Shown: piece by piece, positions 1 to 64,000 of the stretch | Position numbering within the stretch: position 1 is the stretch's first letter | How the letters are laid out: each line of letters starts with the position of its first letter | Assembly (NCBI RefSeq): GCF_021245725.1 | Contig: NZ_JAJGSX010000001.1 | Span: 62,001-126,000 of the forward strand | DNA: 64,000 nt | Source: Pseudonocardia sp. TRM90224 | Lineage (GTDB): Bacteria; Actinomycetota; Actinomycetes; Mycobacteriales; Pseudonocardiaceae | Direction of reading: 5' to 3' | Made by a program: the position numbers and the translations under genes | The notes under the pieces: model-generated | Seen by the model: the letters and a program-made list of their open reading frames with translations, nothing else | Told to the model about the DNA's origin: nothing | Databases searched by the model: none

Positions 1-1338
1 GTCGATTCCGTTGTCGAGCACCTCACGACGATGCCCACCCGGGCCGTCGGCCGACCGCCCGACCCTGCCGAGCTGGCCCGCCGGTTCGACCCGGCGCTGC
101 CGGCCGGGGGCAGCGACCCGGCCGAACTGCTCACGCGAACGATCGACGACCTGATGGCAACGATCGTCCACACCGACCACCCGCGGTTCCTCGCCTACGT
201 GCCCGGCCCCAGCAACTACATCAGCGCACTCGCCGACTTCCTCGCCGCCGGGTTGAACGTCTTCGCCGGCCAGGGCCTCGTCGCCGCCGGGCCCGCGGTG
301 ATCGAGCGGATCACCGTCGACTGGCTGCGTCAGTTGTGCGGCCTGCCCGCCGGCGGCGGCCTGTTCGTGAGCGGCGGCACCATGGCCAACCTCGTTGCGC
401 TCCACGCCGCCCGCGTCGAACTCGGCGCGGACCTCGCCGTGTACATCACCGACCACACCCACCGCTCGATCCGCAAGGGTCTGCGCTTCCTGGGAATCGA
501 CGACGCCCGCGTCCGGACCATCGCGCTCGACACGGCCTTCCGCATGGACGTTCGCGAGCTCGACCGTACGCTCGCGGCCGACCGCCGCGCCGGAACCCGG
601 GCGCAATGCGTGATCGCGACCGCCGGCACGACCGGCACCGGAGCGGTCGATCCGCTGAACGACATCGCCGACGCCTGTGCGGCTGACGCGGTGTGGCTGC
701 ACGTCGACGGTGCCTACGGTGCCGCGGCCGTGCTCTCCGAGCGGCAGCATCCGCTGCTGGCCGGACTCTCCAGGGCCGACTCGATTGCGCTCGACCCGCA
801 CAAATGGTGGTTCCAGCCCTACGAGATCGGATGCGTGCTCGTCCGCGACCCCGCGCTGCTGACCAACGCCTTCTCCATGGAGGCGGAGTACCTGCGCGAG
901 ACCCGCTCCGAGTCCGTCCCGCTCAATTTCTACGACCTCGGACCGCAACTGACACGCAGTTTCCGGGCACTGAAATTGTGGATGTCCGTACACGCGTTCG
1001 GCATCGATGCCTTCCGGCAGGCGGTGGAGCACGGTATCGAGCTGGCCGAGCACGCCCAACGCGTCATCGAGGCCGCCCCGGAATGGGAGCTGGTGACGCC
1101 GGCGCAACTCGCAGTCCTCACCTTCCGGCCGCGAGTACCGGACCGATCGAGCGACGAGATCGCGCAGCTGACCCGGCGGGTCGCCGCCGCAACACTGCAG
1201 GACGGGTACGCGCTGGTCACAACCACCGAGGTGGACGCGGAACCGGTCCTGCGACTGTGCACCACGCACCCGCAGACGACGGTCGCCGACATCGAGAGCA
1301 CGCTGCAACGACTCGGCCGGTCGGTGGCGAATCTCTGA
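1..1338 (+). CDS. PLP-dependent (group II) amino-acid decarboxylase, 5' end outside the window
   Basis: Pyridoxal-phosphate enzyme of the aromatic-L-amino-acid / glutamate decarboxylase fold. The frame is open back to base 1 and the residues before the first in-window ATG (position 31) still look like the family N-terminus, so the gene starts outside the window. Visible signatures are FVSGGTMAN (cofactor phosphate region), the HVDGAYGA segment with the PLP-nitrogen-binding Asp, and DPHKWWFQPYE with the Schiff-base Lys. About 445 residues are seen, close to the usual 450-500. The substrate cannot be read from sequence; tyrosine, tryptophan, DOPA or diaminobutyrate-type substrates are all possible. 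A non-coding gap of about 200 bp follows. The family call is strong and the substrate is unknown. Confidence 0.93.
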   Translation, partial: VDSVVEHLTTMPTRAVGRPPDPAELARRFDPALPAGGSDPAELLTRTIDDLMATIVHTDHPRFLAYVPGPSNYISALADFLAAGLNVFAGQGLVAAGPAVIERITVDWLRQLCGLPAGGGLFVSGGTMANLVALHAARVELGADLAVYITDHTHRSIRKGLRFLGIDDARVRTIALDTAFRMDVRELDRTLAADRRAGTRAQCVIATAGTTGTGAVDPLNDIADACAADAVWLHVDGAYGAAAVLSERQHPLLAGLSRADSIALDPHKWWFQPYEIGCVLVRDPALLTNAFSMEAEYLRETRSESVPLNFYDLGPQLTRSFRALKLWMSVHAFGIDAFRQAVEHGIELAEHAQRVIEAAPEWELVTPAQLAVLTFRPRVPDRSSDEIAQLTRRVAAATLQDGYALVTTTEVDAEPVLRLCTTHPQTTVADIESTLQRLGRSVANL

Positions 1339-1543
1339 TGTCATCAGACCTCTCCCACGGCATCTCGGCGACGAGGGGCCAACGTTCCTGCATGCCGTAG
1401 GCGTTCCACGGGTGCGGGAAGCCGTCCTCCACCTGGATCTCCGGGATCAGGCGTCAGCAACGGTACGTAGGCGGATACGAATCCCCGCAGAGGCATGAGC
1501 GGAGCCGCGCCAGGCCGGACGGTCGATCGTCGTACCTGCCACG

Positions 1544-1816
1544 ATGAAGAGCATGACCATCGATCGACGAAAAGAGTTCAAGCCTGGTGACATCTACGAG
1601 GACTGCTCCTTCCATCCTGTCCTCTGCACGTACATAAACGACGGCGATGAGATCGGCGGCATCTCATTGATCGACGCGAGCTATCCACGCGCATGTTCGC
1701 TGTCGGGCTGCGCGGTCATCAAACTGTCGATCGAAGACGTGATCGCCGCCCACTCGGACTGGCCTGCATACCTCGCGCGACGCAAGGAAGAGTTCGCAGC
1801 CGAACAGGACTCCTGA
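1544..1816 (+). CDS. Hypothetical protein, 90 aa
   Basis: Small ORF that I do not recognise. It encodes a soluble, acidic protein with three cysteines in its first half, a CTYINDGDEIGGISLID core and a charged helical tail ending in EEFAAEQDS. There is no signal peptide or membrane segment. Two in-frame ATGs lie three codons apart (1544 and 1553), and neither has a clear Shine-Dalgarno sequence. Codon use is less GC3-biased than in its neighbours, which could mean acquired DNA. It sits alone between the decarboxylase and a minus-strand DUF4259-like gene. The composition resembles small immunity or imm-like proteins, but that is only an impression. Confidence 0.6.
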   Translation: MKSMTIDRRKEFKPGDIYEDCSFHPVLCTYINDGDEIGGISLIDASYPRACSLSGCAVIKLSIEDVIAAHSDWPAYLARRKEEFAAEQDS

Positions 1817-1962
1817 CGGGCGGAGTGGCCACCGCGACCCCGGGCAAAGTGGCCTTCCAGGCACCCTCGCCCGCGCGGCCGGCCGTACACCCGAGCCGCC
1901 GAGCCGCCGGCCATCTCGGAGCCGCCCGACGATTGCCGACGCCACCACGCCGTCGGCCAGCT

Positions 1963-2379
1963 CTACCGCACCGCGCGCAAGATCGACTCCAGCTCGTCGG
2001 TCGTCTGCCTGGCCGCGACCTGATCCGCCGTGGTGCTCCAGCCCTGATGCCAAGGGCCGTCAGGACCGCCGACCACGGCGAGCGCATCCAGCGCGACCGC
2101 TGCCAGCGCCGACGTCGAGGTCGGCAGTGCTGCCGCGCTCGCCTCGGGAACGGCGTCCAGCAGGTGTCCCCCCGCAGGCGTGGCCGCGGCGACCAGCGCT
2201 ACCGCTGCGACCACCTCATCGGGGAAGTAGTCGACCGACATCGCCGCGGGCTCGTCGAGCACACGGATCAGCAGCCTCTGGATCTCCCGCTGCCGCTCGT
2301 CGGGCGGCCGACGAGCCCAGCCGGCAAGGGCGTCGCAGGCCCCGTCGCTGCCGAACGGCCCCGTGCCCCACGTGCCCAT
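1963..2379 (-). CDS. DUF4259-type protein, 138 aa
   Basis: The start is set by ATG at 2379, preceded by a near-perfect ribosome-binding site (AAGGAGG). A longer reading upstream is open but has no family-like sequence. The N-terminus MGTWGTGPFGSDGACDALAGW is the hallmark of the DUF4259 family, small actinobacterial proteins of unknown role that typically open with MG.WG.G.F.nD.A.DW. The rest is Ala-rich and helical, with no catalytic motif or membrane segment. It is transcribed opposite to the 90-aa ORF before it. The family assignment is from memory of the N-terminal signature and the function is unknown. Confidence 0.75.
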   Translation of the reverse strand: MGTWGTGPFGSDGACDALAGWARRPPDERQREIQRLLIRVLDEPAAMSVDYFPDEVVAAVALVAAATPAGGHLLDAVPEASAAALPTSTSALAAVALDALAVVGGPDGPWHQGWSTTADQVAARQTTDELESILRAVR

Positions 2380-2427
2380 TCCGTCCTCCTTCGACCGCCG
2401 GGCCTGCCACGAGCCGATCTCGCCATC

Positions 2428-2781
2428 ATCGCTCCCCGGTCCGAACGAGTCGTGACTGCATGGGCGGATGCGCTCGGATTCCACTACGGAACGGGCGACG
2501 TCGAGGACCCCGCGCTGCCCTCCGGCGCCCCGGGCACGCGAGCGGCGCACCTGCGTTTGCGAGACGGTCGCAGCAGTCTCGACCTCATCGACCCGACCTC
2601 GTTCACCACCGTCGACCTGAGTTCGGACCAGGTCGTGACCGACCACCTCGACCGGTGGCGTCGCGTCTACCAAGGCGGCATCGTCGTGCGACCGGACGGC
2701 GTCATCGCCTCACGTGGCATCCCGCACGACGAGCAATCCGGCGTGAACGGTCGTCCTGCTCGACGGAGGTTTCCTCGGTGA
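2428..2781 (+). pseudogene. C-terminal relic of an FAD-dependent aromatic hydroxylase
   Basis: In frame 1 this stretch reads like the last 110 residues of a class A FAD monooxygenase (thioredoxin-like C-terminal domain): a GTRAAHLRL segment, then RDGRSSLDLI, then GGIVVRPDGVIASRG and a stop. The intact FAD monooxygenase at 42754-44262 has the equivalent GHRAPHLWL and VLVRPDGYVAW segments. No start codon, Rossmann motif or middle domain precedes it; the DNA upstream is occupied by the oppositely oriented DUF4259-like gene. I read it as the surviving 3' end of a deleted gene. Confidence 0.5.
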
Positions 2782-2862
2782 CCAGGGCAGAGGTGCTCGG
2801 CGGTGGCGGCCACACCGGATCCGGGTCTGGCCGCTGGGTCGCCCGCTGTTCGTGCACCCACC

Positions 2863-3711
2863 TCATCCCACGGCGATATCACCTTGGTGTGGGCGACGTC
2901 CCCAGGCCGAGATCAGTGGAGCGAGGGTGAGGTCGAGCTCGCCGGCGCCGACGGCCGCGATGTGCGCGTCGATCTCGGCGTCGTCGGCCAGCCGGGCGGT
3001 GATGAGCTCGGTGCGGATCTGCCGGATCGTTGCGAGCTCGAGGCGATTGCAGACCGCGCCGCCGATGGGGAAGCTGCCCGCCGCCGCGACGTCGACCAGG
3101 CCGGCCTCGCGCAATGTCGTGGGCAGCGTGCGGCCGTAGCGCAGGTCGGCGCCGCGGCGTGTCATCAATTCTCGGAAGGCGCGTCGTAGCCGGTTGGCGC
3201 GCTGCTGCGCCGGTCCGGTCTCGTCGAGGCACACCAGCGGCTGCAGCTCGGTGTCGGCGTCCTCCACCAGGAGCCAGCCGCCGGGCCGCAACGCCGCCAC
3301 CATCGTTGCCAGCGCACGGGCGCGGTCGGGTACGTGGACGAGCACGAGTCGGGCGTGCACCAGGTCGAAGGTGCCCGGTGGCGGGTCCGCGGCGATGTCA
3401 TGCCGGCGTACCTCGTAGGCGCCGTCCGGGTTCAGCCACGCGGGATCGATGTCGGTCGCCAGGACGTACCCCGTCGGTCCGACGGCCGCGGCGAGCGCCT
3501 CGGGGATGTTGGGCCCACCGGCCCCCACTTCCCAGCATCGCCATCCCGGCCCCACCCCGAGGCGGTCGAAGTGCCCGCGGGTGCCGTCGTCGAACAGCTC
3601 GGCCAGCGCGACGAACCGCTCACCCGCCTCGGCCTGGGCGTTGTCGAGCAGGTAACGATGATCAGGACCGGGTTCGGCGTCGGAGGTACGAGCCTGCGGC
3701 GAGGAGTCCAT
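2863..3711 (-). CDS. Class I SAM-dependent methyltransferase, 282 aa
   Basis: Rossmann-fold methyltransferase. Motif I is WEVGAGGPNIPEALA (SAM-binding Gly-rich loop), an acidic loop follows at ATDIDPAWL, and the post-motif region is FDLVHARLVLVHVPDRARAL with LRPGGWLLVEDADTE, as in UbiE/methyltransf_25-type enzymes. Length is normal. The C-terminal third (LRYGRTLPTTLREAGL, then a substrate-cap-like helix region) matches small-molecule O-/C-methyltransferases. The ATG at 3711 has a modest GATGGG ribosome-binding site. The gene stands alone, and a strong palindrome lies just upstream at 3783-3853. The substrate is unknown. Confidence 0.88.
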   Translation of the reverse strand: MDSSPQARTSDAEPGPDHRYLLDNAQAEAGERFVALAELFDDGTRGHFDRLGVGPGWRCWEVGAGGPNIPEALAAAVGPTGYVLATDIDPAWLNPDGAYEVRRHDIAADPPPGTFDLVHARLVLVHVPDRARALATMVAALRPGGWLLVEDADTELQPLVCLDETGPAQQRANRLRRAFRELMTRRGADLRYGRTLPTTLREAGLVDVAAAGSFPIGGAVCNRLELATIRQIRTELITARLADDAEIDAHIAAVGAGELDLTLAPLISAWGRRPHQGDIAVG

Positions 3712-3782
3712 GGCCCATCTTCCCCTGCCTTCCAGGTCGTTCCGCTGGGGTGTGTGCGGCAGCGCGCCACATTGTCAGGAAC

Positions 3783-3853
3783 GGCAGCACGACGGCCGAC
3801 GACGACGCCCGGGGGCGTCGAGGGGGGTCGGGGCCGTCGGCCGTCGTGCTGCC
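3783..3853. repeat. Nested perfect palindrome, 19-bp arms
   Basis: The arms GGCAGCACGACGGCCGACG (3783-3801) and their exact reverse complement (3835-3853) enclose a second hairpin, CGACGCCC-GG-GGGCGTCG. It lies in the roughly 330-bp gap between the methyltransferase start (3711) and the membrane-protein gene (about 4041). There is no T-tract on either side, so it is not a typical intrinsic terminator. It could be a REP-like element or a cruciform regulatory site. I see no ORF worth calling in the rest of this gap. Confidence 0.7.
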
Positions 3854-4040
3854 GCTGCTCTTCGGGGATCCATCACCTCCTCGCGGAGCTGGGAGCCGCA
3901 TAGGGCCAATGGATTCGTATCTCGATTGTTCGGCCGCCGGACGAGGCGGGCATCGGGGGAACCCGCAGTCCGTTCGTGGTGGCGGTGATCGCCGACGTGA
4001 GTACTTCCACCCCTGCGATGAGCGATCTTGGGGCGACGTT

Positions 4041-4499
4041 GTGGTTTCCACCGATGTCTCCGGCGCTCCGGAGCGCCGACCATCGCGGTGGCCAACCGCC
4101 GACCGATGCTGGGAGCACCTTGTGGTCGATCCGCCGCGCCGCCGAGCGCGCACCGGGATTGCGTCGCCCGACTGGTGGCTGCGGTTGCCGTTCCTGCCAC
4201 TCGTCATCGTCTACGCATTCGTGCTGCCGGAACCGGTGAACTTCTTCTGCCTCCCGCTCGGCTGCTGGACCCTGGCTGCGGTCGGAGTGACGCTCGGTAG
4301 GTACCACGAGTCCCTGCGCTGGGAAGGGTTCATCTTCGTCGCGGTCGGGGTGTGCTTCCTCTCCGGCACTATCACCTGGTTGCTGACCAGCAGCGTCGGG
4401 CTGACCCTCCTTTGGACGTTCGTCATCCCGTTCGGCGTGACGATGCTCGGGTTCGTCGTGTTCGGCGTCGTGACCGGGGTGCGCAACAGCCGCACCTGA
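4041..4499 (+). CDS. Small membrane protein, about 152 aa, unrecognised
   Basis: The C-terminal 100 residues contain four clear hydrophobic segments: LPFLPLVIVYAFVL, a Cys/Leu-rich segment around PLGCWTLAAVGVTL, FIFVAVGVCFLSGTITWLL, and TLLWTFVIPFGVTMLGFVVF. The basic tail is GVVTGVRNSRT. This is a small integral membrane protein with both termini probably cytoplasmic. The start is uncertain: I chose GTG at 4041 (GGGG 8 nt upstream); ATG at 3909 in the same frame would add 44 low-complexity residues. I do not recognise the family. It is convergent with the ATPase gene that ends 24 bp away. Confidence 0.6.
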   Translation: MVSTDVSGAPERRPSRWPTADRCWEHLVVDPPRRRARTGIASPDWWLRLPFLPLVIVYAFVLPEPVNFFCLPLGCWTLAAVGVTLGRYHESLRWEGFIFVAVGVCFLSGTITWLLTSSVGLTLLWTFVIPFGVTMLGFVVFGVVTGVRNSRT

Positions 4500-4523
4500 G
4501 TCGGCGGAACCCGCCGCCGCAGA

Positions 4524-6635
4524 TCACGAAAGGTCCGCACGGATCGGCGGGGCATCTCCCCCGAGCTCGTGGTGCCACATCCAGCCGGCGATCCGCGCGA
4601 CGGCTCGGTCGCGGTGCCGCCGGTAGGTGTTGTAGGGGATGCCGAGCTCCGCGGCCGCGCGTTCGTGGGTCCTGGCCGGCCGCAGATATGCCTTGTCGAC
4701 GCAGCGGAACAGGCCCTCACTGCGAGGTTCGGTCCTGAGCACCTCCGCTGCGGATCTCAGAAGGGCCTGAACCGCGGCCACCGGGCTCCCCTCACCCGTG
4801 ACCTCCTCGACGATCTTCGTTCGCACGAGCGGGTTGCCGGCCAGTCGTTCCCGGACATGGAAATCCCGCAGCGCGCACCGAACCGCTTCCGCGAACTGCG
4901 CTTCCGAGAGGACCTCTTCCGCTACCGCCTCCGATCGGGGCGGCGAACGGCGGCCGAGCTCGCCGCCGGAAGTCCGTTCCAGCCAGTCGTCGAGCGAGGC
5001 ACGCCGCCAGTCCCGCCCGAAGACGGAGTACTCACGTCCCGCGGCGGCGTAGGTGGCGCCCACGTCGTCGAAGTCCAGCTGCTTCATGAGTGGCCCCCAG
5101 GCCTCGACCTCGTCGATGAATCCGACGAGCTCCCACGCGCAGCGACGGCGCAGGCCACGTTCGATGCGCCAGGCAACGGCCAGGGGCAGCACCGGCGATT
5201 CTGCGTCGAGGCGCCTCTCACGATCGACGAGGAAGCGCCACGCCAATACCTCCTCACCCGGACGAGGAGGACGGCTGCGGGTCGCCTCGAGCCACATCGC
5301 ACGGGCGCCCTCGTCCCTGTGCAGATCGTCCGCAGAAACGGCGTGCAGATCGAGGACACAGGCGAAACCGACGGCGTCCCCGGCCGCGTCCCGGAAGACC
5401 CGAACCGTTTCCGGGCGACGTTGCACCCAATGCGCAACGAGTTCGGTCTGTTCCCGTCCGAGGTGCTGAAATGCCATGTCGAGTAGGGCGGACCGGTCCC
5501 GTGGTCGGAGCTCGTCGTGGGACAGCTCGTGCTGGATCGGTCCCCGATGGCCGCCCACGGCGTGGTGCCAGCGGGCGGCGAAGATCGCGTCCTGGATGCT
5601 TCGGCGGGTTTCCCCGGCCTCGGAGCTGCGACGCGCCCGGTCCACGGCGTCGCGCCTGACCCGGCGGTGCAGCGCGGCGTACCCCTCGACATCACGCCAC
5701 CGAAGGTCGGCATCCACGACGGCCCGCACGAGCGGGTTCGGTTGCAGACCCGACGGACCCTCTTCGATGAACGGGAGCGTCCGGAGCCAATCGAACAGCA
5801 GGTGCACGTCCTCTTTCGCATCGAGCGCGGAGCGCAATCTGCATTCCGTGGTGGACCGCATGTGTGCGCACGCCTCGAGCGCCGCCCGGTGATCAGGAGA
5901 GGGCAACGTGTCGACGACCCGTTCCAGCAGCTCGCGGACGACACCCGGGAACTCCGCCAGCGACGCCGGCTCCACCGTGCTGCGGCTGTTCCGCCGTGAT
6001 GCATCCACCAGCAGCGACAACGCCAGCGGCTGTCGACCACTCAGCTCGACGAACCGGTGCCGCATCTCCTCGGGCACCTGCTCCGCCGCCAGGTAGGCGA
6101 CCGCGTCCTGCGGCGACAGCGGCCCCAACCGGATCGTGGTCAGGAGTTCCCGCCACGCCGGATCGGCCGCCCAACGTGGGCCAGGAGGCCTCCGGCCGGC
6201 GATCACGACGACCGTCCGCGCCGGGAGCAGCGTCGCCAGCTCCTCCCGCAGGCGTTCGTCGGCGTCGTCATCGACGAGGTCGTAGCTGTCGACGAGGAGC
6301 ACCGTTCGGCTCGAACGCTCCGGCTTGGAGCGGAGCCCCGGGTGGGGCAGGTCGGTGCCCGCGGAGTCGCGGATCGCGGACAGCACCGACTCCGGCGTCG
6401 GGCCCGACCGGCGGACGTCGACCCTGACGACCGCGACGTCCGCGGCCTTGGCCGCAGACGTCGCGGCCATTTCGTCCAGCAGCCAGGTCTTCCCGGTTCC
6501 GGCCAACCCGTGCACGAAGAGGACCGACGTTCGCTCCGTCGCGGCAAGAGCCACCTCGAAGCGGGTGATCTCCTGGCCGCGCCCGACGAATCGGCGCCTA
6601 CGCGTTTCCCGCAGCAGATCGCTGAGCGACCTCAC
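4524..6635 (-). CDS. AAA/STAND-type ATPase with C-terminal HTH-like region, 703 aa
   Basis: The N-terminus has the FVGRGQEI entry motif seen in regulatory ATPases. Walker A is GLAGTGKTW (Lys49) and Walker B is VLLVDSYDLVDDD. A sensor region (VVIAGRRPPG) and a winged-helix-like segment follow. The last 60 residues (ERAAAELGIPYNTYRRHRDRAV) look like a helix-turn-helix. GTG at 6635 is supported by a GAGGGGG ribosome-binding site 8 nt upstream. Organisation resembles STAND regulators that sense a signal through the middle helical domain and bind DNA at one end. It is divergent from the LuxR-type ATPase at 6922, with a shared 286-bp promoter gap. Target unknown. Confidence 0.8.
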   Translation of the reverse strand: MRSLSDLLRETRRRRFVGRGQEITRFEVALAATERTSVLFVHGLAGTGKTWLLDEMAATSAAKAADVAVVRVDVRRSGPTPESVLSAIRDSAGTDLPHPGLRSKPERSSRTVLLVDSYDLVDDDADERLREELATLLPARTVVVIAGRRPPGPRWAADPAWRELLTTIRLGPLSPQDAVAYLAAEQVPEEMRHRFVELSGRQPLALSLLVDASRRNSRSTVEPASLAEFPGVVRELLERVVDTLPSPDHRAALEACAHMRSTTECRLRSALDAKEDVHLLFDWLRTLPFIEEGPSGLQPNPLVRAVVDADLRWRDVEGYAALHRRVRRDAVDRARRSSEAGETRRSIQDAIFAARWHHAVGGHRGPIQHELSHDELRPRDRSALLDMAFQHLGREQTELVAHWVQRRPETVRVFRDAAGDAVGFACVLDLHAVSADDLHRDEGARAMWLEATRSRPPRPGEEVLAWRFLVDRERRLDAESPVLPLAVAWRIERGLRRRCAWELVGFIDEVEAWGPLMKQLDFDDVGATYAAAGREYSVFGRDWRRASLDDWLERTSGGELGRRSPPRSEAVAEEVLSEAQFAEAVRCALRDFHVRERLAGNPLVRTKIVEEVTGEGSPVAAVQALLRSAAEVLRTEPRSEGLFRCVDKAYLRPARTHERAAAELGIPYNTYRRHRDRAVARIAGWMWHHELGGDAPPIRADLS

Positions 6636-6921
6636 GACCGAGACCCCCTCTCGCAGCAGTGGTCGATGCGGGCCGAAGGACGATCCGAACTGCCGCGCAA
6701 AGAGCCGGTGAGCATGTTCAGCGTCATCCGCCTGCGTTCACATCCGCGGAATCCGCAGATCGAGCCGTTCCGATACCCAAACCACCACGTGGGTGCCGCC
6801 GCGGCGGGCCGCGGAACCCGGCCCGACCCTGATCACGGGGCGCACACTGGCATCCTGCTCGTGAATCGTGCTGCGTTCAGCAGCGCGGGAAATGTCCATG
6901 TGGATGGCGGGGGCGTGACAC

Positions 6922-9258
6922 ATGAGCACCATCGGCAAGGCTCGCACGCTCTGGCGTGCTGCCGAGCTGACGAGCCTCGTCGGGCGCGACACGCTCCTGC
7001 GCGACGCCGAGCGCCTCCTGTGCACAACCCGGTTGCTGACGCTGGTCGGCCCCGGTGGGGTCGGCAAGACCAGGCTCGCGATCGAGGTGGCGCGGCGCAG
7101 CCCGCACGACCTCTCCGTGGCGTACCTCGCGGACGTCGACACACCGGTCGGCCTGCACCGGGAGGTGATCCGCGCAGCGGGCATCATCGACCAGTCGAGC
7201 AAACCCACCATCGACGTACTGGTCGAACACCTGAAGGACCGCCGTCAGCTGCTCGTGCTCGACAACTGCGAGCATCTCTGGGACGACGTCGGGGAGCTCA
7301 TCGACGTGCTGCTCCCGGAGGCACCCGGTCTGCACATCCTGGCGACGAGCCGGCGGAGCCTGGATCTCGTGGGCGAGCACGTTCTCCGCGTCGAGCCGCT
7401 GAGGGTGCACGCCGACGGGCCCGAGCCCGGTGCCGGGCCGACAGAAGCCATGATCTTGCTGCTCGACCGCACTGCAGCCACGGGCCGGCCGGTCGATGTG
7501 GGCGACCCGCACGTGCAGCAGCTCGTCGAATGGTCGGGCGGGCTACCGCTGGTGCTCGAGCTCATCGCCGTGCGCATCGGCGGCGGGCTCGCGCCGAGCG
7601 CGATCCTCGATCGCCTCGACGGCGGCCGGCTCCTCACCGCAACCGCTGGGCCACGCCTCGTCCAAGCCCACCACCACACGCTCCAGCACGTGCTCGACTG
7701 GTCCTACGAGCTGTGCTCCGAAGGAGAGCAGACGTTGTGGGCGCGGGTTTCGGTGTTCGCCGGTGGCTTCACCCTGAACGCCGCCGAGGAGGTCTGCTCC
7801 GACACCGACGGCGCGATCGCCGAGAGCGACGTGATCAACCTCCTCGACGGGCTCGTCCGACAGTCGCTCGTCGTCGCGAACGAGGACGGCCGCTACCAAC
7901 AGCTGCAACCACTGCGCGAGTACGGCCGACACAAGCTCGACGAACACGGCGAGGAGTGGCTGGCACGGGAGCGGCACTGCGCCTATTTCCAGAGGGCGGC
8001 GGCCGAGGCCGCGCGGCAGTGGTACAGCGGCGAAGAGCTGACCCGGATGCACGAGGCCGCCGATGAGCTCCCGAACCTGCGCGCCGCCCTCAACCACTGC
8101 GTCTCAGCACCCGAACTGGCCCAGACCGGTCTCGTGATCGCAACGGATCTCGTGCGGCTGCGGTTCTGCTTCTTCTTCTCGTTGATGGGCGAGTTCGGCG
8201 ACTGGATCGAGCGGCTGCTCTGGCAGGCGAAGGGCGACGCGACCCCGGCCCGCGTCAACGCGATGATCATGCTCGGCTGGATCCGGCTCAACCAGGGCGA
8301 CCTGGGCCAGGCCGCTGAGCTGCTGGAAGCCTGTCGCCGGCTCACCATGGAAGCCGCCAACGGCGAGCACCCCGGAATGTATTTCCTCAACGGAGCGCAG
8401 AACCTCCTGCACGATGCCTCCGCCGACTCCGTTGCGCTGCTGGGCCGGTCCCGCGAGCTCTTCGCCGCTGCCGGCGCCGAGTACGTCGGCGATCGGGCGA
8501 TGGCCGGATTGATCCAAGCGGTGGCCGCGGCACTGTGCGGGGACGAGGAGTCCGCGAGCACGCTGAGTCGCGAGATGCAGATCGACACCGAGGCCGCCGG
8601 CGCCGTCTGGACCGCGAGCTGGGCGAACTGGGCCACCGGCCTCGTGGAGCTGCGCTTCGGCGAGCCGTCGGCCGCGACGAAGCGCTTCCAGGAGACGCTG
8701 ACCCAACAGTGCACGATGGACGACGAGTGGGGAACGATCTGGAGCATCGAGGCCATCAGCTGGTCGCTCGCGGCCGTGGCCGAGGCGACCGCGGCACCCG
8801 GATCGGAGGGTCTCGCCGAGTGGGCGGCCGAGATCCAAGGCGCTGCCGAGAGGATGCAGGACACCACCGGCGTCAACATCGCGGGCCTCAAGCCCCTACG
8901 CGATTTGCACGACTCGGCCCGCGACCAGCTGCGCGCGATACTCGGCGAGACCCGCTACGACGACGCCAATCGCCGTGGAGCCACGCTCGCCCGCCCCGCG
9001 GCCTACGCCCTCGCCCGGCGTGCCCAGGAAGCCGCCGTACCGCACTTCCGCCACATCACCGTCGGCGCGCTCACCGAACGCCAGCAACAGATCGCCGAGC
9101 TCGTCGCGGCCGGTATGCGGAACCGCGAAATAGCCGAGAAGCTGTTCGTCTCGGTCCGCACCGTCGAACACCACCTCAGCGACATCCTCACCAAGATCGG
9201 CGCCACGAACCGCGTCCAGCTCGCCCGCTGGGTGGCCGAGCAGCCGTTCGGCCACTGA
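6922..9258 (+). CDS. LuxR-family ATPase regulator, 778 aa
   Basis: Large regulator with an N-terminal P-loop (GPGGVGKTRLA, Lys49), Walker B VLDNCEHLWDD, and the ATSRRSLDL and GLPLVLELIA segments typical of AfsR/LuxR-type NB-ARC domains. A TPR-like helical middle follows, then a C-terminal LuxR HTH (about residues 717-772, LTERQQQIAELVAAGM to TVEHHLSDILTKIG). The ATG start has a GGCGGGGGC region upstream. It lies divergent to the HTH-ATPase and convergent with the giant gene; its stop codon overlaps the terminator hairpin at 9257-9300. What it senses or regulates is not visible, although the neighbouring ATPase suggests a linked signalling pair. Confidence 0.9.
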   Translation: MSTIGKARTLWRAAELTSLVGRDTLLRDAERLLCTTRLLTLVGPGGVGKTRLAIEVARRSPHDLSVAYLADVDTPVGLHREVIRAAGIIDQSSKPTIDVLVEHLKDRRQLLVLDNCEHLWDDVGELIDVLLPEAPGLHILATSRRSLDLVGEHVLRVEPLRVHADGPEPGAGPTEAMILLLDRTAATGRPVDVGDPHVQQLVEWSGGLPLVLELIAVRIGGGLAPSAILDRLDGGRLLTATAGPRLVQAHHHTLQHVLDWSYELCSEGEQTLWARVSVFAGGFTLNAAEEVCSDTDGAIAESDVINLLDGLVRQSLVVANEDGRYQQLQPLREYGRHKLDEHGEEWLARERHCAYFQRAAAEAARQWYSGEELTRMHEAADELPNLRAALNHCVSAPELAQTGLVIATDLVRLRFCFFFSLMGEFGDWIERLLWQAKGDATPARVNAMIMLGWIRLNQGDLGQAAELLEACRRLTMEAANGEHPGMYFLNGAQNLLHDASADSVALLGRSRELFAAAGAEYVGDRAMAGLIQAVAAALCGDEESASTLSREMQIDTEAAGAVWTASWANWATGLVELRFGEPSAATKRFQETLTQQCTMDDEWGTIWSIEAISWSLAAVAEATAAPGSEGLAEWAAEIQGAAERMQDTTGVNIAGLKPLRDLHDSARDQLRAILGETRYDDANRRGATLARPAAYALARRAQEAAVPHFRHITVGALTERQQQIAELVAAGMRNREIAEKLFVSVRTVEHHLSDILTKIGATNRVQLARWVAEQPFGH

Positions 9259-9300
9259 GCTGGGCCCCAGCGCTGTTCCGACAGCGCTCGGACCCATCTC
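9257..9300. terminator. Bidirectional terminator hairpin between LuxR and giant genes
   Basis: Two 19-bp arms (9257-9275 and 9282-9300) are separated by TTCCGA and pair with two mismatches. The left arm overlaps the LuxR stop codon, and the giant gene's stop (9316) lies just beyond the right arm, so it can end both convergent transcripts. A perfect version of the same hairpin occurs at 36486-36529. Confidence 0.75.
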
Positions 9301-9315
9301 GCGGCCAGCGCCCGC

Positions 9316-12300
9316 CTACCTACCAGCAGGCGGTTCGAACGTCCACGACGCCGTCCTGCCCCGTTCCATGTCACCGGCGAACGCGGTGACGTAGGAGGGG
9401 CCGACGCCGACCACCGGTACGACGAGCGTCTCCTCGTACGCACCGTTGCGCGCCTCGCGAACCACGAGGTCGTAGACGACGCGGTTGCGGACGGTGGGCG
9501 CGGTGCCCCGCTCGAAGAGCGATTCCTCCTCGCGCAACCCGAACTGCGCCCCACGCCGGACGGAGTCCGGCGCTGCTCCTGAGAACCCGATCTCGACACC
9601 GGACGTCGCCCCACCGTCACGTCCGAACGGTCGCTGGCGGGTGGAGGTGCGGGCGGTTGCGGTGAGCCACTGCGTCCGGGACACCGAGCGGATCTCGACG
9701 TTGCCGCGGCCGGCCACCACCGTCTCCTCCTCGAAGGGGTGCGCACGCAGCGCGAGATCGATCTGCACGTCCCGGCCCATCCTGTTGTGCACGACGAGCG
9801 GTGCCATCCCGGCCCCATCGGGTGTGGCGAGCCCGTGCAGGAACGCGGTGAGGGCATCCGGCTCGAACATCCGGTGGACCCGTGCGCGGTTCCGGTTCGC
9901 CTCGGCCTTGGTCAGCACCCCGTGGCGCACGAGCTCGGCGAGCACGTCGGTGACGAGCTGGTCGACACCGGGGGCCGCTCCCGGCTTCGTCGAACTCGCA
10001 CCACGCGCGTCGGCGTAGGCGTGCAGGGGGATCCGGCCTTCGCGCGACCCGGCCAGCCGAGCGGACGAACCGGTGTCCGACACAGCCGGTGCCGCCAGGC
10101 CGTTCGGGATCAGCCGCAGCGCGCTGCCCTCGACGGATGTGGTCCGCACCTCCGTACCGGGCAGCGGCCGGCCGTGCAGCGACGCGCTCAGCCACGTCGA
10201 GATCTCGAGCGTGATGCCCTGCCGGACGAGTTCGACGCCGTCGAAGGAGGCCAGCCCGCGCAGGTCGGTCTGCTGCAGGGTGTCCTCCGCCGACCGCCCG
10301 CCGCCGACCGTCGAGCTGATCGAACCCTTGCCGATGCCCGTAGCCGCGATGCCGACCCTGCCCCCGATCGCTCGGCTGCGGGCAGCTCCGGCCGTTTCCT
10401 GGCCGTACCCGTACGCCTGCAGCAGCAACAGCACCGAGTTGTCATGCCCTTCGCGGACGGCGGTTCCGACGTATCGGAAACGGAGTCGCTGCACGACGAA
10501 CCGGTGGCGGTACGCGTCGGCGACGGTGTTGCCGAGGCGGACGGGGATGCTGGTGACCATCCCGTCTTCGGCGAGCATCCGGTCCCGGTGACCCCACACC
10601 CGGTTCGTCGCGTAGAGGTTCGACAACGTCGTGTGGACGACGGGGTCGCGGTCGCTCAGGCCGGGCACCAGCTCGTCCAGGTGGCGCAACGCCTCCGGCA
10701 GGACGACCTGGTCCACAAGCACGACCGGGAACCCGTACTCGGCGGTGTAGTGCCGCTGCAGCTGCGGGGTCAGCACGACGGAGTCGTCCTTCGAGTCGGC
10801 TGCCCCGTTGCGGTACTGCTCGGCGAGCTGGACCTCGACCGGCGCGAATCGGACGGCCGCGAAGGCGAGCACGTCGTCGAGAGCTGGTGGGACGGAACCG
10901 GCGAGGAATCCGACGGCCTCGGCCAGCCTGGCGGCGAGCAACTCGGGAGCGTGCTCCTCGGACAGCTGCGGAGCCGACCCGCCCGCGGCCTCGCGGTCAG
11001 CGGCATAGCGGCCGTACAGCCCGGCGAGGGTCGGCTCGTCCACCACGAGGTCGTACTTCTTCTTCCCGCTGTCGTCGAGGTGGAACCGCAGCGTGCGCTC
11101 GACGGCGTCCGCGATGTGTCCCAGCGGGACGAGCACCGCTTCCCCCGCCGCGTAGGCACGCAGCACATCCCGTTCGGGCGTCACCAGCACCGCCGTGCCG
11201 TCGACGGCGTCCGTGCGGGTCCGGTCCTCGACCCGGACCGCGACGGTCGTCGTGAACCGCAGCAGACGCAGGACCTGCTTGCCGAGCTCGACCACCAGCC
11301 GCTCGATGCCCATGATCCGCAGCAGCCCGGTGGACCAGCTGCGCCCACGTGACCACGACCCCGACGGACTCGCTGCGAACCCGAGATCGCTCTGCTGCCG
11401 GAAGGCGCCGCCGAGCCCGAAGCTGAACTTGTGGCCGCGGGACCGCCCCCGGCTGCTCCCGAGGCTGCCCATGGTGAAGTTGATGAACCCGTGCACCATG
11501 TCGAGCAGGGCGACGACCTTCGACTTCCCGGCCGTGGCGCGCAGCGTCACGACGACCTCGACCGCTCGGCCGCCCGCCCCGCGCGCCACCACGGTCAGCC
11601 GCTGCTCCACCTGCAGGAGGTCCAGGAAGGACGACTGGACGGTCTCGACGCTGGTCGCCTCGATCAGCTCCTGCTCGACGGCCGGGTCGAGGCGAAGGCC
11701 CTGCGCGTCCAGCAACCGGCGGACGGTACCCAGCAGGTCGCCGGGATCGACGGCGTAGGGGTTCGCCCGGTACAGGAGCGTCACCGGCGTGTCCTGCCAT
11801 TCGGCGTCCACGAACGGATCGGCGACCCGTCCGGTGTCGACGGGCAGCATGTCGCTCGGGAACAGGACGTCGAGGGTGATCGCGCCCCGCGCGATCTCCG
11901 TCGTCCCACTGCCGTCCGGCGTGAGCGCGACGACCATGTCGAACCGGCTTGAGAAGGCCGCGGTGTCCGTCGTGGGTTCGGTGAGCGAGACCGCGTTCCC
12001 AGTCGCTCCTTGTGAGTCCCCGGCGTTGCGGCCGCGATCCTGCGCGAACCCGCCCTCCCCCGACATCGCGGTGTCGGTCTGATCGCCGTCGAGCACCGGG
12101 TCCCTGTCCTCACCGAACAACACCGTGCGCGCCATCGAGACCGCCCAGCCGAACCCGCGCGACCGCGACCTCGACGTCACCGACGTCGCGGACATGATGC
12201 TCAGCGCAACCGGGACCCTGGCGAGGCCGCGGCCGCGGTAGGAGAGCTCGCCGTCACCCTCCAGCCGGACGTCCAGCCGGAATCGGCGCGCGACAGCGTC

Positions 12301-15300
12301 ACGTCCCGGCACCCGCACCCGATCGGTCGCCGCCGCCGGCACCTCCAGCACGACCGTGCGGCCCGCCCGCCGCATCTGTCCGGTACCGGCCGCAACACGA
12401 GCCGGCGACACCACATCGCGGACCCTGCGCCGGTTCTCCAGCTGGGCGACGATGACGTTCTCGTCGGTCGACCAGTCCTTCGGGTCCTCCGCCGGCAGCA
12501 GTCCGAAGGCAACAAGATCGGCCTCGACCCGCGCCCGGACGTCGTAGACGCCGTGCACGTTGCGGGTCGCGGCCATCCCGGTGTCGGCGACCTGCTCCGA
12601 ACCGCTGCCGTGCCAGCTCGGCGCCAGTGGCAGCCGACCCGGCGGCGCCGACGGGTCGAGTGCACCGGCGACGACCGGTGCCCCGTCCGGGCCGGGCGAG
12701 ACACCCGACGCGTCCACCGGGAACCCGAAGGTCCACGCGTCGTGCTCGTCCATCCGGACCAGGAAACCGACCACCCGCTCCACGGCGATCGGCGTCCGGT
12801 CGCCCGACACCGGCGTGACGACCACGCGGACCCTCGTGTGGATCTCGTACCCCTGGGTCTGCGGGCTGCGGTGCACCTCCGGGCTGATCGCCTCGCGGTA
12901 GACACCCATCGAGACACCACGGCTCCGCGACCAGGCGCCCCGCATCGACACCCGCAGCCGGAACACGTGCAGGACCGCGGCCACCACGGCAACCAGCACC
13001 GACGCGGCGGCGAACGCCGGCCCCGGCAGCGTCGTCAGCCAGAGCGCCCCGAGCACGGCCTCGGCGAGAACGGCGACCGCGACGCCGAGGGAGATCCCGC
13101 GCGAGCGCGAGCTGCTGCTGGTGGTCCCGACCTTCGAGAACCCGACGTAGAGGTCCTCCACCTTCTCGTGGTCCGACCGCGGGCCGGTCGGCCGCGGCTG
13201 GTGCGCCGGGTCGGACCGGCCGTCGAGGACGTCGGCGGTGACCGTGATCTCCCCGAGGGCCGTCCCGTCGTCGGTGGTCAGCAGCTCGGGCAGCAGCCCG
13301 GCCGGGTCGTTGACCGCACGGGGCAGGTCGCCTCGCAGCACACCCTCCACCTGCGCGAACACCTGCTTCCGGGTGCGGTCACCGCTGTCCGGACGCTGCT
13401 CGCGCAGCGCAGCGTCCACCTCGCCGGCCAGCTCGTCCAGGCCGGTCGCGCCGACGACCACACCGGAGAACGCGGCGTCCGCGGCGCGGCCACCGGGGGC
13501 CTGCGCCGTGCCCGGCGGGCCGCGCTCGATGCCTGCGTGCGAGACCAGGAAGGACACGACCTCGGCAGCCGCCTGTCCGCTCACGCCGCCGATGACCCGC
13601 GGTTCCGACGCCGTCGCTCCTGGAACGTCGAACCAGACCGTGGTGGAGACCTCGCTCTCCCAGACCTCCGAGGAGCCGCGGTTGTCCTGGACGCCACCGC
13701 CCTGCCAGCTCTGGTTGGCCTCGCTCGTGAGGCTCGCCGACGACCCGCCGTCGATGTTCACGGAGATCGACGCCGGTCCGACGTCGAACGCGCCCCCGAG
13801 GCTCATCCCGACCACCCGGGTCTGCGTCGCGGACGCGCCGGCCCCGCCCTGCACCATGTTGCCGGTCATCGTCTCCGACGCAACACGCTCGGGCGCGGGG
13901 ACCTCCGCGGCTGGTCCGGCGACCATCGAGACCCGCATCTCCTGGCCGTCGGCCAGCGGGATCGACACGCCCGACGGCGAGAACAGCCGCGACACCTGCG
14001 CCAACAGGTGCTGCCGGATGTCGTGCTCCGAGTAGCGGCGCCGCGAGCCGAGCGCGCTGAGGCGCTCGTTCGCCAGCTCCGTGATTGCAGCGACCCCCGG
14101 GAGCGCGCCCGTGACCTTCGCGTTGGTGTACGCGTCCCGCGCCGGTGCGGCGCCGGCCAGCACAGCCTGGTACCTCGTCACCTCCGCGGTGGCCGCGACC
14201 ACTCGCGCCTGCAGCGATCTGACCCGCTGACGGCGACCGGCCGGGGGGCCGCGCAGCTGCCCGAGCAGCGCGCGGATCTCCGCGTACGCCCGCAGCGCCT
14301 GCTCCGCCTCCCGCCGCACCGCGACGTACGCGTCCGCCCGGCGCTGCATGCGGGCGGCGTCCGACTTCCGGGCAACGGCCTCGGCCGCGTGCTTGCGGGC
14401 CCGTTCCGGCGCCCCGACGTCGCGGCCGGACGCGGCATCCCCGGCGAGCCGGAGGGCCACGGCTCGTGCCTTCCGCGCCTTCCGCGCCTCCGACTTCTTG
14501 ACCTTGACCAGCGCTGCGGCCGCGCGGGAGGCGAGCCGCAACCGACGCTCCAGCACCACGATCCGGCGCTCCAGCGCATCCACGCCGGCCCTGAACTCCG
14601 CCGATCCCGGGTTCAGCGCGTCCGCCAGCGCGAGCACCCCCGACGCCAGGCCGGCCATGTCCCGCCTGAGCGCGGCTCGCCGATCCGCCTCGTCCACCGC
14701 CGCGGTGGCGACCTCCGCGACCAGCTGTGCACCGCGGACGGAAAGGCCGCCGCGGTCCGCGTGGAACTCGCCGTCCCGGAGCACGTCCTGCGCGACCGCG
14801 ACCGCCACAGCACGACGGGACGGTTCCCACAGCGCGACGGCGGCCAGCTCGTTGATCGCGCCGACGATCGGCGGCGTGCCGGCGCCGATCGCGCGCAGGG
14901 CACCCAACCAGGCGACCGCCTCGACCTCGACCCGCGCGTGCTCGACCTGGTCCCCGATCCGGATCGCGAGCCAGTGCGCGGCCGCGAGCACGCGTTCCGC
15001 CGGCAGCTCGCGACCCGGCCGGTCCCGTCCGCTGATCAACACCGTGCCCCGGCCGGTCCACCGCAGCTCGACGCCGAGGCCGGCGGCGACGCGGCGGAGC
15101 AGGTCGTGGCCTTGCCACCCGCCGTCGCTCAGCGCAACCAGCTCGGCCAGCAGGGCATGCGCTTCCGCGGACGCCTCGCCGGCGCGCCCGGCCAACGCCC
15201 CCAGCTCGGCGAGCACTCGTTCGTAGGTGGCCTGGCGAGGCGCGGCGTCGACCGGCGCGGGCTCCCTGGCCCACCGCTCCTGCACGCCCGCGGCAACCAC

Positions 15301-18300
15301 CGCCGCCTGCACCACGACGACCGGCAGACCGGCCCGGCGGGCGATCCGACGGGCCGACCACCCAGCCGTCGCGGCCGCCCCGACCGCGCTGACCAGCTCG
15401 GGCAGCTTGGCCGCCCGCTCGACGGCGTCGGCAGCCGCACGGACCGCACGGCCGGCCGCAACGACGTCGTGCCCGATCCGGAGCCGCAACCGCAGTCGGC
15501 CGGGCGGTGCGCGGGCCAGCACCGACCGCACGACGTGCACGACCACCAGCGCACCGACCACCGCGCCGAGAACCCACGTCGCCGGCTGGCCTGCCACGAG
15601 GTCGAGCAGGGTGGCCCACCACGATCCGCCATCCGCCACGGCCGTACCGCCCACCGGACCGCCGACCGCACCGGCCTCCCCGACTCCCGGCAGCAGCGTG
15701 TTCGACGCACCGAGGCCCGTCGCGAGCAGCCCGATCACCGCGAGGCCCCTGCCGAGCCATCCGACCGGCCGAACGCCCGCCTCGGTGTTTTCGACCTGCA
15801 CGACCTCCGGGAAGCCGGGCCGGACCCGACGCAGGAGCTGCTCGGAGCGCGACATCGCCGCCCACGTGCCGGGCAGGTTGAGCGGGGTGGTCGACGGGCC
15901 GCCGATCCGGACGACGAACCGGCCTCGCCCGACGAGGTCGAACTCCAGCACACGCATCGCCGGGTTGCGGTCCAACGCGATCTTCAACGCGGAGATCGCC
16001 GCGATCTTGGGGCGGGACGCGGCTTCGGCGCGGCCGCCGAGACCGCGGTTCCAGATCTGGAACGCGAGCCAGGAGATGCGTCCGTACGCGCGGTGCACGA
16101 CCCCGGCCGTGGCCGGGGATCCGTCCCACGGGGCATCGCGGTGCGTCGACGGTCCGTCGGGCCGGGTGATGTCGGCCGGGCTGCCGGTCACGATCCGGGC
16201 GATGTTCCGCAGCCCGATCGAGCCCCGCACGAAGTAGCCGCTGTGCGGGAGCACCACTCCGCGGCCGCCGGTGCCGGAGTCGAACACCCGAGCCCCGAAT
16301 CGGGTGGCGGTGGGCACGACGTCGTGGAACCGCGCGGAAACCCGCCCCACGAAGTCGCGGTCCGTGGCACTCGCCCACACCTGGCCAGGACGCATGCGCA
16401 GCACCGAGACGTGCCCGGCGCCCACGCCGGGGCTGCCGACGAGAACGAGTGCGTCAGCCGGGAGGCCGAAGCGTTCGTCGGCGGCGGTGAGTCCCGCCGT
16501 CAGCGATCCGTAGCTGTGCGCGACCACGGTCAGCTGTGCCGTGGAGTGGACGCGCAGCCCGCCGAGGAACCGGTGCAGGAGCGGTGCCGCGGCGCGCGCG
16601 GTCGTGCGTGCTGCCGCACGGGCGAACCCGGACGGCGGCTCGTAGCCGAGCCACACCACCGCGGCGAGGTCGCGCTGCCCCTGCGACCCCGCCTCGTCCA
16701 CGAGTGCGTCGATCCACTCGATCATGACGTCGGCGGTGGAGAGGTCGTTGCCCATGCCCGGGATGTAGACCGCGACGTGCCTGGCGGTGTCGGGATTGCC
16801 GATCGAGACCGCGAACCGGCCCTTCCCGGCGAGGTCGAACGCGAGCAGCAACGCTGCGGGGTCGGCGTCCAGCCGGGCCATCAGCGCGTAGATGCCCGCG
16901 AACTTCAGCCGTGCGTTGCGAGCCGCGACGTGCCCGAGCCGCTGCCGGCGGACCTCGGCGGCGAGCCAGGGGATCCGGTTGTACGCCCGGTTCAACGCTG
17001 CTCGGTTGACCCGGTCCCGAACCTCGACGGGGATCCCGTCGAGGTTGCCGATGTCGAACAGGCTCCCCTCGATGACGGCCGCGCGCTGGACGTCGTCGAG
17101 CCGCTGCCACCAGCCGGCGACCTCGGCCGGCGCGGCGCCGGCCGGCGGCCCGCGCGGATCCGCGTCGTGCGCGCCGGAGCGCCCGGACCGACCGGCCGGC
17201 GTCGGACCCGCCCGCTTCGCCGAGAGCCCGGCCCGCCCCACGACGATCACGGCCGTCGCGGCGACCACGAGCACCGCGACCCACACCATCTCCGGCCGCG
17301 CCGCCACTGCGTCGAACGCCCTCGCCCCGACGTCGCTGCCGCCGATCCGCGCGGCCTCCTGCGCGCCGGCCGGCCGGACGCCGCCGAGCAGAGCGGGGAG
17401 CGCCAGCATGGCGCCGACCAGCCCCACCACGGAGGCACCGCGCCGCAGGACGTCGGCGGATGGCTTCCGGGCAGCGCGACGGTCGGAACCACCCCGCTCG
17501 CGCAGCTGCTGCTCCAGCCTTGCGACGGCCGCGTCGTTCGCCGCGGCAGCCATGTCGAGCAGCTTGAGCAGCCGTTCCAGCCGGACCCGGGCACCCTGGT
17601 CGCTGGCCGGGTCGGCGAACGCGGGATCGATCCCGAGTAGCTGCAGCCGGACGCGCAGCTCCAGCTGCTCGGGGGTGCTCCGGTCGGTCCAGGCGGCGAG
17701 TGCCGCGCGCACCGCAGCGCGCAGTGCCGCGTTCCGCCGGCCCGCGTCCGCGTACCGGGCGAGCGCACCGCGGATCTGCCGGTCGCTCGCGCGCCACGGG
17801 AGCATCGCGAGCAGCCGGTTGCGGGCCTTCCGAACCGGTTGCGATCCGACGATGCGCGGCGCGGGAGCTGCCGCGGGCCTGCGGGCCGCTGCGCGTTCCG
17901 CCATGAACAACTCCAGTGCCGCACGCAGCAGCTCCAGCTCGTGCGGCTCGAGGCCCAGCGCGGCGATGCGTCGCTCCCGCCACTGCGGCGCGGACCGCAG
18001 GAACCACGGCGCCCATTCGCCCGCCTGCAGCAGCGCCCGCACGGAACCGAGGTCGTGCAAGCCGTTGGCCCGCAGCGCGCCCGTGATCTTCGACGGCGCC
18101 GCCTCGTCGGCACCCGCCCGTTTCAGCACGGGACCGAGCTCGTCGAGGATGCCGAGCCGCAGGTGCGCGACGACGTGGCCGACCACTGCGGTCAGCGCTC
18201 CCGTCACGATCGCCAGCACGAGCAGGGATCGAGCGAGCGAGCCGGCGGCCGCCACCAGCACGGCCACGGTGGCGCCGAGGCCGACAGCCGCGATGGAGGC

Positions 18301-21300
18301 TCCCATGACCAGCACCGAGACCTTGCTCCCGACGACGAAACTGCTGGTCTTCGCGATGTTGGTGAGGCTCGCCGCCGTCGCGCCTTCCGCCCATCGGCGC
18401 AGCGCCAGCCGCGGCAGTGCGACGACCACGCTCCCGACCGTGAGCAGCAGGGTCACGGTCACGAGGTTCTGCGCGTACGCGAACGCGGCGGCCGGGAGGA
18501 TCACCAATGAGGGCAGCAAAGTCGCCGCGCGCAGCAGCCTCGACTCCTGCACTCCGCCGACCGCACGCTTCCCACCGACCGCAGCGGCGATCGCGCCCTT
18601 GCGCGCAACCAGCGCCTTGAACGCCTCGTAGCGGCTGCTCAGCAGGATCGTCGCCACGCCGCGCACGAACGCGACGACGCCGGAGGCGATCCCGAGCGCG
18701 GCGAGGGTCGCGATCGGGTCGCTGACCCGCACCATCGTGTCGAACAGCGCCCCGCCGAGCAGGACACCCGGTAGCCCCGTCAGCAAGGTGACCAGCGGGA
18801 TCGACATGACGGCTCGCAGCAACCCGCGAGGGGTCGCGAGGACCTGCCGGAACCAGCCCTTCAGCGCGGCCGGCCGCGACACCGACACCCCCGGTTCGAG
18901 GCCGGGCTTGCGGCCGCGGAGCACCAGGAGGGTGAGCGACGTCAGCGCGGCGGCGACCACCGACATCCCGATCAGCGTCGTCGGCACGCCGAAGGCCTGG
19001 ACGCTGCCGGTGACGGCGAGCGGGAACACCAGCGCCATGACCCGGTTCGCGAGCTCGTTCCGCCCTGCCCGCTGGTCCTTCAACTCCGGCGCCGCCGGGT
19101 GGTTGCGCTCCGTCCACGCCTGTGCCAGTGCTGCGGAGGTACCCATGGAACCGATGGCGGCGAGCGCAGGCATGAATGCGTCTTGCGTCGGCGAGAGGCC
19201 GAGCACCAGCAGAGCTACCGCGCCGGCCGCACCGAGCAGCGCCATCGGCCACATGGTCTTGATGCTGCGGTCGCCCAGCAGCGCGAAGAACCCACCGACC
19301 AGCGCAGCCGCGACGGCGGCGTTGGCGCCCTCGTTCGCGACCCACCCCGCCTCGACCCCGAGCGTCGCCGCGATCGCCATTCCCGCGATGGAGGCGATGC
19401 TCGTGGCCTGGCCGGGAAAAGCGCCGAACAGCCCGACGACGGTCGGGATGAACCGCTTGCCGCCTTCCCGCGCGCGGGCCTCCGCCTTCTTCGCCTGCTT
19501 GCGGCCGACCCCGGCAGCGGCGGCAGCGTGCGACGCCGCGACCGCGGCACAGGACTCCGCATCCGCCAGCCCGGCGAGGGATGCTTCGACGGCTGCGGCG
19601 CGATCGGTCAGTGCGGCGCGGACCGCCTCCGGCGCCGTCCGGCGCAGGTCCGGCGGGAGCCTGCGGGTCAGAAGGTACAGCGCCGCGGTCCGGACGAGCG
19701 CCGGCACGAACGCCACCATCCGCGCGGGGAAGGAGCCCGCAGCCCGCCAGCGCGCTGCGGCACGTGCCTTCGCGGTCAGGCGGGCACGCAGCACCGGTTC
19801 GATCTTCTCGAGCGCGCTCAGCTGCGTGCGGAGCCGGTCGAGCCTCGCCACCGCTGCCAGGTACGCCCGCGCGGCGGTGCGGGTCGGGCCGTAGAGCTGC
19901 TTCGGGCTCGCCTTCGCCGAGCCGCGCCCCGCCGGCGCGGCCCACACCCCGTCCCGCAGCGCGACCAGCACCGCTGCGGCGACCTCGGAGGCCGGGAGAC
20001 CACGGCCGCCGATGACGGCGCCGAGGTCCCGGCCCATGGCCGCCAGCAGGTCCGGCGGTGCGCGGGCCAGCAGCTCGGCGAACGCACCCGACGGTACGAG
20101 CAGCCTGCCGTCCGTCCCGGTCTCGACCCGGATCAGGCCGGCGGCGACCAGCTCGGCCACCAGCTCGGCGACGGCACCGTCCCCGTTGGACAGGCCGGTG
20201 CGGAAGGCATCCAGCCGCGGATCGCCGAGGTCGGCGCCGTCCAGCCGGGACATCCGGACGCCGCGCGGGTCGAGGGCCAGCCGCCCGATCAGCCACTCCA
20301 CGAGCGCAACCGCACCCGACACCCGGCCCTGCCCCCGACCGATCCCACGCCACGTGACACGCAGCTGCGCCCACGCCTTCGCGCGCTTCGCCGCCGCGCG
20401 CCAACGGGCCAGCACCAGCAGCCCGATGGTCGCCGCCGCGCCCCCCAGCCACGTCCGCCACCCCGGGGTGACCCCGTTGTCGGTGACCACCGGCACCGGT
20501 GGCGGTGGCACCTGGGACTGCTCCACGTCTGGCTGTGGCGCAGGAGCGGGGTCCGGCAGCCGGAGCCGTTCACCCGCCCGGATCCGGTCCTGGCTCTTCC
20601 GGGTCGGGAACCGATCGGGGTTGGCTCCGACGAGCGCCTTGCGCGTCGTACCGGCCCGCTCGGCGACCTCGCCCAGCACCTCACCCGGCAGGACGACCAC
20701 CGTGGCCGCACCGGGCTGGACGGGCGCGCCCGATCCGGACGCGTCCGCATGGCCCGAGAGCAGCACGCCGAGCCCGAGGACGCCGGCCGCGATCGCGCCC
20801 ACGACCACCCGGCGGACCGCACCGGGATCCGGCGGCCCGCGGATCCTGATCAGCGCGGCCACCGTGCGGACCGCCGCCACCGTGATCACGACCCCGGCAG
20901 CCCACGAGAGCACGGGTGCGGCCGCGCCGACGGCCATGACGCCGAAGCCGTCCGACGACGCCGTGTTGTGCAGCAACGGCCCGGCCACGGCAGGAGCGAA
21001 CCCGAGCAGGGCCGGCAGGACCATGCCGACGACGGTCGACCCGAAAACGATCGCCGCGGAGCGCCAGCGCCGCGAGGGCGGGGTGGCGGGTGCGGATTCC
21101 AGCCCGCCCGGGATCGTGCCGAGCGTCCGGCCAGCGCGCTCCAGGTCTGCGAGGAGTGTCCGGATCCTGGCCTGTTCGGTGACGAGTGCCCGGATCCGGT
21201 CCGCTGCGGGCACCTTCGCCGACCGCTCGATCGCGAGCGCCGCGTCCAGCTCGGCCAGCGCCGCCCGCAGTCGCGCCTGCCTGGCCAGGTTGCGTGCCAC

Positions 21301-24300
21301 GGCCCGGTCCAGGTGCCGGCCGCGGTGCAGCCGCGGAACCACCATGCCGCGCCCCGCCGCCCGGACGCGGTCGAGCTCCGCGTCGAGCCTGGCCCGCCGC
21401 CGCCCGGTGGCGGCCGCAAGCTTCGCCTCCAGCCGCTCCTGCTGGATCCTGTTGCGGGCCTGCATCCGTTCCTCGAACGCACCTGGCAACGCCTCGATCG
21501 TCGCGCGGATCCCGGCGCGGTTCACCGCGTTCACGGAGAAGTCTGCGAGCAGCCGCAACCGTGCCCAGAATGAGCGGGCCCCGCCGCGCCGTTCGCGCTG
21601 CGACGCCTGCTCGGCCATCGTCCGCACCAGCATCCGCTGCGCGTGGTTCAGCCGCTGCACGAACGCGCGGGCGATCCGCCGCTCCGGCATCCCGCGCAGC
21701 CAGCGACCGGCCCCGCCGGGCAGCAGCCGCGCCACGCCGCGCGACACCCAGAACAGGACCCTGTACAGCTGCCGGCCGGGGCCCATCAGCAGGTCGAAGG
21801 TCAGCTTCCGCTCGCGGACCTTCGCCTCGGCATCCTTCCCCGAGAGCCGGAGGTGGGCGGCCCAGACGTTCCCGAACCCGACCGCGAGGCCGATCTGCCA
21901 GAACACGAACAGGTCGAGGCTCTTGTCCGCGGTCCCCTTGTAGTAGGACGCCAGCCAGTACAGGAGCCGCTGTCGCAGCCGCGGTCCGGTCACCTTCGGC
22001 GCCGGCACCCCCGGCATCGGTGTGAACCCGGTTCCCAGTATCTGGTACGCCTGCGCGAGCAACGCGATCCGGACGAATCCGAAGAAGGTGAACCCGGCGA
22101 ACACCTGACCGTCGGCCACCACCGTGAACGGGTACTTCTCCCGGTTCGCCGATTCCTCGCGCAACCCCTTGCTCATCGACGTCGAAAGGACCCCGAGCAG
22201 CAGCGCGCCCGCACCGACGACCTCGAACGCGAGGAACGCCAGCAGGGGCCACGAGACCAGCGGAACCTGCCACAACGGCACGGTCAGCGCGAGCATCCAC
22301 GCCCGCTCCCACCGCAGTTCCTTGAGGTACGCGACCAGGCCACGGCCCTCCCGCGGCCCCAACTTCGCGTGCGGGAACAACGCGATCAGCGGCAACAGCA
22401 GGGCCGCCACCACCGGACCCACCAGCCACGCCACCGCCGCGAGCACCAGGACAGGCACGATCGGCAGGTAGATGCGCCGCTCGGCCCGCTCGATCGCCGA
22501 ACGGACCGCGCCGGGGACGGCCCGGACCGGTGGCGGGGCCCGCGCCCACACCGCCCCGACCGCCTTCAGCACCAGGGGCACCGCGGCGATCAGCACCAGC
22601 TCCCCGATCCCCGGACCGTTCGCCGCGAGGAACGCCGCGAGGTCGCCCCAGAGACCGCTGTTCAGCACCGTCTCCAGCCAGGCGGGGGTGGCCGACGCGT
22701 CGACCGGCAACGCCTCACCTGCCGGCGCGAACACCGAGTTCGAGAGCCCGAGCCACCCGAGCGCCAGGCCGACCAGCGAGAACGCCTTCCCCAGCCACCC
22801 CTTCTTCTGGTGGATGGACTGCAGGATCTCCTTCTGCGCCTGCGACGCCCAGGGCAGCATCTTCTCGATCAGCGCCCGTCGCTCGGTCGGGCCCATATGG
22901 CTGAGCAGATCGCTGATCCGCTGCTTGAACGCCTGCCGCTGATCGGGGTGCCGCTGTGCCTGCGCCCATTCGGACATGACCAGCTTCGCGAACACACCGG
23001 GCAGGACCTTCGCGAGACCGCGCGCCGACCGGCCGGCGGCTCGGACGGCCTCGACCCTGCTCCGGTCGTCGAGCCCCTTGATCATCGTGACGAACCTGCC
23101 GATGGCGGCCCCTTCCAGCCTCGGCCGCTTGCCGACGACACGGGCGTTGTGGGCGGACCGCCACTGGTCGAGGACGGCCGCGAACTCGACCGGATCGACG
23201 CCGGCAGGCAGCCCGCCGAAGGGCGCACCATCGCCTCCCGGCGTCCCCCGAACGCCCCCGAGCCCGTCGATACCGGACTCCCGCAGCAGCAGCACGTGCA
23301 GCAGCGCACCCATCTCGCTGCGATCGATCCGGTCGCCGTACGTCGCGAACAGAACGGACCGATCTGTCAGCCCCAACTCGACGAGCAACCGCTCGGCAAC
23401 CTCGTGCCTGCGGACGAGCTGCTCGCCGTACTCCTTGCCCTTCGGGACGTCGAGGACGGCTCGTGCGGCGGCCCGCAGCCGGTCGACCGCTGCACCCGAC
23501 GCCGCCGGGGGTTCCGATGTCGTCGTCTCCTGCAGGTACCGGGCGGCGAGCCGGCGCACCGACGCGATCAACAGCGCGTCGATCTCCGCGGGGGTCCACT
23601 CCATCTCCCGGCCGTCCCCTTGGCCCTTCGCGGTGATCAGGACGATCGGGTTGGTGGGGTCGGCCTGCCGAGGATGATCGCGGGAGAACTGCTCGAACGG
23701 GATGTCCGCCGCACCGTTCGACCTGATCACCGCACGGACGACCCGGTCGAGCGTCGACCGGCCCACGTCCGGCTTGATCTCGCGATAGGCCTGCCGGAGG
23801 CTTTCCGGATCCGACCGGGTGGCGAAGACGAACCGGCGATGCTGCTCGTCCTTCTTCCGCTGGAACAGCTTGCGCTTGACCTTGACACTCACCACCGTTC
23901 CGCCGACCAGGTAGTCGATCTCCGCGAGCTCGCCGAGCACCTCGTCGTCAGCCCCGAGCAGGAGCAGGCGTGCGTTCTTCAACACCCGCTCACCACGACC
24001 GGCCAGCGTCCTCGCCTCGTCGAGCGCCAGGTCCTCCGCGACGAAGCCACGGGCCGTGCCCGCCCAGCCCTTCTTGACCAGTGCGGTCGCGGCGGCCCCG
24101 CTCACCTGCAGCCACAGTTGCGCGTTCCGGCGGATGACGTCCCCGCCGTACCTGCGCAGGTGCGCGTCGACCTGCTCCTCCTGGGCCGGCGTCAGCTCCG
24201 GCCCAGCGCGAACCGGCGGCCCGCGCGGCACGATCGGCGACGCCACACCGGGCGGTCCCACCCGCACCGCACCCGCCAGGGCCGTGCGTGTCGTCAGCAC

Positions 24301-27300
24301 CGGCGGCGCCGGCACCTCGAGCATCGACCCCGAACCGTCGGCCTGCATCCAGCGGCCGCCACCGGTGACCCAGGAGATGCCGTTCTCGTGGTGCACCCAT
24401 ACGTCCGAATCAGGCGCCACGACGAGCGCGTTCAGATCCCGCTGCAGGCGCGCCATCTCGACGCTGCACCCGCCCAGCCCGCAAGCCGGGATCACCACGC
24501 GCGCCCGCTCACCGGCCCGCGCCCGCCACTTGCGGAACTCCGGCAGCGCGTTCAGCAGCGCAGCCAGCTGCCCGGCCCGCAGCCGGATCGTGATGCCTCC
24601 TTCCACGACGTAGGCGCCGTCCTGATCACCGTGCAGGACCACCACGAAGTCGGATCCCCCGCCACGCAGGTACCACCCGCGCGCCCGCAGCGGATCACCT
24701 TCCGCGGCCAGCACGACACCGGCTCCGTCAGGGTTCACCACCATCCGACCTGCGATCCACCGCAGGTCGCTCCTCTTCGCCAATCGCACGGCGGGTGGAC
24801 CGCGAGCGCGAGCGAGGTGAACCGCGACCACGACCGCAACAACCAGGGCCGCCACGACCGCGAGCACCTGCGGCACCGGCGAGGACCACAGCCACTCCAT
24901 GATCCCGTCGATCGGGCCGCTGTTGCCCACAGGCGGCACCCCGAGCAGCAGCCCCGCCTTGCCCGTCCCGTTCCGGCCGTCCGGCGGCCCGCTCGTGCCG
25001 GATCTGCCGCCATCGCCACCGCTGTTGCCGCCGCTGCCGCCGCCGTTCCGATGCGGTCCACCGTTGGCCGGCGGAGTGGCCGGCGGGGCAGCCGGCGGAG
25101 TGGCCGGGGACGGCGGTGCGGGGAGGCCCGACCCAGGAACCGGGCGACCGGCCGTCGCCATGCTCCAGCCGGGCGCGCCACCGGTTGCAGCGGCCGTGGT
25201 CGAGCCCGGTCCCGGCAGCACCGAGGTCGCCGCAGCGGCGCCGGCAGGGTCGGCGGGGCCGACTGCGGGCACCGGGTGGATCGAGGCCTGCGCCGTCAAC
25301 AACACGCCGAGCGAGGCCGGCTCGTTCTGCGCAGCAGCTCCGATGACCGGTGTGCCCGTCGAAGATCCGGCCGACACCGTGGATGCGGACTGCGTGCCGA
25401 TCGGTTCGGCCGATGCCGCCAGGGAACCGAGCAGCGGGTTGCTGGACGGGCCGGACGTGCTGGACGGAAGGCCACTGAGCCCGGCCAGCGGATCGGTCGA
25501 CGCAACCGCGGGCGCGGTGCCGGTGCCGGACCAGGAGTTGGCCGCACCATGGCCGACCCTTCCGGGCACGATCAGCTGCGCGCTGCTGTGCTGGACCACC
25601 GGCACCACACCGGTCTGCAAGGCCATCGAGCCGGTCGGTGCGAACGCCTGCTGACCAGTGGTCACCGCCGGGCCGGCTACGGCGGGCGGCCCGTTCCGGG
25701 GCTGTGTCGCCGACGATGATCCGGTCGCCGACGATGATCCGGGAAGCACCAGTGCCGAGCTGCCGCTCGGCGCGGGCCCCGGGTTGGTCTGCGCGATCGA
25801 CGACGGCACCAGCAGCCCGGTCGAGTTCACCGCCCATCCCGCAGGTGGTGGCGTCGACCCGGGCGGGAGTGCCGACCCGGGCTGCCGCAGCGGCGCCGGG
25901 TTGACCGACGGCGGCACCAGCAGACCCGACGACGTCGGCACCCACCTAGCCGGCGGGGCCGGCGGCACGGCTCCCGGTGCCGTGATCGGTGGTACCCCCT
26001 GAGCGGCGGCCGGCAGCAGGTACGACGGGAACGGCAGTGGGCCGTCCATCCAGCCGTCGTTGAGCGGGCTCAGGGCCAACCCCAGGTTCCCCCGGAAGGC
26101 GTGCGCGGCGTTGTCCATGGCTCGGCGGGCCACCAGCCCGGCCGGGCGAGCGGACAGCATCATCCCGCCGAGCATCAGGCCCTCCATGGCGCTGGCCCGG
26201 GTCGCCGGAGTCATGGTGTTCCACTGCGAGTAGGTCTGGTAGACGCCCGCGGCGTACAGGCCGACGTCGCCGACTTCGCCCGCGACGTCGAAGCTGTGCA
26301 CGATCGCTCTGTGCGCCTTCGCCCCCTTGGCGGCCAGTCCGGCGAGTCGGCCGACGAAAGGCAGGGCGGTGACGGCCATGTCGGCCCAGATCCAGCCCGC
26401 CGTCGGGTCGTCGAAGGCGATGCTCTGGTTGCGTTTCGCCCGGTTGTACAGCGTTATCCCGGAACGCGTGAGATCGACGGCCGTCGCCGCGCCCGCAGCG
26501 AAGGCCCCCGCGGCCGCAACGCCGCCGGACCCGACGGTCATCACGACGAGCCCGCCGGTGACGACCACAGCGGTGCCGATGTCGAGCACCCGGTCCAAGG
26601 TGGACGTGTAGCGGGCGGCCTCGGTCACGGAGCGGATCGACCCCGATGCGTCGTCGGCCAGCCAGGTGAGCTTCCCGTCCTCGGCGTAGAGCTCGTTGTT
26701 GTTGCGGAAGTTGTCGATCGACGGGTAGACGGCCCCGGTGCGGTCGACGTAGACCTCAGTGCCATCGGCCTTCTTCACCCGGAACAGCGTCGAGTCGTCG
26801 AACCTCGCGTCCTTGCTCGACCCCGGGCCGGGGTCCGAGTACATCATCGGGATGGCCGTGACCACGCCGCCGGCGTCGGCGATCGCCTTCGCAGCCTTCG
26901 CCACGGCCGCCTCGTCGACCTTGCCGCCCGCGCCGGTGTTCTCCTGTCGCAGCCGCTCGACGACCTGGTCCTGCGACATGTCCCCGCGCCGCATGTTGTC
27001 CTTGAGCCACTGGTCGGCCGTCCTGGTGGCCGCGGCACCGGCGAGCACGTCGGCGTCGTACCTGACCTGGAACTGATCCCGCAGGCCCTTGTCGGGGTGG
27101 TACAGGTACGACGGCATGTTGATCGCGGCCTGCTGGTCGTACAACGTGTCGCGGCTCATCGTGGATGGCAGTGCCCTGACCCGGCCGAGCCGGACCTGCG
27201 GAAGGACGGGGTTCTCCCGCGCATGCGCGTAGGCGAGCTCGGATGCTGTCGCGTAGCGCCCGATCGTGGGTGCATAGGGCACCTGGTTCGGGTCGCCGGA

Positions 27301-30300
27301 GGCGGCCATCGTCCTCGACAACGAGTCGAACCGCCTGATGTCGGCATCGATCTGCGTCATGCGGCCGGCCCACGCCGGATCGCCGGCACCGGACACCATC
27401 GCCATGTCGGCGCCGCGCAGCGCGGCGTCGGCCGCCGTGACCCGGTCCTGCACGGAACGGAGGTTCCCGTTGTAGGCCTCGGTCGCCGCGTTGAGGCTCC
27501 GGATGCCCGCGTTGAGCTCGTTGGCCCACTTCTGCGTCTTGTCCGGTGAAGCGTCGAACGCCGCCCTGTCCTTCGCCAGCTGGGTGGCGAGCCCGTCGAG
27601 CCGCGCCCGCTCGCCACCGAGGCCGAGCGCGGCGTTGTCCGCGAGCGCGCGTTCACGCTGCAGGTTCTGGAGGTTCCGCTGCGCGATGTCGATCAGGTTC
27701 GGGTCGCTGTCGCGCTCCTTCGCGGACAGGCTCGGGTTGATGTCGACCAGCTTCTGGACGACCTGCGGGTTGCCCTGCAATGCGATGTCGGCGTTCTTGG
27801 GGTCCTGCGGCATCTTGACGGCCCGGTTGACCCCGTCGATCACGCCCCGCGCGGCAAGCCATTCCTGCAGCGCGCCGGCCTTCTCCGTGCCCATCTCGGC
27901 ATCGATCTCACGCATCGTCGGCAGGATGCCGCCGAGCTCCTTGGCATCGATCTTCTTGTCGTTGCGGCGGCCGTTCTCGAAACCGCCCGCGACATCACGC
28001 ATCTTCTGCACGACGGTGGGGTGCTTGGCCGCCATCGAGTCGTCGGTGATCCGCGCCCCGTAGTAGGAGGCGGCCGCGAGGTCCTGCTCGACGCCCGACA
28101 TCGGGACGAGCTTGTTGTACCGCTCCTTCTCGGCCGCCGGCAGCGACTCGTACATCTGCTTGGTCAGCGGCGGCAACATCAGGTTCGGGTCGTCCGGGTT
28201 CGCCACCCCCATCTGCCGTGCGAGGTCGTTGTCGAGGGCGTTGTGCAGCGAGGGGCGCTGCCTGACCTTGTCGGCACCCAGCCACCAGCTTGGGCCGACC
28301 TCGCCCTTCCACTCGTATTGCTTGCCGCTCAGTTTCGTGGGGTAACACGCGCCGGCACACGGCTGTGCGGGGTCGAACCGCCCGCCGGAGCAGTCCTTCG
28401 CGTCCGTGCAGTAGTAGCCGCGGCTGGCGGGGTCGTCCATGCGCGGTGGCCCGATGTTGTTGCCGTAGTGCATCCCGATGCCGCAGGTCGCGGCCCGGCA
28501 GCCGAGGTACTCGTTGGTGCGGCTGCTACCGGTGGTGCATGCTCCCTTGCAGATCACCACCTCGCCGTCGCCGTTGGTGTCCGGGGTGATCGTGGTGATG
28601 CGGCAGCCCTTGGCCTTGCATTGGGAACCGACGCCGGTCGGGCTCACGTAGCTGATCGGGACCTCGGACCTGTTCGTGTACGAGAAGTAGCCGTTCGGCG
28701 CGCCCGGCCGGGCGCGGAACTCGTGGTCCATCTCGCAGTTGAGGCACGCGGTCACGCCGGGTGTCGCGCCGAGGCTCGAGTAGGGCTTGCCCTTGGCACC
28801 CGGGTAGGGGTGGGTCGTCACGCCGTAGAGGCATGCCCCGGTGCAGGTGTCCTTCGTGACGGCTCCGGGAGGCGCGGTCTTCGTGCACTGACCGGTGCAC
28901 TGCAGCCGGCCGCCCTTGCCGTTCTCGTCGGTGAACTCCCCGCTCAGGACGTCGCCGTCGCGGCCGATGCCTGCGTTGGCCATCTTCCACCCGTTGGCGA
29001 GGGTGATCTCGCCGGCCTGACCGGTGATCCGGATCGAGCCGTCGGTCATCGTGCCGCGTGAGTCGAGCCCTCGGGTGAACACCTGGGTGAGCCCTGCGCG
29101 GCCGCCCTGCGCCACGATCTTCGTGCCCTCGGCGGAGGTCAGCTCACCCGAACCGGTCCACGTGAAGGCGCCGCGGGTCCCGTTCTCCGACCGGCCCGTG
29201 ATGGCGGCGTCGATGCCGCGGATGTCGAACTTCTCCATCTTGTCGCCGAAGCCGACGCTCCCGCTGCACCCGTCGGGACACGTCGTGCTGAACGGGTTCC
29301 CACCCTTGTCCGAGAGGTTCGCGACGTGCTCCTGCCCGGGCCGGGACGGCTTGCCGAACTCGACCCTCGAACCGCTACGACCGTCGACGGCTTCGCCGGT
29401 CCCCTTCACCCGGATCTGGCCGCGACCCTCGGCGTCCCGGGCGATCCGCAGCCCCTCGACGCCCTTGCCCCGGTCCCACTGGTCGCCCTTTCCGTTCTTG
29501 CCCGCAACGGTGGGGATCGCTCCCTCGAACCCCTTCCCCGGCGTGTACGAAACCGTCTCGCCGCTCGGCGAGGTGGCCTTCGCCACGGGACACGATCCGT
29601 GGCAGACGTCCTTGACGACCTTCCGGTCCGTGCCGCGCGCCTCGACCGTGCAGACAGCCCCGTCGCAGAAACCGGTCACGTACCGCTGATCCGGTCCCAG
29701 CTCGGAGATCTTCACGACCTTGCCGTCCTCGGTGATCGCCTCACCCGGTCCCAGCGTCTTCACCACCGTCTTCGGGGTGAACGAGACGTTGCCCGGGTTC
29801 CGGCAGGACGTGTAGGTGCCGGTGCAGCCGCCCTGGACGATGCCGTTCACCACGGTCACGTACGCGCCGCAGCCACCACCAGAACGACCCCCGCCGCTGC
29901 ACCGCGGCCGCCGCCACGAGTCGTAGGTGCCCTCGGCCGTCTCGAACCTGTTCGCCCCGTACGCCTCCGCGGTGTAGCTGGTCGAACAGTTCGCCGCACC
30001 CACGCACGTCGCCCCCGCATAGGCCTGACCGGGCCCGGCCGACGCCTGCGCGGTCACCATCACCCCGCCGCCGCCCATACCGCCGCCGCCGGAACCGCGC
30101 GCTGAAGCACGAGCCCACGAACCCGACTTGTGCGAAGCCGACGCCGACACCGAAGCCGAATAGGAGTGCTTGCAGTTCGTCCCCGGCGTCCCGTAGCAGG
30201 ACGCACCGGCCTGCGCGAACCCCGGCCCGGACGCCGCCGAAGCCGTCGTCATCACCTGGCCACCGCCGAACGTGCCCGCCCCGAACCCGACAGCGTTCGC

Positions 30301-33300
30301 ACGGGCGGCGCCCGCGGTGGCGGCGCTCTCGGCCCGGTAGGCGTAGGAGCACGTGGAGCCCGCGGTGCCCTGGCAGCCCGCAGCGGCCACGGCGAAGTCG
30401 CCGCCCGCGCCGATCTTCGTGGTAGCGGCGCACTCGCCGTCGGCGCCTGCGGTGCAGGCGGCGTTCCCGGTTGCCGTCGAACGACCGTTGCCCGCGACGG
30501 TGAGCGCGTTGCCATCGGTGCGCGCAATGCAGCCGGTGCCGGCGCACCCGGCCATCACCTCCGCGGTGTCCGCGGTGGCGGAGCCGCTGGTTCCGCTGCG
30601 GCACACCGGACCCGTGCAGTCCGCCGTCGCGATGGCGCGCGCCACCCCTGGCATCGGCGCGGCCGTACCGCTGCCTGCGGTTTCGGGGAGAACGGCGGGA
30701 GTGTTCGCCGCGACCGTGCGGCTGCGGGTGGTGACCGAGCACCCGCCCGAGCCGGACCCGCAGGATCCCTCGGCCGTGGCCGACGTCGACCCGGAGCTGC
30801 CGGTTCCCGTCGGGGCGACCGCGCTCGTCGCCGAGGTGGACAAGGAGATCCGGCAGGGGGCGACCCCGGTGCAACGCGACTCGCCGGAGGCGACCGATGC
30901 GCTGGTCGAGTCGGCACCCGCCCTGCGCTCGTCCGCGCCGGCAGCCGGGGTGAGCGCAGCAGCCGCGGCCTTCGCCCCACCGTCGGCGCTCGCCCCGGCA
31001 ACGGAGTCGACTGCGGCGGTGGCCGAGCAACCCGTCGGACAGTCGATCTGGACGCCGGCCTGCGTGGCACCGGACGCGCCCGGCAGCATCCGGGGGTTCT
31101 TCTCGTCAGGGCTGGCCGGGTCCGCGGCGCCGGAGTCGACCGAGGTGGTGGTGGCCGCGTTCGCCACGACTCCGCATCCGGTCGTCGCGCCGGTGCAGGT
31201 ACCGGTTGCGCGCGAGCGGTTCGTGGCGACGTCGTCAGCTGTGAAGGTCGCGTCCGCCGTGACGGCAGCGGTGCAGCGTGGCCCGGTGCAGCGGGCGAGC
31301 GCGGTGGACTCGCTCATCGTCGCAGGCACGCCGGTCACCGGCCGTGCAGCGACCTCGGCGGCCGTGCGGGCCAGCACTGCCTGCTGCTCCGCGGCCATGG
31401 CAGCCGCTTCCGCCCGATCCGCAACCGCGACGGATCGATCGGTGCTGCTCCCCGTCGTGTTCTTGCGTGCCGCGGTGGCCGCCCTGCGGGCCTCCCGTGC
31501 GGCCCTCTCTGCTGCGGCTGCCTGCGCCTCGGCCTGCGCTACCTGCGCGGTGTTCTTCTCGGCGACGATGTCGGCGACGACCTGGCCGGCACCGGCGGTG
31601 GAACTCGTCTGGACCTGGCAGCCACCCGACCCCGAGCAGCTACCACTCGATGTGGAAGCACCTTCCGGTGGGCCGCGCGCACCATTGGCACCGGTCACGT
31701 TCGTAGGGCCGTCGCTACCGGCGGCGGTACTGCTCGCGGAACCGGTGCAGGCCGTGCCTTGCGTGCAATCCAAGGTCGCATTCGCGATCGACCAACTGGA
31801 TGCGCCTGCGACCGTCGGCGCAGCGGAGTTCGCGGACGAACCGGGCGCGGTCGGCGCCGGAGGCGTCATCGGCTGCTGGTCGTTGCCATGCTTCTCCGGG
31901 TGTTCACCGGTCTGTTGCTGCTTCACCGTCGCGTTGGCCGTCGACTTCGCCTGCACGACCGGGACGATCACGTTCGCGTCCGGTCCGGTCGAGGCGCCCG
32001 AGTTGGTGACGGCCCGGCAGTCCCCACCGGAGACCCCGTCGCAGGTGCCCTCGCTGCGTGAGCCACGCGGATCCGGCGACACCGACGGGTCCGTCGCGGT
32101 CGCCGAGCTGGTGACCTTCCCATCGCAAACATTCGCGCCATCGCAGACCAGCGCCGCACCGGCGACCGACGCCGCGGACGGACCTGCTGGCAGCCGCGCC
32201 GCATTGATCGTGGCGTCCTTGCCCGCGAACGCAAGCGCCGCACCCGGCCCGCTGGAAGCGTTGGAGAGCGACTTCAGCTCGCAGCCGCCCGTGCCACCTG
32301 TACAGCTCGCGGTGCCCTCCGACGTCCGCGACGCCGTACCGCCCTCGAACGCCGTCGTTGTCGTCTTCACCGAGCCCGAGCACGAAGTGCCGGCCACGCA
32401 CGTGATCGTGGCGTCCGACGAGGCCGTCGACGTCGGGCCGGTGAGCGGCTGGCCGGCAACCGGCTTGCCCGTCGCCGGGTCGATCACCTGGAAGTCGGGA
32501 GCGCTGGAGGCCTTCGAACCGGCCTGCCCGCTGCACTCGCCGCCGCTCACCGTGCACTCCGCCGACGACGACGTACCGCGCGCGTCCGGCGTCACCGCGG
32601 TGTCCCGGGCGCTGGTCGACGCGGCCGCCGTGCCACCGCATCCGCCCTTGCCGCCCGTGCACTTGATGGTGGAGCTCGCGGTCGAGACGCTGACCGGGCC
32701 GGTCACCGTGCCGGTGTCGAGCTGCTTCATCGTGACCGCGGCCCGGTCGGCGACGGTCGTGCCGGAAGTGGCAGTGCAGTCGCCGCCGGTCGCCGAGCAG
32801 TTCGTCGAGCCCTTCGAGTCGCGCACGCCGGTGACGTCGCCGGAGGCGCCGCCGGTCGTCTCGGCGGCGGCAGTCCCCCTGCATGCCGGGTTGTTGCAAT
32901 CGACCCGAGCGGTGCCGCTGCTGTCAGCCATCAGCGCACGTGCCTTCGTGCCGACCGCGGAGCCCGACTCGCTGGTGCAGCCGCCGCCGGCCGCGGTGCA
33001 GTTCGCCCCGCTGGTCGTCTCCCTGACCACGGCACCCGCGACGAGCTTCCCGTCCGTGACGGTCGCGCCGGTCCCGACGCAGTCCTTCCTCGCGCAGTCG
33101 ACCCGCACCGACGAACGGCTCTCACCGGCTCCCGTCGCGCGCTGCGCCGCCTTCGCCCCGCTGGACGCCTCGCACCCACCGCTGGTGACGGTGCAGTTCG
33201 CCGCGGCACCCGTACCGGCCTCCCGCTGCTCCATCGCCGCAGTTGCAAGGGCGGGCCCCGTGCCGGCGGTGATCGCCACCGGGGCCGGGATGGTCACGGT

Positions 33301-36132
33301 GGCCTTGCTGCCCGTCTTGGTGTCTGTCGCCGCCGCACCCTTGCAACCCGACGCACCACGACCACAGGCGACGTCGGCGGTGGCGCGGGCCTCGTTGCTG
33401 CCCCCGTTGTCGAGATCAACCTCGATCTTCGTGGCACACCCACCGGTCGTTGCCGAGCAGTTCGCCGACGCCGCGCCCGAACGGAAGTCCGCGCCCACGG
33501 TCGACGCCAGCTGCGTCTTCTCACCGCGGTCGCCGGTCTGACCGGTCTTGCTCCCGGTGCTGTTGGACTCGCACGCACCCGCAGCGCTGCGACAGCCCAC
33601 CTCGGCACCGGAGCGGTCCGCCACCGCGTCCACATCACAACCACCGGTGCAGCTCACCGCAGCAGCAGCACGCCCATCACCCGGCGGGGCATCCGTCGGA
33701 GCCGTGGCGGAGCCACGACACGATCCCGTGCCGGTCCTGCACTCCATCCCAGCACCGCTCTTGCCCGCCTGCGACGACTGCTCGCAATCCCCGCCACCGA
33801 TCGAGCACCACGCGTCGGCCTTGTTCTCAGCTGCCGACGCATTGCTGCCGCAGCCCTGGTCGGCGCCGGTCAGCACACACGACGCCGAAGCCTTGTTCTC
33901 GCCTTCACCCGTCGATGCGCCGCAACCCGACGACACCCCGGCGAGTGCGACACAGCGGTCCCGCTCGGTCTCACCGTCGGCGCGGTCGGTCACCGAGCCG
34001 CACTCGACGAACACCCCGCTCGACCCGCACCCCGCAGCCGAACCATCCCGCGGTGCATCGTGCGGCACCCCGGCCGGACGGTCCCGGTTCGCCGCCTCAC
34101 GCAGCTCGTCGGTCGACCGGTACAGCGTCTGGCGGTCCTGCTCCAACTGCGCGGCGCTGCGGGCGTACTCGTCCGCGCCCATCTTCGCCTTGCCCGCCTC
34201 CAGCGCGGTCTCCCGCGTGGAGATGTCACGGTGCCCGTCGACAACCTCATCGACCAGCTTCGCGCGGTCCTCCGACAGCTTCGCCTTGTCCTCGTCGGCC
34301 TTCGCCGCGAGCTCGTTGTGCGCGGTCTCCCGCGCGGCCAGCTCGTCCGCGGTGATCCGACCGGCAGATGCCTGCTTGCGCGACTCCTCCAGCTCGGCGG
34401 CAGAGGTGTCCTTCTCGATCCGGCCTTGCAGTGCCTTGTCGACCTGGTTGGCGTCATCCCAATGGTCGTGGTCGTGATCGTGGTCGTGGTCGGACGGTGG
34501 GCCGCGCGCGCTCATGGACGAGGCCGGCCGCGAGCGCAGCGAGTCCAGATCACCGCACGCGGACATCGACCGGCACTGCGCACGCGCCGACGACTCGTCC
34601 AGTTCGGTTCCGGCGAGCGGCTCCCCGCCCCCATCGTGGGAACGCTTCATCTCCGAGCCCGCGGCAACGAGCGCCGCACCGACCTCGTCCTGCAGGCGGC
34701 GCGCCGAACCGGCCCCGTCGGAGGGGTCACCGGAGGACAGCACGTCCTTCGCCAACGTCGAGATCCGGTCCACCACATCCGGGTGCTCGCGTTCGATCGC
34801 ACGATCAGCCAGATCGAGCGCCCAGTCCACATCGACGGAGAACCTCTTCGCCGCTTCACGAGCGATGTCGAGCGCCCGCTCCACCGCGGCGCCGCGATCA
34901 CCCGAACCGGCCGCCTCGTGCAGGTCCTCGAAGTCTCCCTGCAACTGCTCGGGCAGCTCACCCGCCCGCTGCGCCACGTCCGCGGCCCACTCGGCGGCGT
35001 CCTGCTCTGCGATCTCGCCACGTCGATCCCCGTGCGCCCGCTCCCCGGCGTCCCTCGGATCGTCGTCGTCCCGGCGCTCGCCACCGGCCTCGTCGACCAA
35101 GCTCGCCGCCCATTCGCGGACGTCGGCCTCGATGTCCTCACCGTCGACCGCTCGCTCCGCGAGGTCGACAGCCCGGTCGGCATCCACCGACAGCCGACGC
35201 CCATCGTCGTCCGGCTGCTCGCGGTCGGCTCTCGACTGCTCGACCAGGCCGGTCACCCACTCCTGAACATCACCGTCGTCGTGCTCGCCACGTTCGTCGC
35301 CGCCGTGCTCGTCGGGCCGACCCGAGCCGCCTGTGGGACGGTCCGTCGGCTCGCCCGACAGCCACTCCCGAAGCTCGGCGGACAGCTCGTCGCCATCATG
35401 CGCAGCGTGTTCTGCAAGCTCCGACGCCCACCGGCCCGCCTCATCGGCAGCCTTCTCCGCGAGCTCGGGTTCGAGATCGTCGTCCCCAGACGCACCCGAG
35501 TCGGAGAGATCATCCGAGTGGTCCCTGATGTCGTCCGCCTGCTCGGGCTCACCATCGCCGTCATCGCCCACCGCTGAACGCGTCTCGGGCGCAACGTCCT
35601 CCTGGACGCTTTCGGTCGCCTCGCTGGAGCCGCCCGACTCGGTGTCGTCGTCATCCACGACCGGCAAGTCCGACGGGTCCGGATCTTCTCGAGCGGCGTT
35701 CTCGTCGGCGCCTTCTGAATAGCTCGACGATTCCGTTGATTCGTCGTTCTCCGGAGATTCGGAATCATCCGACCCGCCACGGTCGTCCGCCTCAGAATGG
35801 TCGGACCCGGAATCTTCCGAATCCGCGCCGTCGGCCGACCCGGAATCGTCGGAGTCATCTCCGCCAGCAGCATTGAACTGGTTTCCGGCGGGTCGGTCCT
35901 TCGCTGCCCTCAGTACCGACGTGGTGGGCACCACCACGACGGCAGCGGATGCGGGAGTTGCCAACAGCGCTGCCCCCATCCACAGCGTGCCGACCGCAAC
36001 CAGGAGACCGAGGGCCCAACGCACGATCACCCAGAACCGACTTCTCGCCGTCATTCGCAGCTTGACCGGCCGGACGCCGGCGCGCACGGCGAGCCCACAG
36101 GCTCCACCACCGCACACTGCGCGTCCGAACAT
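9316..36132 (-). CDS. Giant mosaic membrane/secreted protein, 8,938 aa
   Basis: One uninterrupted frame of 26.8 kb. The ATG at 36132 has GAGG 9-12 nt upstream; ATG at 36054 is an alternative. Order of regions: signal peptide (hydrophobic 34-58, likely cleavage after ATPASA at 63); Asp/Ser-rich acidic stretch (about 91-215); EW-L helical repeats (about 215-410); His/Asp tract (546-557); coiled coil (about 557-685); cysteine-hairpin repeats (about 697-2600); helical region with a DUF4781-like segment (about 3125-3345); Pro/Gly-rich linker (about 3375-3725); one TM helix (about 3755-3775); nuclease-like strand pair (about 4065-4086); membrane block 1 (about 4449-4760); LysM-like module (about 5140-5191); membrane block 2 (about 5560-5980); DUF1023-type hydrolase (about 6337-6648, Ser6540) with a partial second copy (about 6676-6757); helical region; beta-rich C-terminus with SRSRG repeats (about 7380-8938). 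No type VII or polymorphic-toxin signature is obvious. Function unknown; a very large cell-envelope protein is my inference. Confidence 0.93.
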   Translation of the reverse strand: MFGRAVCGGGACGLAVRAGVRPVKLRMTARSRFWVIVRWALGLLVAVGTLWMGAALLATPASAAVVVVPTTSVLRAAKDRPAGNQFNAAGGDDSDDSGSADGADSEDSGSDHSEADDRGGSDDSESPENDESTESSSYSEGADENAAREDPDPSDLPVVDDDDTESGGSSEATESVQEDVAPETRSAVGDDGDGEPEQADDIRDHSDDLSDSGASGDDDLEPELAEKAADEAGRWASELAEHAAHDGDELSAELREWLSGEPTDRPTGGSGRPDEHGGDERGEHDDGDVQEWVTGLVEQSRADREQPDDDGRRLSVDADRAVDLAERAVDGEDIEADVREWAASLVDEAGGERRDDDDPRDAGERAHGDRRGEIAEQDAAEWAADVAQRAGELPEQLQGDFEDLHEAAGSGDRGAAVERALDIAREAAKRFSVDVDWALDLADRAIEREHPDVVDRISTLAKDVLSSGDPSDGAGSARRLQDEVGAALVAAGSEMKRSHDGGGEPLAGTELDESSARAQCRSMSACGDLDSLRSRPASSMSARGPPSDHDHDHDHDHWDDANQVDKALQGRIEKDTSAAELEESRKQASAGRITADELAARETAHNELAAKADEDKAKLSEDRAKLVDEVVDGHRDISTRETALEAGKAKMGADEYARSAAQLEQDRQTLYRSTDELREAANRDRPAGVPHDAPRDGSAAGCGSSGVFVECGSVTDRADGETERDRCVALAGVSSGCGASTGEGENKASASCVLTGADQGCGSNASAAENKADAWCSIGGGDCEQSSQAGKSGAGMECRTGTGSCRGSATAPTDAPPGDGRAAAAVSCTGGCDVDAVADRSGAEVGCRSAAGACESNSTGSKTGQTGDRGEKTQLASTVGADFRSGAASANCSATTGGCATKIEVDLDNGGSNEARATADVACGRGASGCKGAAATDTKTGSKATVTIPAPVAITAGTGPALATAAMEQREAGTGAAANCTVTSGGCEASSGAKAAQRATGAGESRSSVRVDCARKDCVGTGATVTDGKLVAGAVVRETTSGANCTAAGGGCTSESGSAVGTKARALMADSSGTARVDCNNPACRGTAAAETTGGASGDVTGVRDSKGSTNCSATGGDCTATSGTTVADRAAVTMKQLDTGTVTGPVSVSTASSTIKCTGGKGGCGGTAAASTSARDTAVTPDARGTSSSAECTVSGGECSGQAGSKASSAPDFQVIDPATGKPVAGQPLTGPTSTASSDATITCVAGTSCSGSVKTTTTAFEGGTASRTSEGTASCTGGTGGCELKSLSNASSGPGAALAFAGKDATINAARLPAGPSAASVAGAALVCDGANVCDGKVTSSATATDPSVSPDPRGSRSEGTCDGVSGGDCRAVTNSGASTGPDANVIVPVVQAKSTANATVKQQQTGEHPEKHGNDQQPMTPPAPTAPGSSANSAAPTVAGASSWSIANATLDCTQGTACTGSASSTAAGSDGPTNVTGANGARGPPEGASTSSGSCSGSGGCQVQTSSTAGAGQVVADIVAEKNTAQVAQAEAQAAAAERAAREARRAATAARKNTTGSSTDRSVAVADRAEAAAMAAEQQAVLARTAAEVAARPVTGVPATMSESTALARCTGPRCTAAVTADATFTADDVATNRSRATGTCTGATTGCGVVANAATTTSVDSGAADPASPDEKNPRMLPGASGATQAGVQIDCPTGCSATAAVDSVAGASADGGAKAAAAALTPAAGADERRAGADSTSASVASGESRCTGVAPCRISLSTSATSAVAPTGTGSSGSTSATAEGSCGSGSGGCSVTTRSRTVAANTPAVLPETAGSGTAAPMPGVARAIATADCTGPVCRSGTSGSATADTAEVMAGCAGTGCIARTDGNALTVAGNGRSTATGNAACTAGADGECAATTKIGAGGDFAVAAAGCQGTAGSTCSYAYRAESAATAGAARANAVGFGAGTFGGGQVMTTASAASGPGFAQAGASCYGTPGTNCKHSYSASVSASASHKSGSWARASARGSGGGGMGGGGVMVTAQASAGPGQAYAGATCVGAANCSTSYTAEAYGANRFETAEGTYDSWRRPRCSGGGRSGGGCGAYVTVVNGIVQGGCTGTYTSCRNPGNVSFTPKTVVKTLGPGEAITEDGKVVKISELGPDQRYVTGFCDGAVCTVEARGTDRKVVKDVCHGSCPVAKATSPSGETVSYTPGKGFEGAIPTVAGKNGKGDQWDRGKGVEGLRIARDAEGRGQIRVKGTGEAVDGRSGSRVEFGKPSRPGQEHVANLSDKGGNPFSTTCPDGCSGSVGFGDKMEKFDIRGIDAAITGRSENGTRGAFTWTGSGELTSAEGTKIVAQGGRAGLTQVFTRGLDSRGTMTDGSIRITGQAGEITLANGWKMANAGIGRDGDVLSGEFTDENGKGGRLQCTGQCTKTAPPGAVTKDTCTGACLYGVTTHPYPGAKGKPYSSLGATPGVTACLNCEMDHEFRARPGAPNGYFSYTNRSEVPISYVSPTGVGSQCKAKGCRITTITPDTNGDGEVVICKGACTTGSSRTNEYLGCRAATCGIGMHYGNNIGPPRMDDPASRGYYCTDAKDCSGGRFDPAQPCAGACYPTKLSGKQYEWKGEVGPSWWLGADKVRQRPSLHNALDNDLARQMGVANPDDPNLMLPPLTKQMYESLPAAEKERYNKLVPMSGVEQDLAAASYYGARITDDSMAAKHPTVVQKMRDVAGGFENGRRNDKKIDAKELGGILPTMREIDAEMGTEKAGALQEWLAARGVIDGVNRAVKMPQDPKNADIALQGNPQVVQKLVDINPSLSAKERDSDPNLIDIAQRNLQNLQRERALADNAALGLGGERARLDGLATQLAKDRAAFDASPDKTQKWANELNAGIRSLNAATEAYNGNLRSVQDRVTAADAALRGADMAMVSGAGDPAWAGRMTQIDADIRRFDSLSRTMAASGDPNQVPYAPTIGRYATASELAYAHARENPVLPQVRLGRVRALPSTMSRDTLYDQQAAINMPSYLYHPDKGLRDQFQVRYDADVLAGAAATRTADQWLKDNMRRGDMSQDQVVERLRQENTGAGGKVDEAAVAKAAKAIADAGGVVTAIPMMYSDPGPGSSKDARFDDSTLFRVKKADGTEVYVDRTGAVYPSIDNFRNNNELYAEDGKLTWLADDASGSIRSVTEAARYTSTLDRVLDIGTAVVVTGGLVVMTVGSGGVAAAGAFAAGAATAVDLTRSGITLYNRAKRNQSIAFDDPTAGWIWADMAVTALPFVGRLAGLAAKGAKAHRAIVHSFDVAGEVGDVGLYAAGVYQTYSQWNTMTPATRASAMEGLMLGGMMLSARPAGLVARRAMDNAAHAFRGNLGLALSPLNDGWMDGPLPFPSYLLPAAAQGVPPITAPGAVPPAPPARWVPTSSGLLVPPSVNPAPLRQPGSALPPGSTPPPAGWAVNSTGLLVPSSIAQTNPGPAPSGSSALVLPGSSSATGSSSATQPRNGPPAVAGPAVTTGQQAFAPTGSMALQTGVVPVVQHSSAQLIVPGRVGHGAANSWSGTGTAPAVASTDPLAGLSGLPSSTSGPSSNPLLGSLAASAEPIGTQSASTVSAGSSTGTPVIGAAAQNEPASLGVLLTAQASIHPVPAVGPADPAGAAAATSVLPGPGSTTAAATGGAPGWSMATAGRPVPGSGLPAPPSPATPPAAPPATPPANGGPHRNGGGSGGNSGGDGGRSGTSGPPDGRNGTGKAGLLLGVPPVGNSGPIDGIMEWLWSSPVPQVLAVVAALVVAVVVAVHLARARGPPAVRLAKRSDLRWIAGRMVVNPDGAGVVLAAEGDPLRARGWYLRGGGSDFVVVLHGDQDGAYVVEGGITIRLRAGQLAALLNALPEFRKWRARAGERARVVIPACGLGGCSVEMARLQRDLNALVVAPDSDVWVHHENGISWVTGGGRWMQADGSGSMLEVPAPPVLTTRTALAGAVRVGPPGVASPIVPRGPPVRAGPELTPAQEEQVDAHLRRYGGDVIRRNAQLWLQVSGAAATALVKKGWAGTARGFVAEDLALDEARTLAGRGERVLKNARLLLLGADDEVLGELAEIDYLVGGTVVSVKVKRKLFQRKKDEQHRRFVFATRSDPESLRQAYREIKPDVGRSTLDRVVRAVIRSNGAADIPFEQFSRDHPRQADPTNPIVLITAKGQGDGREMEWTPAEIDALLIASVRRLAARYLQETTTSEPPAASGAAVDRLRAAARAVLDVPKGKEYGEQLVRRHEVAERLLVELGLTDRSVLFATYGDRIDRSEMGALLHVLLLRESGIDGLGGVRGTPGGDGAPFGGLPAGVDPVEFAAVLDQWRSAHNARVVGKRPRLEGAAIGRFVTMIKGLDDRSRVEAVRAAGRSARGLAKVLPGVFAKLVMSEWAQAQRHPDQRQAFKQRISDLLSHMGPTERRALIEKMLPWASQAQKEILQSIHQKKGWLGKAFSLVGLALGWLGLSNSVFAPAGEALPVDASATPAWLETVLNSGLWGDLAAFLAANGPGIGELVLIAAVPLVLKAVGAVWARAPPPVRAVPGAVRSAIERAERRIYLPIVPVLVLAAVAWLVGPVVAALLLPLIALFPHAKLGPREGRGLVAYLKELRWERAWMLALTVPLWQVPLVSWPLLAFLAFEVVGAGALLLGVLSTSMSKGLREESANREKYPFTVVADGQVFAGFTFFGFVRIALLAQAYQILGTGFTPMPGVPAPKVTGPRLRQRLLYWLASYYKGTADKSLDLFVFWQIGLAVGFGNVWAAHLRLSGKDAEAKVRERKLTFDLLMGPGRQLYRVLFWVSRGVARLLPGGAGRWLRGMPERRIARAFVQRLNHAQRMLVRTMAEQASQRERRGGARSFWARLRLLADFSVNAVNRAGIRATIEALPGAFEERMQARNRIQQERLEAKLAAATGRRRARLDAELDRVRAAGRGMVVPRLHRGRHLDRAVARNLARQARLRAALAELDAALAIERSAKVPAADRIRALVTEQARIRTLLADLERAGRTLGTIPGGLESAPATPPSRRWRSAAIVFGSTVVGMVLPALLGFAPAVAGPLLHNTASSDGFGVMAVGAAAPVLSWAAGVVITVAAVRTVAALIRIRGPPDPGAVRRVVVGAIAAGVLGLGVLLSGHADASGSGAPVQPGAATVVVLPGEVLGEVAERAGTTRKALVGANPDRFPTRKSQDRIRAGERLRLPDPAPAPQPDVEQSQVPPPPVPVVTDNGVTPGWRTWLGGAAATIGLLVLARWRAAAKRAKAWAQLRVTWRGIGRGQGRVSGAVALVEWLIGRLALDPRGVRMSRLDGADLGDPRLDAFRTGLSNGDGAVAELVAELVAAGLIRVETGTDGRLLVPSGAFAELLARAPPDLLAAMGRDLGAVIGGRGLPASEVAAAVLVALRDGVWAAPAGRGSAKASPKQLYGPTRTAARAYLAAVARLDRLRTQLSALEKIEPVLRARLTAKARAAARWRAAGSFPARMVAFVPALVRTAALYLLTRRLPPDLRRTAPEAVRAALTDRAAAVEASLAGLADAESCAAVAASHAAAAAGVGRKQAKKAEARAREGGKRFIPTVVGLFGAFPGQATSIASIAGMAIAATLGVEAGWVANEGANAAVAAALVGGFFALLGDRSIKTMWPMALLGAAGAVALLVLGLSPTQDAFMPALAAIGSMGTSAALAQAWTERNHPAAPELKDQRAGRNELANRVMALVFPLAVTGSVQAFGVPTTLIGMSVVAAALTSLTLLVLRGRKPGLEPGVSVSRPAALKGWFRQVLATPRGLLRAVMSIPLVTLLTGLPGVLLGGALFDTMVRVSDPIATLAALGIASGVVAFVRGVATILLSSRYEAFKALVARKGAIAAAVGGKRAVGGVQESRLLRAATLLPSLVILPAAAFAYAQNLVTVTLLLTVGSVVVALPRLALRRWAEGATAASLTNIAKTSSFVVGSKVSVLVMGASIAAVGLGATVAVLVAAAGSLARSLLVLAIVTGALTAVVGHVVAHLRLGILDELGPVLKRAGADEAAPSKITGALRANGLHDLGSVRALLQAGEWAPWFLRSAPQWRERRIAALGLEPHELELLRAALELFMAERAAARRPAAAPAPRIVGSQPVRKARNRLLAMLPWRASDRQIRGALARYADAGRRNAALRAAVRAALAAWTDRSTPEQLELRVRLQLLGIDPAFADPASDQGARVRLERLLKLLDMAAAANDAAVARLEQQLRERGGSDRRAARKPSADVLRRGASVVGLVGAMLALPALLGGVRPAGAQEAARIGGSDVGARAFDAVAARPEMVWVAVLVVAATAVIVVGRAGLSAKRAGPTPAGRSGRSGAHDADPRGPPAGAAPAEVAGWWQRLDDVQRAAVIEGSLFDIGNLDGIPVEVRDRVNRAALNRAYNRIPWLAAEVRRQRLGHVAARNARLKFAGIYALMARLDADPAALLLAFDLAGKGRFAVSIGNPDTARHVAVYIPGMGNDLSTADVMIEWIDALVDEAGSQGQRDLAAVVWLGYEPPSGFARAAARTTARAAAPLLHRFLGGLRVHSTAQLTVVAHSYGSLTAGLTAADERFGLPADALVLVGSPGVGAGHVSVLRMRPGQVWASATDRDFVGRVSARFHDVVPTATRFGARVFDSGTGGRGVVLPHSGYFVRGSIGLRNIARIVTGSPADITRPDGPSTHRDAPWDGSPATAGVVHRAYGRISWLAFQIWNRGLGGRAEAASRPKIAAISALKIALDRNPAMRVLEFDLVGRGRFVVRIGGPSTTPLNLPGTWAAMSRSEQLLRRVRPGFPEVVQVENTEAGVRPVGWLGRGLAVIGLLATGLGASNTLLPGVGEAGAVGGPVGGTAVADGGSWWATLLDLVAGQPATWVLGAVVGALVVVHVVRSVLARAPPGRLRLRLRIGHDVVAAGRAVRAAADAVERAAKLPELVSAVGAAATAGWSARRIARRAGLPVVVVQAAVVAAGVQERWAREPAPVDAAPRQATYERVLAELGALAGRAGEASAEAHALLAELVALSDGGWQGHDLLRRVAAGLGVELRWTGRGTVLISGRDRPGRELPAERVLAAAHWLAIRIGDQVEHARVEVEAVAWLGALRAIGAGTPPIVGAINELAAVALWEPSRRAVAVAVAQDVLRDGEFHADRGGLSVRGAQLVAEVATAAVDEADRRAALRRDMAGLASGVLALADALNPGSAEFRAGVDALERRIVVLERRLRLASRAAAALVKVKKSEARKARKARAVALRLAGDAASGRDVGAPERARKHAAEAVARKSDAARMQRRADAYVAVRREAEQALRAYAEIRALLGQLRGPPAGRRQRVRSLQARVVAATAEVTRYQAVLAGAAPARDAYTNAKVTGALPGVAAITELANERLSALGSRRRYSEHDIRQHLLAQVSRLFSPSGVSIPLADGQEMRVSMVAGPAAEVPAPERVASETMTGNMVQGGAGASATQTRVVGMSLGGAFDVGPASISVNIDGGSSASLTSEANQSWQGGGVQDNRGSSEVWESEVSTTVWFDVPGATASEPRVIGGVSGQAAAEVVSFLVSHAGIERGPPGTAQAPGGRAADAAFSGVVVGATGLDELAGEVDAALREQRPDSGDRTRKQVFAQVEGVLRGDLPRAVNDPAGLLPELLTTDDGTALGEITVTADVLDGRSDPAHQPRPTGPRSDHEKVEDLYVGFSKVGTTSSSSRSRGISLGVAVAVLAEAVLGALWLTTLPGPAFAAASVLVAVVAAVLHVFRLRVSMRGAWSRSRGVSMGVYREAISPEVHRSPQTQGYEIHTRVRVVVTPVSGDRTPIAVERVVGFLVRMDEHDAWTFGFPVDASGVSPGPDGAPVVAGALDPSAPPGRLPLAPSWHGSGSEQVADTGMAATRNVHGVYDVRARVEADLVAFGLLPAEDPKDWSTDENVIVAQLENRRRVRDVVSPARVAAGTGQMRRAGRTVVLEVPAAATDRVRVPGRDAVARRFRLDVRLEGDGELSYRGRGLARVPVALSIMSATSVTSRSRSRGFGWAVSMARTVLFGEDRDPVLDGDQTDTAMSGEGGFAQDRGRNAGDSQGATGNAVSLTEPTTDTAAFSSRFDMVVALTPDGSGTTEIARGAITLDVLFPSDMLPVDTGRVADPFVDAEWQDTPVTLLYRANPYAVDPGDLLGTVRRLLDAQGLRLDPAVEQELIEATSVETVQSSFLDLLQVEQRLTVVARGAGGRAVEVVVTLRATAGKSKVVALLDMVHGFINFTMGSLGSSRGRSRGHKFSFGLGGAFRQQSDLGFAASPSGSWSRGRSWSTGLLRIMGIERLVVELGKQVLRLLRFTTTVAVRVEDRTRTDAVDGTAVLVTPERDVLRAYAAGEAVLVPLGHIADAVERTLRFHLDDSGKKKYDLVVDEPTLAGLYGRYAADREAAGGSAPQLSEEHAPELLAARLAEAVGFLAGSVPPALDDVLAFAAVRFAPVEVQLAEQYRNGAADSKDDSVVLTPQLQRHYTAEYGFPVVLVDQVVLPEALRHLDELVPGLSDRDPVVHTTLSNLYATNRVWGHRDRMLAEDGMVTSIPVRLGNTVADAYRHRFVVQRLRFRYVGTAVREGHDNSVLLLLQAYGYGQETAGAARSRAIGGRVGIAATGIGKGSISSTVGGGRSAEDTLQQTDLRGLASFDGVELVRQGITLEISTWLSASLHGRPLPGTEVRTTSVEGSALRLIPNGLAAPAVSDTGSSARLAGSREGRIPLHAYADARGASSTKPGAAPGVDQLVTDVLAELVRHGVLTKAEANRNRARVHRMFEPDALTAFLHGLATPDGAGMAPLVVHNRMGRDVQIDLALRAHPFEEETVVAGRGNVEIRSVSRTQWLTATARTSTRQRPFGRDGGATSGVEIGFSGAAPDSVRRGAQFGLREEESLFERGTAPTVRNRVVYDLVVREARNGAYEETLVVPVVGVGPSYVTAFAGDMERGRTASWTFEPPAGR
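15860..17125 (-). other. DUF1023-type alpha/beta hydrolase plus partial second copy within the giant protein
   Basis: Residues about 6337-6648 carry the full DUF1023 layout: WWQRLDDVQRAAVI, IGNLDGIPVEVRDRVNR, HVAVYIPGMGND, the nucleophile elbow VVAHSYGSL (Ser6540; first Gly of GxSxG replaced by Ala), LVGSPGVGAGH and a late catalytic-His region (FHDVVP). Immediately after it, about residues 6676-6757 repeat only the front half (HRAYGRISWLAFQIW, VLEFDLVGRGRFVVRIGGP) and then stop before the catalytic elbow. The first copy may be enzymatically active; the second cannot be. DUF1023 enzymes are actinobacterial serine hydrolases of mostly unknown substrate. Confidence 0.75.
18115..19450 (-). other. 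Polytopic membrane block 2 within the giant protein
   Basis: About residues 5562-6006 contain roughly a dozen long hydrophobic segments, starting at FIPTVVGLFGAF and including TLLVLRGRKPG-bounded helices and SLVILPAAAFAYAQNLVTVT. The density and length of helices resemble a transporter-sized bundle embedded in the chain. I cannot name a transporter family. A smaller block of about six helices lies at 21855-22790. Confidence 0.7.
20560..20716 (-). other. LysM-like module within the giant protein
   Basis: About residues 5140-5191. It has VVVLPGEVLGEVAERAG, the TTRKALVGAN segment, then IRAGERLRLP. This matches the LysM pattern of a beta-strand with PGD-L, a helix, a hydrophobic-N helix, and a final RIRAGQ-L-IP strand. 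LysM binds N-acetylglucosamine-containing glycans, so a peptidoglycan contact is plausible. Hydrophobic helices flank it on both sides (about 20740-21060 and 20400-20450). Confidence 0.65.
26100..26765 (-). other. DUF4781-like segment within the giant protein
   Basis: About residues 3120-3345. It contains YVDRTGAVYPSIDNFRNNNE, DGKLTWLADD and SVTEAARYTSTLDRVLDIG, followed by a hydrophobic hairpin (VVVTGGLVVMTVGSGG and an Ala-rich helix) and FVGRLAGLAAKGAKAHR. The order resembles what I remember of DUF4781, a domain shared by some bacterial and insect proteins, but I cannot run a profile. Function of that family is unknown. Confidence 0.35.
28330..34045 (-). repeat. Cysteine-hairpin repeat array inside the giant protein (about residues 697-2600)
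   Basis: At least two dozen units with paired cysteines of the form C-[TS]-x(2-5)-G-x-C, for example NCSATTGGC, NCTVTSGGC, NCTAAGGGC, NCSATGGDC, ECTVSGGEC, SCTGGTGGC, VCDGANVC, SCGSGSGGC, GCQGTAGSTC, TCVGAANC, placed about every 25-40 residues and separated by Ala/Thr/Ser-rich strands. In an exported protein such close pairs probably form disulfide-closed beta-hairpins. The last third (28330-29900) is more complex, with CxxxC pairs such as CTGACLYG and CRAATCGIG. I know no named family with exactly this unit; composition alone gives only weak hits in my memory. Confidence 0.75.
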
Positions 36133-36263
36133 GTCAACAGCCTCACAAATCGACGAAGGAAGAAGGCGAGAATGGGCACACCAAGGCCCATCAGTCGTCC
36201 CCCGTCTGCCGTTTGCGCATCGTCAGCAAGCTGGCCATCAACGGGGGCGGCGCCCGCACTGCA

Positions 36264-36319
36264 CAAGGCCTGCGACCTCGGGTTGCGCAACGTCAGCAAC
36301 CCAGCGCCGGCAGGCCTTG
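36264..36319. promoter_or_regulatory. Nested stem-loop in the leader region of the giant gene
   Basis: Outer arms CAAGGCCTGC (36264-36273) and GCAGGCCTTG (36310-36319) enclose inner arms GGGTTGC (36280-36286) and GCAACCC (36296-36302). It lies 130-190 bp upstream of the giant gene's start in a 414-bp gap that otherwise holds only the P450 terminator. It could be a leader RNA structure or a DNA operator. I see no start-codon-linked ORF in this gap. Confidence 0.5.
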
Positions 36320-36485
36320 CACAGCTGTGCGGGACCCTATTCACAGCCCGAGCCATCCGGGCTGCGATACGAGAAACGTAGATCGGGGAAAGGCCCAGAT
36401 CCAGACCACGAGGGGCCCAACCCCGGTGCGGACCGGCCCAATCAATGCCCAGCATCCTGGAGCGCTGGCGGCCGGTTCGGCCACT

Positions 36486-36529
36486 GAGATGGGCCCCAGC
36501 GCTGTTCCGGCAGCGCTGGGGCCCATCTC
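36486..36529. terminator. Perfect 19-bp terminator-like hairpin after the P450 gene
   Basis: The arms at 36486-36504 and 36511-36529 are exactly complementary with loop TTCCGG. It lies 17 bp past the P450 stop codon, reading on the minus strand. It is the perfect version of the hairpin at 9257-9300, and similarity between the two sites extends left of the hairpin (36475-36535 against 9246-9306). Confidence 0.8.
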
Positions 36530-36546
36530 GCTGCCGGTACCCGGTG

Positions 36547-37761
36547 TCAGGACCAGGTGACGGGCAGCGCGTGGACGCCGTAGATGTTCATATCGGTGCG
36601 CAGCGCCACCTCACCGGGCGGGACGGCCAGCGCGAGTGTCGGGAATCGGCGCAGCAGCCCCGCGAAGCCCGCGCGCATCTCGATGCGGGCGAGCTGCTGG
36701 CCGAGGCACTGGTGGATGCCGTGGCCGAAGGCGACCTGACCGCGAACCTTTCGGTGCACGTCGAGGGTGTCGGGGTGCTCGAAGCGCAGCGGGTCGCGGT
36801 TGGCGGCCAGCAGGGAGACGACGACGGTCGAGCCTGCGGGGATCGTCTCGCCGCCGACCTCGATGTCCTCCACGGCGTAGCGGTAGAAGATGTCGGCCAC
36901 CGACAGGTAGCGCAGGAGCTCCTCGACGGCGTCGGGCAGGAGCGACGGGTCTGCGCGCAGCTCCGCGAGCTGATCGGGGTGTTGCAAGAGCGCGAACGTG
37001 CCCAGCGCCAGCATGTTCGCGGTGGTCTCGTGTCCCGCGAGCAGCAGCAGGAAGGCCATGCCGGCAAGCTCTTCGAGGGTCAGTTCCTCGTCGCGGGCCA
37101 GGTCGGAGAGGATGTCCTCGCCGGGCTCGGCGCGCTTGGCCGCGCACAGCTCCCCGAGGTAACCCATCATCGCGCCGAACGCGGCCATCTTGGCGTCGAG
37201 GTCGATGTCGCGCTCCATGAACCTCGAGGAGTTCGACTGGAACGTCTCGCGGTCGGTGTAGGGGACACCGAGCAACTCGCAGATCACCAGCGACGGCACC
37301 GGGAGCGCGAACTCGCCGACCAGGTCGACCGGCGGGGTCAGGCGGGCCAGCGCGTCGAGTTGCTGCTCGGTGATCGCGATGATGCCCTCTTCGAGCTGCT
37401 TCATGCGTTTGACGGTGAACGCGCCGGTCAGCTTGCGCCGCAGCCGGGCGTGGTCCGGCGGGTCCATGCTGATGAACAGCCCGGGCACCTGCGGGGACGG
37501 GTCGGTGGCAGCCGGCATCCCCGGCGTTTCGAACGGCACATGGATCACGCCGATGTCCTGGCGGCTGCTGAACCGGGTGTCGGACATGACCTGCCGCACC
37601 GCGTCGTAGCCGGTTACCAGCCAACCCCGGTGGCCGTCCGGGAAGACCATCGGGCTCACCGGGCGGGTTGCACGCAGCGCGGTGATCTGGCTGGGCGGGT
37701 CGAACGGGCCGGCGTCGCGGTCCATCGGCAGGCCTTGGGGCACGGAAGCTGTCTGAAGCAT
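36547..37761 (-). CDS. Cytochrome P450, 404 aa
   Basis: Soluble bacterial P450 of CYP105/CYP107-like size. It has the oxygen-binding I-helix LLLLAGHETTANM, the ExxR-containing helix near PDAVEELLRYLS, and the heme-ligand loop FGHGIHQCLGQQLARIE with Cys352. Start ATG at 37761 has a GAGGGAGA ribosome-binding site. It needs a ferredoxin and reductase; none is present in the window. Upstream (37807-37835) are three 11-bp-spaced heptamers shared with the DUF4097-SARP operon promoter, so control by the adjacent SARP-like regulator is likely. The substrate is probably a specialised metabolite or xenobiotic, which cannot be resolved further. Confidence 0.95.
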   Translation of the reverse strand: MLQTASVPQGLPMDRDAGPFDPPSQITALRATRPVSPMVFPDGHRGWLVTGYDAVRQVMSDTRFSSRQDIGVIHVPFETPGMPAATDPSPQVPGLFISMDPPDHARLRRKLTGAFTVKRMKQLEEGIIAITEQQLDALARLTPPVDLVGEFALPVPSLVICELLGVPYTDRETFQSNSSRFMERDIDLDAKMAAFGAMMGYLGELCAAKRAEPGEDILSDLARDEELTLEELAGMAFLLLLAGHETTANMLALGTFALLQHPDQLAELRADPSLLPDAVEELLRYLSVADIFYRYAVEDIEVGGETIPAGSTVVVSLLAANRDPLRFEHPDTLDVHRKVRGQVAFGHGIHQCLGQQLARIEMRAGFAGLLRRFPTLALAVPPGEVALRTDMNIYGVHALPVTWS

Positions 37762-37779
37762 CGGGGTCTCCCTCGTGGT

Positions 37780-37837
37780 GATGTGCCACCACGATCACGG
37801 GGAGCCCGGACACGGGCCTGTCACCGCCCTGACACCG
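37780..37837 (-). promoter_or_regulatory. SARP-type operator/promoter of the P450 gene
   Basis: On the plus strand, the heptamers CGGACAC (37807), CTGTCAC (37818) and CTGACAC (37829) repeat every 11 bp, the geometry of SARP direct-repeat binding sites. The whole 58-bp block aligns without gaps to 42030-42087 in front of the DUF4097-SARP operon, including a conserved ACCACG-TCAC stretch on the gene-proximal side that may hold the -10 region. This is operator architecture by analogy; binding is inferred. Confidence 0.65.
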
Positions 37838-37841
37838 CCGG

Positions 37842-38008
37842 CTAGTGCCCCGTCACGGAAGTTTGGCGCGGGAATCGGGTGATCCAGTCGTCTGCTGGCA
37901 AGGCGCCGCCCGCAGCTCAGACCGGGCGTCTTTGCAAGGGCGGCAACGCCGCCAGCGGGCGACTGGGCGCCCGAGTTCCGTGGTGAACCTTTCGTGACGG
38001 GGCACTAG
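37842..38008. mobile_element. MITE-like palindromic element, 167 bp
   Basis: The ends are perfect 16-bp inverted repeats, CTAGTGCCCCGTCACG (37842-37857) and its reverse complement (37993-38008). Imperfect inverted similarity continues inward for about 50 bp on each side (CAGTCG-CTGCTGGC and partners). It encodes nothing. The CTAG at each end fits insertion into CTAG or TA as made by IS630/Tc1-type transposases, of which this would be a non-autonomous derivative. It fills the gap between the SARP-like gene's stop and the P450 operator, ending 6 bp from the distal heptamer. Confidence 0.65.
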
Positions 38009-38025
38009 CAGCGTCAGGGCACCGG

Positions 38026-41000
38026 TCAGGCGGTCAGCGCCGCCGCGACCAGCTCGCTCCAGCTCGTCTTGGCGCCTTCCCGAGCTGCCGCGTCGAACGC
38101 CGCGTCGCCGAGCCGGCAGCGTGCGGCCTGCTCGATCCGCGAGACGTCCGGGTTGGATCGGTCGGTCATGCCGAGCACGCTCGCGCTCGCCGCCAGCAGC
38201 CGTGCGGCCTGCTCGTACCGGTCGCACCGCAGCGCCAGGTCCGCAACCCCGACGAGCACCTGCGCGATCACGGGGGGATGCTCGACCTCGGCTGCGGCCT
38301 GACACGCCGCTGCCCGATGCTTCCGCGCCTCGTCGAGATCGTCGGCGAAGTAGCCGTACAGGTCGTGGCTCGCCGCGCGGATGAACGGCTGCTGAGCCTC
38401 TGCACCCAGCAGCGACACCACGACGTCGAGCTGGCCCAACCCTTCCGACGCATCGCCGTTCCACCGGGCGAGCTCGGCCTTCACCAGCGCCAGCGCGGCC
38501 AACGTGCCCGGCCAGGTGACCCCCTCGGCACGATGCTGCGCTTCAGCCACGGCAGCCGTGCTGGCGGCCGTGTCGCCCATCAGCCAATACAACCGTGCCT
38601 GCCGGGCGTCCAGCAGAACGACGTCGTCGAGCGCGCCGATCTCGGTGACGACCGCGATCGCCTGATCGAAGTGCTCGCACGCCTCGACGAGCTCACCGCG
38701 CAGGGCGATGCGATCGGCCAGCTCGGTCTGCGCGAACGAGATGCCGAACCGCTCGCCGAGCACCCGGAACTCGACCAGCGACTCCTCGAAGCATGCCTCC
38801 GCCTCGTCACCGAGGCCGAGCATCACCCGCAACTTGCCGATGTGCAGGCGGGACAGCGCACGCACCCAGGGGTCCTCGTCGTCCAGCAGCTCCTCCCACG
38901 CGGGCAGGACCGCATCCGGTTCGCGCAGCATCCGTTCCAGCGGAACGACCAGCCGCAGCCCGGGGTGGTGGCGCCGAGCGGTTCTGCCGAGCTCGTAGGC
39001 CTTGTGGACCCATTCCGCGGCCTCGCCGAGGTCACCCGGACCGGAGGTGACGAACATCGAGGTGAGGGCGTACACGACCGCCTGGATCTCGTCGGGCACG
39101 TCGCCGGGGGTGTTGATGGCCGCGGTGATCAGCTCCATGCCCTCGGCCTTGCGGCCGACGAGCCACCAGTACCAGCCGGCGGCCGCCGCCAGCCGCATCG
39201 CGGCATGCGCCTCACCGGCGGTGAGCGCACCGCGCATCGCCGCGGTGATGTTGTGGTGCTCCGCGCTGAGCGTGGCGAGCCATTCCAGTTGCTCCGCGCG
39301 GCGAAGCCGCGGCTCTGCCGTCTCGGCGAGTTCGGTGAACCACGCCAGATGGGCCTGCCGCGCCGGCTCACCCTCCCCTGCCTCGGCGAGCCGCTCGGCA
39401 CCGTATTCCTTGATCGTGCCGAGCATCCGGTAGCGCGGTGCGCCGTCACCTGTCGCGACCAGCAGGGACTTCTCGGTCAGCGAGCCGAGCAGGTCGAGGA
39501 CCTCGTGGTCGGAGACGAGATCGCCCGCGCAGACGCGTTCCGCTGCCGCCAAGCTCGCGCCGCCGGCGAACACCGACAGCCTCCGCAGGACCACGCGTTC
39601 GGCGTCGGTCAGCAGCTCCCAGCTCCAGTCGACCATCGCGCGCAGCGTCCGGTGCCGGGGCAGCGCGGTGCGGCTGCCGCCGGTCAGCACCCGGAACCTG
39701 TCGGCCAACCGGTCGGCGAGCTGGTCGATCGACATCGTGCGCAACCTGGCTGCGGCGAGCTCGATCGCCAGCGGCACCCCGTCCAGCGCTCGGCAGACCC
39801 GCGCCATCGTCTGCTCGTCGGCGGCGAAGCCCCTGCGCACCACCGCGGCGCGGTCGGTCAGCAGCGCGACCGCGGCCGGGAGGGCGAGCGGCTCGACGGA
39901 CCAGAGCGCCTCACCCGTGATGCCGAGCGGTTCCCTGCTCGTCGCGAGGATCCGCAGCCGCGGGCACTCCCCGAGCAGGCGATGGGCGAGCGCGGCAGCG
40001 GACTCGATCACGTGCTCGCAGTTGTCCAGTACGAGGAGCATCGCGCGGTCGCGCATCGCTGCGACCAGCCGGTCCACCGGCTCCAGGCTCGACACATCCC
40101 CCAGCAGCGCATCCCGCAGACCGAGCCCGGACAGCGTCGCCTGCGCCACGTCCGCGTCGGGGCCGATGGCGGCGAGCTCCACCAGCCACACCCCGTCCGG
40201 CAGGTCGCCGAGCAGCGTGCGCGCGGTCTCCGTGGCGAGCCTGGTCTTCCCGGAGCCACCGGGGCCGGTCAGGGTCGTCAGTCGGTAGCCGGCGACCAGG
40301 TCGCGCACTGCGGCGACATCGGCGTCCTTGCCGACGTAGCTCGTCAGCTCGGCACGCAGATTGGTCGTGCGGGTGTCCTCGCGGCGTCCGAGCTCACCCC
40401 GCAGCAGCGCCACGTGCAACGCGGACAGCTCGGGAGCCGGGTCGACCCCCAACTCGTCGGCAAGGGCTTCGCGCACGCGCTGGTACGCCTGCAGCGCCTC
40501 GCTGTTGCGGCCGGCCGCGACCAGTGCCCGCATCAGCGCCGCCACCAGCTTCTCCCGTATCGGATGCGCGGCCACCAGGTCGGACAGTTCAGTGACGAGG
40601 TCCGCCCCACGACCGAGGTCGAGCTCGGCGTCGAAGCGATCTTCCGTCGTCGCCAGACGCAACGCGTCGAGCCGGGTGGCCGCGGCGTCGAACGCCTCAC
40701 TGTCCTGCAGGCCGACGTCCTGCATGGCCGGTCCGCGCCACAGGTCCAGCGCGTCGCGCAGCCACTTCACCCGCAGCGATCCCTGGTCGTCACGGGCATG
40801 GGCGCAGAGCCGTTCGAACCGCACTGCGTCGACCGCGTCGGGCGCCACCACCAGGCGATAGCCGTCCGTCAGGCCCTCGACGGCCGCTCCCGGAACCGCC
40901 TTGCGCAACCGGGAGACCAGGCGCTGCAAGGCGTTGACCGCGTCAGCGGGCGGGTGCTCGCCCCAGATCCAGTCGACGAGCGTCGCCTTCGGGACCACCT

Positions 41001-41115
41001 GGCCGGCGCGGAGCGCGAGGGCGACCAGCAACCCGCGCAGCCGCGCCCCCGGCACGTCGACGACGCTCCCGTCGTCGGCACGCACCTCGAACGGGCCGAG
41101 GATCCTGATCTGCAC
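38026..41115 (-). CDS. AfsR/SARP-like regulator: BTAD, ATPase and TPR-like regions, 1029 aa
   Basis: The N-terminus VQIRILGPFEV with the winged-helix OmpR-type DNA-binding segment (LVDWIWGEHPPADAVNALQRLVSRLRKAV) and a BTAD region identifies the SARP/AfsR class. A P-loop ATPase follows (GPGGSGKTRLA, Lys290; VLDNCEHVIES; ATSREPLGI), then a long TPR-like helical half. GTG at 41115 is chosen because the family consensus starts exactly there; upstream codons look non-coding. It lies 61 bp downstream of the DUF4097 gene on the same strand, so they probably form an operon. A pathway-type activator; the matching operators at 37780-37837 and 42030-42087 suggest that it drives P450 and itself. Confidence 0.93.
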   Translation of the reverse strand: MQIRILGPFEVRADDGSVVDVPGARLRGLLVALALRAGQVVPKATLVDWIWGEHPPADAVNALQRLVSRLRKAVPGAAVEGLTDGYRLVVAPDAVDAVRFERLCAHARDDQGSLRVKWLRDALDLWRGPAMQDVGLQDSEAFDAAATRLDALRLATTEDRFDAELDLGRGADLVTELSDLVAAHPIREKLVAALMRALVAAGRNSEALQAYQRVREALADELGVDPAPELSALHVALLRGELGRREDTRTTNLRAELTSYVGKDADVAAVRDLVAGYRLTTLTGPGGSGKTRLATETARTLLGDLPDGVWLVELAAIGPDADVAQATLSGLGLRDALLGDVSSLEPVDRLVAAMRDRAMLLVLDNCEHVIESAAALAHRLLGECPRLRILATSREPLGITGEALWSVEPLALPAAVALLTDRAAVVRRGFAADEQTMARVCRALDGVPLAIELAAARLRTMSIDQLADRLADRFRVLTGGSRTALPRHRTLRAMVDWSWELLTDAERVVLRRLSVFAGGASLAAAERVCAGDLVSDHEVLDLLGSLTEKSLLVATGDGAPRYRMLGTIKEYGAERLAEAGEGEPARQAHLAWFTELAETAEPRLRRAEQLEWLATLSAEHHNITAAMRGALTAGEAHAAMRLAAAAGWYWWLVGRKAEGMELITAAINTPGDVPDEIQAVVYALTSMFVTSGPGDLGEAAEWVHKAYELGRTARRHHPGLRLVVPLERMLREPDAVLPAWEELLDDEDPWVRALSRLHIGKLRVMLGLGDEAEACFEESLVEFRVLGERFGISFAQTELADRIALRGELVEACEHFDQAIAVVTEIGALDDVVLLDARQARLYWLMGDTAASTAAVAEAQHRAEGVTWPGTLAALALVKAELARWNGDASEGLGQLDVVVSLLGAEAQQPFIRAASHDLYGYFADDLDEARKHRAAACQAAAEVEHPPVIAQVLVGVADLALRCDRYEQAARLLAASASVLGMTDRSNPDVSRIEQAARCRLGDAAFDAAAREGAKTSWSELVAAALTA

Positions 41116-41176
41116 CCCGTCGATCCTGCCAGCGGTGGCCGGAGCGGCACCGCATCGGCGCCGCGGCGGCCATCTC

Positions 41177-42001
41177 TCAGGCCGCCGGATGGATGACGAT
41201 GTCGTCGAGCCGCGTCCGGGCGAAGACCGCCAGGTCCTCGCCGGTGCCGCCCTGAACAGGGAGGGAGCTGCGCACCAGCCCCTTCGTGCTCCTCGCATCC
41301 ACCGCGGCGGCGGCGCTCGCGCTCACGCCGATCTCGATGCCACCGGACGCGTTCATCAGCTCCACCTGGCCGCGGGCGACCCGCCGGATCCGGATCGGGC
41401 AGTCGGCCGCCTTCGCGATCACGCTGCCGTCGGCTCGGTCGACCTCGAACCGACCGCTCGCCCCACTCAGGTCGACGTCGGCGCGGGCGTGGCCGATCCA
41501 GACCTTGCCCGACGTGCCCCGGTACCGGACGGCACCCTCGACCTCACCGATGCGCACCCCCGCCGAGCCACCCTCCAGCACAACGGATCCGGCGACGTGC
41601 CCGACCTCGAGCCCACCGGTCCCGAGACCGCCGCGCAGCGCGGCGACCCGCTCGAGGCTGACCTGCCCCGACGCGAGGTTGACCTCGCAGTCGCCGAAGA
41701 CCCCGTCCGCTCGGACGTAGGTCCATGCGGTGTTCAAGACCAAGCCGGACCCTGCGGGCAGTTCGATGGTGATGGCGACGGACCCGTTCCGGTCGCCCGA
41801 CTTGGTCGTCTTAACCTCCAGCACGCCCGCGGAGAAACCGACGTTGGTCTTCGCAGCGACCAGCGCATCCTTGCGGCGGGCTCTGTCGACGGGCTCGACC
41901 CGCACCACCGTGTCGGTCCGCTCACCGGCGACGATCCGCACGAGGGCGCCCGCGGTGGTGATGGTGGCGGTGATCGGGGTCGGTGTGGTGAACGTGGACA
42001 T
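41177..42001 (-). CDS. DUF4097-type beta-repeat protein, 274 aa
   Basis: Beta-solenoid-like protein of the DUF4097 (adhesin-like) family: a short N-terminal section with VRIVAGERTDTVVRVEPVD, then regular strands (GGLEVGHVAGSVVLEGGSAGVRIG, here in pieces GGLEVGHVAGSVV and GSAGVRIGEV) and the terminal TRLDDIVIHPA. No signal peptide. Such proteins are often partners of ECF or SARP regulators and may act as an anti-regulator or scaffold. ATG at 42001 has GGGAGA upstream. Upstream lies the SARP-type operator. First gene of a two-gene operon with the regulator. Confidence 0.8.
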   Translation of the reverse strand: MSTFTTPTPITATITTAGALVRIVAGERTDTVVRVEPVDRARRKDALVAAKTNVGFSAGVLEVKTTKSGDRNGSVAITIELPAGSGLVLNTAWTYVRADGVFGDCEVNLASGQVSLERVAALRGGLGTGGLEVGHVAGSVVLEGGSAGVRIGEVEGAVRYRGTSGKVWIGHARADVDLSGASGRFEVDRADGSVIAKAADCPIRIRRVARGQVELMNASGGIEIGVSASAAAAVDARSTKGLVRSSLPVQGGTGEDLAVFARTRLDDIVIHPAA

Positions 42002-42029
42002 GTCGGATCTCCCGTGGTCGGACTTCGTG

Positions 42030-42087
42030 GTGTCGCGACCACGCTCACCGACACCCCGGACGCCCGGCTGTCACGGTTCTGACATCG
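42030..42087 (-). promoter_or_regulatory. SARP-type operator/promoter of the DUF4097-SARP operon
   Basis: On the plus strand, the heptamers CGGACGC (42057), CTGTCAC (42068) and CTGACAT (42079) repeat at 11-bp spacing. Gapless similarity to the P450 promoter block extends 58 bp. It lies in the divergent gap between the DUF4097 gene and the EthD gene, so the same site could also influence EthD. Autoregulation is inferred. Confidence 0.65.
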
Positions 42088-42213
42088 ATGACACCGACAA
42101 CACCGCCGGTGTCAGGCCGGTGACTCCGGCCTTCGGCCCCACCAGGGGGAGCGCCTGACCCGGGGCGTCGTCGATCCGCTAAGAATGGATCTGTCCCGCA
42201 ACGAGGAGGTCTC

Positions 42214-42525
42214 GTGTTCCAGGTCACCGTGCTCTACAACCATCCCGAGGATTCCGCCCGGTTCGACGAGCACTACGACGGGGTCCACGCGCCGCTCGCC
42301 GCCACGATCCCCGGCCTGCAGCGCTACACGGTCACGAGGCCCGGACCGGGCCCGGACGGCACGTTGCCCCCGTACTACCTGGTGGCGGTGATGGAGTACG
42401 AGTCCGAGGCGGCCTACGGCGCGAGCATGGCGGAACCGGAGGCTCGGGCGACCCGGGCCGACCTGGCCAACTTCGCGACGGCAGGCGTCACGTTGCTGGC
42501 AGGTTCGGCCGGCTCCGTCGTCTGA
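42214..42525 (+). CDS. EthD-type protein, 103 aa
   Basis: Small EthD/dimeric alpha-beta barrel protein: FQVTVLYNHPEDSARFDEHY, HAPLAATIPGLQRYTVTRPG, then YYLVAVMEYESEAAYGAS and a short C-terminal region. GTG at 42214 is preceded by GAGGAGG. EthD-domain proteins bind or act on small aromatic or ether substrates, often beside P450 genes (as in ETBE-degrading clusters). Here it is divergent from the DUF4097-SARP operon and near the P450, so the three may serve one pathway. The catalytic role is not clear in this family. Confidence 0.85.
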   Translation: MFQVTVLYNHPEDSARFDEHYDGVHAPLAATIPGLQRYTVTRPGPGPDGTLPPYYLVAVMEYESEAAYGASMAEPEARATRADLANFATAGVTLLAGSAGSVV

Positions 42526-42617
42526 CCGGTCGCCCGCTCGACCACAGATCACGCCCCGACAGCATCCTGACCAGCCGATCCACCAGATCGGCGCGGGCTC
42601 AGTAGGCTCGATCTCTG

Positions 42618-42720
42618 ATGAACAGACCCGAGCTGCGGGTGGCGTTCCGTGTATTGGGGTCACTCGAGGTGTTGCGGGACGGCGTCCGCGTGGAGCCCAG
42701 CGGGGCGATGTTGCGCCATG
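42618..42720 (+). pseudogene. N-terminal relic of a second SARP-type regulator
   Basis: ATG at 42618 opens a short SARP-like beginning (FRVLGSLEVLRDGVRVEPSG), comparable to the ILGPFEV start of the intact regulator at 38026. After about 30 residues the likeness ends and the DNA runs into the 3' end of the minus-strand FAD monooxygenase (stop at 42754). No HTH or ATPase follows in any frame. I read it as a truncated remnant. Confidence 0.5.
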
Positions 42721-42753
42721 TCGCGGACCGCGCCGCTCGCAGAACGTCGCCCG

Positions 42754-44262
42754 TCACCGGTTCGTGGGAGGAGCCGGGTGCAGTGCCCGGTCGAGGGCAT
42801 CGGCGAGGTCATGGGCGAGGTCGGGCGCCGACGCGGCCCGCGTGCTGCACCAGGCGACGTAGCCGTCGGGGCGGACGAGGACGGCACCGGAGCCGTACCG
42901 CTCCGCCCAGCCGTCCGCGTGGTCCGCGCGATGGGCGCGCACACCCGCCGACCGGGCCGCTTCCATCCACTCCGGACTGTCGCACAGGAGCACGAACTCG
43001 TCGACGAACAGGTCGTGCGCGGCGACCGCACCGAGCCACAGGTGCGGGGCCCGGTGGCCGACGCACGGCCGTCCGGCCGGGCCGGGTTCCGGGCAGGGGG
43101 CGTAGCTCGCACCGAGCACCGCAGCGCGGTTGTCCAGCTCAGCGCCGCCCGACCCGCCGTCCGACCCGCCGCCCATCCTCGCTTCCTGGTGGGCGACGAT
43201 CGCGGGGGCCAGCGCCTCGGCCACCGGTCGGCGCTCGGCGTCGTAGGTGTCGAGGAGGTCGTCCCCGGCCCGGCCGCCGAGCACGGCGGCAAGCTTCCAC
43301 GCCAGGTTGTGCGCGTCCTGCACGCCCGTGTTGGCGCCGAGCGCGCCGGCCGGCGGCCACACGTGGGCGCTGTCGCCGACGAGGAAGACCCGGCCGCGCC
43401 GGTACTGTTCGGCCACGCCGACCGCCTGCTCCCACACCCCGACGCCCTCGATCTCGACGTCGATTTCCGCGCCGACGGCGGCCCGGACGAGCGCGGTGCA
43501 GCGGTGCTCGGTGAAGTCCGCAGCGGACTCGACCGCCGGGTCGTACGCCACCGACGCCTGCCAGCGGTTCGGATCGGCCGCGCTGACCAGCCCGCCGGAG
43601 AACCCGCCCGGGTTGGCGATGATCCAGAACAGTGCCCGGCGCGGGACGAAGGGCGCGAGATCGGCGCGGAAGACGATGTTCGCGGTGTGCATGAACGTCC
43701 GCTCCATCGTCCGGGCGATGCCCAGCCGGCTGCGGATCGTGCTCCGGTTGCCGTCCGCGGCCACCAGGTACCGGGCCCGGACCTGCTCCCGGTCGCCGGT
43801 GCTGCGGTGGTGCAGCGTCGCCGTCACGCCGTCGGCGTCCACGTCGAACGAGATCATCTCGGTGTCGCGCAGGTGCTCGGCACCGGCCGCGCGGGCGGCT
43901 TCGATCAGGACGGGCTCCACGGTGTTCTGATCGGCCATGCAGAACTCACCGGCGGTGAGGTCCGGCCAGGCCCGCGGTTCGTCCGCGTCGACGAGCCACT
44001 TCCATTCGCCCGCGAGCGACTCGCAGAAGGCGACACCGGACTCCTCGTCGAACGGTGCACCTGCCCGCGCGACGGCATCGGCGATCCCGTACGCGCGGTA
44101 GATCTCCATCGTCCGCTGGTTGATCCCGCGCGCCTTCCCGTGGATCGACACGCCAGGGTGCCGGTCCACCAGCAGCGACGGCACCCCTTGGCGCGCGAGG
44201 AACAGGGAGCTGGTGAGGCCGGCGAGGCCACCACCGACGATCAGGACGGGGACGTTCCTCAT
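42754..44262 (-). CDS. FAD-dependent aromatic hydroxylase (class A monooxygenase), 502 aa
   Basis: The Rossmann FAD motif is VLIVGGGLAGLTSSLFLARQG (split: VLIVGGGLAG, then LTSSLFLARQG), residues about 6-26. A DG-type motif occurs at YLVAADGNRSTIRSRLG and the GD motif at FLVGDSAHVWPPAGALG with Asp297. The C-terminal thioredoxin-like domain (GHRAPHLWLG, VLVRPDGYVAW) places it with polyketide/aromatic hydroxylases such as the tetracycline-ring or rifampicin monooxygenase group. Start ATG at 44262 overlaps the upstream PadR stop (ATGA), so translation is coupled and PadR likely controls it. Uses NAD(P)H and O2; substrate unknown, resistance or tailoring roles both possible. Confidence 0.92.
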   Translation of the reverse strand: MRNVPVLIVGGGLAGLTSSLFLARQGVPSLLVDRHPGVSIHGKARGINQRTMEIYRAYGIADAVARAGAPFDEESGVAFCESLAGEWKWLVDADEPRAWPDLTAGEFCMADQNTVEPVLIEAARAAGAEHLRDTEMISFDVDADGVTATLHHRSTGDREQVRARYLVAADGNRSTIRSRLGIARTMERTFMHTANIVFRADLAPFVPRRALFWIIANPGGFSGGLVSAADPNRWQASVAYDPAVESAADFTEHRCTALVRAAVGAEIDVEIEGVGVWEQAVGVAEQYRRGRVFLVGDSAHVWPPAGALGANTGVQDAHNLAWKLAAVLGGRAGDDLLDTYDAERRPVAEALAPAIVAHQEARMGGGSDGGSGGAELDNRAAVLGASYAPCPEPGPAGRPCVGHRAPHLWLGAVAAHDLFVDEFVLLCDSPEWMEAARSAGVRAHRADHADGWAERYGSGAVLVRPDGYVAWCSTRAASAPDLAHDLADALDRALHPAPPTNR

Positions 44263-44879
44263 GATTGTTCTTCCTCCTGCTTCGCAGCGAAGTCGGCGGC
44301 CTGTCGGCGCAGCCATTCGTCGGTCCAGGTGATCGCCCCGCCGCGGAGGTCCGCGATTAGCCCGCGGAGCCAGCGCTGCTCGGCGACCAGTAGCGCCTGC
44401 TGGTACTCCTCCTCCACCAGGAAGATGCGGGCGACTCCCGCGGAGCCTTCGAGCGCCGTGGCCATCTCGGCGAGCTGGGCGTCGACCCCCGCCGCGCGGA
44501 TCTCGAGCTCGGCCACTGCCTCATCAGGGGTCAGCATCGTCAGGAACGACAGGCCGACCGGGAACTCCGGGAACTCGGCACCGGTCGTCGCGAGCATCTC
44601 CTTGATCCACGATCGCGCCGTCGCGCGCCCGGCATCGGTGATCGCGTAGGTCGTCCGCTCCGGCCGACCAGCGGCGCGGTCGACGGCCTCCGCCCTGATC
44701 AGCCCGAGCTTCAGCAGCCGCTCTATCGCCTGGTAGACGCTCGCCCGCTGCCGAACGTTGACGACCCGGTCCTTGCCGTAGTCCTTGATCAGCTTCTGGA
44801 TCCGGTAGGCGTGCATCGGCTCAGCGGCGAGGAGCCCCAGCACGGTCAGCCCCAGGGTCGAACGCCTGTCGAGTGCCAT
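44259..44879 (-). CDS. PadR-family transcriptional regulator, 206 aa
   Basis: Winged-helix PadR protein: LGLTVLGLLAAEPMHAYRIQKLI, a recognition-wing region with SVYQAIERLLKLGLIRAE and RPERTTYAITDAGRATARSW, and the C-terminal Vir-like coiled dimerisation segment. ATG at 44879 is chosen over 44885 because AAGG sits at the right spacing. The start lies inside a 9-bp inverted repeat (44877-44912) that looks like its operator. It overlaps the FAD monooxygenase start by 4 nt, making a self-regulated two-gene operon. Ligand unknown, possibly the monooxygenase substrate. Confidence 0.9.
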   Translation of the reverse strand: MALDRRSTLGLTVLGLLAAEPMHAYRIQKLIKDYGKDRVVNVRQRASVYQAIERLLKLGLIRAEAVDRAAGRPERTTYAITDAGRATARSWIKEMLATTGAEFPEFPVGLSFLTMLTPDEAVAELEIRAAGVDAQLAEMATALEGSAGVARIFLVEEEYQQALLVAEQRWLRGLIADLRGGAITWTDEWLRRQAADFAAKQEEEQS

Positions 44880-44912
44880 AGTCATGACCTTACTAGTCAG
44901 ATTATGACTATG
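44877..44912. promoter_or_regulatory. Probable PadR operator
   Basis: The perfect inverted repeat CATAGTCAT (44877-44885) / ATGACTATG (44904-44912) spans the PadR start codon and its upstream region. Binding here would block both initiation and early elongation. It is much more AT-rich than its surroundings. Autorepression is typical of PadR; binding is inferred. Confidence 0.6.
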
Positions 44913-45160
44913 GCAAGCCGATGAGAGTCGAGTGGTGCAGCCTGGGGCAGTCAGATCCGTCTGCACAGGTGCGCGCATCCTGGTGCTCCGGGATTGCGCC
45001 AGGTCATCCGGTCAATGGACCAACTGCCAGTGAAACGAGCTCCTTGTCCAAGAGCCAAGGGGTCGCGGTTGGCCGGATCGGTCGTGCCGACACGCGCACC
45101 GGCGACGGACAGCATCACGACGCGACGCGTCCACCGAGTTGGTCAGCATCTGGGAGCCGA

Positions 45161-45310
45161 TCAGCGATGGAGGAACGGCTCGATGCCGTCGAGCAGCCGC
45201 TGGAGTCCGATCTCGAACTGCCGATCGAGATCCGGCACGAGCTGCCTCGACCCAGGCAAGGCGCGCAACGCCCGGGAACGACCCGATCACGTCGACCGCT
45301 CGCACCCCGT
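45161..45310 (-). pseudogene. 3' relic of a TetR/AcrR-type regulator
   Basis: The minus strand near 45161-45243 reads LVPDLDRQFEIGLQRLLDGIE and then a short tail and stop, resembling the DxxFEfGLdrlLdG tail of TetR/AcrR C-terminal domains. Upstream the similar sequence is in a different frame (up to about 45310), so it is frameshifted and lacks the HTH. It forms part of a decayed stretch of DNA beside tRNA-Ala. Confidence 0.35.
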
Positions 45311-45498
45311 CTCCAGCTCCGCATCAACCGCGAGAGCCGATCCCATCGCAACACCACGCACGAAACTGCAGCGACGACAGCACTGGTGGTGCTTTTGCAA
45401 GTGTGCCGTTGCGGCTGGCCGGGCTGGGCGGCTGACACCCAGCCGCGGTGTGCTGTGCCGATCCGACCGACGTGCCCGGTCAGCGGTCTGCGGCGCGT

Positions 45499-45890
45499 CG
45501 TGTCAGGGATCAGCACATCGTCCAGCCAGTCGTAGATCGCGCCGGCGGCGCAACGCAGGACGTCGACCTGGTTGTGCAGGGCGCCGCCGAAGCAGGCGTT
45601 GAACTCCAGGAGCGTGGCCGGCGCGGTGAGGTGAGCGAACAACTGCTCGGGCTGACCGGCGAGCGTCTGATCGTGCTCCCCTTGGCCACCAGCACCGGAC
45701 AGGTGATCTTCTCCGCGACCCCGTCCCCGACGGTGAAGTCGGCCCAGGTCATGCCCTATGTGACGATGCCATCACCTGTGTGCGGTCGCATCAGAACGAC
45801 GCTGTGTCGAGCGGCAGGGCCGGCCAGGGAGGCCAGCGCGATCGGGTCGTGGGCGACGGTGACGTCGGGTTCGACCATCCGCAGACCAGC
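45499..45890 (-). pseudogene. Decayed alpha/beta hydrolase (acyl-peptide hydrolase/esterase type)
   Basis: Three pieces read in order: an upstream segment ending in RHSVVLMRPHTGDGIVT and a TAG stop; in the same frame directly after it GMTWADFTVGDGVAEKITCPVLVAKG; then in a shifted frame FAHLTAPATLLEFNACFGG, ALHNQVDVLRCAAGAIYDWLDDVL. The last two match the end of alpha/beta hydrolases with GA-x-H-CQ and F-WLDDxL tails. At least one stop and one frameshift break it and the 5' half is missing. It is followed by the TetR relic. Confidence 0.5.
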
Positions 45891-45913
45891 GCCTCAGATC
45901 GCCGACTGCAGTC

Positions 45914-46375
45914 CTAGACCCCGCGGAACACCCCGTCATCGTCGACGCTATCAGCGAACTCTTCCCAGTCCATGTTCGAGATGGACAGGTTGTTCTCCAC
46001 CGACCACAGGCTGGTGACCACAACCCGGAACTCGGCACGTGGTGGCTCGTTGTGATCAACTTGCTCCGGCCCGCGGGAGGGGGCCGGCACGAGGAGAGGG
46101 TGCTCGGCCGACGCCATCGCGGCGGTGTCGGCGACGAAGAAGACGCTGAGGCTGCTGCAGTGCGGTTCGGGGTGCAGGTCGCGCAGCTGGGATGCGGTCA
46201 GGTTTCGGTATGCCACGTCGTCGACGATGTCGACGACGGCCAGGAAGTCGTCCTCCGATGGAGTTCCGACGGCTTCGCGGAGGGCCTCCCACGATCGCTC
46301 GTCGCTGAAGTCGGTGCGTATGAGAAGCGCGCACGTAGAAGGTCGCAGCGGAGGCGGTGGATGGGGCGACGCCAC
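45914..46375 (-). CDS. DUF6924-type small protein, 153 aa
   Basis: Contains the pattern ALLIRTDFSDERSWEALREA, FLAVVDIVDDVAYRNLTASQ, an SSLSVFFVADTAAM strand, then RAEFRVVVTSLWSVENNLSISNMDWEEFADSVDDDGVFRG. I recognise this as the DUF6924 pattern (actinobacterial; unknown role). Start is GTG at 46375; no clear ribosome-binding site and an atypical Pro-rich N-terminus leave it somewhat open. It is the only intact gene in the stretch between the PadR operon and tRNA-Ala. Confidence 0.7.
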   Translation of the reverse strand: MASPHPPPPLRPSTCALLIRTDFSDERSWEALREAVGTPSEDDFLAVVDIVDDVAYRNLTASQLRDLHPEPHCSSLSVFFVADTAAMASAEHPLLVPAPSRGPEQVDHNEPPRAEFRVVVTSLWSVENNLSISNMDWEEFADSVDDDGVFRGV

Positions 46376-46454
46376 TGCGGCACTGTAGCCGTGGCCATCG
46401 ACCTGGCGAACAGTCGCGAACCTGCCCCAACATCACCCGAACCGACCAAGAAGT

Positions 46455-46504
46455 CTGGAGCAGATCCTGACCCCATTTCGTCCAGCTTCCATCGCCTGCT
46501 CCAG
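46455..46504. repeat. Inverted repeat between DUF6924 gene and tRNA-Ala
   Basis: The arms CTGGAGCAG (46455-46463) and CTGCTCCAG (46496-46504) are exact reverse complements. Directly after the right arm TGCTCCAGTT occurs a second time in tandem. There is no coding sequence here. It may be a small regulatory or recombination site; nothing decisive. Confidence 0.4.
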
Positions 46505-46569
46505 TTTTGCTCCAGTTGAACGCTGAACGATCCACTGTGAACATCAACTAGAGATCGACTACGAACGCA

Positions 46570-46609
46570 GAAAACCCCGCCTGACCTGCAGTGATGCAGA
46601 TGGCGGGGC
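46570..46609 (-). terminator. Terminator of tRNA-Ala
   Basis: On the minus strand GGCGGGG-type stems close: CCCCGCC (46575-46581) pairs with GGCGGGG (46602-46608) around an inner CTGCA/TGCAG hairpin, followed by TTTT (46571-46574). It sits just past the 3' end of the tRNA. Confidence 0.8.
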
Positions 46610-46623
46610 TTCGGATGCAAGAG

Positions 46624-46696
46624 TGGAGCTGAGGGGATTCGAACCCCTGACCCCTTGACTGCCAGTCAAGTGCGCTACCAGCTGCGCCACAGCCCC
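46624..46696 (-). tRNA. tRNA-Ala (anticodon GGC)
   Basis: 73 nt on the minus strand. Acceptor stem GGGGCTG pairs with CAGCTCC and shows the alanine identity G3-U70 wobble; anticodon stem CTTGA/TCAAG encloses loop CTGGCAG with anticodon GGC. The T-arm is GGGGTTCGAATCCCC. The CCA end is not encoded. The 3' end faces the decayed region 44913-46620, a common integration side, but no repeated copy of the tRNA end was seen. Confidence 0.95.
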
Positions 46697-46779
46697 TTGC
46701 CTGGACGACGGTACACGACCGGCCGCCACGACTTCGAACCGGGTCGCCGAGCCGGGCGCGCTGCCCTACGGTTCGGTTG

Positions 46780-48783
46780 GTGCAGCCTGCCGATATCGGA
46801 CGTCTCGTCACCGTCAAGAACCCTCGACTGTCGCCGGACGGAAGCCAGGTGGCTTTTGTCGTCAGTCGGGTCGACCTGGAGGCCAATCGGTACCGCAGCG
46901 CGGTCTGGCTGGCGGCCGCCGACGGCTCGACCCCGCCGTACCAGCTGACGGGGGGCGAGCACGGCGACGGCAGCCCGATCTGGTCGCCCGACGGCCGACG
47001 GATCGCGTTCACCAGCAGCCGCGGTGACGGTGGGAAGAGCACGCTGCAGGTGATCCCGGTGGGGGTGCCGGGCGAGACGGTCACGTTGTGCGAGCGGCCG
47101 GAAGGCATCGAGGAGCCGCGCTGGTCGCCGGACGGCAGCCGGATCGCGTTCGCGTCGCGGGAGCGGGCGGAGCGCTACTCGGAGGGTGACGACGAGCGGG
47201 CGCGCCCGCCGCGCCGGATCGACAGGCTCTTCTCCCGGCTCGACGGCGTCGGCTGGACGATCGACCGCCCGCGCGGGATCTTCGTCGTGCCGGCGGACGG
47301 GTCGGCGCAGGCCCGGCTCGTGGTCGGCGGGCCGTACGAGAACGGCGCCCCGGTCTGGTCCCCCGACGGGCGCACGCTCGCGTTCACCGCGGCCCGCGCC
47401 AAGGACTGGGACATCGCCGACAACTCCCAGGACATCCACGTCATCGACGTCGACGAGCCCGACGCCGAACCGCGGACGCTCACCGCGCGCACGCGCTCGC
47501 ACTTCCAGCCCACGTTCTCCGCCGACGGCCGCAAGATCGCGACCCTGGCCGACAGCGAGCAGATCATCCCCACCCACGCGCAGGTCTCGCTGCTCGACGT
47601 CGAGTCCGGCGAGCAGACGCTGCTGACGGCCGCACTCGACCGGCAGTGCGCGCCGTCCAGCTGCCGCGAGCTCATCTGGGACGGCGACCACCTCGTCTTC
47701 GCTCTGGAGGATCACGGCAACACGCACGTCCACCGCGTCGCGACCGACCTCTCCGGCGACGTCGAGTTGCTCATCGGCGGCACGCGAGCGGTCAACGGGT
47801 TCGACGTCGCGGGCGGGACGATTGCGTTCGTCGCGTCGACGCCGAGCGCGCTGCCGGAGCTCTTCGTGCTCCGCGACGGCGGGGAGCGGCAGCTCACGTC
47901 GCTCGGGTCGGCGTTCCACGGCACCGTCGCGTCCCGTGTTCCCGAGCACTTCACGGTGCCCTCCCCCGCCGGCGACGGTGACGTCGACGGGTGGCTGATC
48001 CTGCCCGAAGGTGCCGACGAGCGGGTCCCGGTGCTGCTCTCGATCCACGGCGGCCCGATGACGCAGTACCAGAACAGCTGGTTCGACGAGTTCCAGCTGT
48101 GGACGGCGGCGGGTTATGCCGTCGTCTACTGCAACCCGCACGGTTCGACCGGTCACACCGACGCGTGGGCCCGCTCGATCCGCCCGCCGGAGGCCGCGGA
48201 CTTCCCGGGGACGGGCTGGGGCGGGATCGACGCCGACGACGTGCTCGCCGTGCTCGACGCCGCGCTGGAACGGCAGCCGCGGCTCGACCCCGACCGGGTG
48301 GGCGTGCTCGGCGGCTCCTACGGCGGCTACCTCACGAGCTGGCTGATCGGGCACACGAACCGGTTCGCCGCCGCGTGCAGCGAGCGTGCGGTCAACAACA
48401 TGGAGTCGGAGGAGTGGAGTTCCGACGCCGCCGGGTTCTTCCGGCACGAGCTGGGTGTGAACCACGTCGACCGGCCGGACGTCTACCGCCGGATCTCGCC
48501 GGTCACGTACGTCAAGGACATCGAGACGCCCGTGCTGATCCTGCACTCCGAGGACGACCTGCGTTGCCACATCGAGCAGGCCGACGCGCTGTTCGTCGCG
48601 CTGCGGGTGCTGGGCAAGCCCGTGGAGTACTGGCGCTTCCCCGAGGAGGGCCACGAGCTGTCCAGGAGCGGATCCCCGCGCCACCGCATGCAGCGCGCGG
48701 AGATCATCCTGGACTGGTTCGGGCGCCACCTCGGCGGGAAGCGACCGACGATCACGTGGTCGCACCCCTCCCGAGAGGGCTGA
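46780..48783 (+). CDS. S9 family prolyl oligopeptidase-type peptidase, 667 aa
   Basis: An N-terminal beta-propeller with repeated SPDGxxIAF strands (NPRLSPDGSQVAFVV, WSPDGRRIAFTS, WSPDGSRIAFAS, WSPDGRTLAFTA) leads into the C-terminal alpha/beta hydrolase with nucleophile GVLGGSYGGYLTSW (Ser513), acid HSEDD (Asp592) and FPEEGHELSR (His625). This is the acyl-aminoacyl peptidase/dipeptidyl-peptidase type; cytoplasmic, no signal peptide. GTG at 46780 is preferred over TTG at 46777. It starts 84 bp from the tRNA and is convergent with the DsbA-like gene, 12 bp away. Confidence 0.95.
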   Translation: MQPADIGRLVTVKNPRLSPDGSQVAFVVSRVDLEANRYRSAVWLAAADGSTPPYQLTGGEHGDGSPIWSPDGRRIAFTSSRGDGGKSTLQVIPVGVPGETVTLCERPEGIEEPRWSPDGSRIAFASRERAERYSEGDDERARPPRRIDRLFSRLDGVGWTIDRPRGIFVVPADGSAQARLVVGGPYENGAPVWSPDGRTLAFTAARAKDWDIADNSQDIHVIDVDEPDAEPRTLTARTRSHFQPTFSADGRKIATLADSEQIIPTHAQVSLLDVESGEQTLLTAALDRQCAPSSCRELIWDGDHLVFALEDHGNTHVHRVATDLSGDVELLIGGTRAVNGFDVAGGTIAFVASTPSALPELFVLRDGGERQLTSLGSAFHGTVASRVPEHFTVPSPAGDGDVDGWLILPEGADERVPVLLSIHGGPMTQYQNSWFDEFQLWTAAGYAVVYCNPHGSTGHTDAWARSIRPPEAADFPGTGWGGIDADDVLAVLDAALERQPRLDPDRVGVLGGSYGGYLTSWLIGHTNRFAAACSERAVNNMESEEWSSDAAGFFRHELGVNHVDRPDVYRRISPVTYVKDIETPVLILHSEDDLRCHIEQADALFVALRVLGKPVEYWRFPEEGHELSRSGSPRHRMQRAEIILDWFGRHLGGKRPTITWSHPSREG

Positions 48784-48795
48784 ACGACCGGGTTC

Positions 48796-49551
48796 TCAGC
48801 CGCCGATCGCCGTCGTCAGCCAGTTGGTGTCGTTGAGGTCGATCTTGGCGCCCTTGACGGCGACGGTCGGCGTGCCGAACGTGCCGTTCGTGGTCAGCGC
48901 GGGCGTGCCGGCAGCGGCGTCGGTCTCGGTCTTCACACTGGCCGAGTGGGTGCCGCCGCGCACGCAGGTGGCGAAGTCGGCCGGCGCCTTCAGCTCGGTG
49001 CCGAACGCGATCAGCTGGTCGTCGGTGAGGCCGGCGCTGCGCTCGGACGGCTGGTTGTCAAAGAGCTTCTTGTGGAACGCCGGGAAGATCCCGGCGGGCA
49101 CCGAGCAGAGGGCCGCGTTCGCTGCGCGCGTCGAGTAGCCGGCCGGGCTGGTCAGGTTGTCCAGGATCGCGATAGCGTGGTAGCGGACGGTGATCTGCCC
49201 CTTGTCGAGCGCGGTTGTCAGCTGGGCGCCGTAGCGCTGCTCGAAGCGCTCGCACTGCGGGCAGAGGAAGTCCTCGTACACGTCGATGACGACGGGGCCG
49301 TCGCCGACGGTGACGACCGGGCCGGACGCGCTGGCCGCCTTCGTCGTGACCGCACCGGTCGAGGCGCCCAGCTGGCTGAGCCAGATGCCACCACCGACGA
49401 GCACAGCGATCACGACCACGACCGCCACCATGATCATGGGCACGCGGTCCTTGGCGGCCTTGGTCTTGCCCGGCTTGATGCCCGCCGCGGCGAGCCTGCG
49501 CTCGGCGGCCTCCTGCCGGCGCTTCTTCTCGTTGCGCGTCGCTCCGCCCAT
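48796..49551 (-). CDS. DsbA-like thioredoxin-fold protein, membrane-anchored, 251 aa
   Basis: The N-terminal part is basic (NEKKRRQEAAERRLAAAG), a single TM helix follows (VPMIMVAVVVVIAVLVGGGIWL), and the periplasm-side thioredoxin fold has DVYEDFLCPQCERFE with CPQC at 97-100, then GTPTVAVKG near the cis-Pro loop. Such DsbA/thioredoxin_4 proteins form or shuffle disulfides outside the cell membrane. Its ATG overlaps the MauE stop by one base (TGATG), so it is translationally coupled to the quinone-linked MauE-like gene. In this genome the exported giant protein with many cysteine pairs could be a client, but this is speculation. Confidence 0.92.
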   Translation of the reverse strand: MGGATRNEKKRRQEAAERRLAAAGIKPGKTKAAKDRVPMIMVAVVVVIAVLVGGGIWLSQLGASTGAVTTKAASASGPVVTVGDGPVVIDVYEDFLCPQCERFEQRYGAQLTTALDKGQITVRYHAIAILDNLTSPAGYSTRAANAALCSVPAGIFPAFHKKLFDNQPSERSAGLTDDQLIAFGTELKAPADFATCVRGGTHSASVKTETDAAAGTPALTTNGTFGTPTVAVKGAKIDLNDTNWLTTAIGG

Positions 49552-50030
49552 CAACCGGTCCTTCCCGTGTTCACCAGCCGCGCGTCCAGCGCGAGCAACG
49601 TGCGAGGCCGCACGATCAACCAGGCCGCGAGCAGCACGAAGCCGATGTCCCGCAGCAGTTCCTGCACATAGGTCGTCTGGCCGGGCTCCACGGTTCCGCC
49701 GCCGCCGAAACAGCCGCAGTCGATCGAGAGTCCTCGTGCCCACGCCTGCGCCACACCCGCGATGAACAGCAGGAACAGCAGCGCGGAGAGCACCGCGACC
49801 ACCCGCACACCGATCCCGACGAGCATGAGCACCCCGAACGCGATCTCCACCCACGGGAGCATTGCGGCGACGACGCCGACGGCGTCGCGGGGCAGCACGT
49901 CGTAGGCACGAACGGCGACGTAGGTCTGGTCGGGGTCGACCGCCTTGAGGATCCCCGAGACCAGCCAGATCGCGGCGAGGCCGAGCCTGGCCACGGTGCC
50001 GATGACGTCCAGCACACGACCTTTGTCCAC
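49551..50030 (-). CDS. MauE/DoxX-family membrane protein, about 159 aa
   Basis: Four transmembrane helices (LGLAAIWLVSGILKAVD, MLPWVEIAFGVLMLVGIG, VVAVLSALLFLLFIAGVAQAW, LLRDIGFVLLAAWLIV) and the conserved SIDCGCFGGGG loop of MauE-type proteins. MauE-like proteins pass reducing equivalents or help thiol redox, often with DsbA/DsbD partners, as here: its stop overlaps the start of the DsbA-like gene by one base. GTG at 50030 or at 50060 are both possible starts. Likely one two-gene redox unit. Confidence 0.88.
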   Translation of the reverse strand: MDKGRVLDVIGTVARLGLAAIWLVSGILKAVDPDQTYVAVRAYDVLPRDAVGVVAAMLPWVEIAFGVLMLVGIGVRVVAVLSALLFLLFIAGVAQAWARGLSIDCGCFGGGGTVEPGQTTYVQELLRDIGFVLLAAWLIVRPRTLLALDARLVNTGRTG

Positions 50031-50101
50031 GTTTCGAGAGTAGCCGCGCCGGCGTTCCACGATCGGGTCCCCCGAGGCGGCCTAGTCCCTAGAGTTACGG
50101 G

Positions 50102-50833
50102 ATGACGGAACTCCCTGGGCCGGCGGAGTTCGCGGAGCACGCCGCCGACCACCACCACAGCGACATCTCCGGCGGTTGGCTCCGCGCCGCGGTGTTCGGG
50201 GCGATGGACGGCCTGGTCACGAACATCGCGCTGGTCGCGGGCGTCGGCGGCGGCGGGGCCACCCGCGAGATCATCGTCCTGACCGGCATGGCCGGGCTCG
50301 TGGCCGGCGCGTTCTCGATGGCGCTGGGCGAGTTCGCGTCGGTCGGGACGCAGAACGACGCCGTCGCGAACGAGGTGGCCGTCGAGCGCGACGAGATCCG
50401 CCGGCATCCGAACGCGGAGCAGGCCGAGCTCGCCGAGATGTACGAGCAGATGGGGCTCACCAAGGCGACCGCGGAGGCCGTCGCCCGCGAGATCCACGCC
50501 GATCCCGACCTCGCCGTCAAGGTGCACATCGCGCAGGAGCTGGGGGTCGACGTCGACGAGCAGCCGTCGCCGTGGACGGCCGCGATCTCGTCGTTCCTCT
50601 GCTTCGCGGTGGGCGGGGTGATCCCGCTGGTCCCGTTCCTGCTCGGCTACTCGTCGCTGGCGCTCGGCCTGCTCGTCGGCGCGGTCGGGTTGTTCGTCGC
50701 CGGCGCGCTGACCTCCCGCTTCACCACGCACACGTGGTGGATGAGCGGTGTGCGGCAGCTGTTCTTCGGCGCGATCGCGGCCGGCGCGACGTACCTCGTC
50801 GGCATGCTGATCGGGGTCAGCGTCGGGGGTTAG
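50102..50833 (+). CDS. VIT1/CCC1-family transporter, 243 aa
   Basis: Integral membrane protein of the vacuolar iron transporter class: LRAAVFGAMDGLVTNIALVAGV (first helix with the conserved NxxL), GLVAGAFSMALGEFASVGTQND with an acidic cytoplasmic section, then helices at SSFLCFAVGGVIPLVPFLL, ALGLLVGAVGLFVAGALTS and GAIAAGATYLVGMLIG. Probably moves Fe2+ or Mn2+ out of the cytoplasm. ATG start at 50102. Its 3' end overlaps the MFS gene by 17 bp on the opposite strand. The His-rich start (HAADHHHSD) fits metal handling. Confidence 0.9.
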   Translation: MTELPGPAEFAEHAADHHHSDISGGWLRAAVFGAMDGLVTNIALVAGVGGGGATREIIVLTGMAGLVAGAFSMALGEFASVGTQNDAVANEVAVERDEIRRHPNAEQAELAEMYEQMGLTKATAEAVAREIHADPDLAVKVHIAQELGVDVDEQPSPWTAAISSFLCFAVGGVIPLVPFLLGYSSLALGLLVGAVGLFVAGALTSRFTTHTWWMSGVRQLFFGAIAAGATYLVGMLIGVSVGG

Positions 50834-52103
50834 CCGGGCATTCCTGCATCGAGCACTCCGGCAGGGCGTCCTCGGCCGCCTTCGGCCGCACGGCCTGCGG
50901 CAAGGTCTCCGGTGCGCGGATCCAGAAGAGCAGCGCGACCAGTGTGACGGCTCCGGTCACCGCGAACGCGCTGCCGTACCCGCCGCCTTCGGCGAGCGCC
51001 CCGGCCGCGATCGGGCCGATGATCGCGCCGAGGTCGGCTGCCATCTGGAACCCGGCCAGCACGGTGCCACCCCGGCCCTTCGCCCCGATCACGTCGGCGA
51101 CGGCCGCGTTCATCGGTGGGTTGACCAGCCCGCTCCCGACGCCCGCGACCAGGCTGACCACGAGGAACAGCATCGGCGACGTGATGAAGCCGAGCCCCGC
51201 GGTGGCCACCGTCGAGACGACGAGCCCCGCGACGACCGGTGGTTTGCGACCACGCCGGTCGGCGAGCCGCCCCGAGATCTGCAGGGCCGCGGCGTTGCCC
51301 GCGGCGAACACCGCGAGCGCGATGCCGCTCCACGACTCAGCCTGTTCGAGCACCTCGACGACGAGCAGCGGCACGAGCGCGACCCGCACCCCGAACACCG
51401 CCCACCCGTTCGCGAAGCTCGCGACGAGCGCCGCGCGGTAGGCGGGGTGGCGAAACGCCGTGGAGAACCGGGCCGGCTCGACGGGATCACCGTCCACCTC
51501 GCCGACCTCGCCCGGACGGGCACGCAGCAGCAGTCCGCTGACGATCACGACGACCACCAGCAGCGAGGCGTAGGCGAGGAACGGCGTGCGCAGGCTCACC
51601 ACGAGGAGCACGCCGCCGACCAGCGGCCCGATGATGTTGCCGAGCAGGAAGCCGGTCGCCCACATCCCCGACGCCCTGCCGCGCATCGTGACCGGCGCGA
51701 TCCGCAGCAGCAGGGTCAGCGCGGAGACGGTGAACATCGTGGAGCCGATCCCACCGACGCCGCGCAGCACGAGCAGCTGCCAGTACTCCTGGGCGAACGC
51801 GCAGGCGCCCGTGGAGACCGCGACCACCGACAGCCCGACCATGTAGGCGGGCAGCTCGCCGAACCGGGCCACGATCCGGCCGCTGACCGGTGCGAACGTC
51901 AGCCGCGAGAACGCGAAGATGCTGATGACGAGCGACGCCGCGGTGATCCCGACGTCGAAGCTGCGCACGAACATCGGCAGCGTCGGCGCCACGATCCCGT
52001 ATCCGATGGCGATGAGGAACGACCCGAGCACGAGCACCCAGATCTCGCGGGGCAGCCGTTCCTTCGGGCGCACGACGACGACACCCACACCGCCCTCGGC
52101 CAC
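50817..52103 (-). CDS. MFS transporter, 428 aa
   Basis: Twelve hydrophobic segments and the MFS signatures: ALVLGSFLIAIGYG-type first helix, RFGELPAYMVGL loop, GSTMFTVSALTLLL, and RLADRRGRKPPVVAGL between helices 8 and 9. It is a proton-coupled exporter of drug/H+ antiporter type with unknown substrate. GTG at 52103 has GGAGGGGG upstream. Its start and the 80 bp before it are near-identical to the start of the MarR gene (53601-53680), so both genes may fire from the same kind of promoter. Confidence 0.9.
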   Translation of the reverse strand: MAEGGVGVVVVRPKERLPREIWVLVLGSFLIAIGYGIVAPTLPMFVRSFDVGITAASLVISIFAFSRLTFAPVSGRIVARFGELPAYMVGLSVVAVSTGACAFAQEYWQLLVLRGVGGIGSTMFTVSALTLLLRIAPVTMRGRASGMWATGFLLGNIIGPLVGGVLLVVSLRTPFLAYASLLVVVVIVSGLLLRARPGEVGEVDGDPVEPARFSTAFRHPAYRAALVASFANGWAVFGVRVALVPLLVVEVLEQAESWSGIALAVFAAGNAAALQISGRLADRRGRKPPVVAGLVVSTVATAGLGFITSPMLFLVVSLVAGVGSGLVNPPMNAAVADVIGAKGRGGTVLAGFQMAADLGAIIGPIAAGALAEGGGYGSAFAVTGAVTLVALLFWIRAPETLPQAVRPKAAEDALPECSMQECPANPRR

Positions 52104-52168
52104 GCGCTTGCCCCCTCCGTCCCTTCGAACCTACGCGCGAGATGCGTCAGTCGGAAGGCACGCGATGG
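52090..52168 (-). repeat. Duplicated start/promoter region, copy A (MFS gene)
   Basis: About 80 bp that repeats at 53601-53680 with a few mismatches and one single-base gap. On the minus strand it holds TTCCGA, 17 bp, TAGGTT (possible -35/-10) and the ribosome-binding site GGAGGGGG, followed by the GTG start and the codons for AEGGV. Confidence 0.7.
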
Positions 52169-52171
52169 AGG

Positions 52172-53083
52172 TCACGCCGCGGCCCGCTCCTTCTCCACCG
52201 CTTCACGGATGGCCGGCGCGATGTCGAGCCCCCATCGGCGCAGCGCGGTGAGCCCGTACTCGCCACCGCCCGGGGAGAAGAGGGTGAAGCCGGACGCGCC
52301 GTGATCGAGGACGGCGCCGGTCAGCTCCTCTACCCATTGGTCGACCGAGCCGCCGACCCACCGCCCGTCACGGTCGCGCGTGGCGGCCAACGGCCGCTCG
52401 GTGATGGCGCCGGGAAAGTTGAAGATGGTGCGGATCTCGCCGGGATCGCGCCCGGCCGCCGCCGCCTCGTCGATGACGAGCCTCGACGTCCGGTAGCGCT
52501 CGCTGAGCCAGTCGGCCGCGTGTCCGGGGATCCAGCCGTCGGCGACCCGTCCGGTGACCGCGAGCGACCGCGGCCCCACCGAGCCCGTCCATACCGCAGG
52601 TGCCGGTACGGGTGCAGGTTCGACCTGGTCGACGCGGTAGTGACGACCCTCGAACGTCACCGGCCGCCCACCTCCCGACAGAGCTTTGACCAGCACGATC
52701 GCTTCTTCGAACGCCTCGACGGCCGCGCCGGGCGTCAGCAGCGGGACACCCATCGTCGCGATCCGGCCGAGGCGTCCGCCCGCCCCCATGCCGAGCACCA
52801 CCCGCCCTCCGGAGAGTGCCGACAGCGACGTCACCGCCCGCGAGAGCATGGGCGCCGGCCGCGTCGGCAGGTTGGTGACGTTGACCAGGCCGGCGAGTTG
52901 GCGCGTCCGTCCCAGCAGGAAGCCGATCGCCGAGTAGGCGTCGAGGTTGCCGCCGATGTAGGGGTGGTCGGCGACCGAGACGAGGTCGAGCCCGTCCTCG
53001 TCGGCCTGCACCGCTGCGCGCAGCAGCACCGACGGATCCTCGATCCCGGTGTCGCCGCCGAACCCGAAGACGATGTCACGCAT
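52172..53083 (-). CDS. LLM-class (F420-dependent) oxidoreductase, 303 aa
   Basis: Bacterial luciferase-like TIM barrel: FGFGGDTGIEDPSVLLRAAV, DLVSVADHPYIGGN, LAGLVNVTNLPTRPAPML, GRVVLGMGAGGRL, then AVTGRVADGWIPGHAADWL. This is the pattern of F420-dependent LLM oxidoreductases that reduce or oxidise small organics. The ATG at 53083 has GGGAGG. The upstream double MarR box (53107-53145) lies between it and the MarR gene, so it is the likely target of MarR control. Substrate unknown. Confidence 0.9.
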   Translation of the reverse strand: MRDIVFGFGGDTGIEDPSVLLRAAVQADEDGLDLVSVADHPYIGGNLDAYSAIGFLLGRTRQLAGLVNVTNLPTRPAPMLSRAVTSLSALSGGRVVLGMGAGGRLGRIATMGVPLLTPGAAVEAFEEAIVLVKALSGGGRPVTFEGRHYRVDQVEPAPVPAPAVWTGSVGPRSLAVTGRVADGWIPGHAADWLSERYRTSRLVIDEAAAAGRDPGEIRTIFNFPGAITERPLAATRDRDGRWVGGSVDQWVEELTGAVLDHGASGFTLFSPGGGEYGLTALRRWGLDIAPAIREAVEKERAAA

Positions 53084-53106
53084 GGCAATGCCTCCCAGAA
53101 GAAATC

Positions 53107-53145
53107 AGTTCGCACCACGAACAATATTGGTTCGTGGTGCGAACT
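53107..53145. promoter_or_regulatory. Double MarR-type operator
   Basis: Two 15-bp boxes, GTTCGCACCACGAAC (53108-53122) and GTTCGTGGTGCGAAC (53130-53144), are mirror images 22 bp apart around CAATATTG. Each box itself has GTTCG-N5-CGAAC symmetry. It overlaps the last bases of the MarR gene and precedes the LLM gene. Two bound MarR dimers two helical turns apart would fit. Confidence 0.7.
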
Positions 53146-53614
53146 ACAACTGGTCGAGCTCCTTGAAGACCACCGGGACCTTGTTGTCCAGCACGATCCG
53201 ACCCAGCAGCGCGGCGAGCTCGTCGCGTTCGGAGGTCTCCAACGCGGCCGGGAGCCGCTCGATGCGCCGGCAGGTCTCGGCGTAGAAGGTGTCGGCGAGC
53301 TCGGCACCGTGCGATGTGAGCGCGACCCGAACCGAACGGGCGTCGTGCGCGTCGAGCTCGCGCTGGACCAGCCCGTTGCGCTCGGTCCGATCGACGAGGC
53401 CGGTGATGCTCGACTTCGCGAGGCCCAGGATCGTGCCCAGCTCGCCCATGCCGTACGGCTGCGCCATCAGCACGCAGAGCAGCTGACCCTGCTGCTGGGT
53501 GATGCCGTGCTCGCGTGCCGACTCGGCGTATACGGCGTTCACGAGGAACGCCGAGCGGACCAGCCCGGCGACGACCCCGATCCCAGCCTGTGCAGCCACT
53601 CCGCCCTCGGCCAC
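53144..53614 (-). CDS. MarR-family transcriptional regulator, 156 aa
   Basis: Winged-helix MarR protein: YAESAREHGITQQQGQLLCVLM, LGTILGLAKSSITGLVDRTERNGLVQRELDAHDARSVRVALT and a final helical dimerisation part. GTG at 53614 with GGAGGGGG upstream is fixed by the duplicated leader. It lies 60 bp before the LLM gene on the same strand, separated by its likely operator. Probably represses the LLM gene in response to a small ligand, and maybe the MFS gene. Ligand unknown. Confidence 0.9.
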   Translation of the reverse strand: MAEGGVAAQAGIGVVAGLVRSAFLVNAVYAESAREHGITQQQGQLLCVLMAQPYGMGELGTILGLAKSSITGLVDRTERNGLVQRELDAHDARSVRVALTSHGAELADTFYAETCRRIERLPAALETSERDELAALLGRIVLDNKVPVVFKELDQL

Positions 53615-53680
53615 GCGATTGCCCCCTCCGTCCCTTTCGAACCTACGCGCGAGATCCGTCAGCCGGAAGCACGCGAGGAG
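53601..53680 (-). repeat. Duplicated start/promoter region, copy B (MarR gene)
   Basis: Partner of 52090-52168 in the same orientation. Promoter-like TTCCGG, 17 bp, TAGGTT, ribosome-binding site GGAGGGGG, GTG and codons for AEGGV are kept; differences are few. The copies sit in front of two otherwise unrelated genes, so this is a copied regulatory cassette and not a gene duplication. Confidence 0.7.
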
Positions 53681-53686
53681 GCGACG

Positions 53687-54445
53687 TCAGGTCAGCGTCG
53701 CCCAGAACCGCGTCAGAGCTGTGGCGGCCGCGGCCGGGTCCTGCAGCATCCACCAGTGCCCGAGCCCGTCGAGGCGTTCGGTGCGCGCGCCCAGCCGGGT
53801 CGCCATCTCGGTGGACGCGGCCTCGTCGTCGAACTCGTCGGCGGTCGCCTGCAACACCAGGCCTGCCCCACTCGTCGGGGCGACCAGCTGCGCGCCCCAA
53901 TCGGCGAACGGGTTGGGCACCGCGGAGCGGTAGAGCGCCAGGATGCACTCGCCCATCGTCTCGTCGTAGGCCGCCTGCATGGCCTCGGCGTCCGCCTCCG
54001 GCGCGCCGGCCCGGAGCAGCATGGCCGCGATCTCGCCTCGGTCGCCTCTCCTGGCGAGGCGGGTCTCGGCCATCCGCTTCTCGCCGACGCCGGGCGTCTG
54101 CCACACCTGAGCGATGTCGTGCCAGACGTAGTCGGGATGGAACACCGCGGCGACGTCCACGGCCCAACTTCGCACCGGGACGCCGAGGCCCGTGACCGCA
54201 CGAAGCACCAGCCCCGCCCCCCAGTCGTGTCCGACCAGGTCGATCGGGCCCCCGATGCCCTGCAGAGCTTCGGCCAGCCATGCCGCATACGCGTCCTTGG
54301 TGGACGTGAAACCTGCTGGTCGTTCGGCGCCGAACCCCGACAGGTCGACGGCTACCGCATCGCCTCCCGCGCTACCGAGATGGGCGCGAACGCCGTTCCA
54401 CAGCGCGCTCGTCTCGGGGACGCCGTGCACGAATATTGCCGGCAT
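53687..54445 (-). CDS. Alpha/beta hydrolase, epoxide-hydrolase/dehalogenase-like, 252 aa
   Basis: Fold markers are FVHGVPETSALW (oxyanion HG), the nucleophile elbow VGHDWGAG with Asp74 instead of Ser, and a late LGHWWMLQDP region that supplies the catalytic His. An Asp nucleophile is typical of epoxide hydrolases and haloalkane dehalogenases. Length is normal for small members. ATG at 54445. It is the first of the four co-directional minus-strand genes (hydrolase, MarR, LLM, MFS) and may feed the same small-molecule pathway. Substrate unknown. Confidence 0.88.
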   Translation of the reverse strand: MPAIFVHGVPETSALWNGVRAHLGSAGGDAVAVDLSGFGAERPAGFTSTKDAYAAWLAEALQGIGGPIDLVGHDWGAGLVLRAVTGLGVPVRSWAVDVAAVFHPDYVWHDIAQVWQTPGVGEKRMAETRLARRGDRGEIAAMLLRAGAPEADAEAMQAAYDETMGECILALYRSAVPNPFADWGAQLVAPTSGAGLVLQATADEFDDEAASTEMATRLGARTERLDGLGHWWMLQDPAAAATALTRFWATLT

Positions 54446-54572
54446 TGTTGCCGCCTTCCGATCAGTGGGGCGCCGATCCGCTCACGGCGCATCGTCACTG
54501 GTGAGGCCCGGTACAGACGGTCGGTGGCACCAGGTACGCTCCGCGCACACCAAAGAGTCTGGGGGGATTCCA

Positions 54573-54773
54573 GTGGTTCGAATTGGCACATTCCTTGCCG
54601 TGGTCGGGTTCCTTTCGGTGATCTTGTACTCGTTCACCGATTACCGGATCGCGATCCTGAGCTGGGCCGACCCGTACCAGCCGCTGCTGGGCATCGTGGT
54701 CGGCATCGTCGGCGTCGGCCTGATCGTCGTCAACAAGTTCATGAGCAAGCCCCGCGAGGAGCCCGCTTCCTGA
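54573..54773 (+). CDS. Small membrane protein, 66 aa
   Basis: Starts with GTG at 54573 just after GGGGGG. Two hydrophobic helices (RIGTFLAVVGFLSVILYSF and LLGIVVGIVGVGLIVVNKFM) joined by a loop DYRIAILSWADPYQP, and a short charged tail KPREEPAS. A typical two-helix actinobacterial hypothetical protein. Its stop is 13 bp from the GNAT gene's end (convergent). I know no function. Confidence 0.75.
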   Translation: MVRIGTFLAVVGFLSVILYSFTDYRIAILSWADPYQPLLGIVVGIVGVGLIVVNKFMSKPREEPAS

Positions 54774-54786
54774 TCTGCCTGGGTGG

Positions 54787-55356
54787 TCACCCTGGGTCGA
54801 CGACCCGGGTGACCACCCAGCGGTGCGGTGCGATCGGCCTGGTCCGCACGAATCCGTGGTTCTCGAACGCGGCCATCGGTCCTGTGTGCAGGAAGGAGCC
54901 GGCGACCTTCCGGTCGTCGGTCTCCTCCGGGTAACCCTCGACGCGCCCGCCGCCGTACCGGCTGATCTGGAGGAGCGCACCGCCGAGGGCCGCGTCCGCG
55001 ACTCCGCGGCCGCGCAGGCCCTTGCCTGTGAAGAAGCAGGTGACGCGCCAGTCGGGCAGCGTGGTGAGCTCCTTCTCGTACCGACGTCGGCTCTTGACCT
55101 CGGGGAGCTCCTCGGGCGAACCGAACTGGCACCAGCCCAGGCAGCGTTCGCCGTCGAACACGAGTGCGGCGTGGGTGCGGCCTTCGCGGACCCGTTGCTC
55201 CTTCTCGGCGCGGTTCTGCGCGGGGGTGCGTCCCTTTCCCAGCTTGATGTGGAAGCCGACGCACCAGCAGCCGCCCCACACCCCGTTGTTCTCCCCGACG
55301 AGCTGGGCGAACGCGACCCAGGTGGTCTCGTCGAGCGGCCGAACCACGTAGGCCAT
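54787..55356 (-). CDS. GNAT-family N-acetyltransferase, 189 aa
   Basis: GNAT fold: RPLDETTWVAFAQLVGEN, a mid-section with HAALVFDGERCLGWCQFGS, then the acetyl-CoA region VTCFFTGKGLRGRGVADAAL and FENHGFVRTR near the end. A WGGCWCVGF stretch near residue 30 holds two Cys. This is a small-molecule or protein acetyltransferase with unknown substrate. ATG at 55356 is chosen (a GTG precedes it directly). It is 15 bp downstream of the MBL-fold gene on the same strand, probably one operon. Confidence 0.85.
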   Translation of the reverse strand: MAYVVRPLDETTWVAFAQLVGENNGVWGGCWCVGFHIKLGKGRTPAQNRAEKEQRVREGRTHAALVFDGERCLGWCQFGSPEELPEVKSRRRYEKELTTLPDWRVTCFFTGKGLRGRGVADAALGGALLQISRYGGGRVEGYPEETDDRKVAGSFLHTGPMAAFENHGFVRTRPIAPHRWVVTRVVDPG

Positions 55357-55371
55357 CACCGCACCCCCAGG

Positions 55372-56130
55372 TCAGAGCTTCGCCGACGCCCCCGGCGTCA
55401 GGTCGACGAGCACCTCGGACCTGCCCGCTTCGGCGAAGGCCTTGATCACGTCGTCGGCGCCTTGGGTGAAGTGTGCCCAACCGTCCTGGTGGACGGGAAT
55501 CACCGCGCGGGCGCCGAGCAATGCCGCTGCCCGCGCGGCCAGCTCGGCGGTCAGGGTGAGGAAGACGTCGCCGCGGGCCGCCACTTTGGCCGCGCCGACG
55601 TTGAGGACGGCGATCTCGATGTCGGGGAACCGCTCCGCGACCACGGTGACGACGTCGAGCGCGGCGTTGTCACCGCTGATGTAGACCGTCGGCCAGCCCC
55701 CGGCCTCGAGCACGAACCCGATCACGGGCCCGTTGCGCAGCCCGACCTCCGGGGATCCGTGCACGGCCGGCGTGGCGGTGACCCGCACATCTCCGACGTC
55801 CGCGTGGTCGAAGGCGCGCAACCCCGTCGCGGGCGATCCAAGCCGTGCGGCGCCGGCCGCGGTGGTGAACACCTGCGGCGCCTGCAGCGCGAACTCGCGG
55901 CCGGCGGGGTCGAGGTTGTCGGCGTGGTGGTCGTGCGAGATCAGCACCGCGTCGACCGGCCCGATCTCGTCGGGGGTCGCAGCGGGCCCGACGAGCTTCG
56001 TCAGCGTGACCGGCCCACTCTGCTTCTCCCCCGGCTCGTCGAACGTCGGATCAACCACGAACCGCAATCCGGCGTAGTCGATGACCGCCGTCGGCCCACC
56101 CACCGCCCACACACCCACTGTCGTCTGCAC
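55372..56130 (-). CDS. MBL-fold metallo-hydrolase (UlaG-like), 252 aa
   Basis: Metallo-beta-lactamase fold: AVIDYAGLRFVVDPTFDEP, metal-binding VLISHDHHADNLD (His66, His68, Asp71; the usual last His is Asn), TPAVHGSPE, YISGDNAALD and VIPVHQDGWAHF. Close to lactonases of the UlaG group. Substrate not known. GTG at 56130 has no clear ribosome-binding site. The GNAT gene follows on the same strand. Upstream lies a repeat-rich gap. Confidence 0.88.
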   Translation of the reverse strand: MQTTVGVWAVGGPTAVIDYAGLRFVVDPTFDEPGEKQSGPVTLTKLVGPAATPDEIGPVDAVLISHDHHADNLDPAGREFALQAPQVFTTAAGAARLGSPATGLRAFDHADVGDVRVTATPAVHGSPEVGLRNGPVIGFVLEAGGWPTVYISGDNAALDVVTVVAERFPDIEIAVLNVGAAKVAARGDVFLTLTAELAARAAALLGARAVIPVHQDGWAHFTQGADDVIKAFAEAGRSEVLVDLTPGASAKL

Positions 56131-56203
56131 ACCCCCGACGCTACGAGCCCAAACCTAACTGGTCAAGAGCCCTGAACTGGTTAGCCAGCAGGAACCGGCC
56201 CCC

Positions 56204-56272
56204 AACTTCCCCACCGTTTTGTGCACATGCGCGCTCCCCAACCGCGCAAGTGCACAAAACGATGGGGAACTT
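56204..56272. repeat. Long imperfect palindrome, 30-bp arms
   Basis: Arms at 56204-56233 and 56243-56272 pair at 27 of 30 positions around loop CTCCCCAAC; core CGTTTTGTGCAC. It lies upstream of the MBL gene in a 490-bp gene-free gap that also holds the tandem repeats at 56311-56490 and the G/C hairpins. Possibly a MITE-like or REP element or a very strong hairpin. Confidence 0.65.
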
Positions 56273-56310
56273 CGCAACGGGAGGGACGCAGGGAACTCAA
56301 CCCACGGCGC

Positions 56311-56496
56311 GAGGAGCGAAGCGACCTCCCTCCAGGAGAGGAGCGAAGCGACCTCCCGCCAGGAGAGGAGCGAAGCGAACTCGCAACCCCACGCGAGGAG
56401 CGAAGCGAACTCCCGCCAGGAGAGGAGCGAAGCGAACTCGACCACACGGGAGGAGCGAAGCGAACTCCCGAACGGGCGGACCGAAGCAAACGCAAC
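56311..56496. repeat. Tandem GAGGAGCGAAGCGA repeats, six copies plus one degenerate
   Basis: GAGGAGCGAAGCGA starts at 56311, 56338, 56365, 56395, 56422 and 56450, giving periods of 27, 27, 30, 27 and 28 bp; a decayed version (ACCGAAGCAAACG) follows near 56479. Each unit ends in an A/C-CTC tail that can fold back on GAG. Spacers vary slightly. Too short and irregular for CRISPR. Similar GAGCGAAGCGA strings are dispersed repeats in many actinobacteria (from memory). No gene overlaps it. Confidence 0.75.
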
Positions 56497-56510
56497 CACA
56501 AGCGATGGGG

Positions 56511-56562
56511 GTCCGGGGGCGCAGCCCCCGGCTGGGGGGTGTGGGGGGCTCGGCCCCCCACA
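56511..56562. repeat. Two strong GC hairpins
   Basis: CCGGGGGC-GCA-GCCCCCGG (56513-56531) and GGGGGG-C-TCG-G-CCCCCC (about 56541-56561) stand in tandem after the repeat array. They may end transcription or be part of the same dispersed repeat family. No ORF lies here. Confidence 0.65.
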
Positions 56563-56583
56563 GCAACACCGAACACAAGACAA

Positions 56584-56619
56584 AGGTGAGCGCCCCCCGC
56601 GAACAGGGGTCGCCCACCT
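56584..56619 (-). terminator. Terminator of ssrA
   Basis: Arms AGGTGAGCGCCCCC (56584-56597) and GGGGTCGCCCACCT (56606-56619) pair with two mismatches, loop CGCGAACA. It sits directly after the tmRNA 3' end. Confidence 0.7.
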
Positions 56620-56621
56620 TG

Positions 56622-56995
56622 TGGAGGTGCCGGGAATCGAACCCGGGTCCTCCGTTGCTTCACAAGGGCTTCTCCGTGTGCAGTCCGCGTTGCCTCTACT
56701 CGGATCCACCGGTCATGCGGACGAGCCGGTGTGACGATCCCAGTCGCTGTTTGGTGTCCCTGACCGCCCCGCGACCGGGCGGTCAGGTTAGTTCCCTAGC
56801 TGATGCCGGGCTCCGGGGCGGGAACGCCCCCGGTCCGACAGACCGTCAGCTCAGCCCGCGAGGGCGTAAGCAGTCTGGTCGTGCGACTTTTCAGTGGCAC
56901 TTATTGTTTTGCGACACATGGTTAACGAGATCATCGTCGCCTTCCTCGACACGCTTCCCCTTGATCGACAGCCGGAGTCGAAACCGTTCACCCCC
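56622..56995 (-). ncRNA. ssrA: tmRNA (transfer-messenger RNA)
   Basis: 374 nt, minus strand. The ends form the tRNA-like acceptor (GGGGGTG with CACCTCC, including a G3-U wobble needed for alanylation) and the TpsiC arm GGGTTCGATTCCC. The characteristic GGTTTCGACT follows the 5' acceptor. The tag reading frame (56851-56898) starts with GCC and encodes ATEKSHDQTAYALAG then TGA. CCA is not encoded. A possible -10 box (TATCCT, 57025-57030) lies upstream. It frees stalled ribosomes together with SmpB, whose gene is 1.1 kb upstream on the same strand. Confidence 0.95.
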
Positions 56996-57200
56996 TTGCA
57001 CGCCCGGCGGTCGGGCGTCCGGACAGGATAACGCGTTCGGGGCGGGGGATCATCCCGGTTAGCCCGGAGGGGCGCAGCGGCGCACCCGAGTGACGCGGCT
57101 CACACCTGGTTCACCCAACGGTTCGGCCGCGGATCACGTCATCCCGCATATGCCGGCTCCGCCCGAGCGAGGGGATCGGGCGGGGTCGGCAACCCAGGGG

Positions 57201-58109
57201 TCAGAGGCCGAGGAGGCGGGCCGGGTTGTCGTGCAGGACGCCGCGCAGGAACGGCGCACCGAGTCGCTCGTCGGCCGCGGCCCAGCCTGCGATGGCGCGC
57301 ACCTGCTCGGCGTAGTCGTACGGGATGTTGGGGAAGTCGGTGCCGAGCACCACGCGGTCGGCCACGTCGGCGAGCCGCGCGGCCCAGTCGGGCGGGAGCG
57401 GGGCCATGTCCTCGCTGAACGCAGTGCCGACCATCGTCGTGTCGATCCGCACGTTCTCGAAGCGGTGGACGAGGTCGAGCGCTCCGACGTAATCGGGCAT
57501 GCCCGCGTGCGCGAGCACGACGGGCAGCCGCGGGTGGGCCGCGAGCACCTCGCCGAAGACGTCGAGCCCGGTGTAGGTGCCGCGCAGCGGCCCGTCGCCG
57601 CAGTGCACGACGGCGGGCACGCCCGCCTCGGCGAGCAGCCCCCACGCGTCGCGCAGCAGCGGGTCGCGCGGGTCGAACGCGCCGACCTGCACGTGCACTT
57701 TGACGATCTTCGCGCCGGCTTCGACCGCCGCGCGGAGGTACTCGACGACGTCCGGTTCGGGGTACAGCGTGGCGGTCGGGACGGCGGCCGGGGTGCGTGC
57801 GGCGAACTCGGTGACCCACTCGGTGAGCCAGCGCCCCATCCCCGGCTTGTGCGGGTAGACGAGCGGCGCGTAGGTGCGCACGCCGAGCTTCTCCAGCACC
57901 GCAACACGTTCCGCCTCGGGCAAGCGGTAGTGCACGGGCCAGGCCGCTCCGTAGTGCGTCTGCGCCTTGTCGAAGTAGGCCCAGACCTTCCGCATCACCG
58001 GCTCGGGCAGGAAGTGCACGTGCACGTCGACGAGCCCCGGCAGGCCGAGCTCGGCCGTGAACCGCGGGACGTCGTCGTCGGAGACGGGCGGAGCAGGCAG
58101 CGCCGTCAC
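57201..58109 (-). CDS. Amidohydrolase family protein, 302 aa
   Basis: TIM-barrel metal hydrolase: VDVHVHFLPEPVM (metal HxH), VVHCGDGPLRG, VVLAHAGMPDY and VVLGTDFPNIPYDY (metal Asp). This is the amidohydrolase-2/ACMSD-type pattern, which acts on aromatic carboxylates or lactones. GTG at 58109, 4 nt after the smpB stop, so it is cotranscribed with smpB. Gene order smpB, this gene, ssrA; its biological link to ribosome rescue is probably only positional. Substrate unknown. Confidence 0.9.
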   Translation of the reverse strand: MTALPAPPVSDDDVPRFTAELGLPGLVDVHVHFLPEPVMRKVWAYFDKAQTHYGAAWPVHYRLPEAERVAVLEKLGVRTYAPLVYPHKPGMGRWLTEWVTEFAARTPAAVPTATLYPEPDVVEYLRAAVEAGAKIVKVHVQVGAFDPRDPLLRDAWGLLAEAGVPAVVHCGDGPLRGTYTGLDVFGEVLAAHPRLPVVLAHAGMPDYVGALDLVHRFENVRIDTTMVGTAFSEDMAPLPPDWAARLADVADRVVLGTDFPNIPYDYAEQVRAIAGWAAADERLGAPFLRGVLHDNPARLLGL

Positions 58110-58113
58110 CGGG

Positions 58114-58602
58114 TCACCGGCGCAGCTCCCGCGCCCGCCCCTTCGCAGCGCGCCCGTAGGCGCGCTGGATCTCCCGGTCGGCGTCGCGCTTGGCGAGGTC
58201 GGTGCGCTTGTCGTAGGTGCGCTTGCCCTTGGCGAGCGCGAGCTCGCACTTGACCTTGCCGTCGGAGAAGTACAGCGAGAGCGGGACGAGCGTCAGGCCG
58301 CCCTCGCGGATCTTGCCGATGAGCCGCTCGATCTCGCCCTTGTGCAGCAGGAGCTTGCGGGTGCGGCGCGGCTCGTGGTTCGTCCATGTCCCCAGCGCGT
58401 ACTCGGCGATGTGCAGCGCACGCAGCCAGACCTCGCCGTCGTCGACGGTGGCGAACGCGTCGACCAGCGACGCCCTGCCCAGGCGGAGGCTCTTGACCTC
58501 CGTGCCCATCAGCACGACGCCCGCCTCGTACGTGTCGATGATCGTGTAGTCGTGCCGTGCCTTGCGGTTCTGCGCGATCACCGAGCGGCCCTTCTCCTTC
58601 AC
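58114..58602 (-). CDS. smpB: SsrA-binding protein SmpB, 162 aa
   Basis: Clear Smp[86 protein letters not shown], and the basic tail with [19 protein letters not shown]. It binds tmRNA and the ribosome in trans-translation. ATG at 58602. It is followed 4 nt later by the amidohydrolase, with ssrA beyond that. Order with ftsE-ftsX-prfB is the conserved actinobacterial one. Confidence 0.98.
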
Positions 58603-58648
58603 CGCTCCAGCCTACGCGGAGGGCGATGATCCGCCGACCGGGTTCGGG

Positions 58649-59551
58649 TCAGAGGCGCACGTAGAGCCGCAGCGTGATGTACCCGGTGATCGCGGCGATG
58701 CCGGCGCCGATCATCACGAGGATCGGCGAGACCCAGATGATGTCGGCGATCTCGATCGGCGGCACCACGCCGTTGGAGACGATCCCGCTCAGCAGCGAGT
58801 CGATGAACAGGAACTTGCCGGTGATCAGCCCGCCGACCGCGATCAGCGCGCCGATCACGCCGGTGACGACGGCCTCGATGAGGAACGGCAGCTGCGTGTA
58901 CCAGCGCGTCGCGCCGACGAGCCGCATCACACCGACCTCGGTCCGCCGGGTGAACGCGGAGACCTGGACGGTGTTGGAGATCAGCAGCAACGCCGCGATC
59001 GCCTGCACGAGCGCCAGCGCGAACGTCACGTTGCGGACGCCGCCGAGGAAGTCGAACAGTTTCGAGACGACATCGCGCTGGTCGATCACGTTGTGCACGC
59101 CGACCTGGTCGGTCATCGCCTGCCGCACGGCCTGCGCACCCGCTGCCTGGTCGGAGAGGCGCACGCGCAGCGTCGCCGGCAGCGACTGCGGCCGCACGAG
59201 GTCGGCCAGCGTCTGCCCTGCGAAGAGCTTCTGGTAGCGCTCGTACGCCGACTGCTGGTTCTCGAACCGGACCGACTCGACCCCCTGGGTGCCCTCCAGC
59301 CGCGACTTGACCGCGGCACAGATCGCCTGGGTGCAGTCGGTGTCGGATGCGGAGACGTCGGCGGTGAGCGCGACCTGCACCTCGACGCGGTCGCTGTAGA
59401 GCTCTTCGGTGCGGTCGATGGTGCGCACGGCGAGCAAGCCGGTACCGACGAGGCCGAGCGAGATCGCGGTGGTGAGCACCATCGCGATCGTCATCGTGAC
59501 GTTGCGGCGAAGGCCGGTGAAGACCTCCCTGGCGACAAAATCAGCGCGCAC
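58649..59551 (-). CDS. ftsX: Cell-division protein FtsX, 300 aa
   Basis: FtsX topology: N-terminal TM helix (NVTMTIAMVLTTAISLGLVGTGLL), large extracellular loop (about residues 45-165) and three TM helices in the second half (FALALVQAIAALLLISNTVQ, LIEAVVTGVIGALIAVGGLI, ILVMIGAGIAAITGYITL). With FtsE it makes the ABC-like complex that activates cell-wall hydrolases at the septum. GTG at 59551, 2 nt after the ftsE stop, so they are coupled. 300 aa is typical for actinobacteria. Confidence 0.97.
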   Translation of the reverse strand: MRADFVAREVFTGLRRNVTMTIAMVLTTAISLGLVGTGLLAVRTIDRTEELYSDRVEVQVALTADVSASDTDCTQAICAAVKSRLEGTQGVESVRFENQQSAYERYQKLFAGQTLADLVRPQSLPATLRVRLSDQAAGAQAVRQAMTDQVGVHNVIDQRDVVSKLFDFLGGVRNVTFALALVQAIAALLLISNTVQVSAFTRRTEVGVMRLVGATRWYTQLPFLIEAVVTGVIGALIAVGGLITGKFLFIDSLLSGIVSNGVVPPIEIADIIWVSPILVMIGAGIAAITGYITLRLYVRL

Positions 59552-59553
59552 CG

Positions 59554-60243
59554 CTACCGCCCCACGCCGTAAACGGCGCGCGACTCGTCGCGGACGACCT
59601 GCCCCATGTGCAGCTCGACGACCCTGCGGCGCATCGAGTCGACGATCGAGTGGTCGTGCGTCGCCATCAGGACGGTCGTGCCGGTGCGGTTGATGCGCTC
59701 CAGCAGCAGCATGATGTCCTGGCTGGTGTCGGGGTCGAGGTTCCCCGTCGGCTCGTCGGCGATCAGCACCAGCGGCCGGTTCACGAATGCCCGCGCCATC
59801 GCGACTCGCTGCTGCTCGCCGCCGGAGAGCTCGTGCGGCATCCGGTCGGCCTTGCCCTCCAGCCCGACCAGCTCCAGCACCTCCGGCACCACCTTGCGCA
59901 CGGTGCTGCTCGGCTTGCCGATCACTTCGAGCGCGAAGGCGACGTTGCCGCCGACGGTCTTGTTCGGCAGCAGCCGGAAGTCCTGGAAGACGCACCCGAT
60001 GCGCTGGCGCAGCCGCGGGACGCGGCGGCGGGGGAGCTTCGCCACGTTGAGATCGGAGACGAAGATGTTGCCCTTCGTGGGGACGTCCTCACGCAGGAGC
60101 AGGCGAAGGAACGTCGACTTCCCGGAACCCGAGGGCCCGATGAGGAAGACGAACTCCCCCCGTTCGACGTTCACCGACACGCGATCCAGCGCGGGGCGCG
60201 TGGACGTCTTGTAGAGCTTGGTGACGCGTTCGAGGCGGATCAC
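59554..60243 (-). CDS. ftsE: Cell-division ATP-binding protein FtsE, 229 aa
   Basis: ABC ATPase: Walker [15 protein letters not shown] (Lys42), Q-loop region, signature [14 protein letters not shown], Walker [13 protein letters not shown], and switch His in [10 protein letters not shown]. Length and gene pairing with ftsX establish the identity. ATG at 60243. It lies downstream of prfB across 230 bp that contains a 22-bp palindrome. Confidence 0.98.
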
Positions 60244-60364
60244 GACGGAGGACGGTACCCGCCGCGGCTCCCAGGTCCTTCATCAGACCCGCCCCCTCGG
60301 CGACCAGCTCGTACCGCTCGGCACATCGAACCCGATCGCCCTGCATCGTGTGCGTCTCGCACGC

Positions 60365-60423
60365 GAGGGCAGGAAAGCCACTTTCCGGCCCTCACAGGGC
60401 AGGAAAGTGGCTTTCCTGCCCTC
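60365..60423. repeat. 22-bp perfect palindrome between prfB and ftsE
   Basis: Arms at 60365-60386 and 60402-60423 (GAGGGCAGGAAAGCCACTTTCC and its reverse complement, given here as GAGGGCAGGAAAG plus CCACTTTCC) with a 15-nt loop. It lies 50 bp past the prfB stop on the minus strand and may act as a terminator or dispersed REP element. The remainder of the 230-bp gap shows no ORF. Confidence 0.7.
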
Positions 60424-60474
60424 CCCAGCACCCACCTCGCCGGCACACCCGTGGTGCCGGGTGGGGAGCACCAG

Positions 60475-61581
60475 CTACGCGTCGGCGGTCTGGCTGCGCC
60501 GCCAGCGGATGCCGGCCTCGATGAACCCGTCGATGTCACCGTCGAGCACGGCGGTGGGATTGCCGACCTCGTACTCGGTGCGCAGGTCCTTCACCATCTG
60601 GTACGGGTGCAGGACGTAGGAGCGCATCTGGTTGCCCCACGACGAGCCGGTGTCCTTGAGCGAGTCCATCAGGGCCCGCTCCTCCTGCCGCCGCCGTTCG
60701 AGCAGCTTGGCCTGCAGCACCATCATCGCCGAGGCCTTGTTCTGGATCTGCGAGCGCTCGTTCTGGCAGGAGACGACGATGCCGGTCGGCAGGTGCGTGA
60801 GCCGCACCGCGGAGTCGGTCGTGTTGACGCCCTGCCCGCCGGGCCCTGAGGAGCGGTATACGTCGACCCGCAGGTCCTTCTCGTCGATCTCGATGTGGTC
60901 GGTGGTCTCGACGACGGGCGCGACCTCGACGCCGGCGAACGACGTCTGGCGGCGGGCCTGGTTGTCGAACGGCGAGATCCGGACGAGCCGGTGGGTGCCC
61001 TGCTCCACCGAGAGCGTCCCGTACGCGAACGGGGCGTGCACCTGGAACGTGGCCGACTTGATGCCGGCCTCCTCCGCGTAGGACGTGTCGTAGACGTCCA
61101 CCGAGTAGCCGTGGCGCTCGGCCCAGCGCAGGTACATCCGCATCAGCATCTCGGCGAAGTCGGCCGCGTCGACGCCGCCGGCCTCCGAGCGGATCGTCAC
61201 GAGCGCCTCGCGCTCGTCGTACTCGCCGGAGAGCAGCGTGCGCACTTCGAGCGAGGAGATCTCCTCGCGCAGCTTGCCGCGCTCGCTGTCGGCATCGGCG
61301 ATCGCCGACTCGTCGGACTCGTCCTCGGCCAGTTCGTAGAGCACCGGCAGGTCTTCGAGCCTGCGGCGCAGGTCTTCGAGCCGCCGGAGCGTGCCTTGGG
61401 CGTGCGCCAGCCGGCTGGTGACCTTCTGCGCCGCGTCGGTGTCGTTCCACAGGTCGGGTTGGCCGGCCTGGTCGGACAGGTCGTCGATCTCGGCGCGCAG
61501 CGCAGGCAGGTCGGTGACCGCCTCGATGCTCCCCAGCGTGTCGGAGAGGTCCTTCAGGTCGGCCGCGGCGTCGGGGTTCAC
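60475..61581 (-). CDS. prfB: Peptide chain release factor 2, 368 aa
   Basis: RF2 with the stop-codon recognition tripeptide SPF (residues about 203-205, giving UGA/UAA reading) and the peptidyl-hydrolysis motif [11 protein letters not shown] (GGQ 248-250). GTG at 61581 begins [13 protein letters not shown]. No programmed +1 frameshift is present; the frame is continuous from the start, as in other actinobacteria. It lies upstream of ftsE on the same strand. Confidence 0.98.
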
Positions 61582-61632
61582 AACGGTCCAGGCTACGCGT
61601 CTACCGCCGGTCGACTCCCCGGCACCGGGCAA

Positions 61633-62178
61633 TCACTCCTCCGGCGCGGCGGGCTCCGTGTCGATCGGGATGGCGTCGAGCAGCTTCAGCATCGCCCTGG
61701 TGTGCGCGACGGTGAAGTCGGCAACGGCCTTCCGGTACGGGTCCGTCTCGCCACGCGCGGTAGTTCTCGATGCCTCCAAACGGGCGACGTAGGCGTTGCG
61801 GCTGACCCCCACCAGTTCGGCACGCTGCTTCTCGGTCAACGACCCTGCGTGCAGCAGCCGCAGCACCAGCGGGCTGCGCACGGCGTCAGCGCCGCCGCCG
61901 CCCGCGAGCCACGCCTTGAACGACCGCTTGCCGGCCGCGGTGATCGCGTACTGCTGGGAGGCGCGCGGGCCCTGCTTACCGAGCCTGAGCAGGCCTGCGT
62001 CAGCCAGCACGGGCAGCTCGCGGTAGACCTGGCTCCGGGTGACGGAGAAGAACGATCCGAACCGCTCGCTCGCCACCGCGACGAGCTGGCCACCGGTCAT
62101 GGGGCCCTCGTGCAGGAGACCGAGCAACGCGGCAGCTGTGGAGTTGACGGCGGTCGCACGTGCTGACGGCATGCTCAT
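61633..62178 (-). CDS. PadR-family transcriptional regulator, 181 aa
   Basis: Winged-helix PadR-type protein: AALLGLLHEGPMTGGQLVAVA, SVTRSQVYRELPVLADAGLL and the wing RASQQYAITAAGKRSFKAWL, then a C-terminal helix region ending in DAIPIDTEPAAPEE. The start is not certain: ATG at 62178 has GGTGG upstream, while an in-frame ATG at 62211 has a weak site. It stands between prfB and the metalloprotease, with all three genes on the minus strand. A palindrome ACCCGATCGGGT near 62190 may be an operator. Confidence 0.85.
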   Translation of the reverse strand: MSMPSARATAVNSTAAALLGLLHEGPMTGGQLVAVASERFGSFFSVTRSQVYRELPVLADAGLLRLGKQGPRASQQYAITAAGKRSFKAWLAGGGGADAVRSPLVLRLLHAGSLTEKQRAELVGVSRNAYVARLEASRTTARGETDPYRKAVADFTVAHTRAMLKLLDAIPIDTEPAAPEE

Positions 62179-62241
62179 ACCGTGCCACCCGATCGGGTCA
62201 ATTGCATCCATAGTAGGCCTAGAGACGGTCCGATGTGGGCT

Positions 62242-63075
62242 TCATCCCGGCAGGACAGCCGGTATGACAGGTAGTACACGACCCCGTCCACCATGCCCTC
62301 CTTGCACCACGCTACCTGCGGAAACACGCTCCGGAATGGTGTACGGCTCGGCCGCCTCGATATCGATCTGATAACCGAGGTCGCCGAGGCTCGCGGCTGT
62401 GAGCTTGCTGAGGGGGTTGCCGGGCCGCGAGATGAATCCGCTCATCAGCTCGTGGCCGAAGACCGACTCCCGCCAGTGCCCCTCACGGGTGCCCGGACCA
62501 CCCTCGTTCTCGACGGGGACAGCGCCGCTGCGGCCGAGCGCGGCGTACTGGGCGACGGCCCCGCTGCCGGTGAACGTCGGGTTGTTCGTGCCCGAACCTG
62601 CCAGCAGCCGCTTGCGCGACCACAGCGTCCCGATCCCGAGCACGTGGCCCATCTCGTGCGCGATGACGTCGTCGAGCGTGCCGTCCGACTCCATGTTCGC
62701 GAGATCGGCGGTGTCGAACGACATCACGCCCTTCACGGGCAACAGCGCGGCGGCGCCCGCCGACGCCGGCCGCAGGTCGGTCGGCCCGGCCTGACCGAGC
62801 ACCCGGCCGGGCCCGTCGATCGCGGAGCCCTCGGCGAGGATCAGGACGTCGTCGATCTCCTCGCCGTCGACGACCGCCGTCGGCAGGTCGCCGACGATGA
62901 CCGTCGTCCAGCGGTCGGCGGCAGCTGCGAACGCGGCCCGCTGACGGTCGGTCAGCCCACCGAGGAACCGCACCTCGATGGAGAACGGCGAGTCGGTCGC
63001 GGCAACCACCGCGGCTCGTTCGACGTCGGCGGTAGCGCGGTAACGCTCCACATCGGCCGCCTTGTGTTCGGTCAT
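62242..63075 (-). CDS. Leishmanolysin-like metalloprotease, 277 aa
   Basis: The zinc motif is HEMGHVLGIG (His140, Glu141, His144) with a likely third ligand at His208 (FGHELMSGF, Met211 as the Met-turn). This gives the HExxHxxG...H...M order of the leishmanolysin/metzincin group. No signal peptide is seen and the N-terminus is ordinary, so it may be cytoplasmic or exported in an unusual way. ATG at 63075. Function not known. It is divergent from the ABC permease gene, sharing a 157-bp promoter gap. Confidence 0.85.
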   Translation of the reverse strand: MTEHKAADVERYRATADVERAAVVAATDSPFSIEVRFLGGLTDRQRAAFAAAADRWTTVIVGDLPTAVVDGEEIDDVLILAEGSAIDGPGRVLGQAGPTDLRPASAGAAALLPVKGVMSFDTADLANMESDGTLDDVIAHEMGHVLGIGTLWSRKRLLAGSGTNNPTFTGSGAVAQYAALGRSGAVPVENEGGPGTREGHWRESVFGHELMSGFISRPGNPLSKLTAASLGDLGYQIDIEAAEPYTIPERVSAGSVVQGGHGGRGRVLPVIPAVLPG

Positions 63076-63232
63076 TCGCCGATCTGAACACGAACACGCA
63101 TCGAAATGCTACGACCACGCCCCGCAGCGACGATAACTCACACGGATCTCACGGGATCGTCTACAAGGTACCGCCCATCAGGCAGAAGGTACGGTCGTTG
63201 GGTCAGGGCCGTCATCGGTCAGCGGGAGGGGC

Positions 63233-64000
63233 ATGGCTCGGTTCCTCGTCCGCCGGCTCCTCAACTACGTCGCGCTGTGCTTGATCGCCACCTTCCTCGC
63301 GTTCGGCTTGGCCTCGCTCACGTTCAACCCGCTCGCCGCCTACGCCGAGCGGACCCCGCCGCCACCGCCCGCCGCGATCGCAGCGAAGCGCGCTGAACTG
63401 CGGCTGGACGACCCGATCCCGGCCCGGTTCGTCGGCTGGATCGGCGATGTGGCGCTGGGCGACTTCGGCACCACCACGACGGGGACACCGATCGGCGAGC
63501 AGCTGTTCAGCCGCATCGGGGTGAGCCTCCGGCTCTTCGCGCTCGGGACGGTCATCGGGGTCGTTGTGGGCGTTCTCGTCGGCGTGACGGGGGCCGTGCG
63601 GCAATACCGGTTCACCGACTACGCCTCGACGGTGTTCTCGTTCGTGATCCTGTCGATCCCGGTCTTCGTGTTGGCGCAGCTGCTCAAGTTCGGCGGCCTG
63701 CAGCTGAACGCCGCCGCCGGCACGACGATCCTCTACTTCCAAGGTGAGGTCACCCCGAGCTTCCGCGGCAGCGCGGGCGCCGAGCTGCTCGACCGGCTGC
63801 AGCACCTCGTGCTGCCGACGCTCGCCATCGCGCTGCAGCAGATCGCCTACTACAGCCGCTACCAGCGCAGCGCCATGCTCGACGTGCTCGGCTCCGACTT
63901 CCTGCGCACCGCGCAGGCCAAGGGCCTGACCCGGCCCAGAGCGCTGTTCAAGCACGGGCTGCGCACCGCGTTGATCCCGATGGCGACGCTCTTCGCGTTC
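63233..64000 (+). CDS. ABC transporter permease, OppB/DppB type, 3' end outside the window
   Basis: Starts MARFLVRRLLNYVALCLIATFL after a GGGAGGGG ribosome-binding site. It has the long extracytoplasmic loop typical of the class, then TM helices (LFALGTVIGVVVGVLVGV, FSFVILSIPVFVLAQLL) and the EAA-type segment DFLRTAQAKGLTRPRALFKHG, which contacts the ATPase. About 256 residues are seen and the frame is still open at base 64000. Probably the first gene of a peptide/nickel/oligosaccharide importer operon. Confidence 0.93.
   Translation, partial: MARFLVRRLLNYVALCLIATFLAFGLASLTFNPLAAYAERTPPPPPAAIAAKRAELRLDDPIPARFVGWIGDVALGDFGTTTTGTPIGEQLFSRIGVSLRLFALGTVIGVVVGVLVGVTGAVRQYRFTDYASTVFSFVILSIPVFVLAQLLKFGGLQLNAAAGTTILYFQGEVTPSFRGSAGAELLDRLQHLVLPTLAIALQQIAYYSRYQRSAMLDVLGSDFLRTAQAKGLTRPRALFKHGLRTALIPMATLFAF

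Follow-up and report, generated by a model that had tools for sequence, protein, structure and literature searches.

A probably exported, modular and toxin-like giant protein of 8,938 residues, member of a leader-defined family in Pseudonocardia

Giant proteins which are exported with a stalk first are represented by CdiA and the filamentous haemagglutinins. For Actinobacteria, giant secreted toxins have been described whose SecA-like ATPase and MFS domains are “predicted to facilitate their secretion” (Kaur et al., 2021; PMC8195603). Moreover, gigantic actinobacterial proteins with several toxin domains were reported, the longest toxin of that data set being SACTE_5178 from Streptomyces with 13,652 aa (Zhang et al., 2012; PMC3482391). 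In the passages of these sources considered here, giant actinobacterial toxin-like proteins are treated in passing only, as part of comparative studies. The Pseudonocardia family presented below closely fits the description of giant secreted toxins given in those passages, and its kind is therefore already known.

The window, i.e., the whole stretch of 64,000 nucleotides that was analyzed, derives from an assembly of 9.38 Mb in 113 contigs. It includes a gene consisting of one minus-strand frame (9316-36132), which starts with the ATG at position 36132, has no internal stop and encodes a protein of 8,938 aa. The G+C content at third codon positions amounts to 0.74-0.94 across all 30 bins of 300 codons, and since it is coding-like in every bin, the entire length of the gene appears to be translated. 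A conserved leader begins at about the same ATG. On these grounds the uninterrupted 26.8-kb frame of the original prediction was confirmed, and a sequencing or frame artefact is unlikely, given the third-position G+C, the alignment of the leader at the ATG and the dN/dS values against paralogues. Five core-bearing paralogues are encoded in the source genome, designated P2 (10,947 aa), P3 (11,721 aa), P4 (7,667 aa), P5 (at least 4,525 aa, running into the contig end) and P6 (10,332 aa). The protein is composed as follows (other genomes are numbered with G):

9316..36132, minus strand: whole reading frame, 8,938 aa (ORF and translation)
35932..36132, minus strand: conserved leader/signal peptide (residues 1-67), common to leader-type giants (seven N-termini aligned)
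34513..35931, minus strand: acidic low-complexity region (residues 68-540; composition)
34033..34512, minus strand: charged segment ahead of the stalk (residues 541-700), kept in paralogues (comparison)
28345..34029, minus strand: cysteine-pair stalk (residues 702-2596) with 46 close pairs (cysteine count; residues 690-1320 modelled as all-beta)
26293..26772, minus strand: Pfam match to DUF4781 (residues 3121-3280), within which a pair of overlapping windows at 3182-3213 is hydrophobic (hydropathy scan)
24898..26145, minus strand: Pro/Ser/Gly-rich linker (residues ~3330-3745; composition)
24811..24867, minus strand: strong hydrophobic segment (residues 3756-3774; hydropathy scan)
24196..24786, minus strand: conserved module (residues 3783-3979), which in P3 lies close to the C-terminus and in other giants at other places
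22189..22599, minus strand: membrane block (residues 4512-4648); the module after it is common to P2, P3, P4, G004 and MH-G8
20557..20700, minus strand: LysM-like stretch (residues 5145-5192), by eye only, without Pfam match
18169..19329, minus strand: multi-segment membrane module (residues 5602-5988), also in P2 and in giants of G022 and G452
16330..16833, minus strand: Abhydrolase_8/DUF1023 alpha/beta hydrolase (residues 6434-6601; Pfam), motif AHSYG at 6538
9343..14421, minus strand: core module (residues 7238-8930), beta-rich with long predicted hairpins, kept in giants and Streptosporangiaceae proteins

Several of these elements had been foreseen from the sequence. The proposed signal peptide corresponds to the conserved leader, the acidic region shows up as a net charge of -44 in the first block of 250 residues and of -38 in the second, the Pro-rich linker was recovered in translation and composition, and the DUF1023-type hydrolase matched Abhydrolase_8 with an E-value of 2.2e-29 (Pfam) and keeps its nucleophile motif. 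The proposed cysteine repeats are present but extend over about 1,900 residues and not over several thousand, and the LysM-like module is visible by eye but has no Pfam match in this protein; LysM matches occur in its relatives. The assumption of two membrane blocks was an undercount: a simple hydropathy scan yielded 27 hydrophobic windows, a count to which the leader and a few overlaps contribute, and the majority lies beyond residue 3,755. The DUF4781 match (E 2.9e-10) had been missed. The protein had also been stated to have no domains of non-ribosomal peptide synthetases, polyketide synthases or adhesins, which agrees with Pfam and NCBIfam scans; condensation, adenylation and ketosynthase domains are absent, and all three identities were rejected. 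The NCBIfam scan gave no family above cut-off, and Pfam gave no match to SecA, MFS, ART or GT4 and no WXG100/LXG domain at the N-terminus.

The leader is a conserved, hydrophobic sequence with an AxA-type site at its end (ASA in the 67-residue leader of the 8,938-aa protein). It was found in seven of eight full N-termini (that of G450 is without it), which align with a mean column identity of 65%. With matches counted up to an E-value of 0.01, a search of 62 Pseudonocardia genomes gave 63 leader rows in 18 genomes, two of which have the leader split into two rows. In more than half of the rows (33) the open frame reaches 5,000 aa or more, and in 21 it reaches 10,000 aa or more; the longest frames have 21,891, 20,151 and 19,926 aa (all lengths counted from stop to stop). 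Homologues above 5,000 aa, a search for which had been suggested with the original prediction, were thus retrieved, and many are longer than 8,938 aa. The source genome alone contains ten leader rows, four of them on frames below 1,300 aa; their frames total 194 kb or 2.1% of the assembly. Five matches in 392 other genomes of the class were weak (best E 2.1e-5), located on short frames and taken as ordinary signal peptides; the leader is therefore regarded as Pseudonocardia-specific, as far as such sequence matches indicate.

To the left of the window, on the same contig and strand (G000:C1:1-32204), a leader-bearing giant of 10,734 aa with a SecA-like motor is encoded, whose start is situated about 39 kb from the end of the 8,938-aa gene. 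Two giant frames of 12,410 and 15,668 aa lie close together on one strand in G011 (C23:215003-287672).

The cysteines are distributed very unevenly. In the 8,938-aa protein 92 of 99 fall into residues 702-2596, arranged as the 46 close pairs, and three were counted in the last 6,338 residues (2601-8938), where 57 are expected from the cysteine rate of 0.90% in 105 predicted genes near giants. Fourteen giants were counted altogether. They contain 86-115 cysteines each, 74-107 of them in a dense, mainly early region, where 37-52 close pairs were counted, and 0-10 behind it; the computed dense region takes in residues upstream of the true start in P2, P3 and P4, its end was computed at 12,075 and 10,868 in two G034 giants, stretched by late cysteines, and a few hundred terminal residues of P6 and the 20,151-aa G022 giant lie outside the stretches counted. 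Besides these 14, the 12,410-aa giant of strain MH-G8 (G011:C23) has lost some of its stalk cysteines, and P5, whose start is cut, has ten cysteines in 4,525 residues. Cysteine pairs in the stalk together with a near-absence elsewhere fit a chain living in an oxidising place, and the pattern would be consistent with export of the whole chain into such a setting. For residues 690-1320, a part of the stalk with 18 cysteine pairs, AlphaFold with six sequences predicted a nearly all-beta structure (mean pLDDT 75, with 46-75 across the five models; pTM 0.72). A relationship of the stalk to a solved fold is not claimed, the best Foldseek match having an E-value of 1.9e-3 and a TM-score of 0.14. When a profile of the stalk was used on 298 genomes of the order, including just three Pseudonocardia genomes, the source genome alone matched, at four places.

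Further domains are carried by the sister giants. P6, the paralogue with the most similar N-terminal part, has an ADPrib_exo_Tox domain (ART; E 1.1e-12), the sole match in 12 chosen genomes. P2 and P3 possess SecA DEAD and P-loop domains as well as a trypsin-like protease domain; P2 has a weak FHA-like stretch and G004 an FHA match above cut-off. Eight of the giants then at hand matched the SecA profile. By simple patterns, the SecA motor motifs are complete in P2, P3 and the 10,734-aa giant of the source genome, complete except for the last one in G004 and incomplete in the other four. In six genomes chosen for their giants, 26 SecA_DEAD matches were obtained, six of which are single ordinary-length SecA genes of 975-1,004 aa. 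The remaining 20, and thus all non-housekeeping ones, are located in leader-bearing giant frames, with the leader assigned by contig and frame length. Leader frames of 5,000 aa or more number 28 in the same genomes; 20 of them have SecA, and eight, among them the 8,938-aa protein, do not. Between stalk and SecA a weakly hydrophobic segment is present in five of seven giants examined and absent from two. Pfam surveys of 27 and 30 giant pieces, considering the best 25 of 28 and the best 25 of 44 families, listed, among others, NUDIX, PP2C, MFS, trypsin, LysM and SecA, and further M20 peptidase, DUF3990, GNAT and cation efflux; caspase, OTU and MCF1-SHE are not among the best 25 families listed. 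Abhydrolase_8 occurs in 38 of 62 Pseudonocardia genomes, mostly on ordinary-sized frames; six further giant frames have it too, three of them from G010 and single ones from G011, G012 and G022. Leader-less giant frames with this domain comprise 21,225, 16,249, 13,068 and 16,490 aa (G010 C18 and C19, G012 C3) and possibly represent a second, different giant family in Pseudonocardia.

Comparison of the paralogues revealed a conserved N-terminus and C-terminal modules that diverge or are reordered. Over residues 372-1526, P6 and the 8,938-aa protein share 63% identity in blastp (69% when aligned codons are compared), and in the core they share 28%. The core is C-terminal in the 8,938-aa protein and internal in P2, P3 and P4, and in P2 and P3 modules which precede it in the 8,938-aa protein come after it (P2: 3969-4197, 4689-4816, 5621-6052). 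Three stretches of the 8,938-aa gene gave dN/dS values against P6 of 0.35, 0.88 (residues 1959-3184) and 0.54, and 0.39 was obtained against another giant of the source genome; dS is rough owing to codon bias.

A 700-residue C-terminal query matched in six of 60 genomes, the source genome included. Most matches are on frames of 4,525-15,668 aa, one is on a 2,627-aa frame from another family of the order and a weak one on a 221-aa frame. The 17-row core profile identified the module in eight of 62 Pseudonocardia genomes, six times in the source genome, and the 17 aligned copies are 25-35% identical to that of the 8,938-aa protein over about 1,700 residues. Across the class, seven of 393 genomes matched, including the source genome, four strongly matching genomes of another family, referred to here as Streptosporangiaceae, with frames of 3,255-3,355 aa, and two of a third family with weak and partial matches; a Nonomuraea and a Sphaerisporangium contig match as well. 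The Streptosporangiaceae core proteins have about 3,300 aa, and the one scanned starts with a WXG100_2 domain (Pfam). Upstream of each of the four core genes of this family lies a YbaB-like gene, identified by Pfam at one locus and by blastp similarity at the other three, and three of the four loci also have an adjoining conserved gene for a small protein of 116-127 aa. Directly after the core gene, the three loci reaching that far contain small conserved orphan genes, two each in L053 and L056 and one in L054, and a Pfam scan of three of them from two loci gave no match. These orphans are candidate immunity genes, and the Streptosporangiaceae loci would fit a T7SS-effector-like setting, as judged by their gene content.

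A core copy at G462:C1:1126110-1130825 is distributed over three reading frames and appears to be the remnant of a decayed giant gene. G162, a member of another actinobacterial family, has frames of 19,630 and 12,384 aa (C17 and C23; L044-L051) with weak partial core matches; in the former, about 8,300 residues are without NCBIfam match and about 6,700 without Pfam match. A plasmid origin was discarded, as the core had no match in 72,556 plasmid records.

For the 981 core residues starting at 7,372, AlphaFold with 17 sequences gave a model (mean pLDDT 80, pTM 0.73) which supports the beta-rich C-terminus expected from the sequence. The model consists of four units with helical parts between them, and every unit has two predicted strands that are about 30-55 residues long. 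The 11 best PDB matches of the model are all perforin, complement and pleurotolysin pores (E 3.5e-4 to 2.0e-2, TM-scores of at most 0.12), which presumably is due to its very long beta-hairpins. A motif pattern which we take to represent the MACPF signature was not found in the core, Pfam gave no MACPF match in the protein, and a sequence comparison with solved structures revealed no relative (best E 0.94). Matches in a viral fold library were weak (TM-scores of at most 0.10) and nothing is claimed from them. Six homologous repeats, which seemed good in an initial profile comparison, were abandoned, as a reversed-sequence control of 30 comparisons reached values up to 50.0. Three of 15 real pairs, those among units 2, 3 and 4, exceed this control (57.6-63.3), so that wider repetition would follow from the topology predicted for the four units of the model. 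Beta-amphipathicity had a mean z of 0.27 for the long strands (220 windows), 1.06 for short strands and 0.06 for helices, and the low value of the long strands lends no support to transmembrane strands. With low TM-scores, no MACPF signature, a partial repeat and no strong amphipathic alternation, formation of a pore by the core is a suggestion from the model.

The gene is surrounded by regulators and enzymes, of which the following were assigned by Pfam:

4524-6635: AAA protein
6922-9258: LuxR-type STAND regulator
36547-37761: cytochrome P450
38026-41298: SARP-type regulator
42754-44316: FAD hydroxylase

Together with a PadR regulator and a prolyl oligopeptidase-like gene, the P450, the SARP-type regulator and the FAD aromatic hydroxylase (36547-48783) possibly form a small specialised-metabolism locus. 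No immunity or secretion gene was detected among the ten scanned neighbours, and no small orphan gene adjoins the 8,938-aa gene among the predicted genes. The source genome encodes a type VII EccC. Comparison of paralogue loci yielded no clear recurrent neighbour; cross-matches concerned SDR dehydrogenases, regulators, a P4-to-window match and a G004-to-P4 membrane-protein match.

We consider it probable that the 8,938-aa protein is a giant exported, modular and toxin-like protein, one of a family in Pseudonocardia whose members most likely serve as weapons against other cells. A scaffold, an effector and a contact-dependent system had been named before without a choice among them; the effector or toxin-like option is best supported, by the ART domain of the N-terminally closest paralogue, the conserved N-terminus with diverging C-terminus, the WXG100_2-headed core relative in its Streptosporangiaceae setting and the two published descriptions of giant actinobacterial proteins. 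The leader family, the cysteine partition and the occurrence of Abhydrolase_8 in six other giants argue for the same reading. The leader would route the chain via Sec, and the acidic part and the cysteine-pair region would form an extracellular stalk stiffened by disulfide bonds. The cysteine-poor remainder may consist of interchangeable modules, with the DUF4781 segment and the multi-pass blocks as putative membrane-active parts and the long-hairpin core as a candidate element for crossing membranes or for delivery into other cells, the presumed targets. As its enzyme the 8,938-aa copy has the DUF1023 hydrolase; in other copies there is an ADP-ribosyltransferase domain, a trypsin-like protease, NUDIX, PP2C or the SecA motor. 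Several observations speak against the exported-toxin reading. The 8,938-aa copy has no recognised toxin domain, DUF1023 is common on ordinary frames in the genus, and ART was found in one of 12 genomes. No small immunity-like gene adjoins the gene, and the protein has no WXG match although the genome has a T7SS EccC. Moreover, the many hydrophobic segments could tether the chain in the producer's membrane, and NUDIX, PP2C, MFS and cation efflux domains are atypical of toxins.

A bolder version is conceivable, which we put forward tentatively. The giants might be single-chain delivery machines restricted to Pseudonocardia. They would combine one conserved leader, a disulfide-ladder stalk and swappable enzymes; a SecA motor would usually be built in after the stalk, and many copies would have the long-hairpin core as a membrane conduit. 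If so, one polypeptide of roughly 0.9-2.3 MDa would hold its own exit, reach, motor, channel and cargo.

The hydrophobic windows also allow the unlikely interpretation of a membrane-anchored envelope scaffold or surface organiser, with the stalk directed outward, the multi-pass blocks as anchor, and the hydrolase and the LysM-like part acting on the producer's own wall or lipids. Most of the 27 windows follow residue 3,755, relatives match LysM, FHA and PP2C, domains which are usual in envelope and signalling proteins, and where a weakly hydrophobic segment separates stalk and SecA, it could return the chain to the cytosol of the producer. However, the family is patchy (leader in 18, core in eight of 62 genomes), multi-copy and strongly diverging, unlike a structural part, and neither the ART domain of P6 nor the scarcity of cysteine outside the stalk agrees with a scaffold. 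The odd assortment of domains, the changed order of modules, the dN/dS of 0.88 against P6, the SecA copies with incomplete motor motifs, the split G462 core and the occurrence of split or short-frame leader rows, of which some may lie at contig ends, would be in line with a recombination-driven mosaic under weak constraint, in which captured fragments stand behind an export leader and the C-terminal two-thirds have little function. We regard this as improbable, since frames of about 6,000-22,000 aa remain open with coding-like composition, the core is conserved in 17 aligned copies, dN/dS is 0.35-0.54 in the three other comparisons and cysteine is depleted along long stretches. A CDI-like protein for contact-dependent self-recognition, whose paralogues act on close kin with immunity encoded elsewhere, would account for the ten leader matches in the source genome and the conserved N-terminus with variable C-terminus, but is very unlikely, as there is neither an immunity-like gene adjoining the 8,938-aa gene nor a clear recurrent neighbour among the compared loci, and the core is internal in P2-P4 and not a swapped C-terminal tip.

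With CdiA and the filamentous haemagglutinins the probable exported toxin-like giant shares the stalk-first architecture of an exported giant protein. It differs from CdiA in its Gram-positive host and its cysteine-pair stalk, and no haemagglutination/TPS domain or CdiB partner was found by Pfam in the protein or the ten scanned neighbours. MACPF pore formers are the best PDB matches of the core model, whereas the low TM-scores and the lack of signature and Pfam match set the core apart from them. The core also links the protein to WXG100-headed type VII polymorphic toxins through the Streptosporangiaceae proteins, but the 8,938-aa protein has a Sec-type leader in place of a WXG match. As in classical polymorphic toxins, the N-terminus is conserved and the C-terminus variable, whereas an adjoining immunity gene is lacking. 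The family resembles SACTE_5178, as it is described in the passage concerned (Zhang et al., 2012), in size, actinobacterial origin and several enzyme or toxin domains per chain. With the giants of Kaur et al. (2021) it has in common that the proteins are giant, actinobacterial, predicted to be secreted and composed of many domains, including SecA, MFS and ART (P6); the 8,938-aa protein itself is a single frame of thousands of residues with a predicted N-terminal export signal, and as a possible toxin domain it has the DUF1023 hydrolase only. The 8,938-aa copy differs from those giants by its lack of SecA, MFS, ART and GT4, and leader, stalk and core are unnamed in the passage describing them. 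No account of these three elements was found in the open-licence PMC papers searched, and within this scope the expansion defined by the leader, the stalk of cysteine pairs together with the depletion elsewhere and the long-hairpin core, as modelled, are new. Pseudonocardia offers many copies, an N-terminal signature for easy finding, a recurring non-housekeeping SecA and a core open to structure solution, which makes the question of how a megadalton polypeptide is made, exported and used directly testable.
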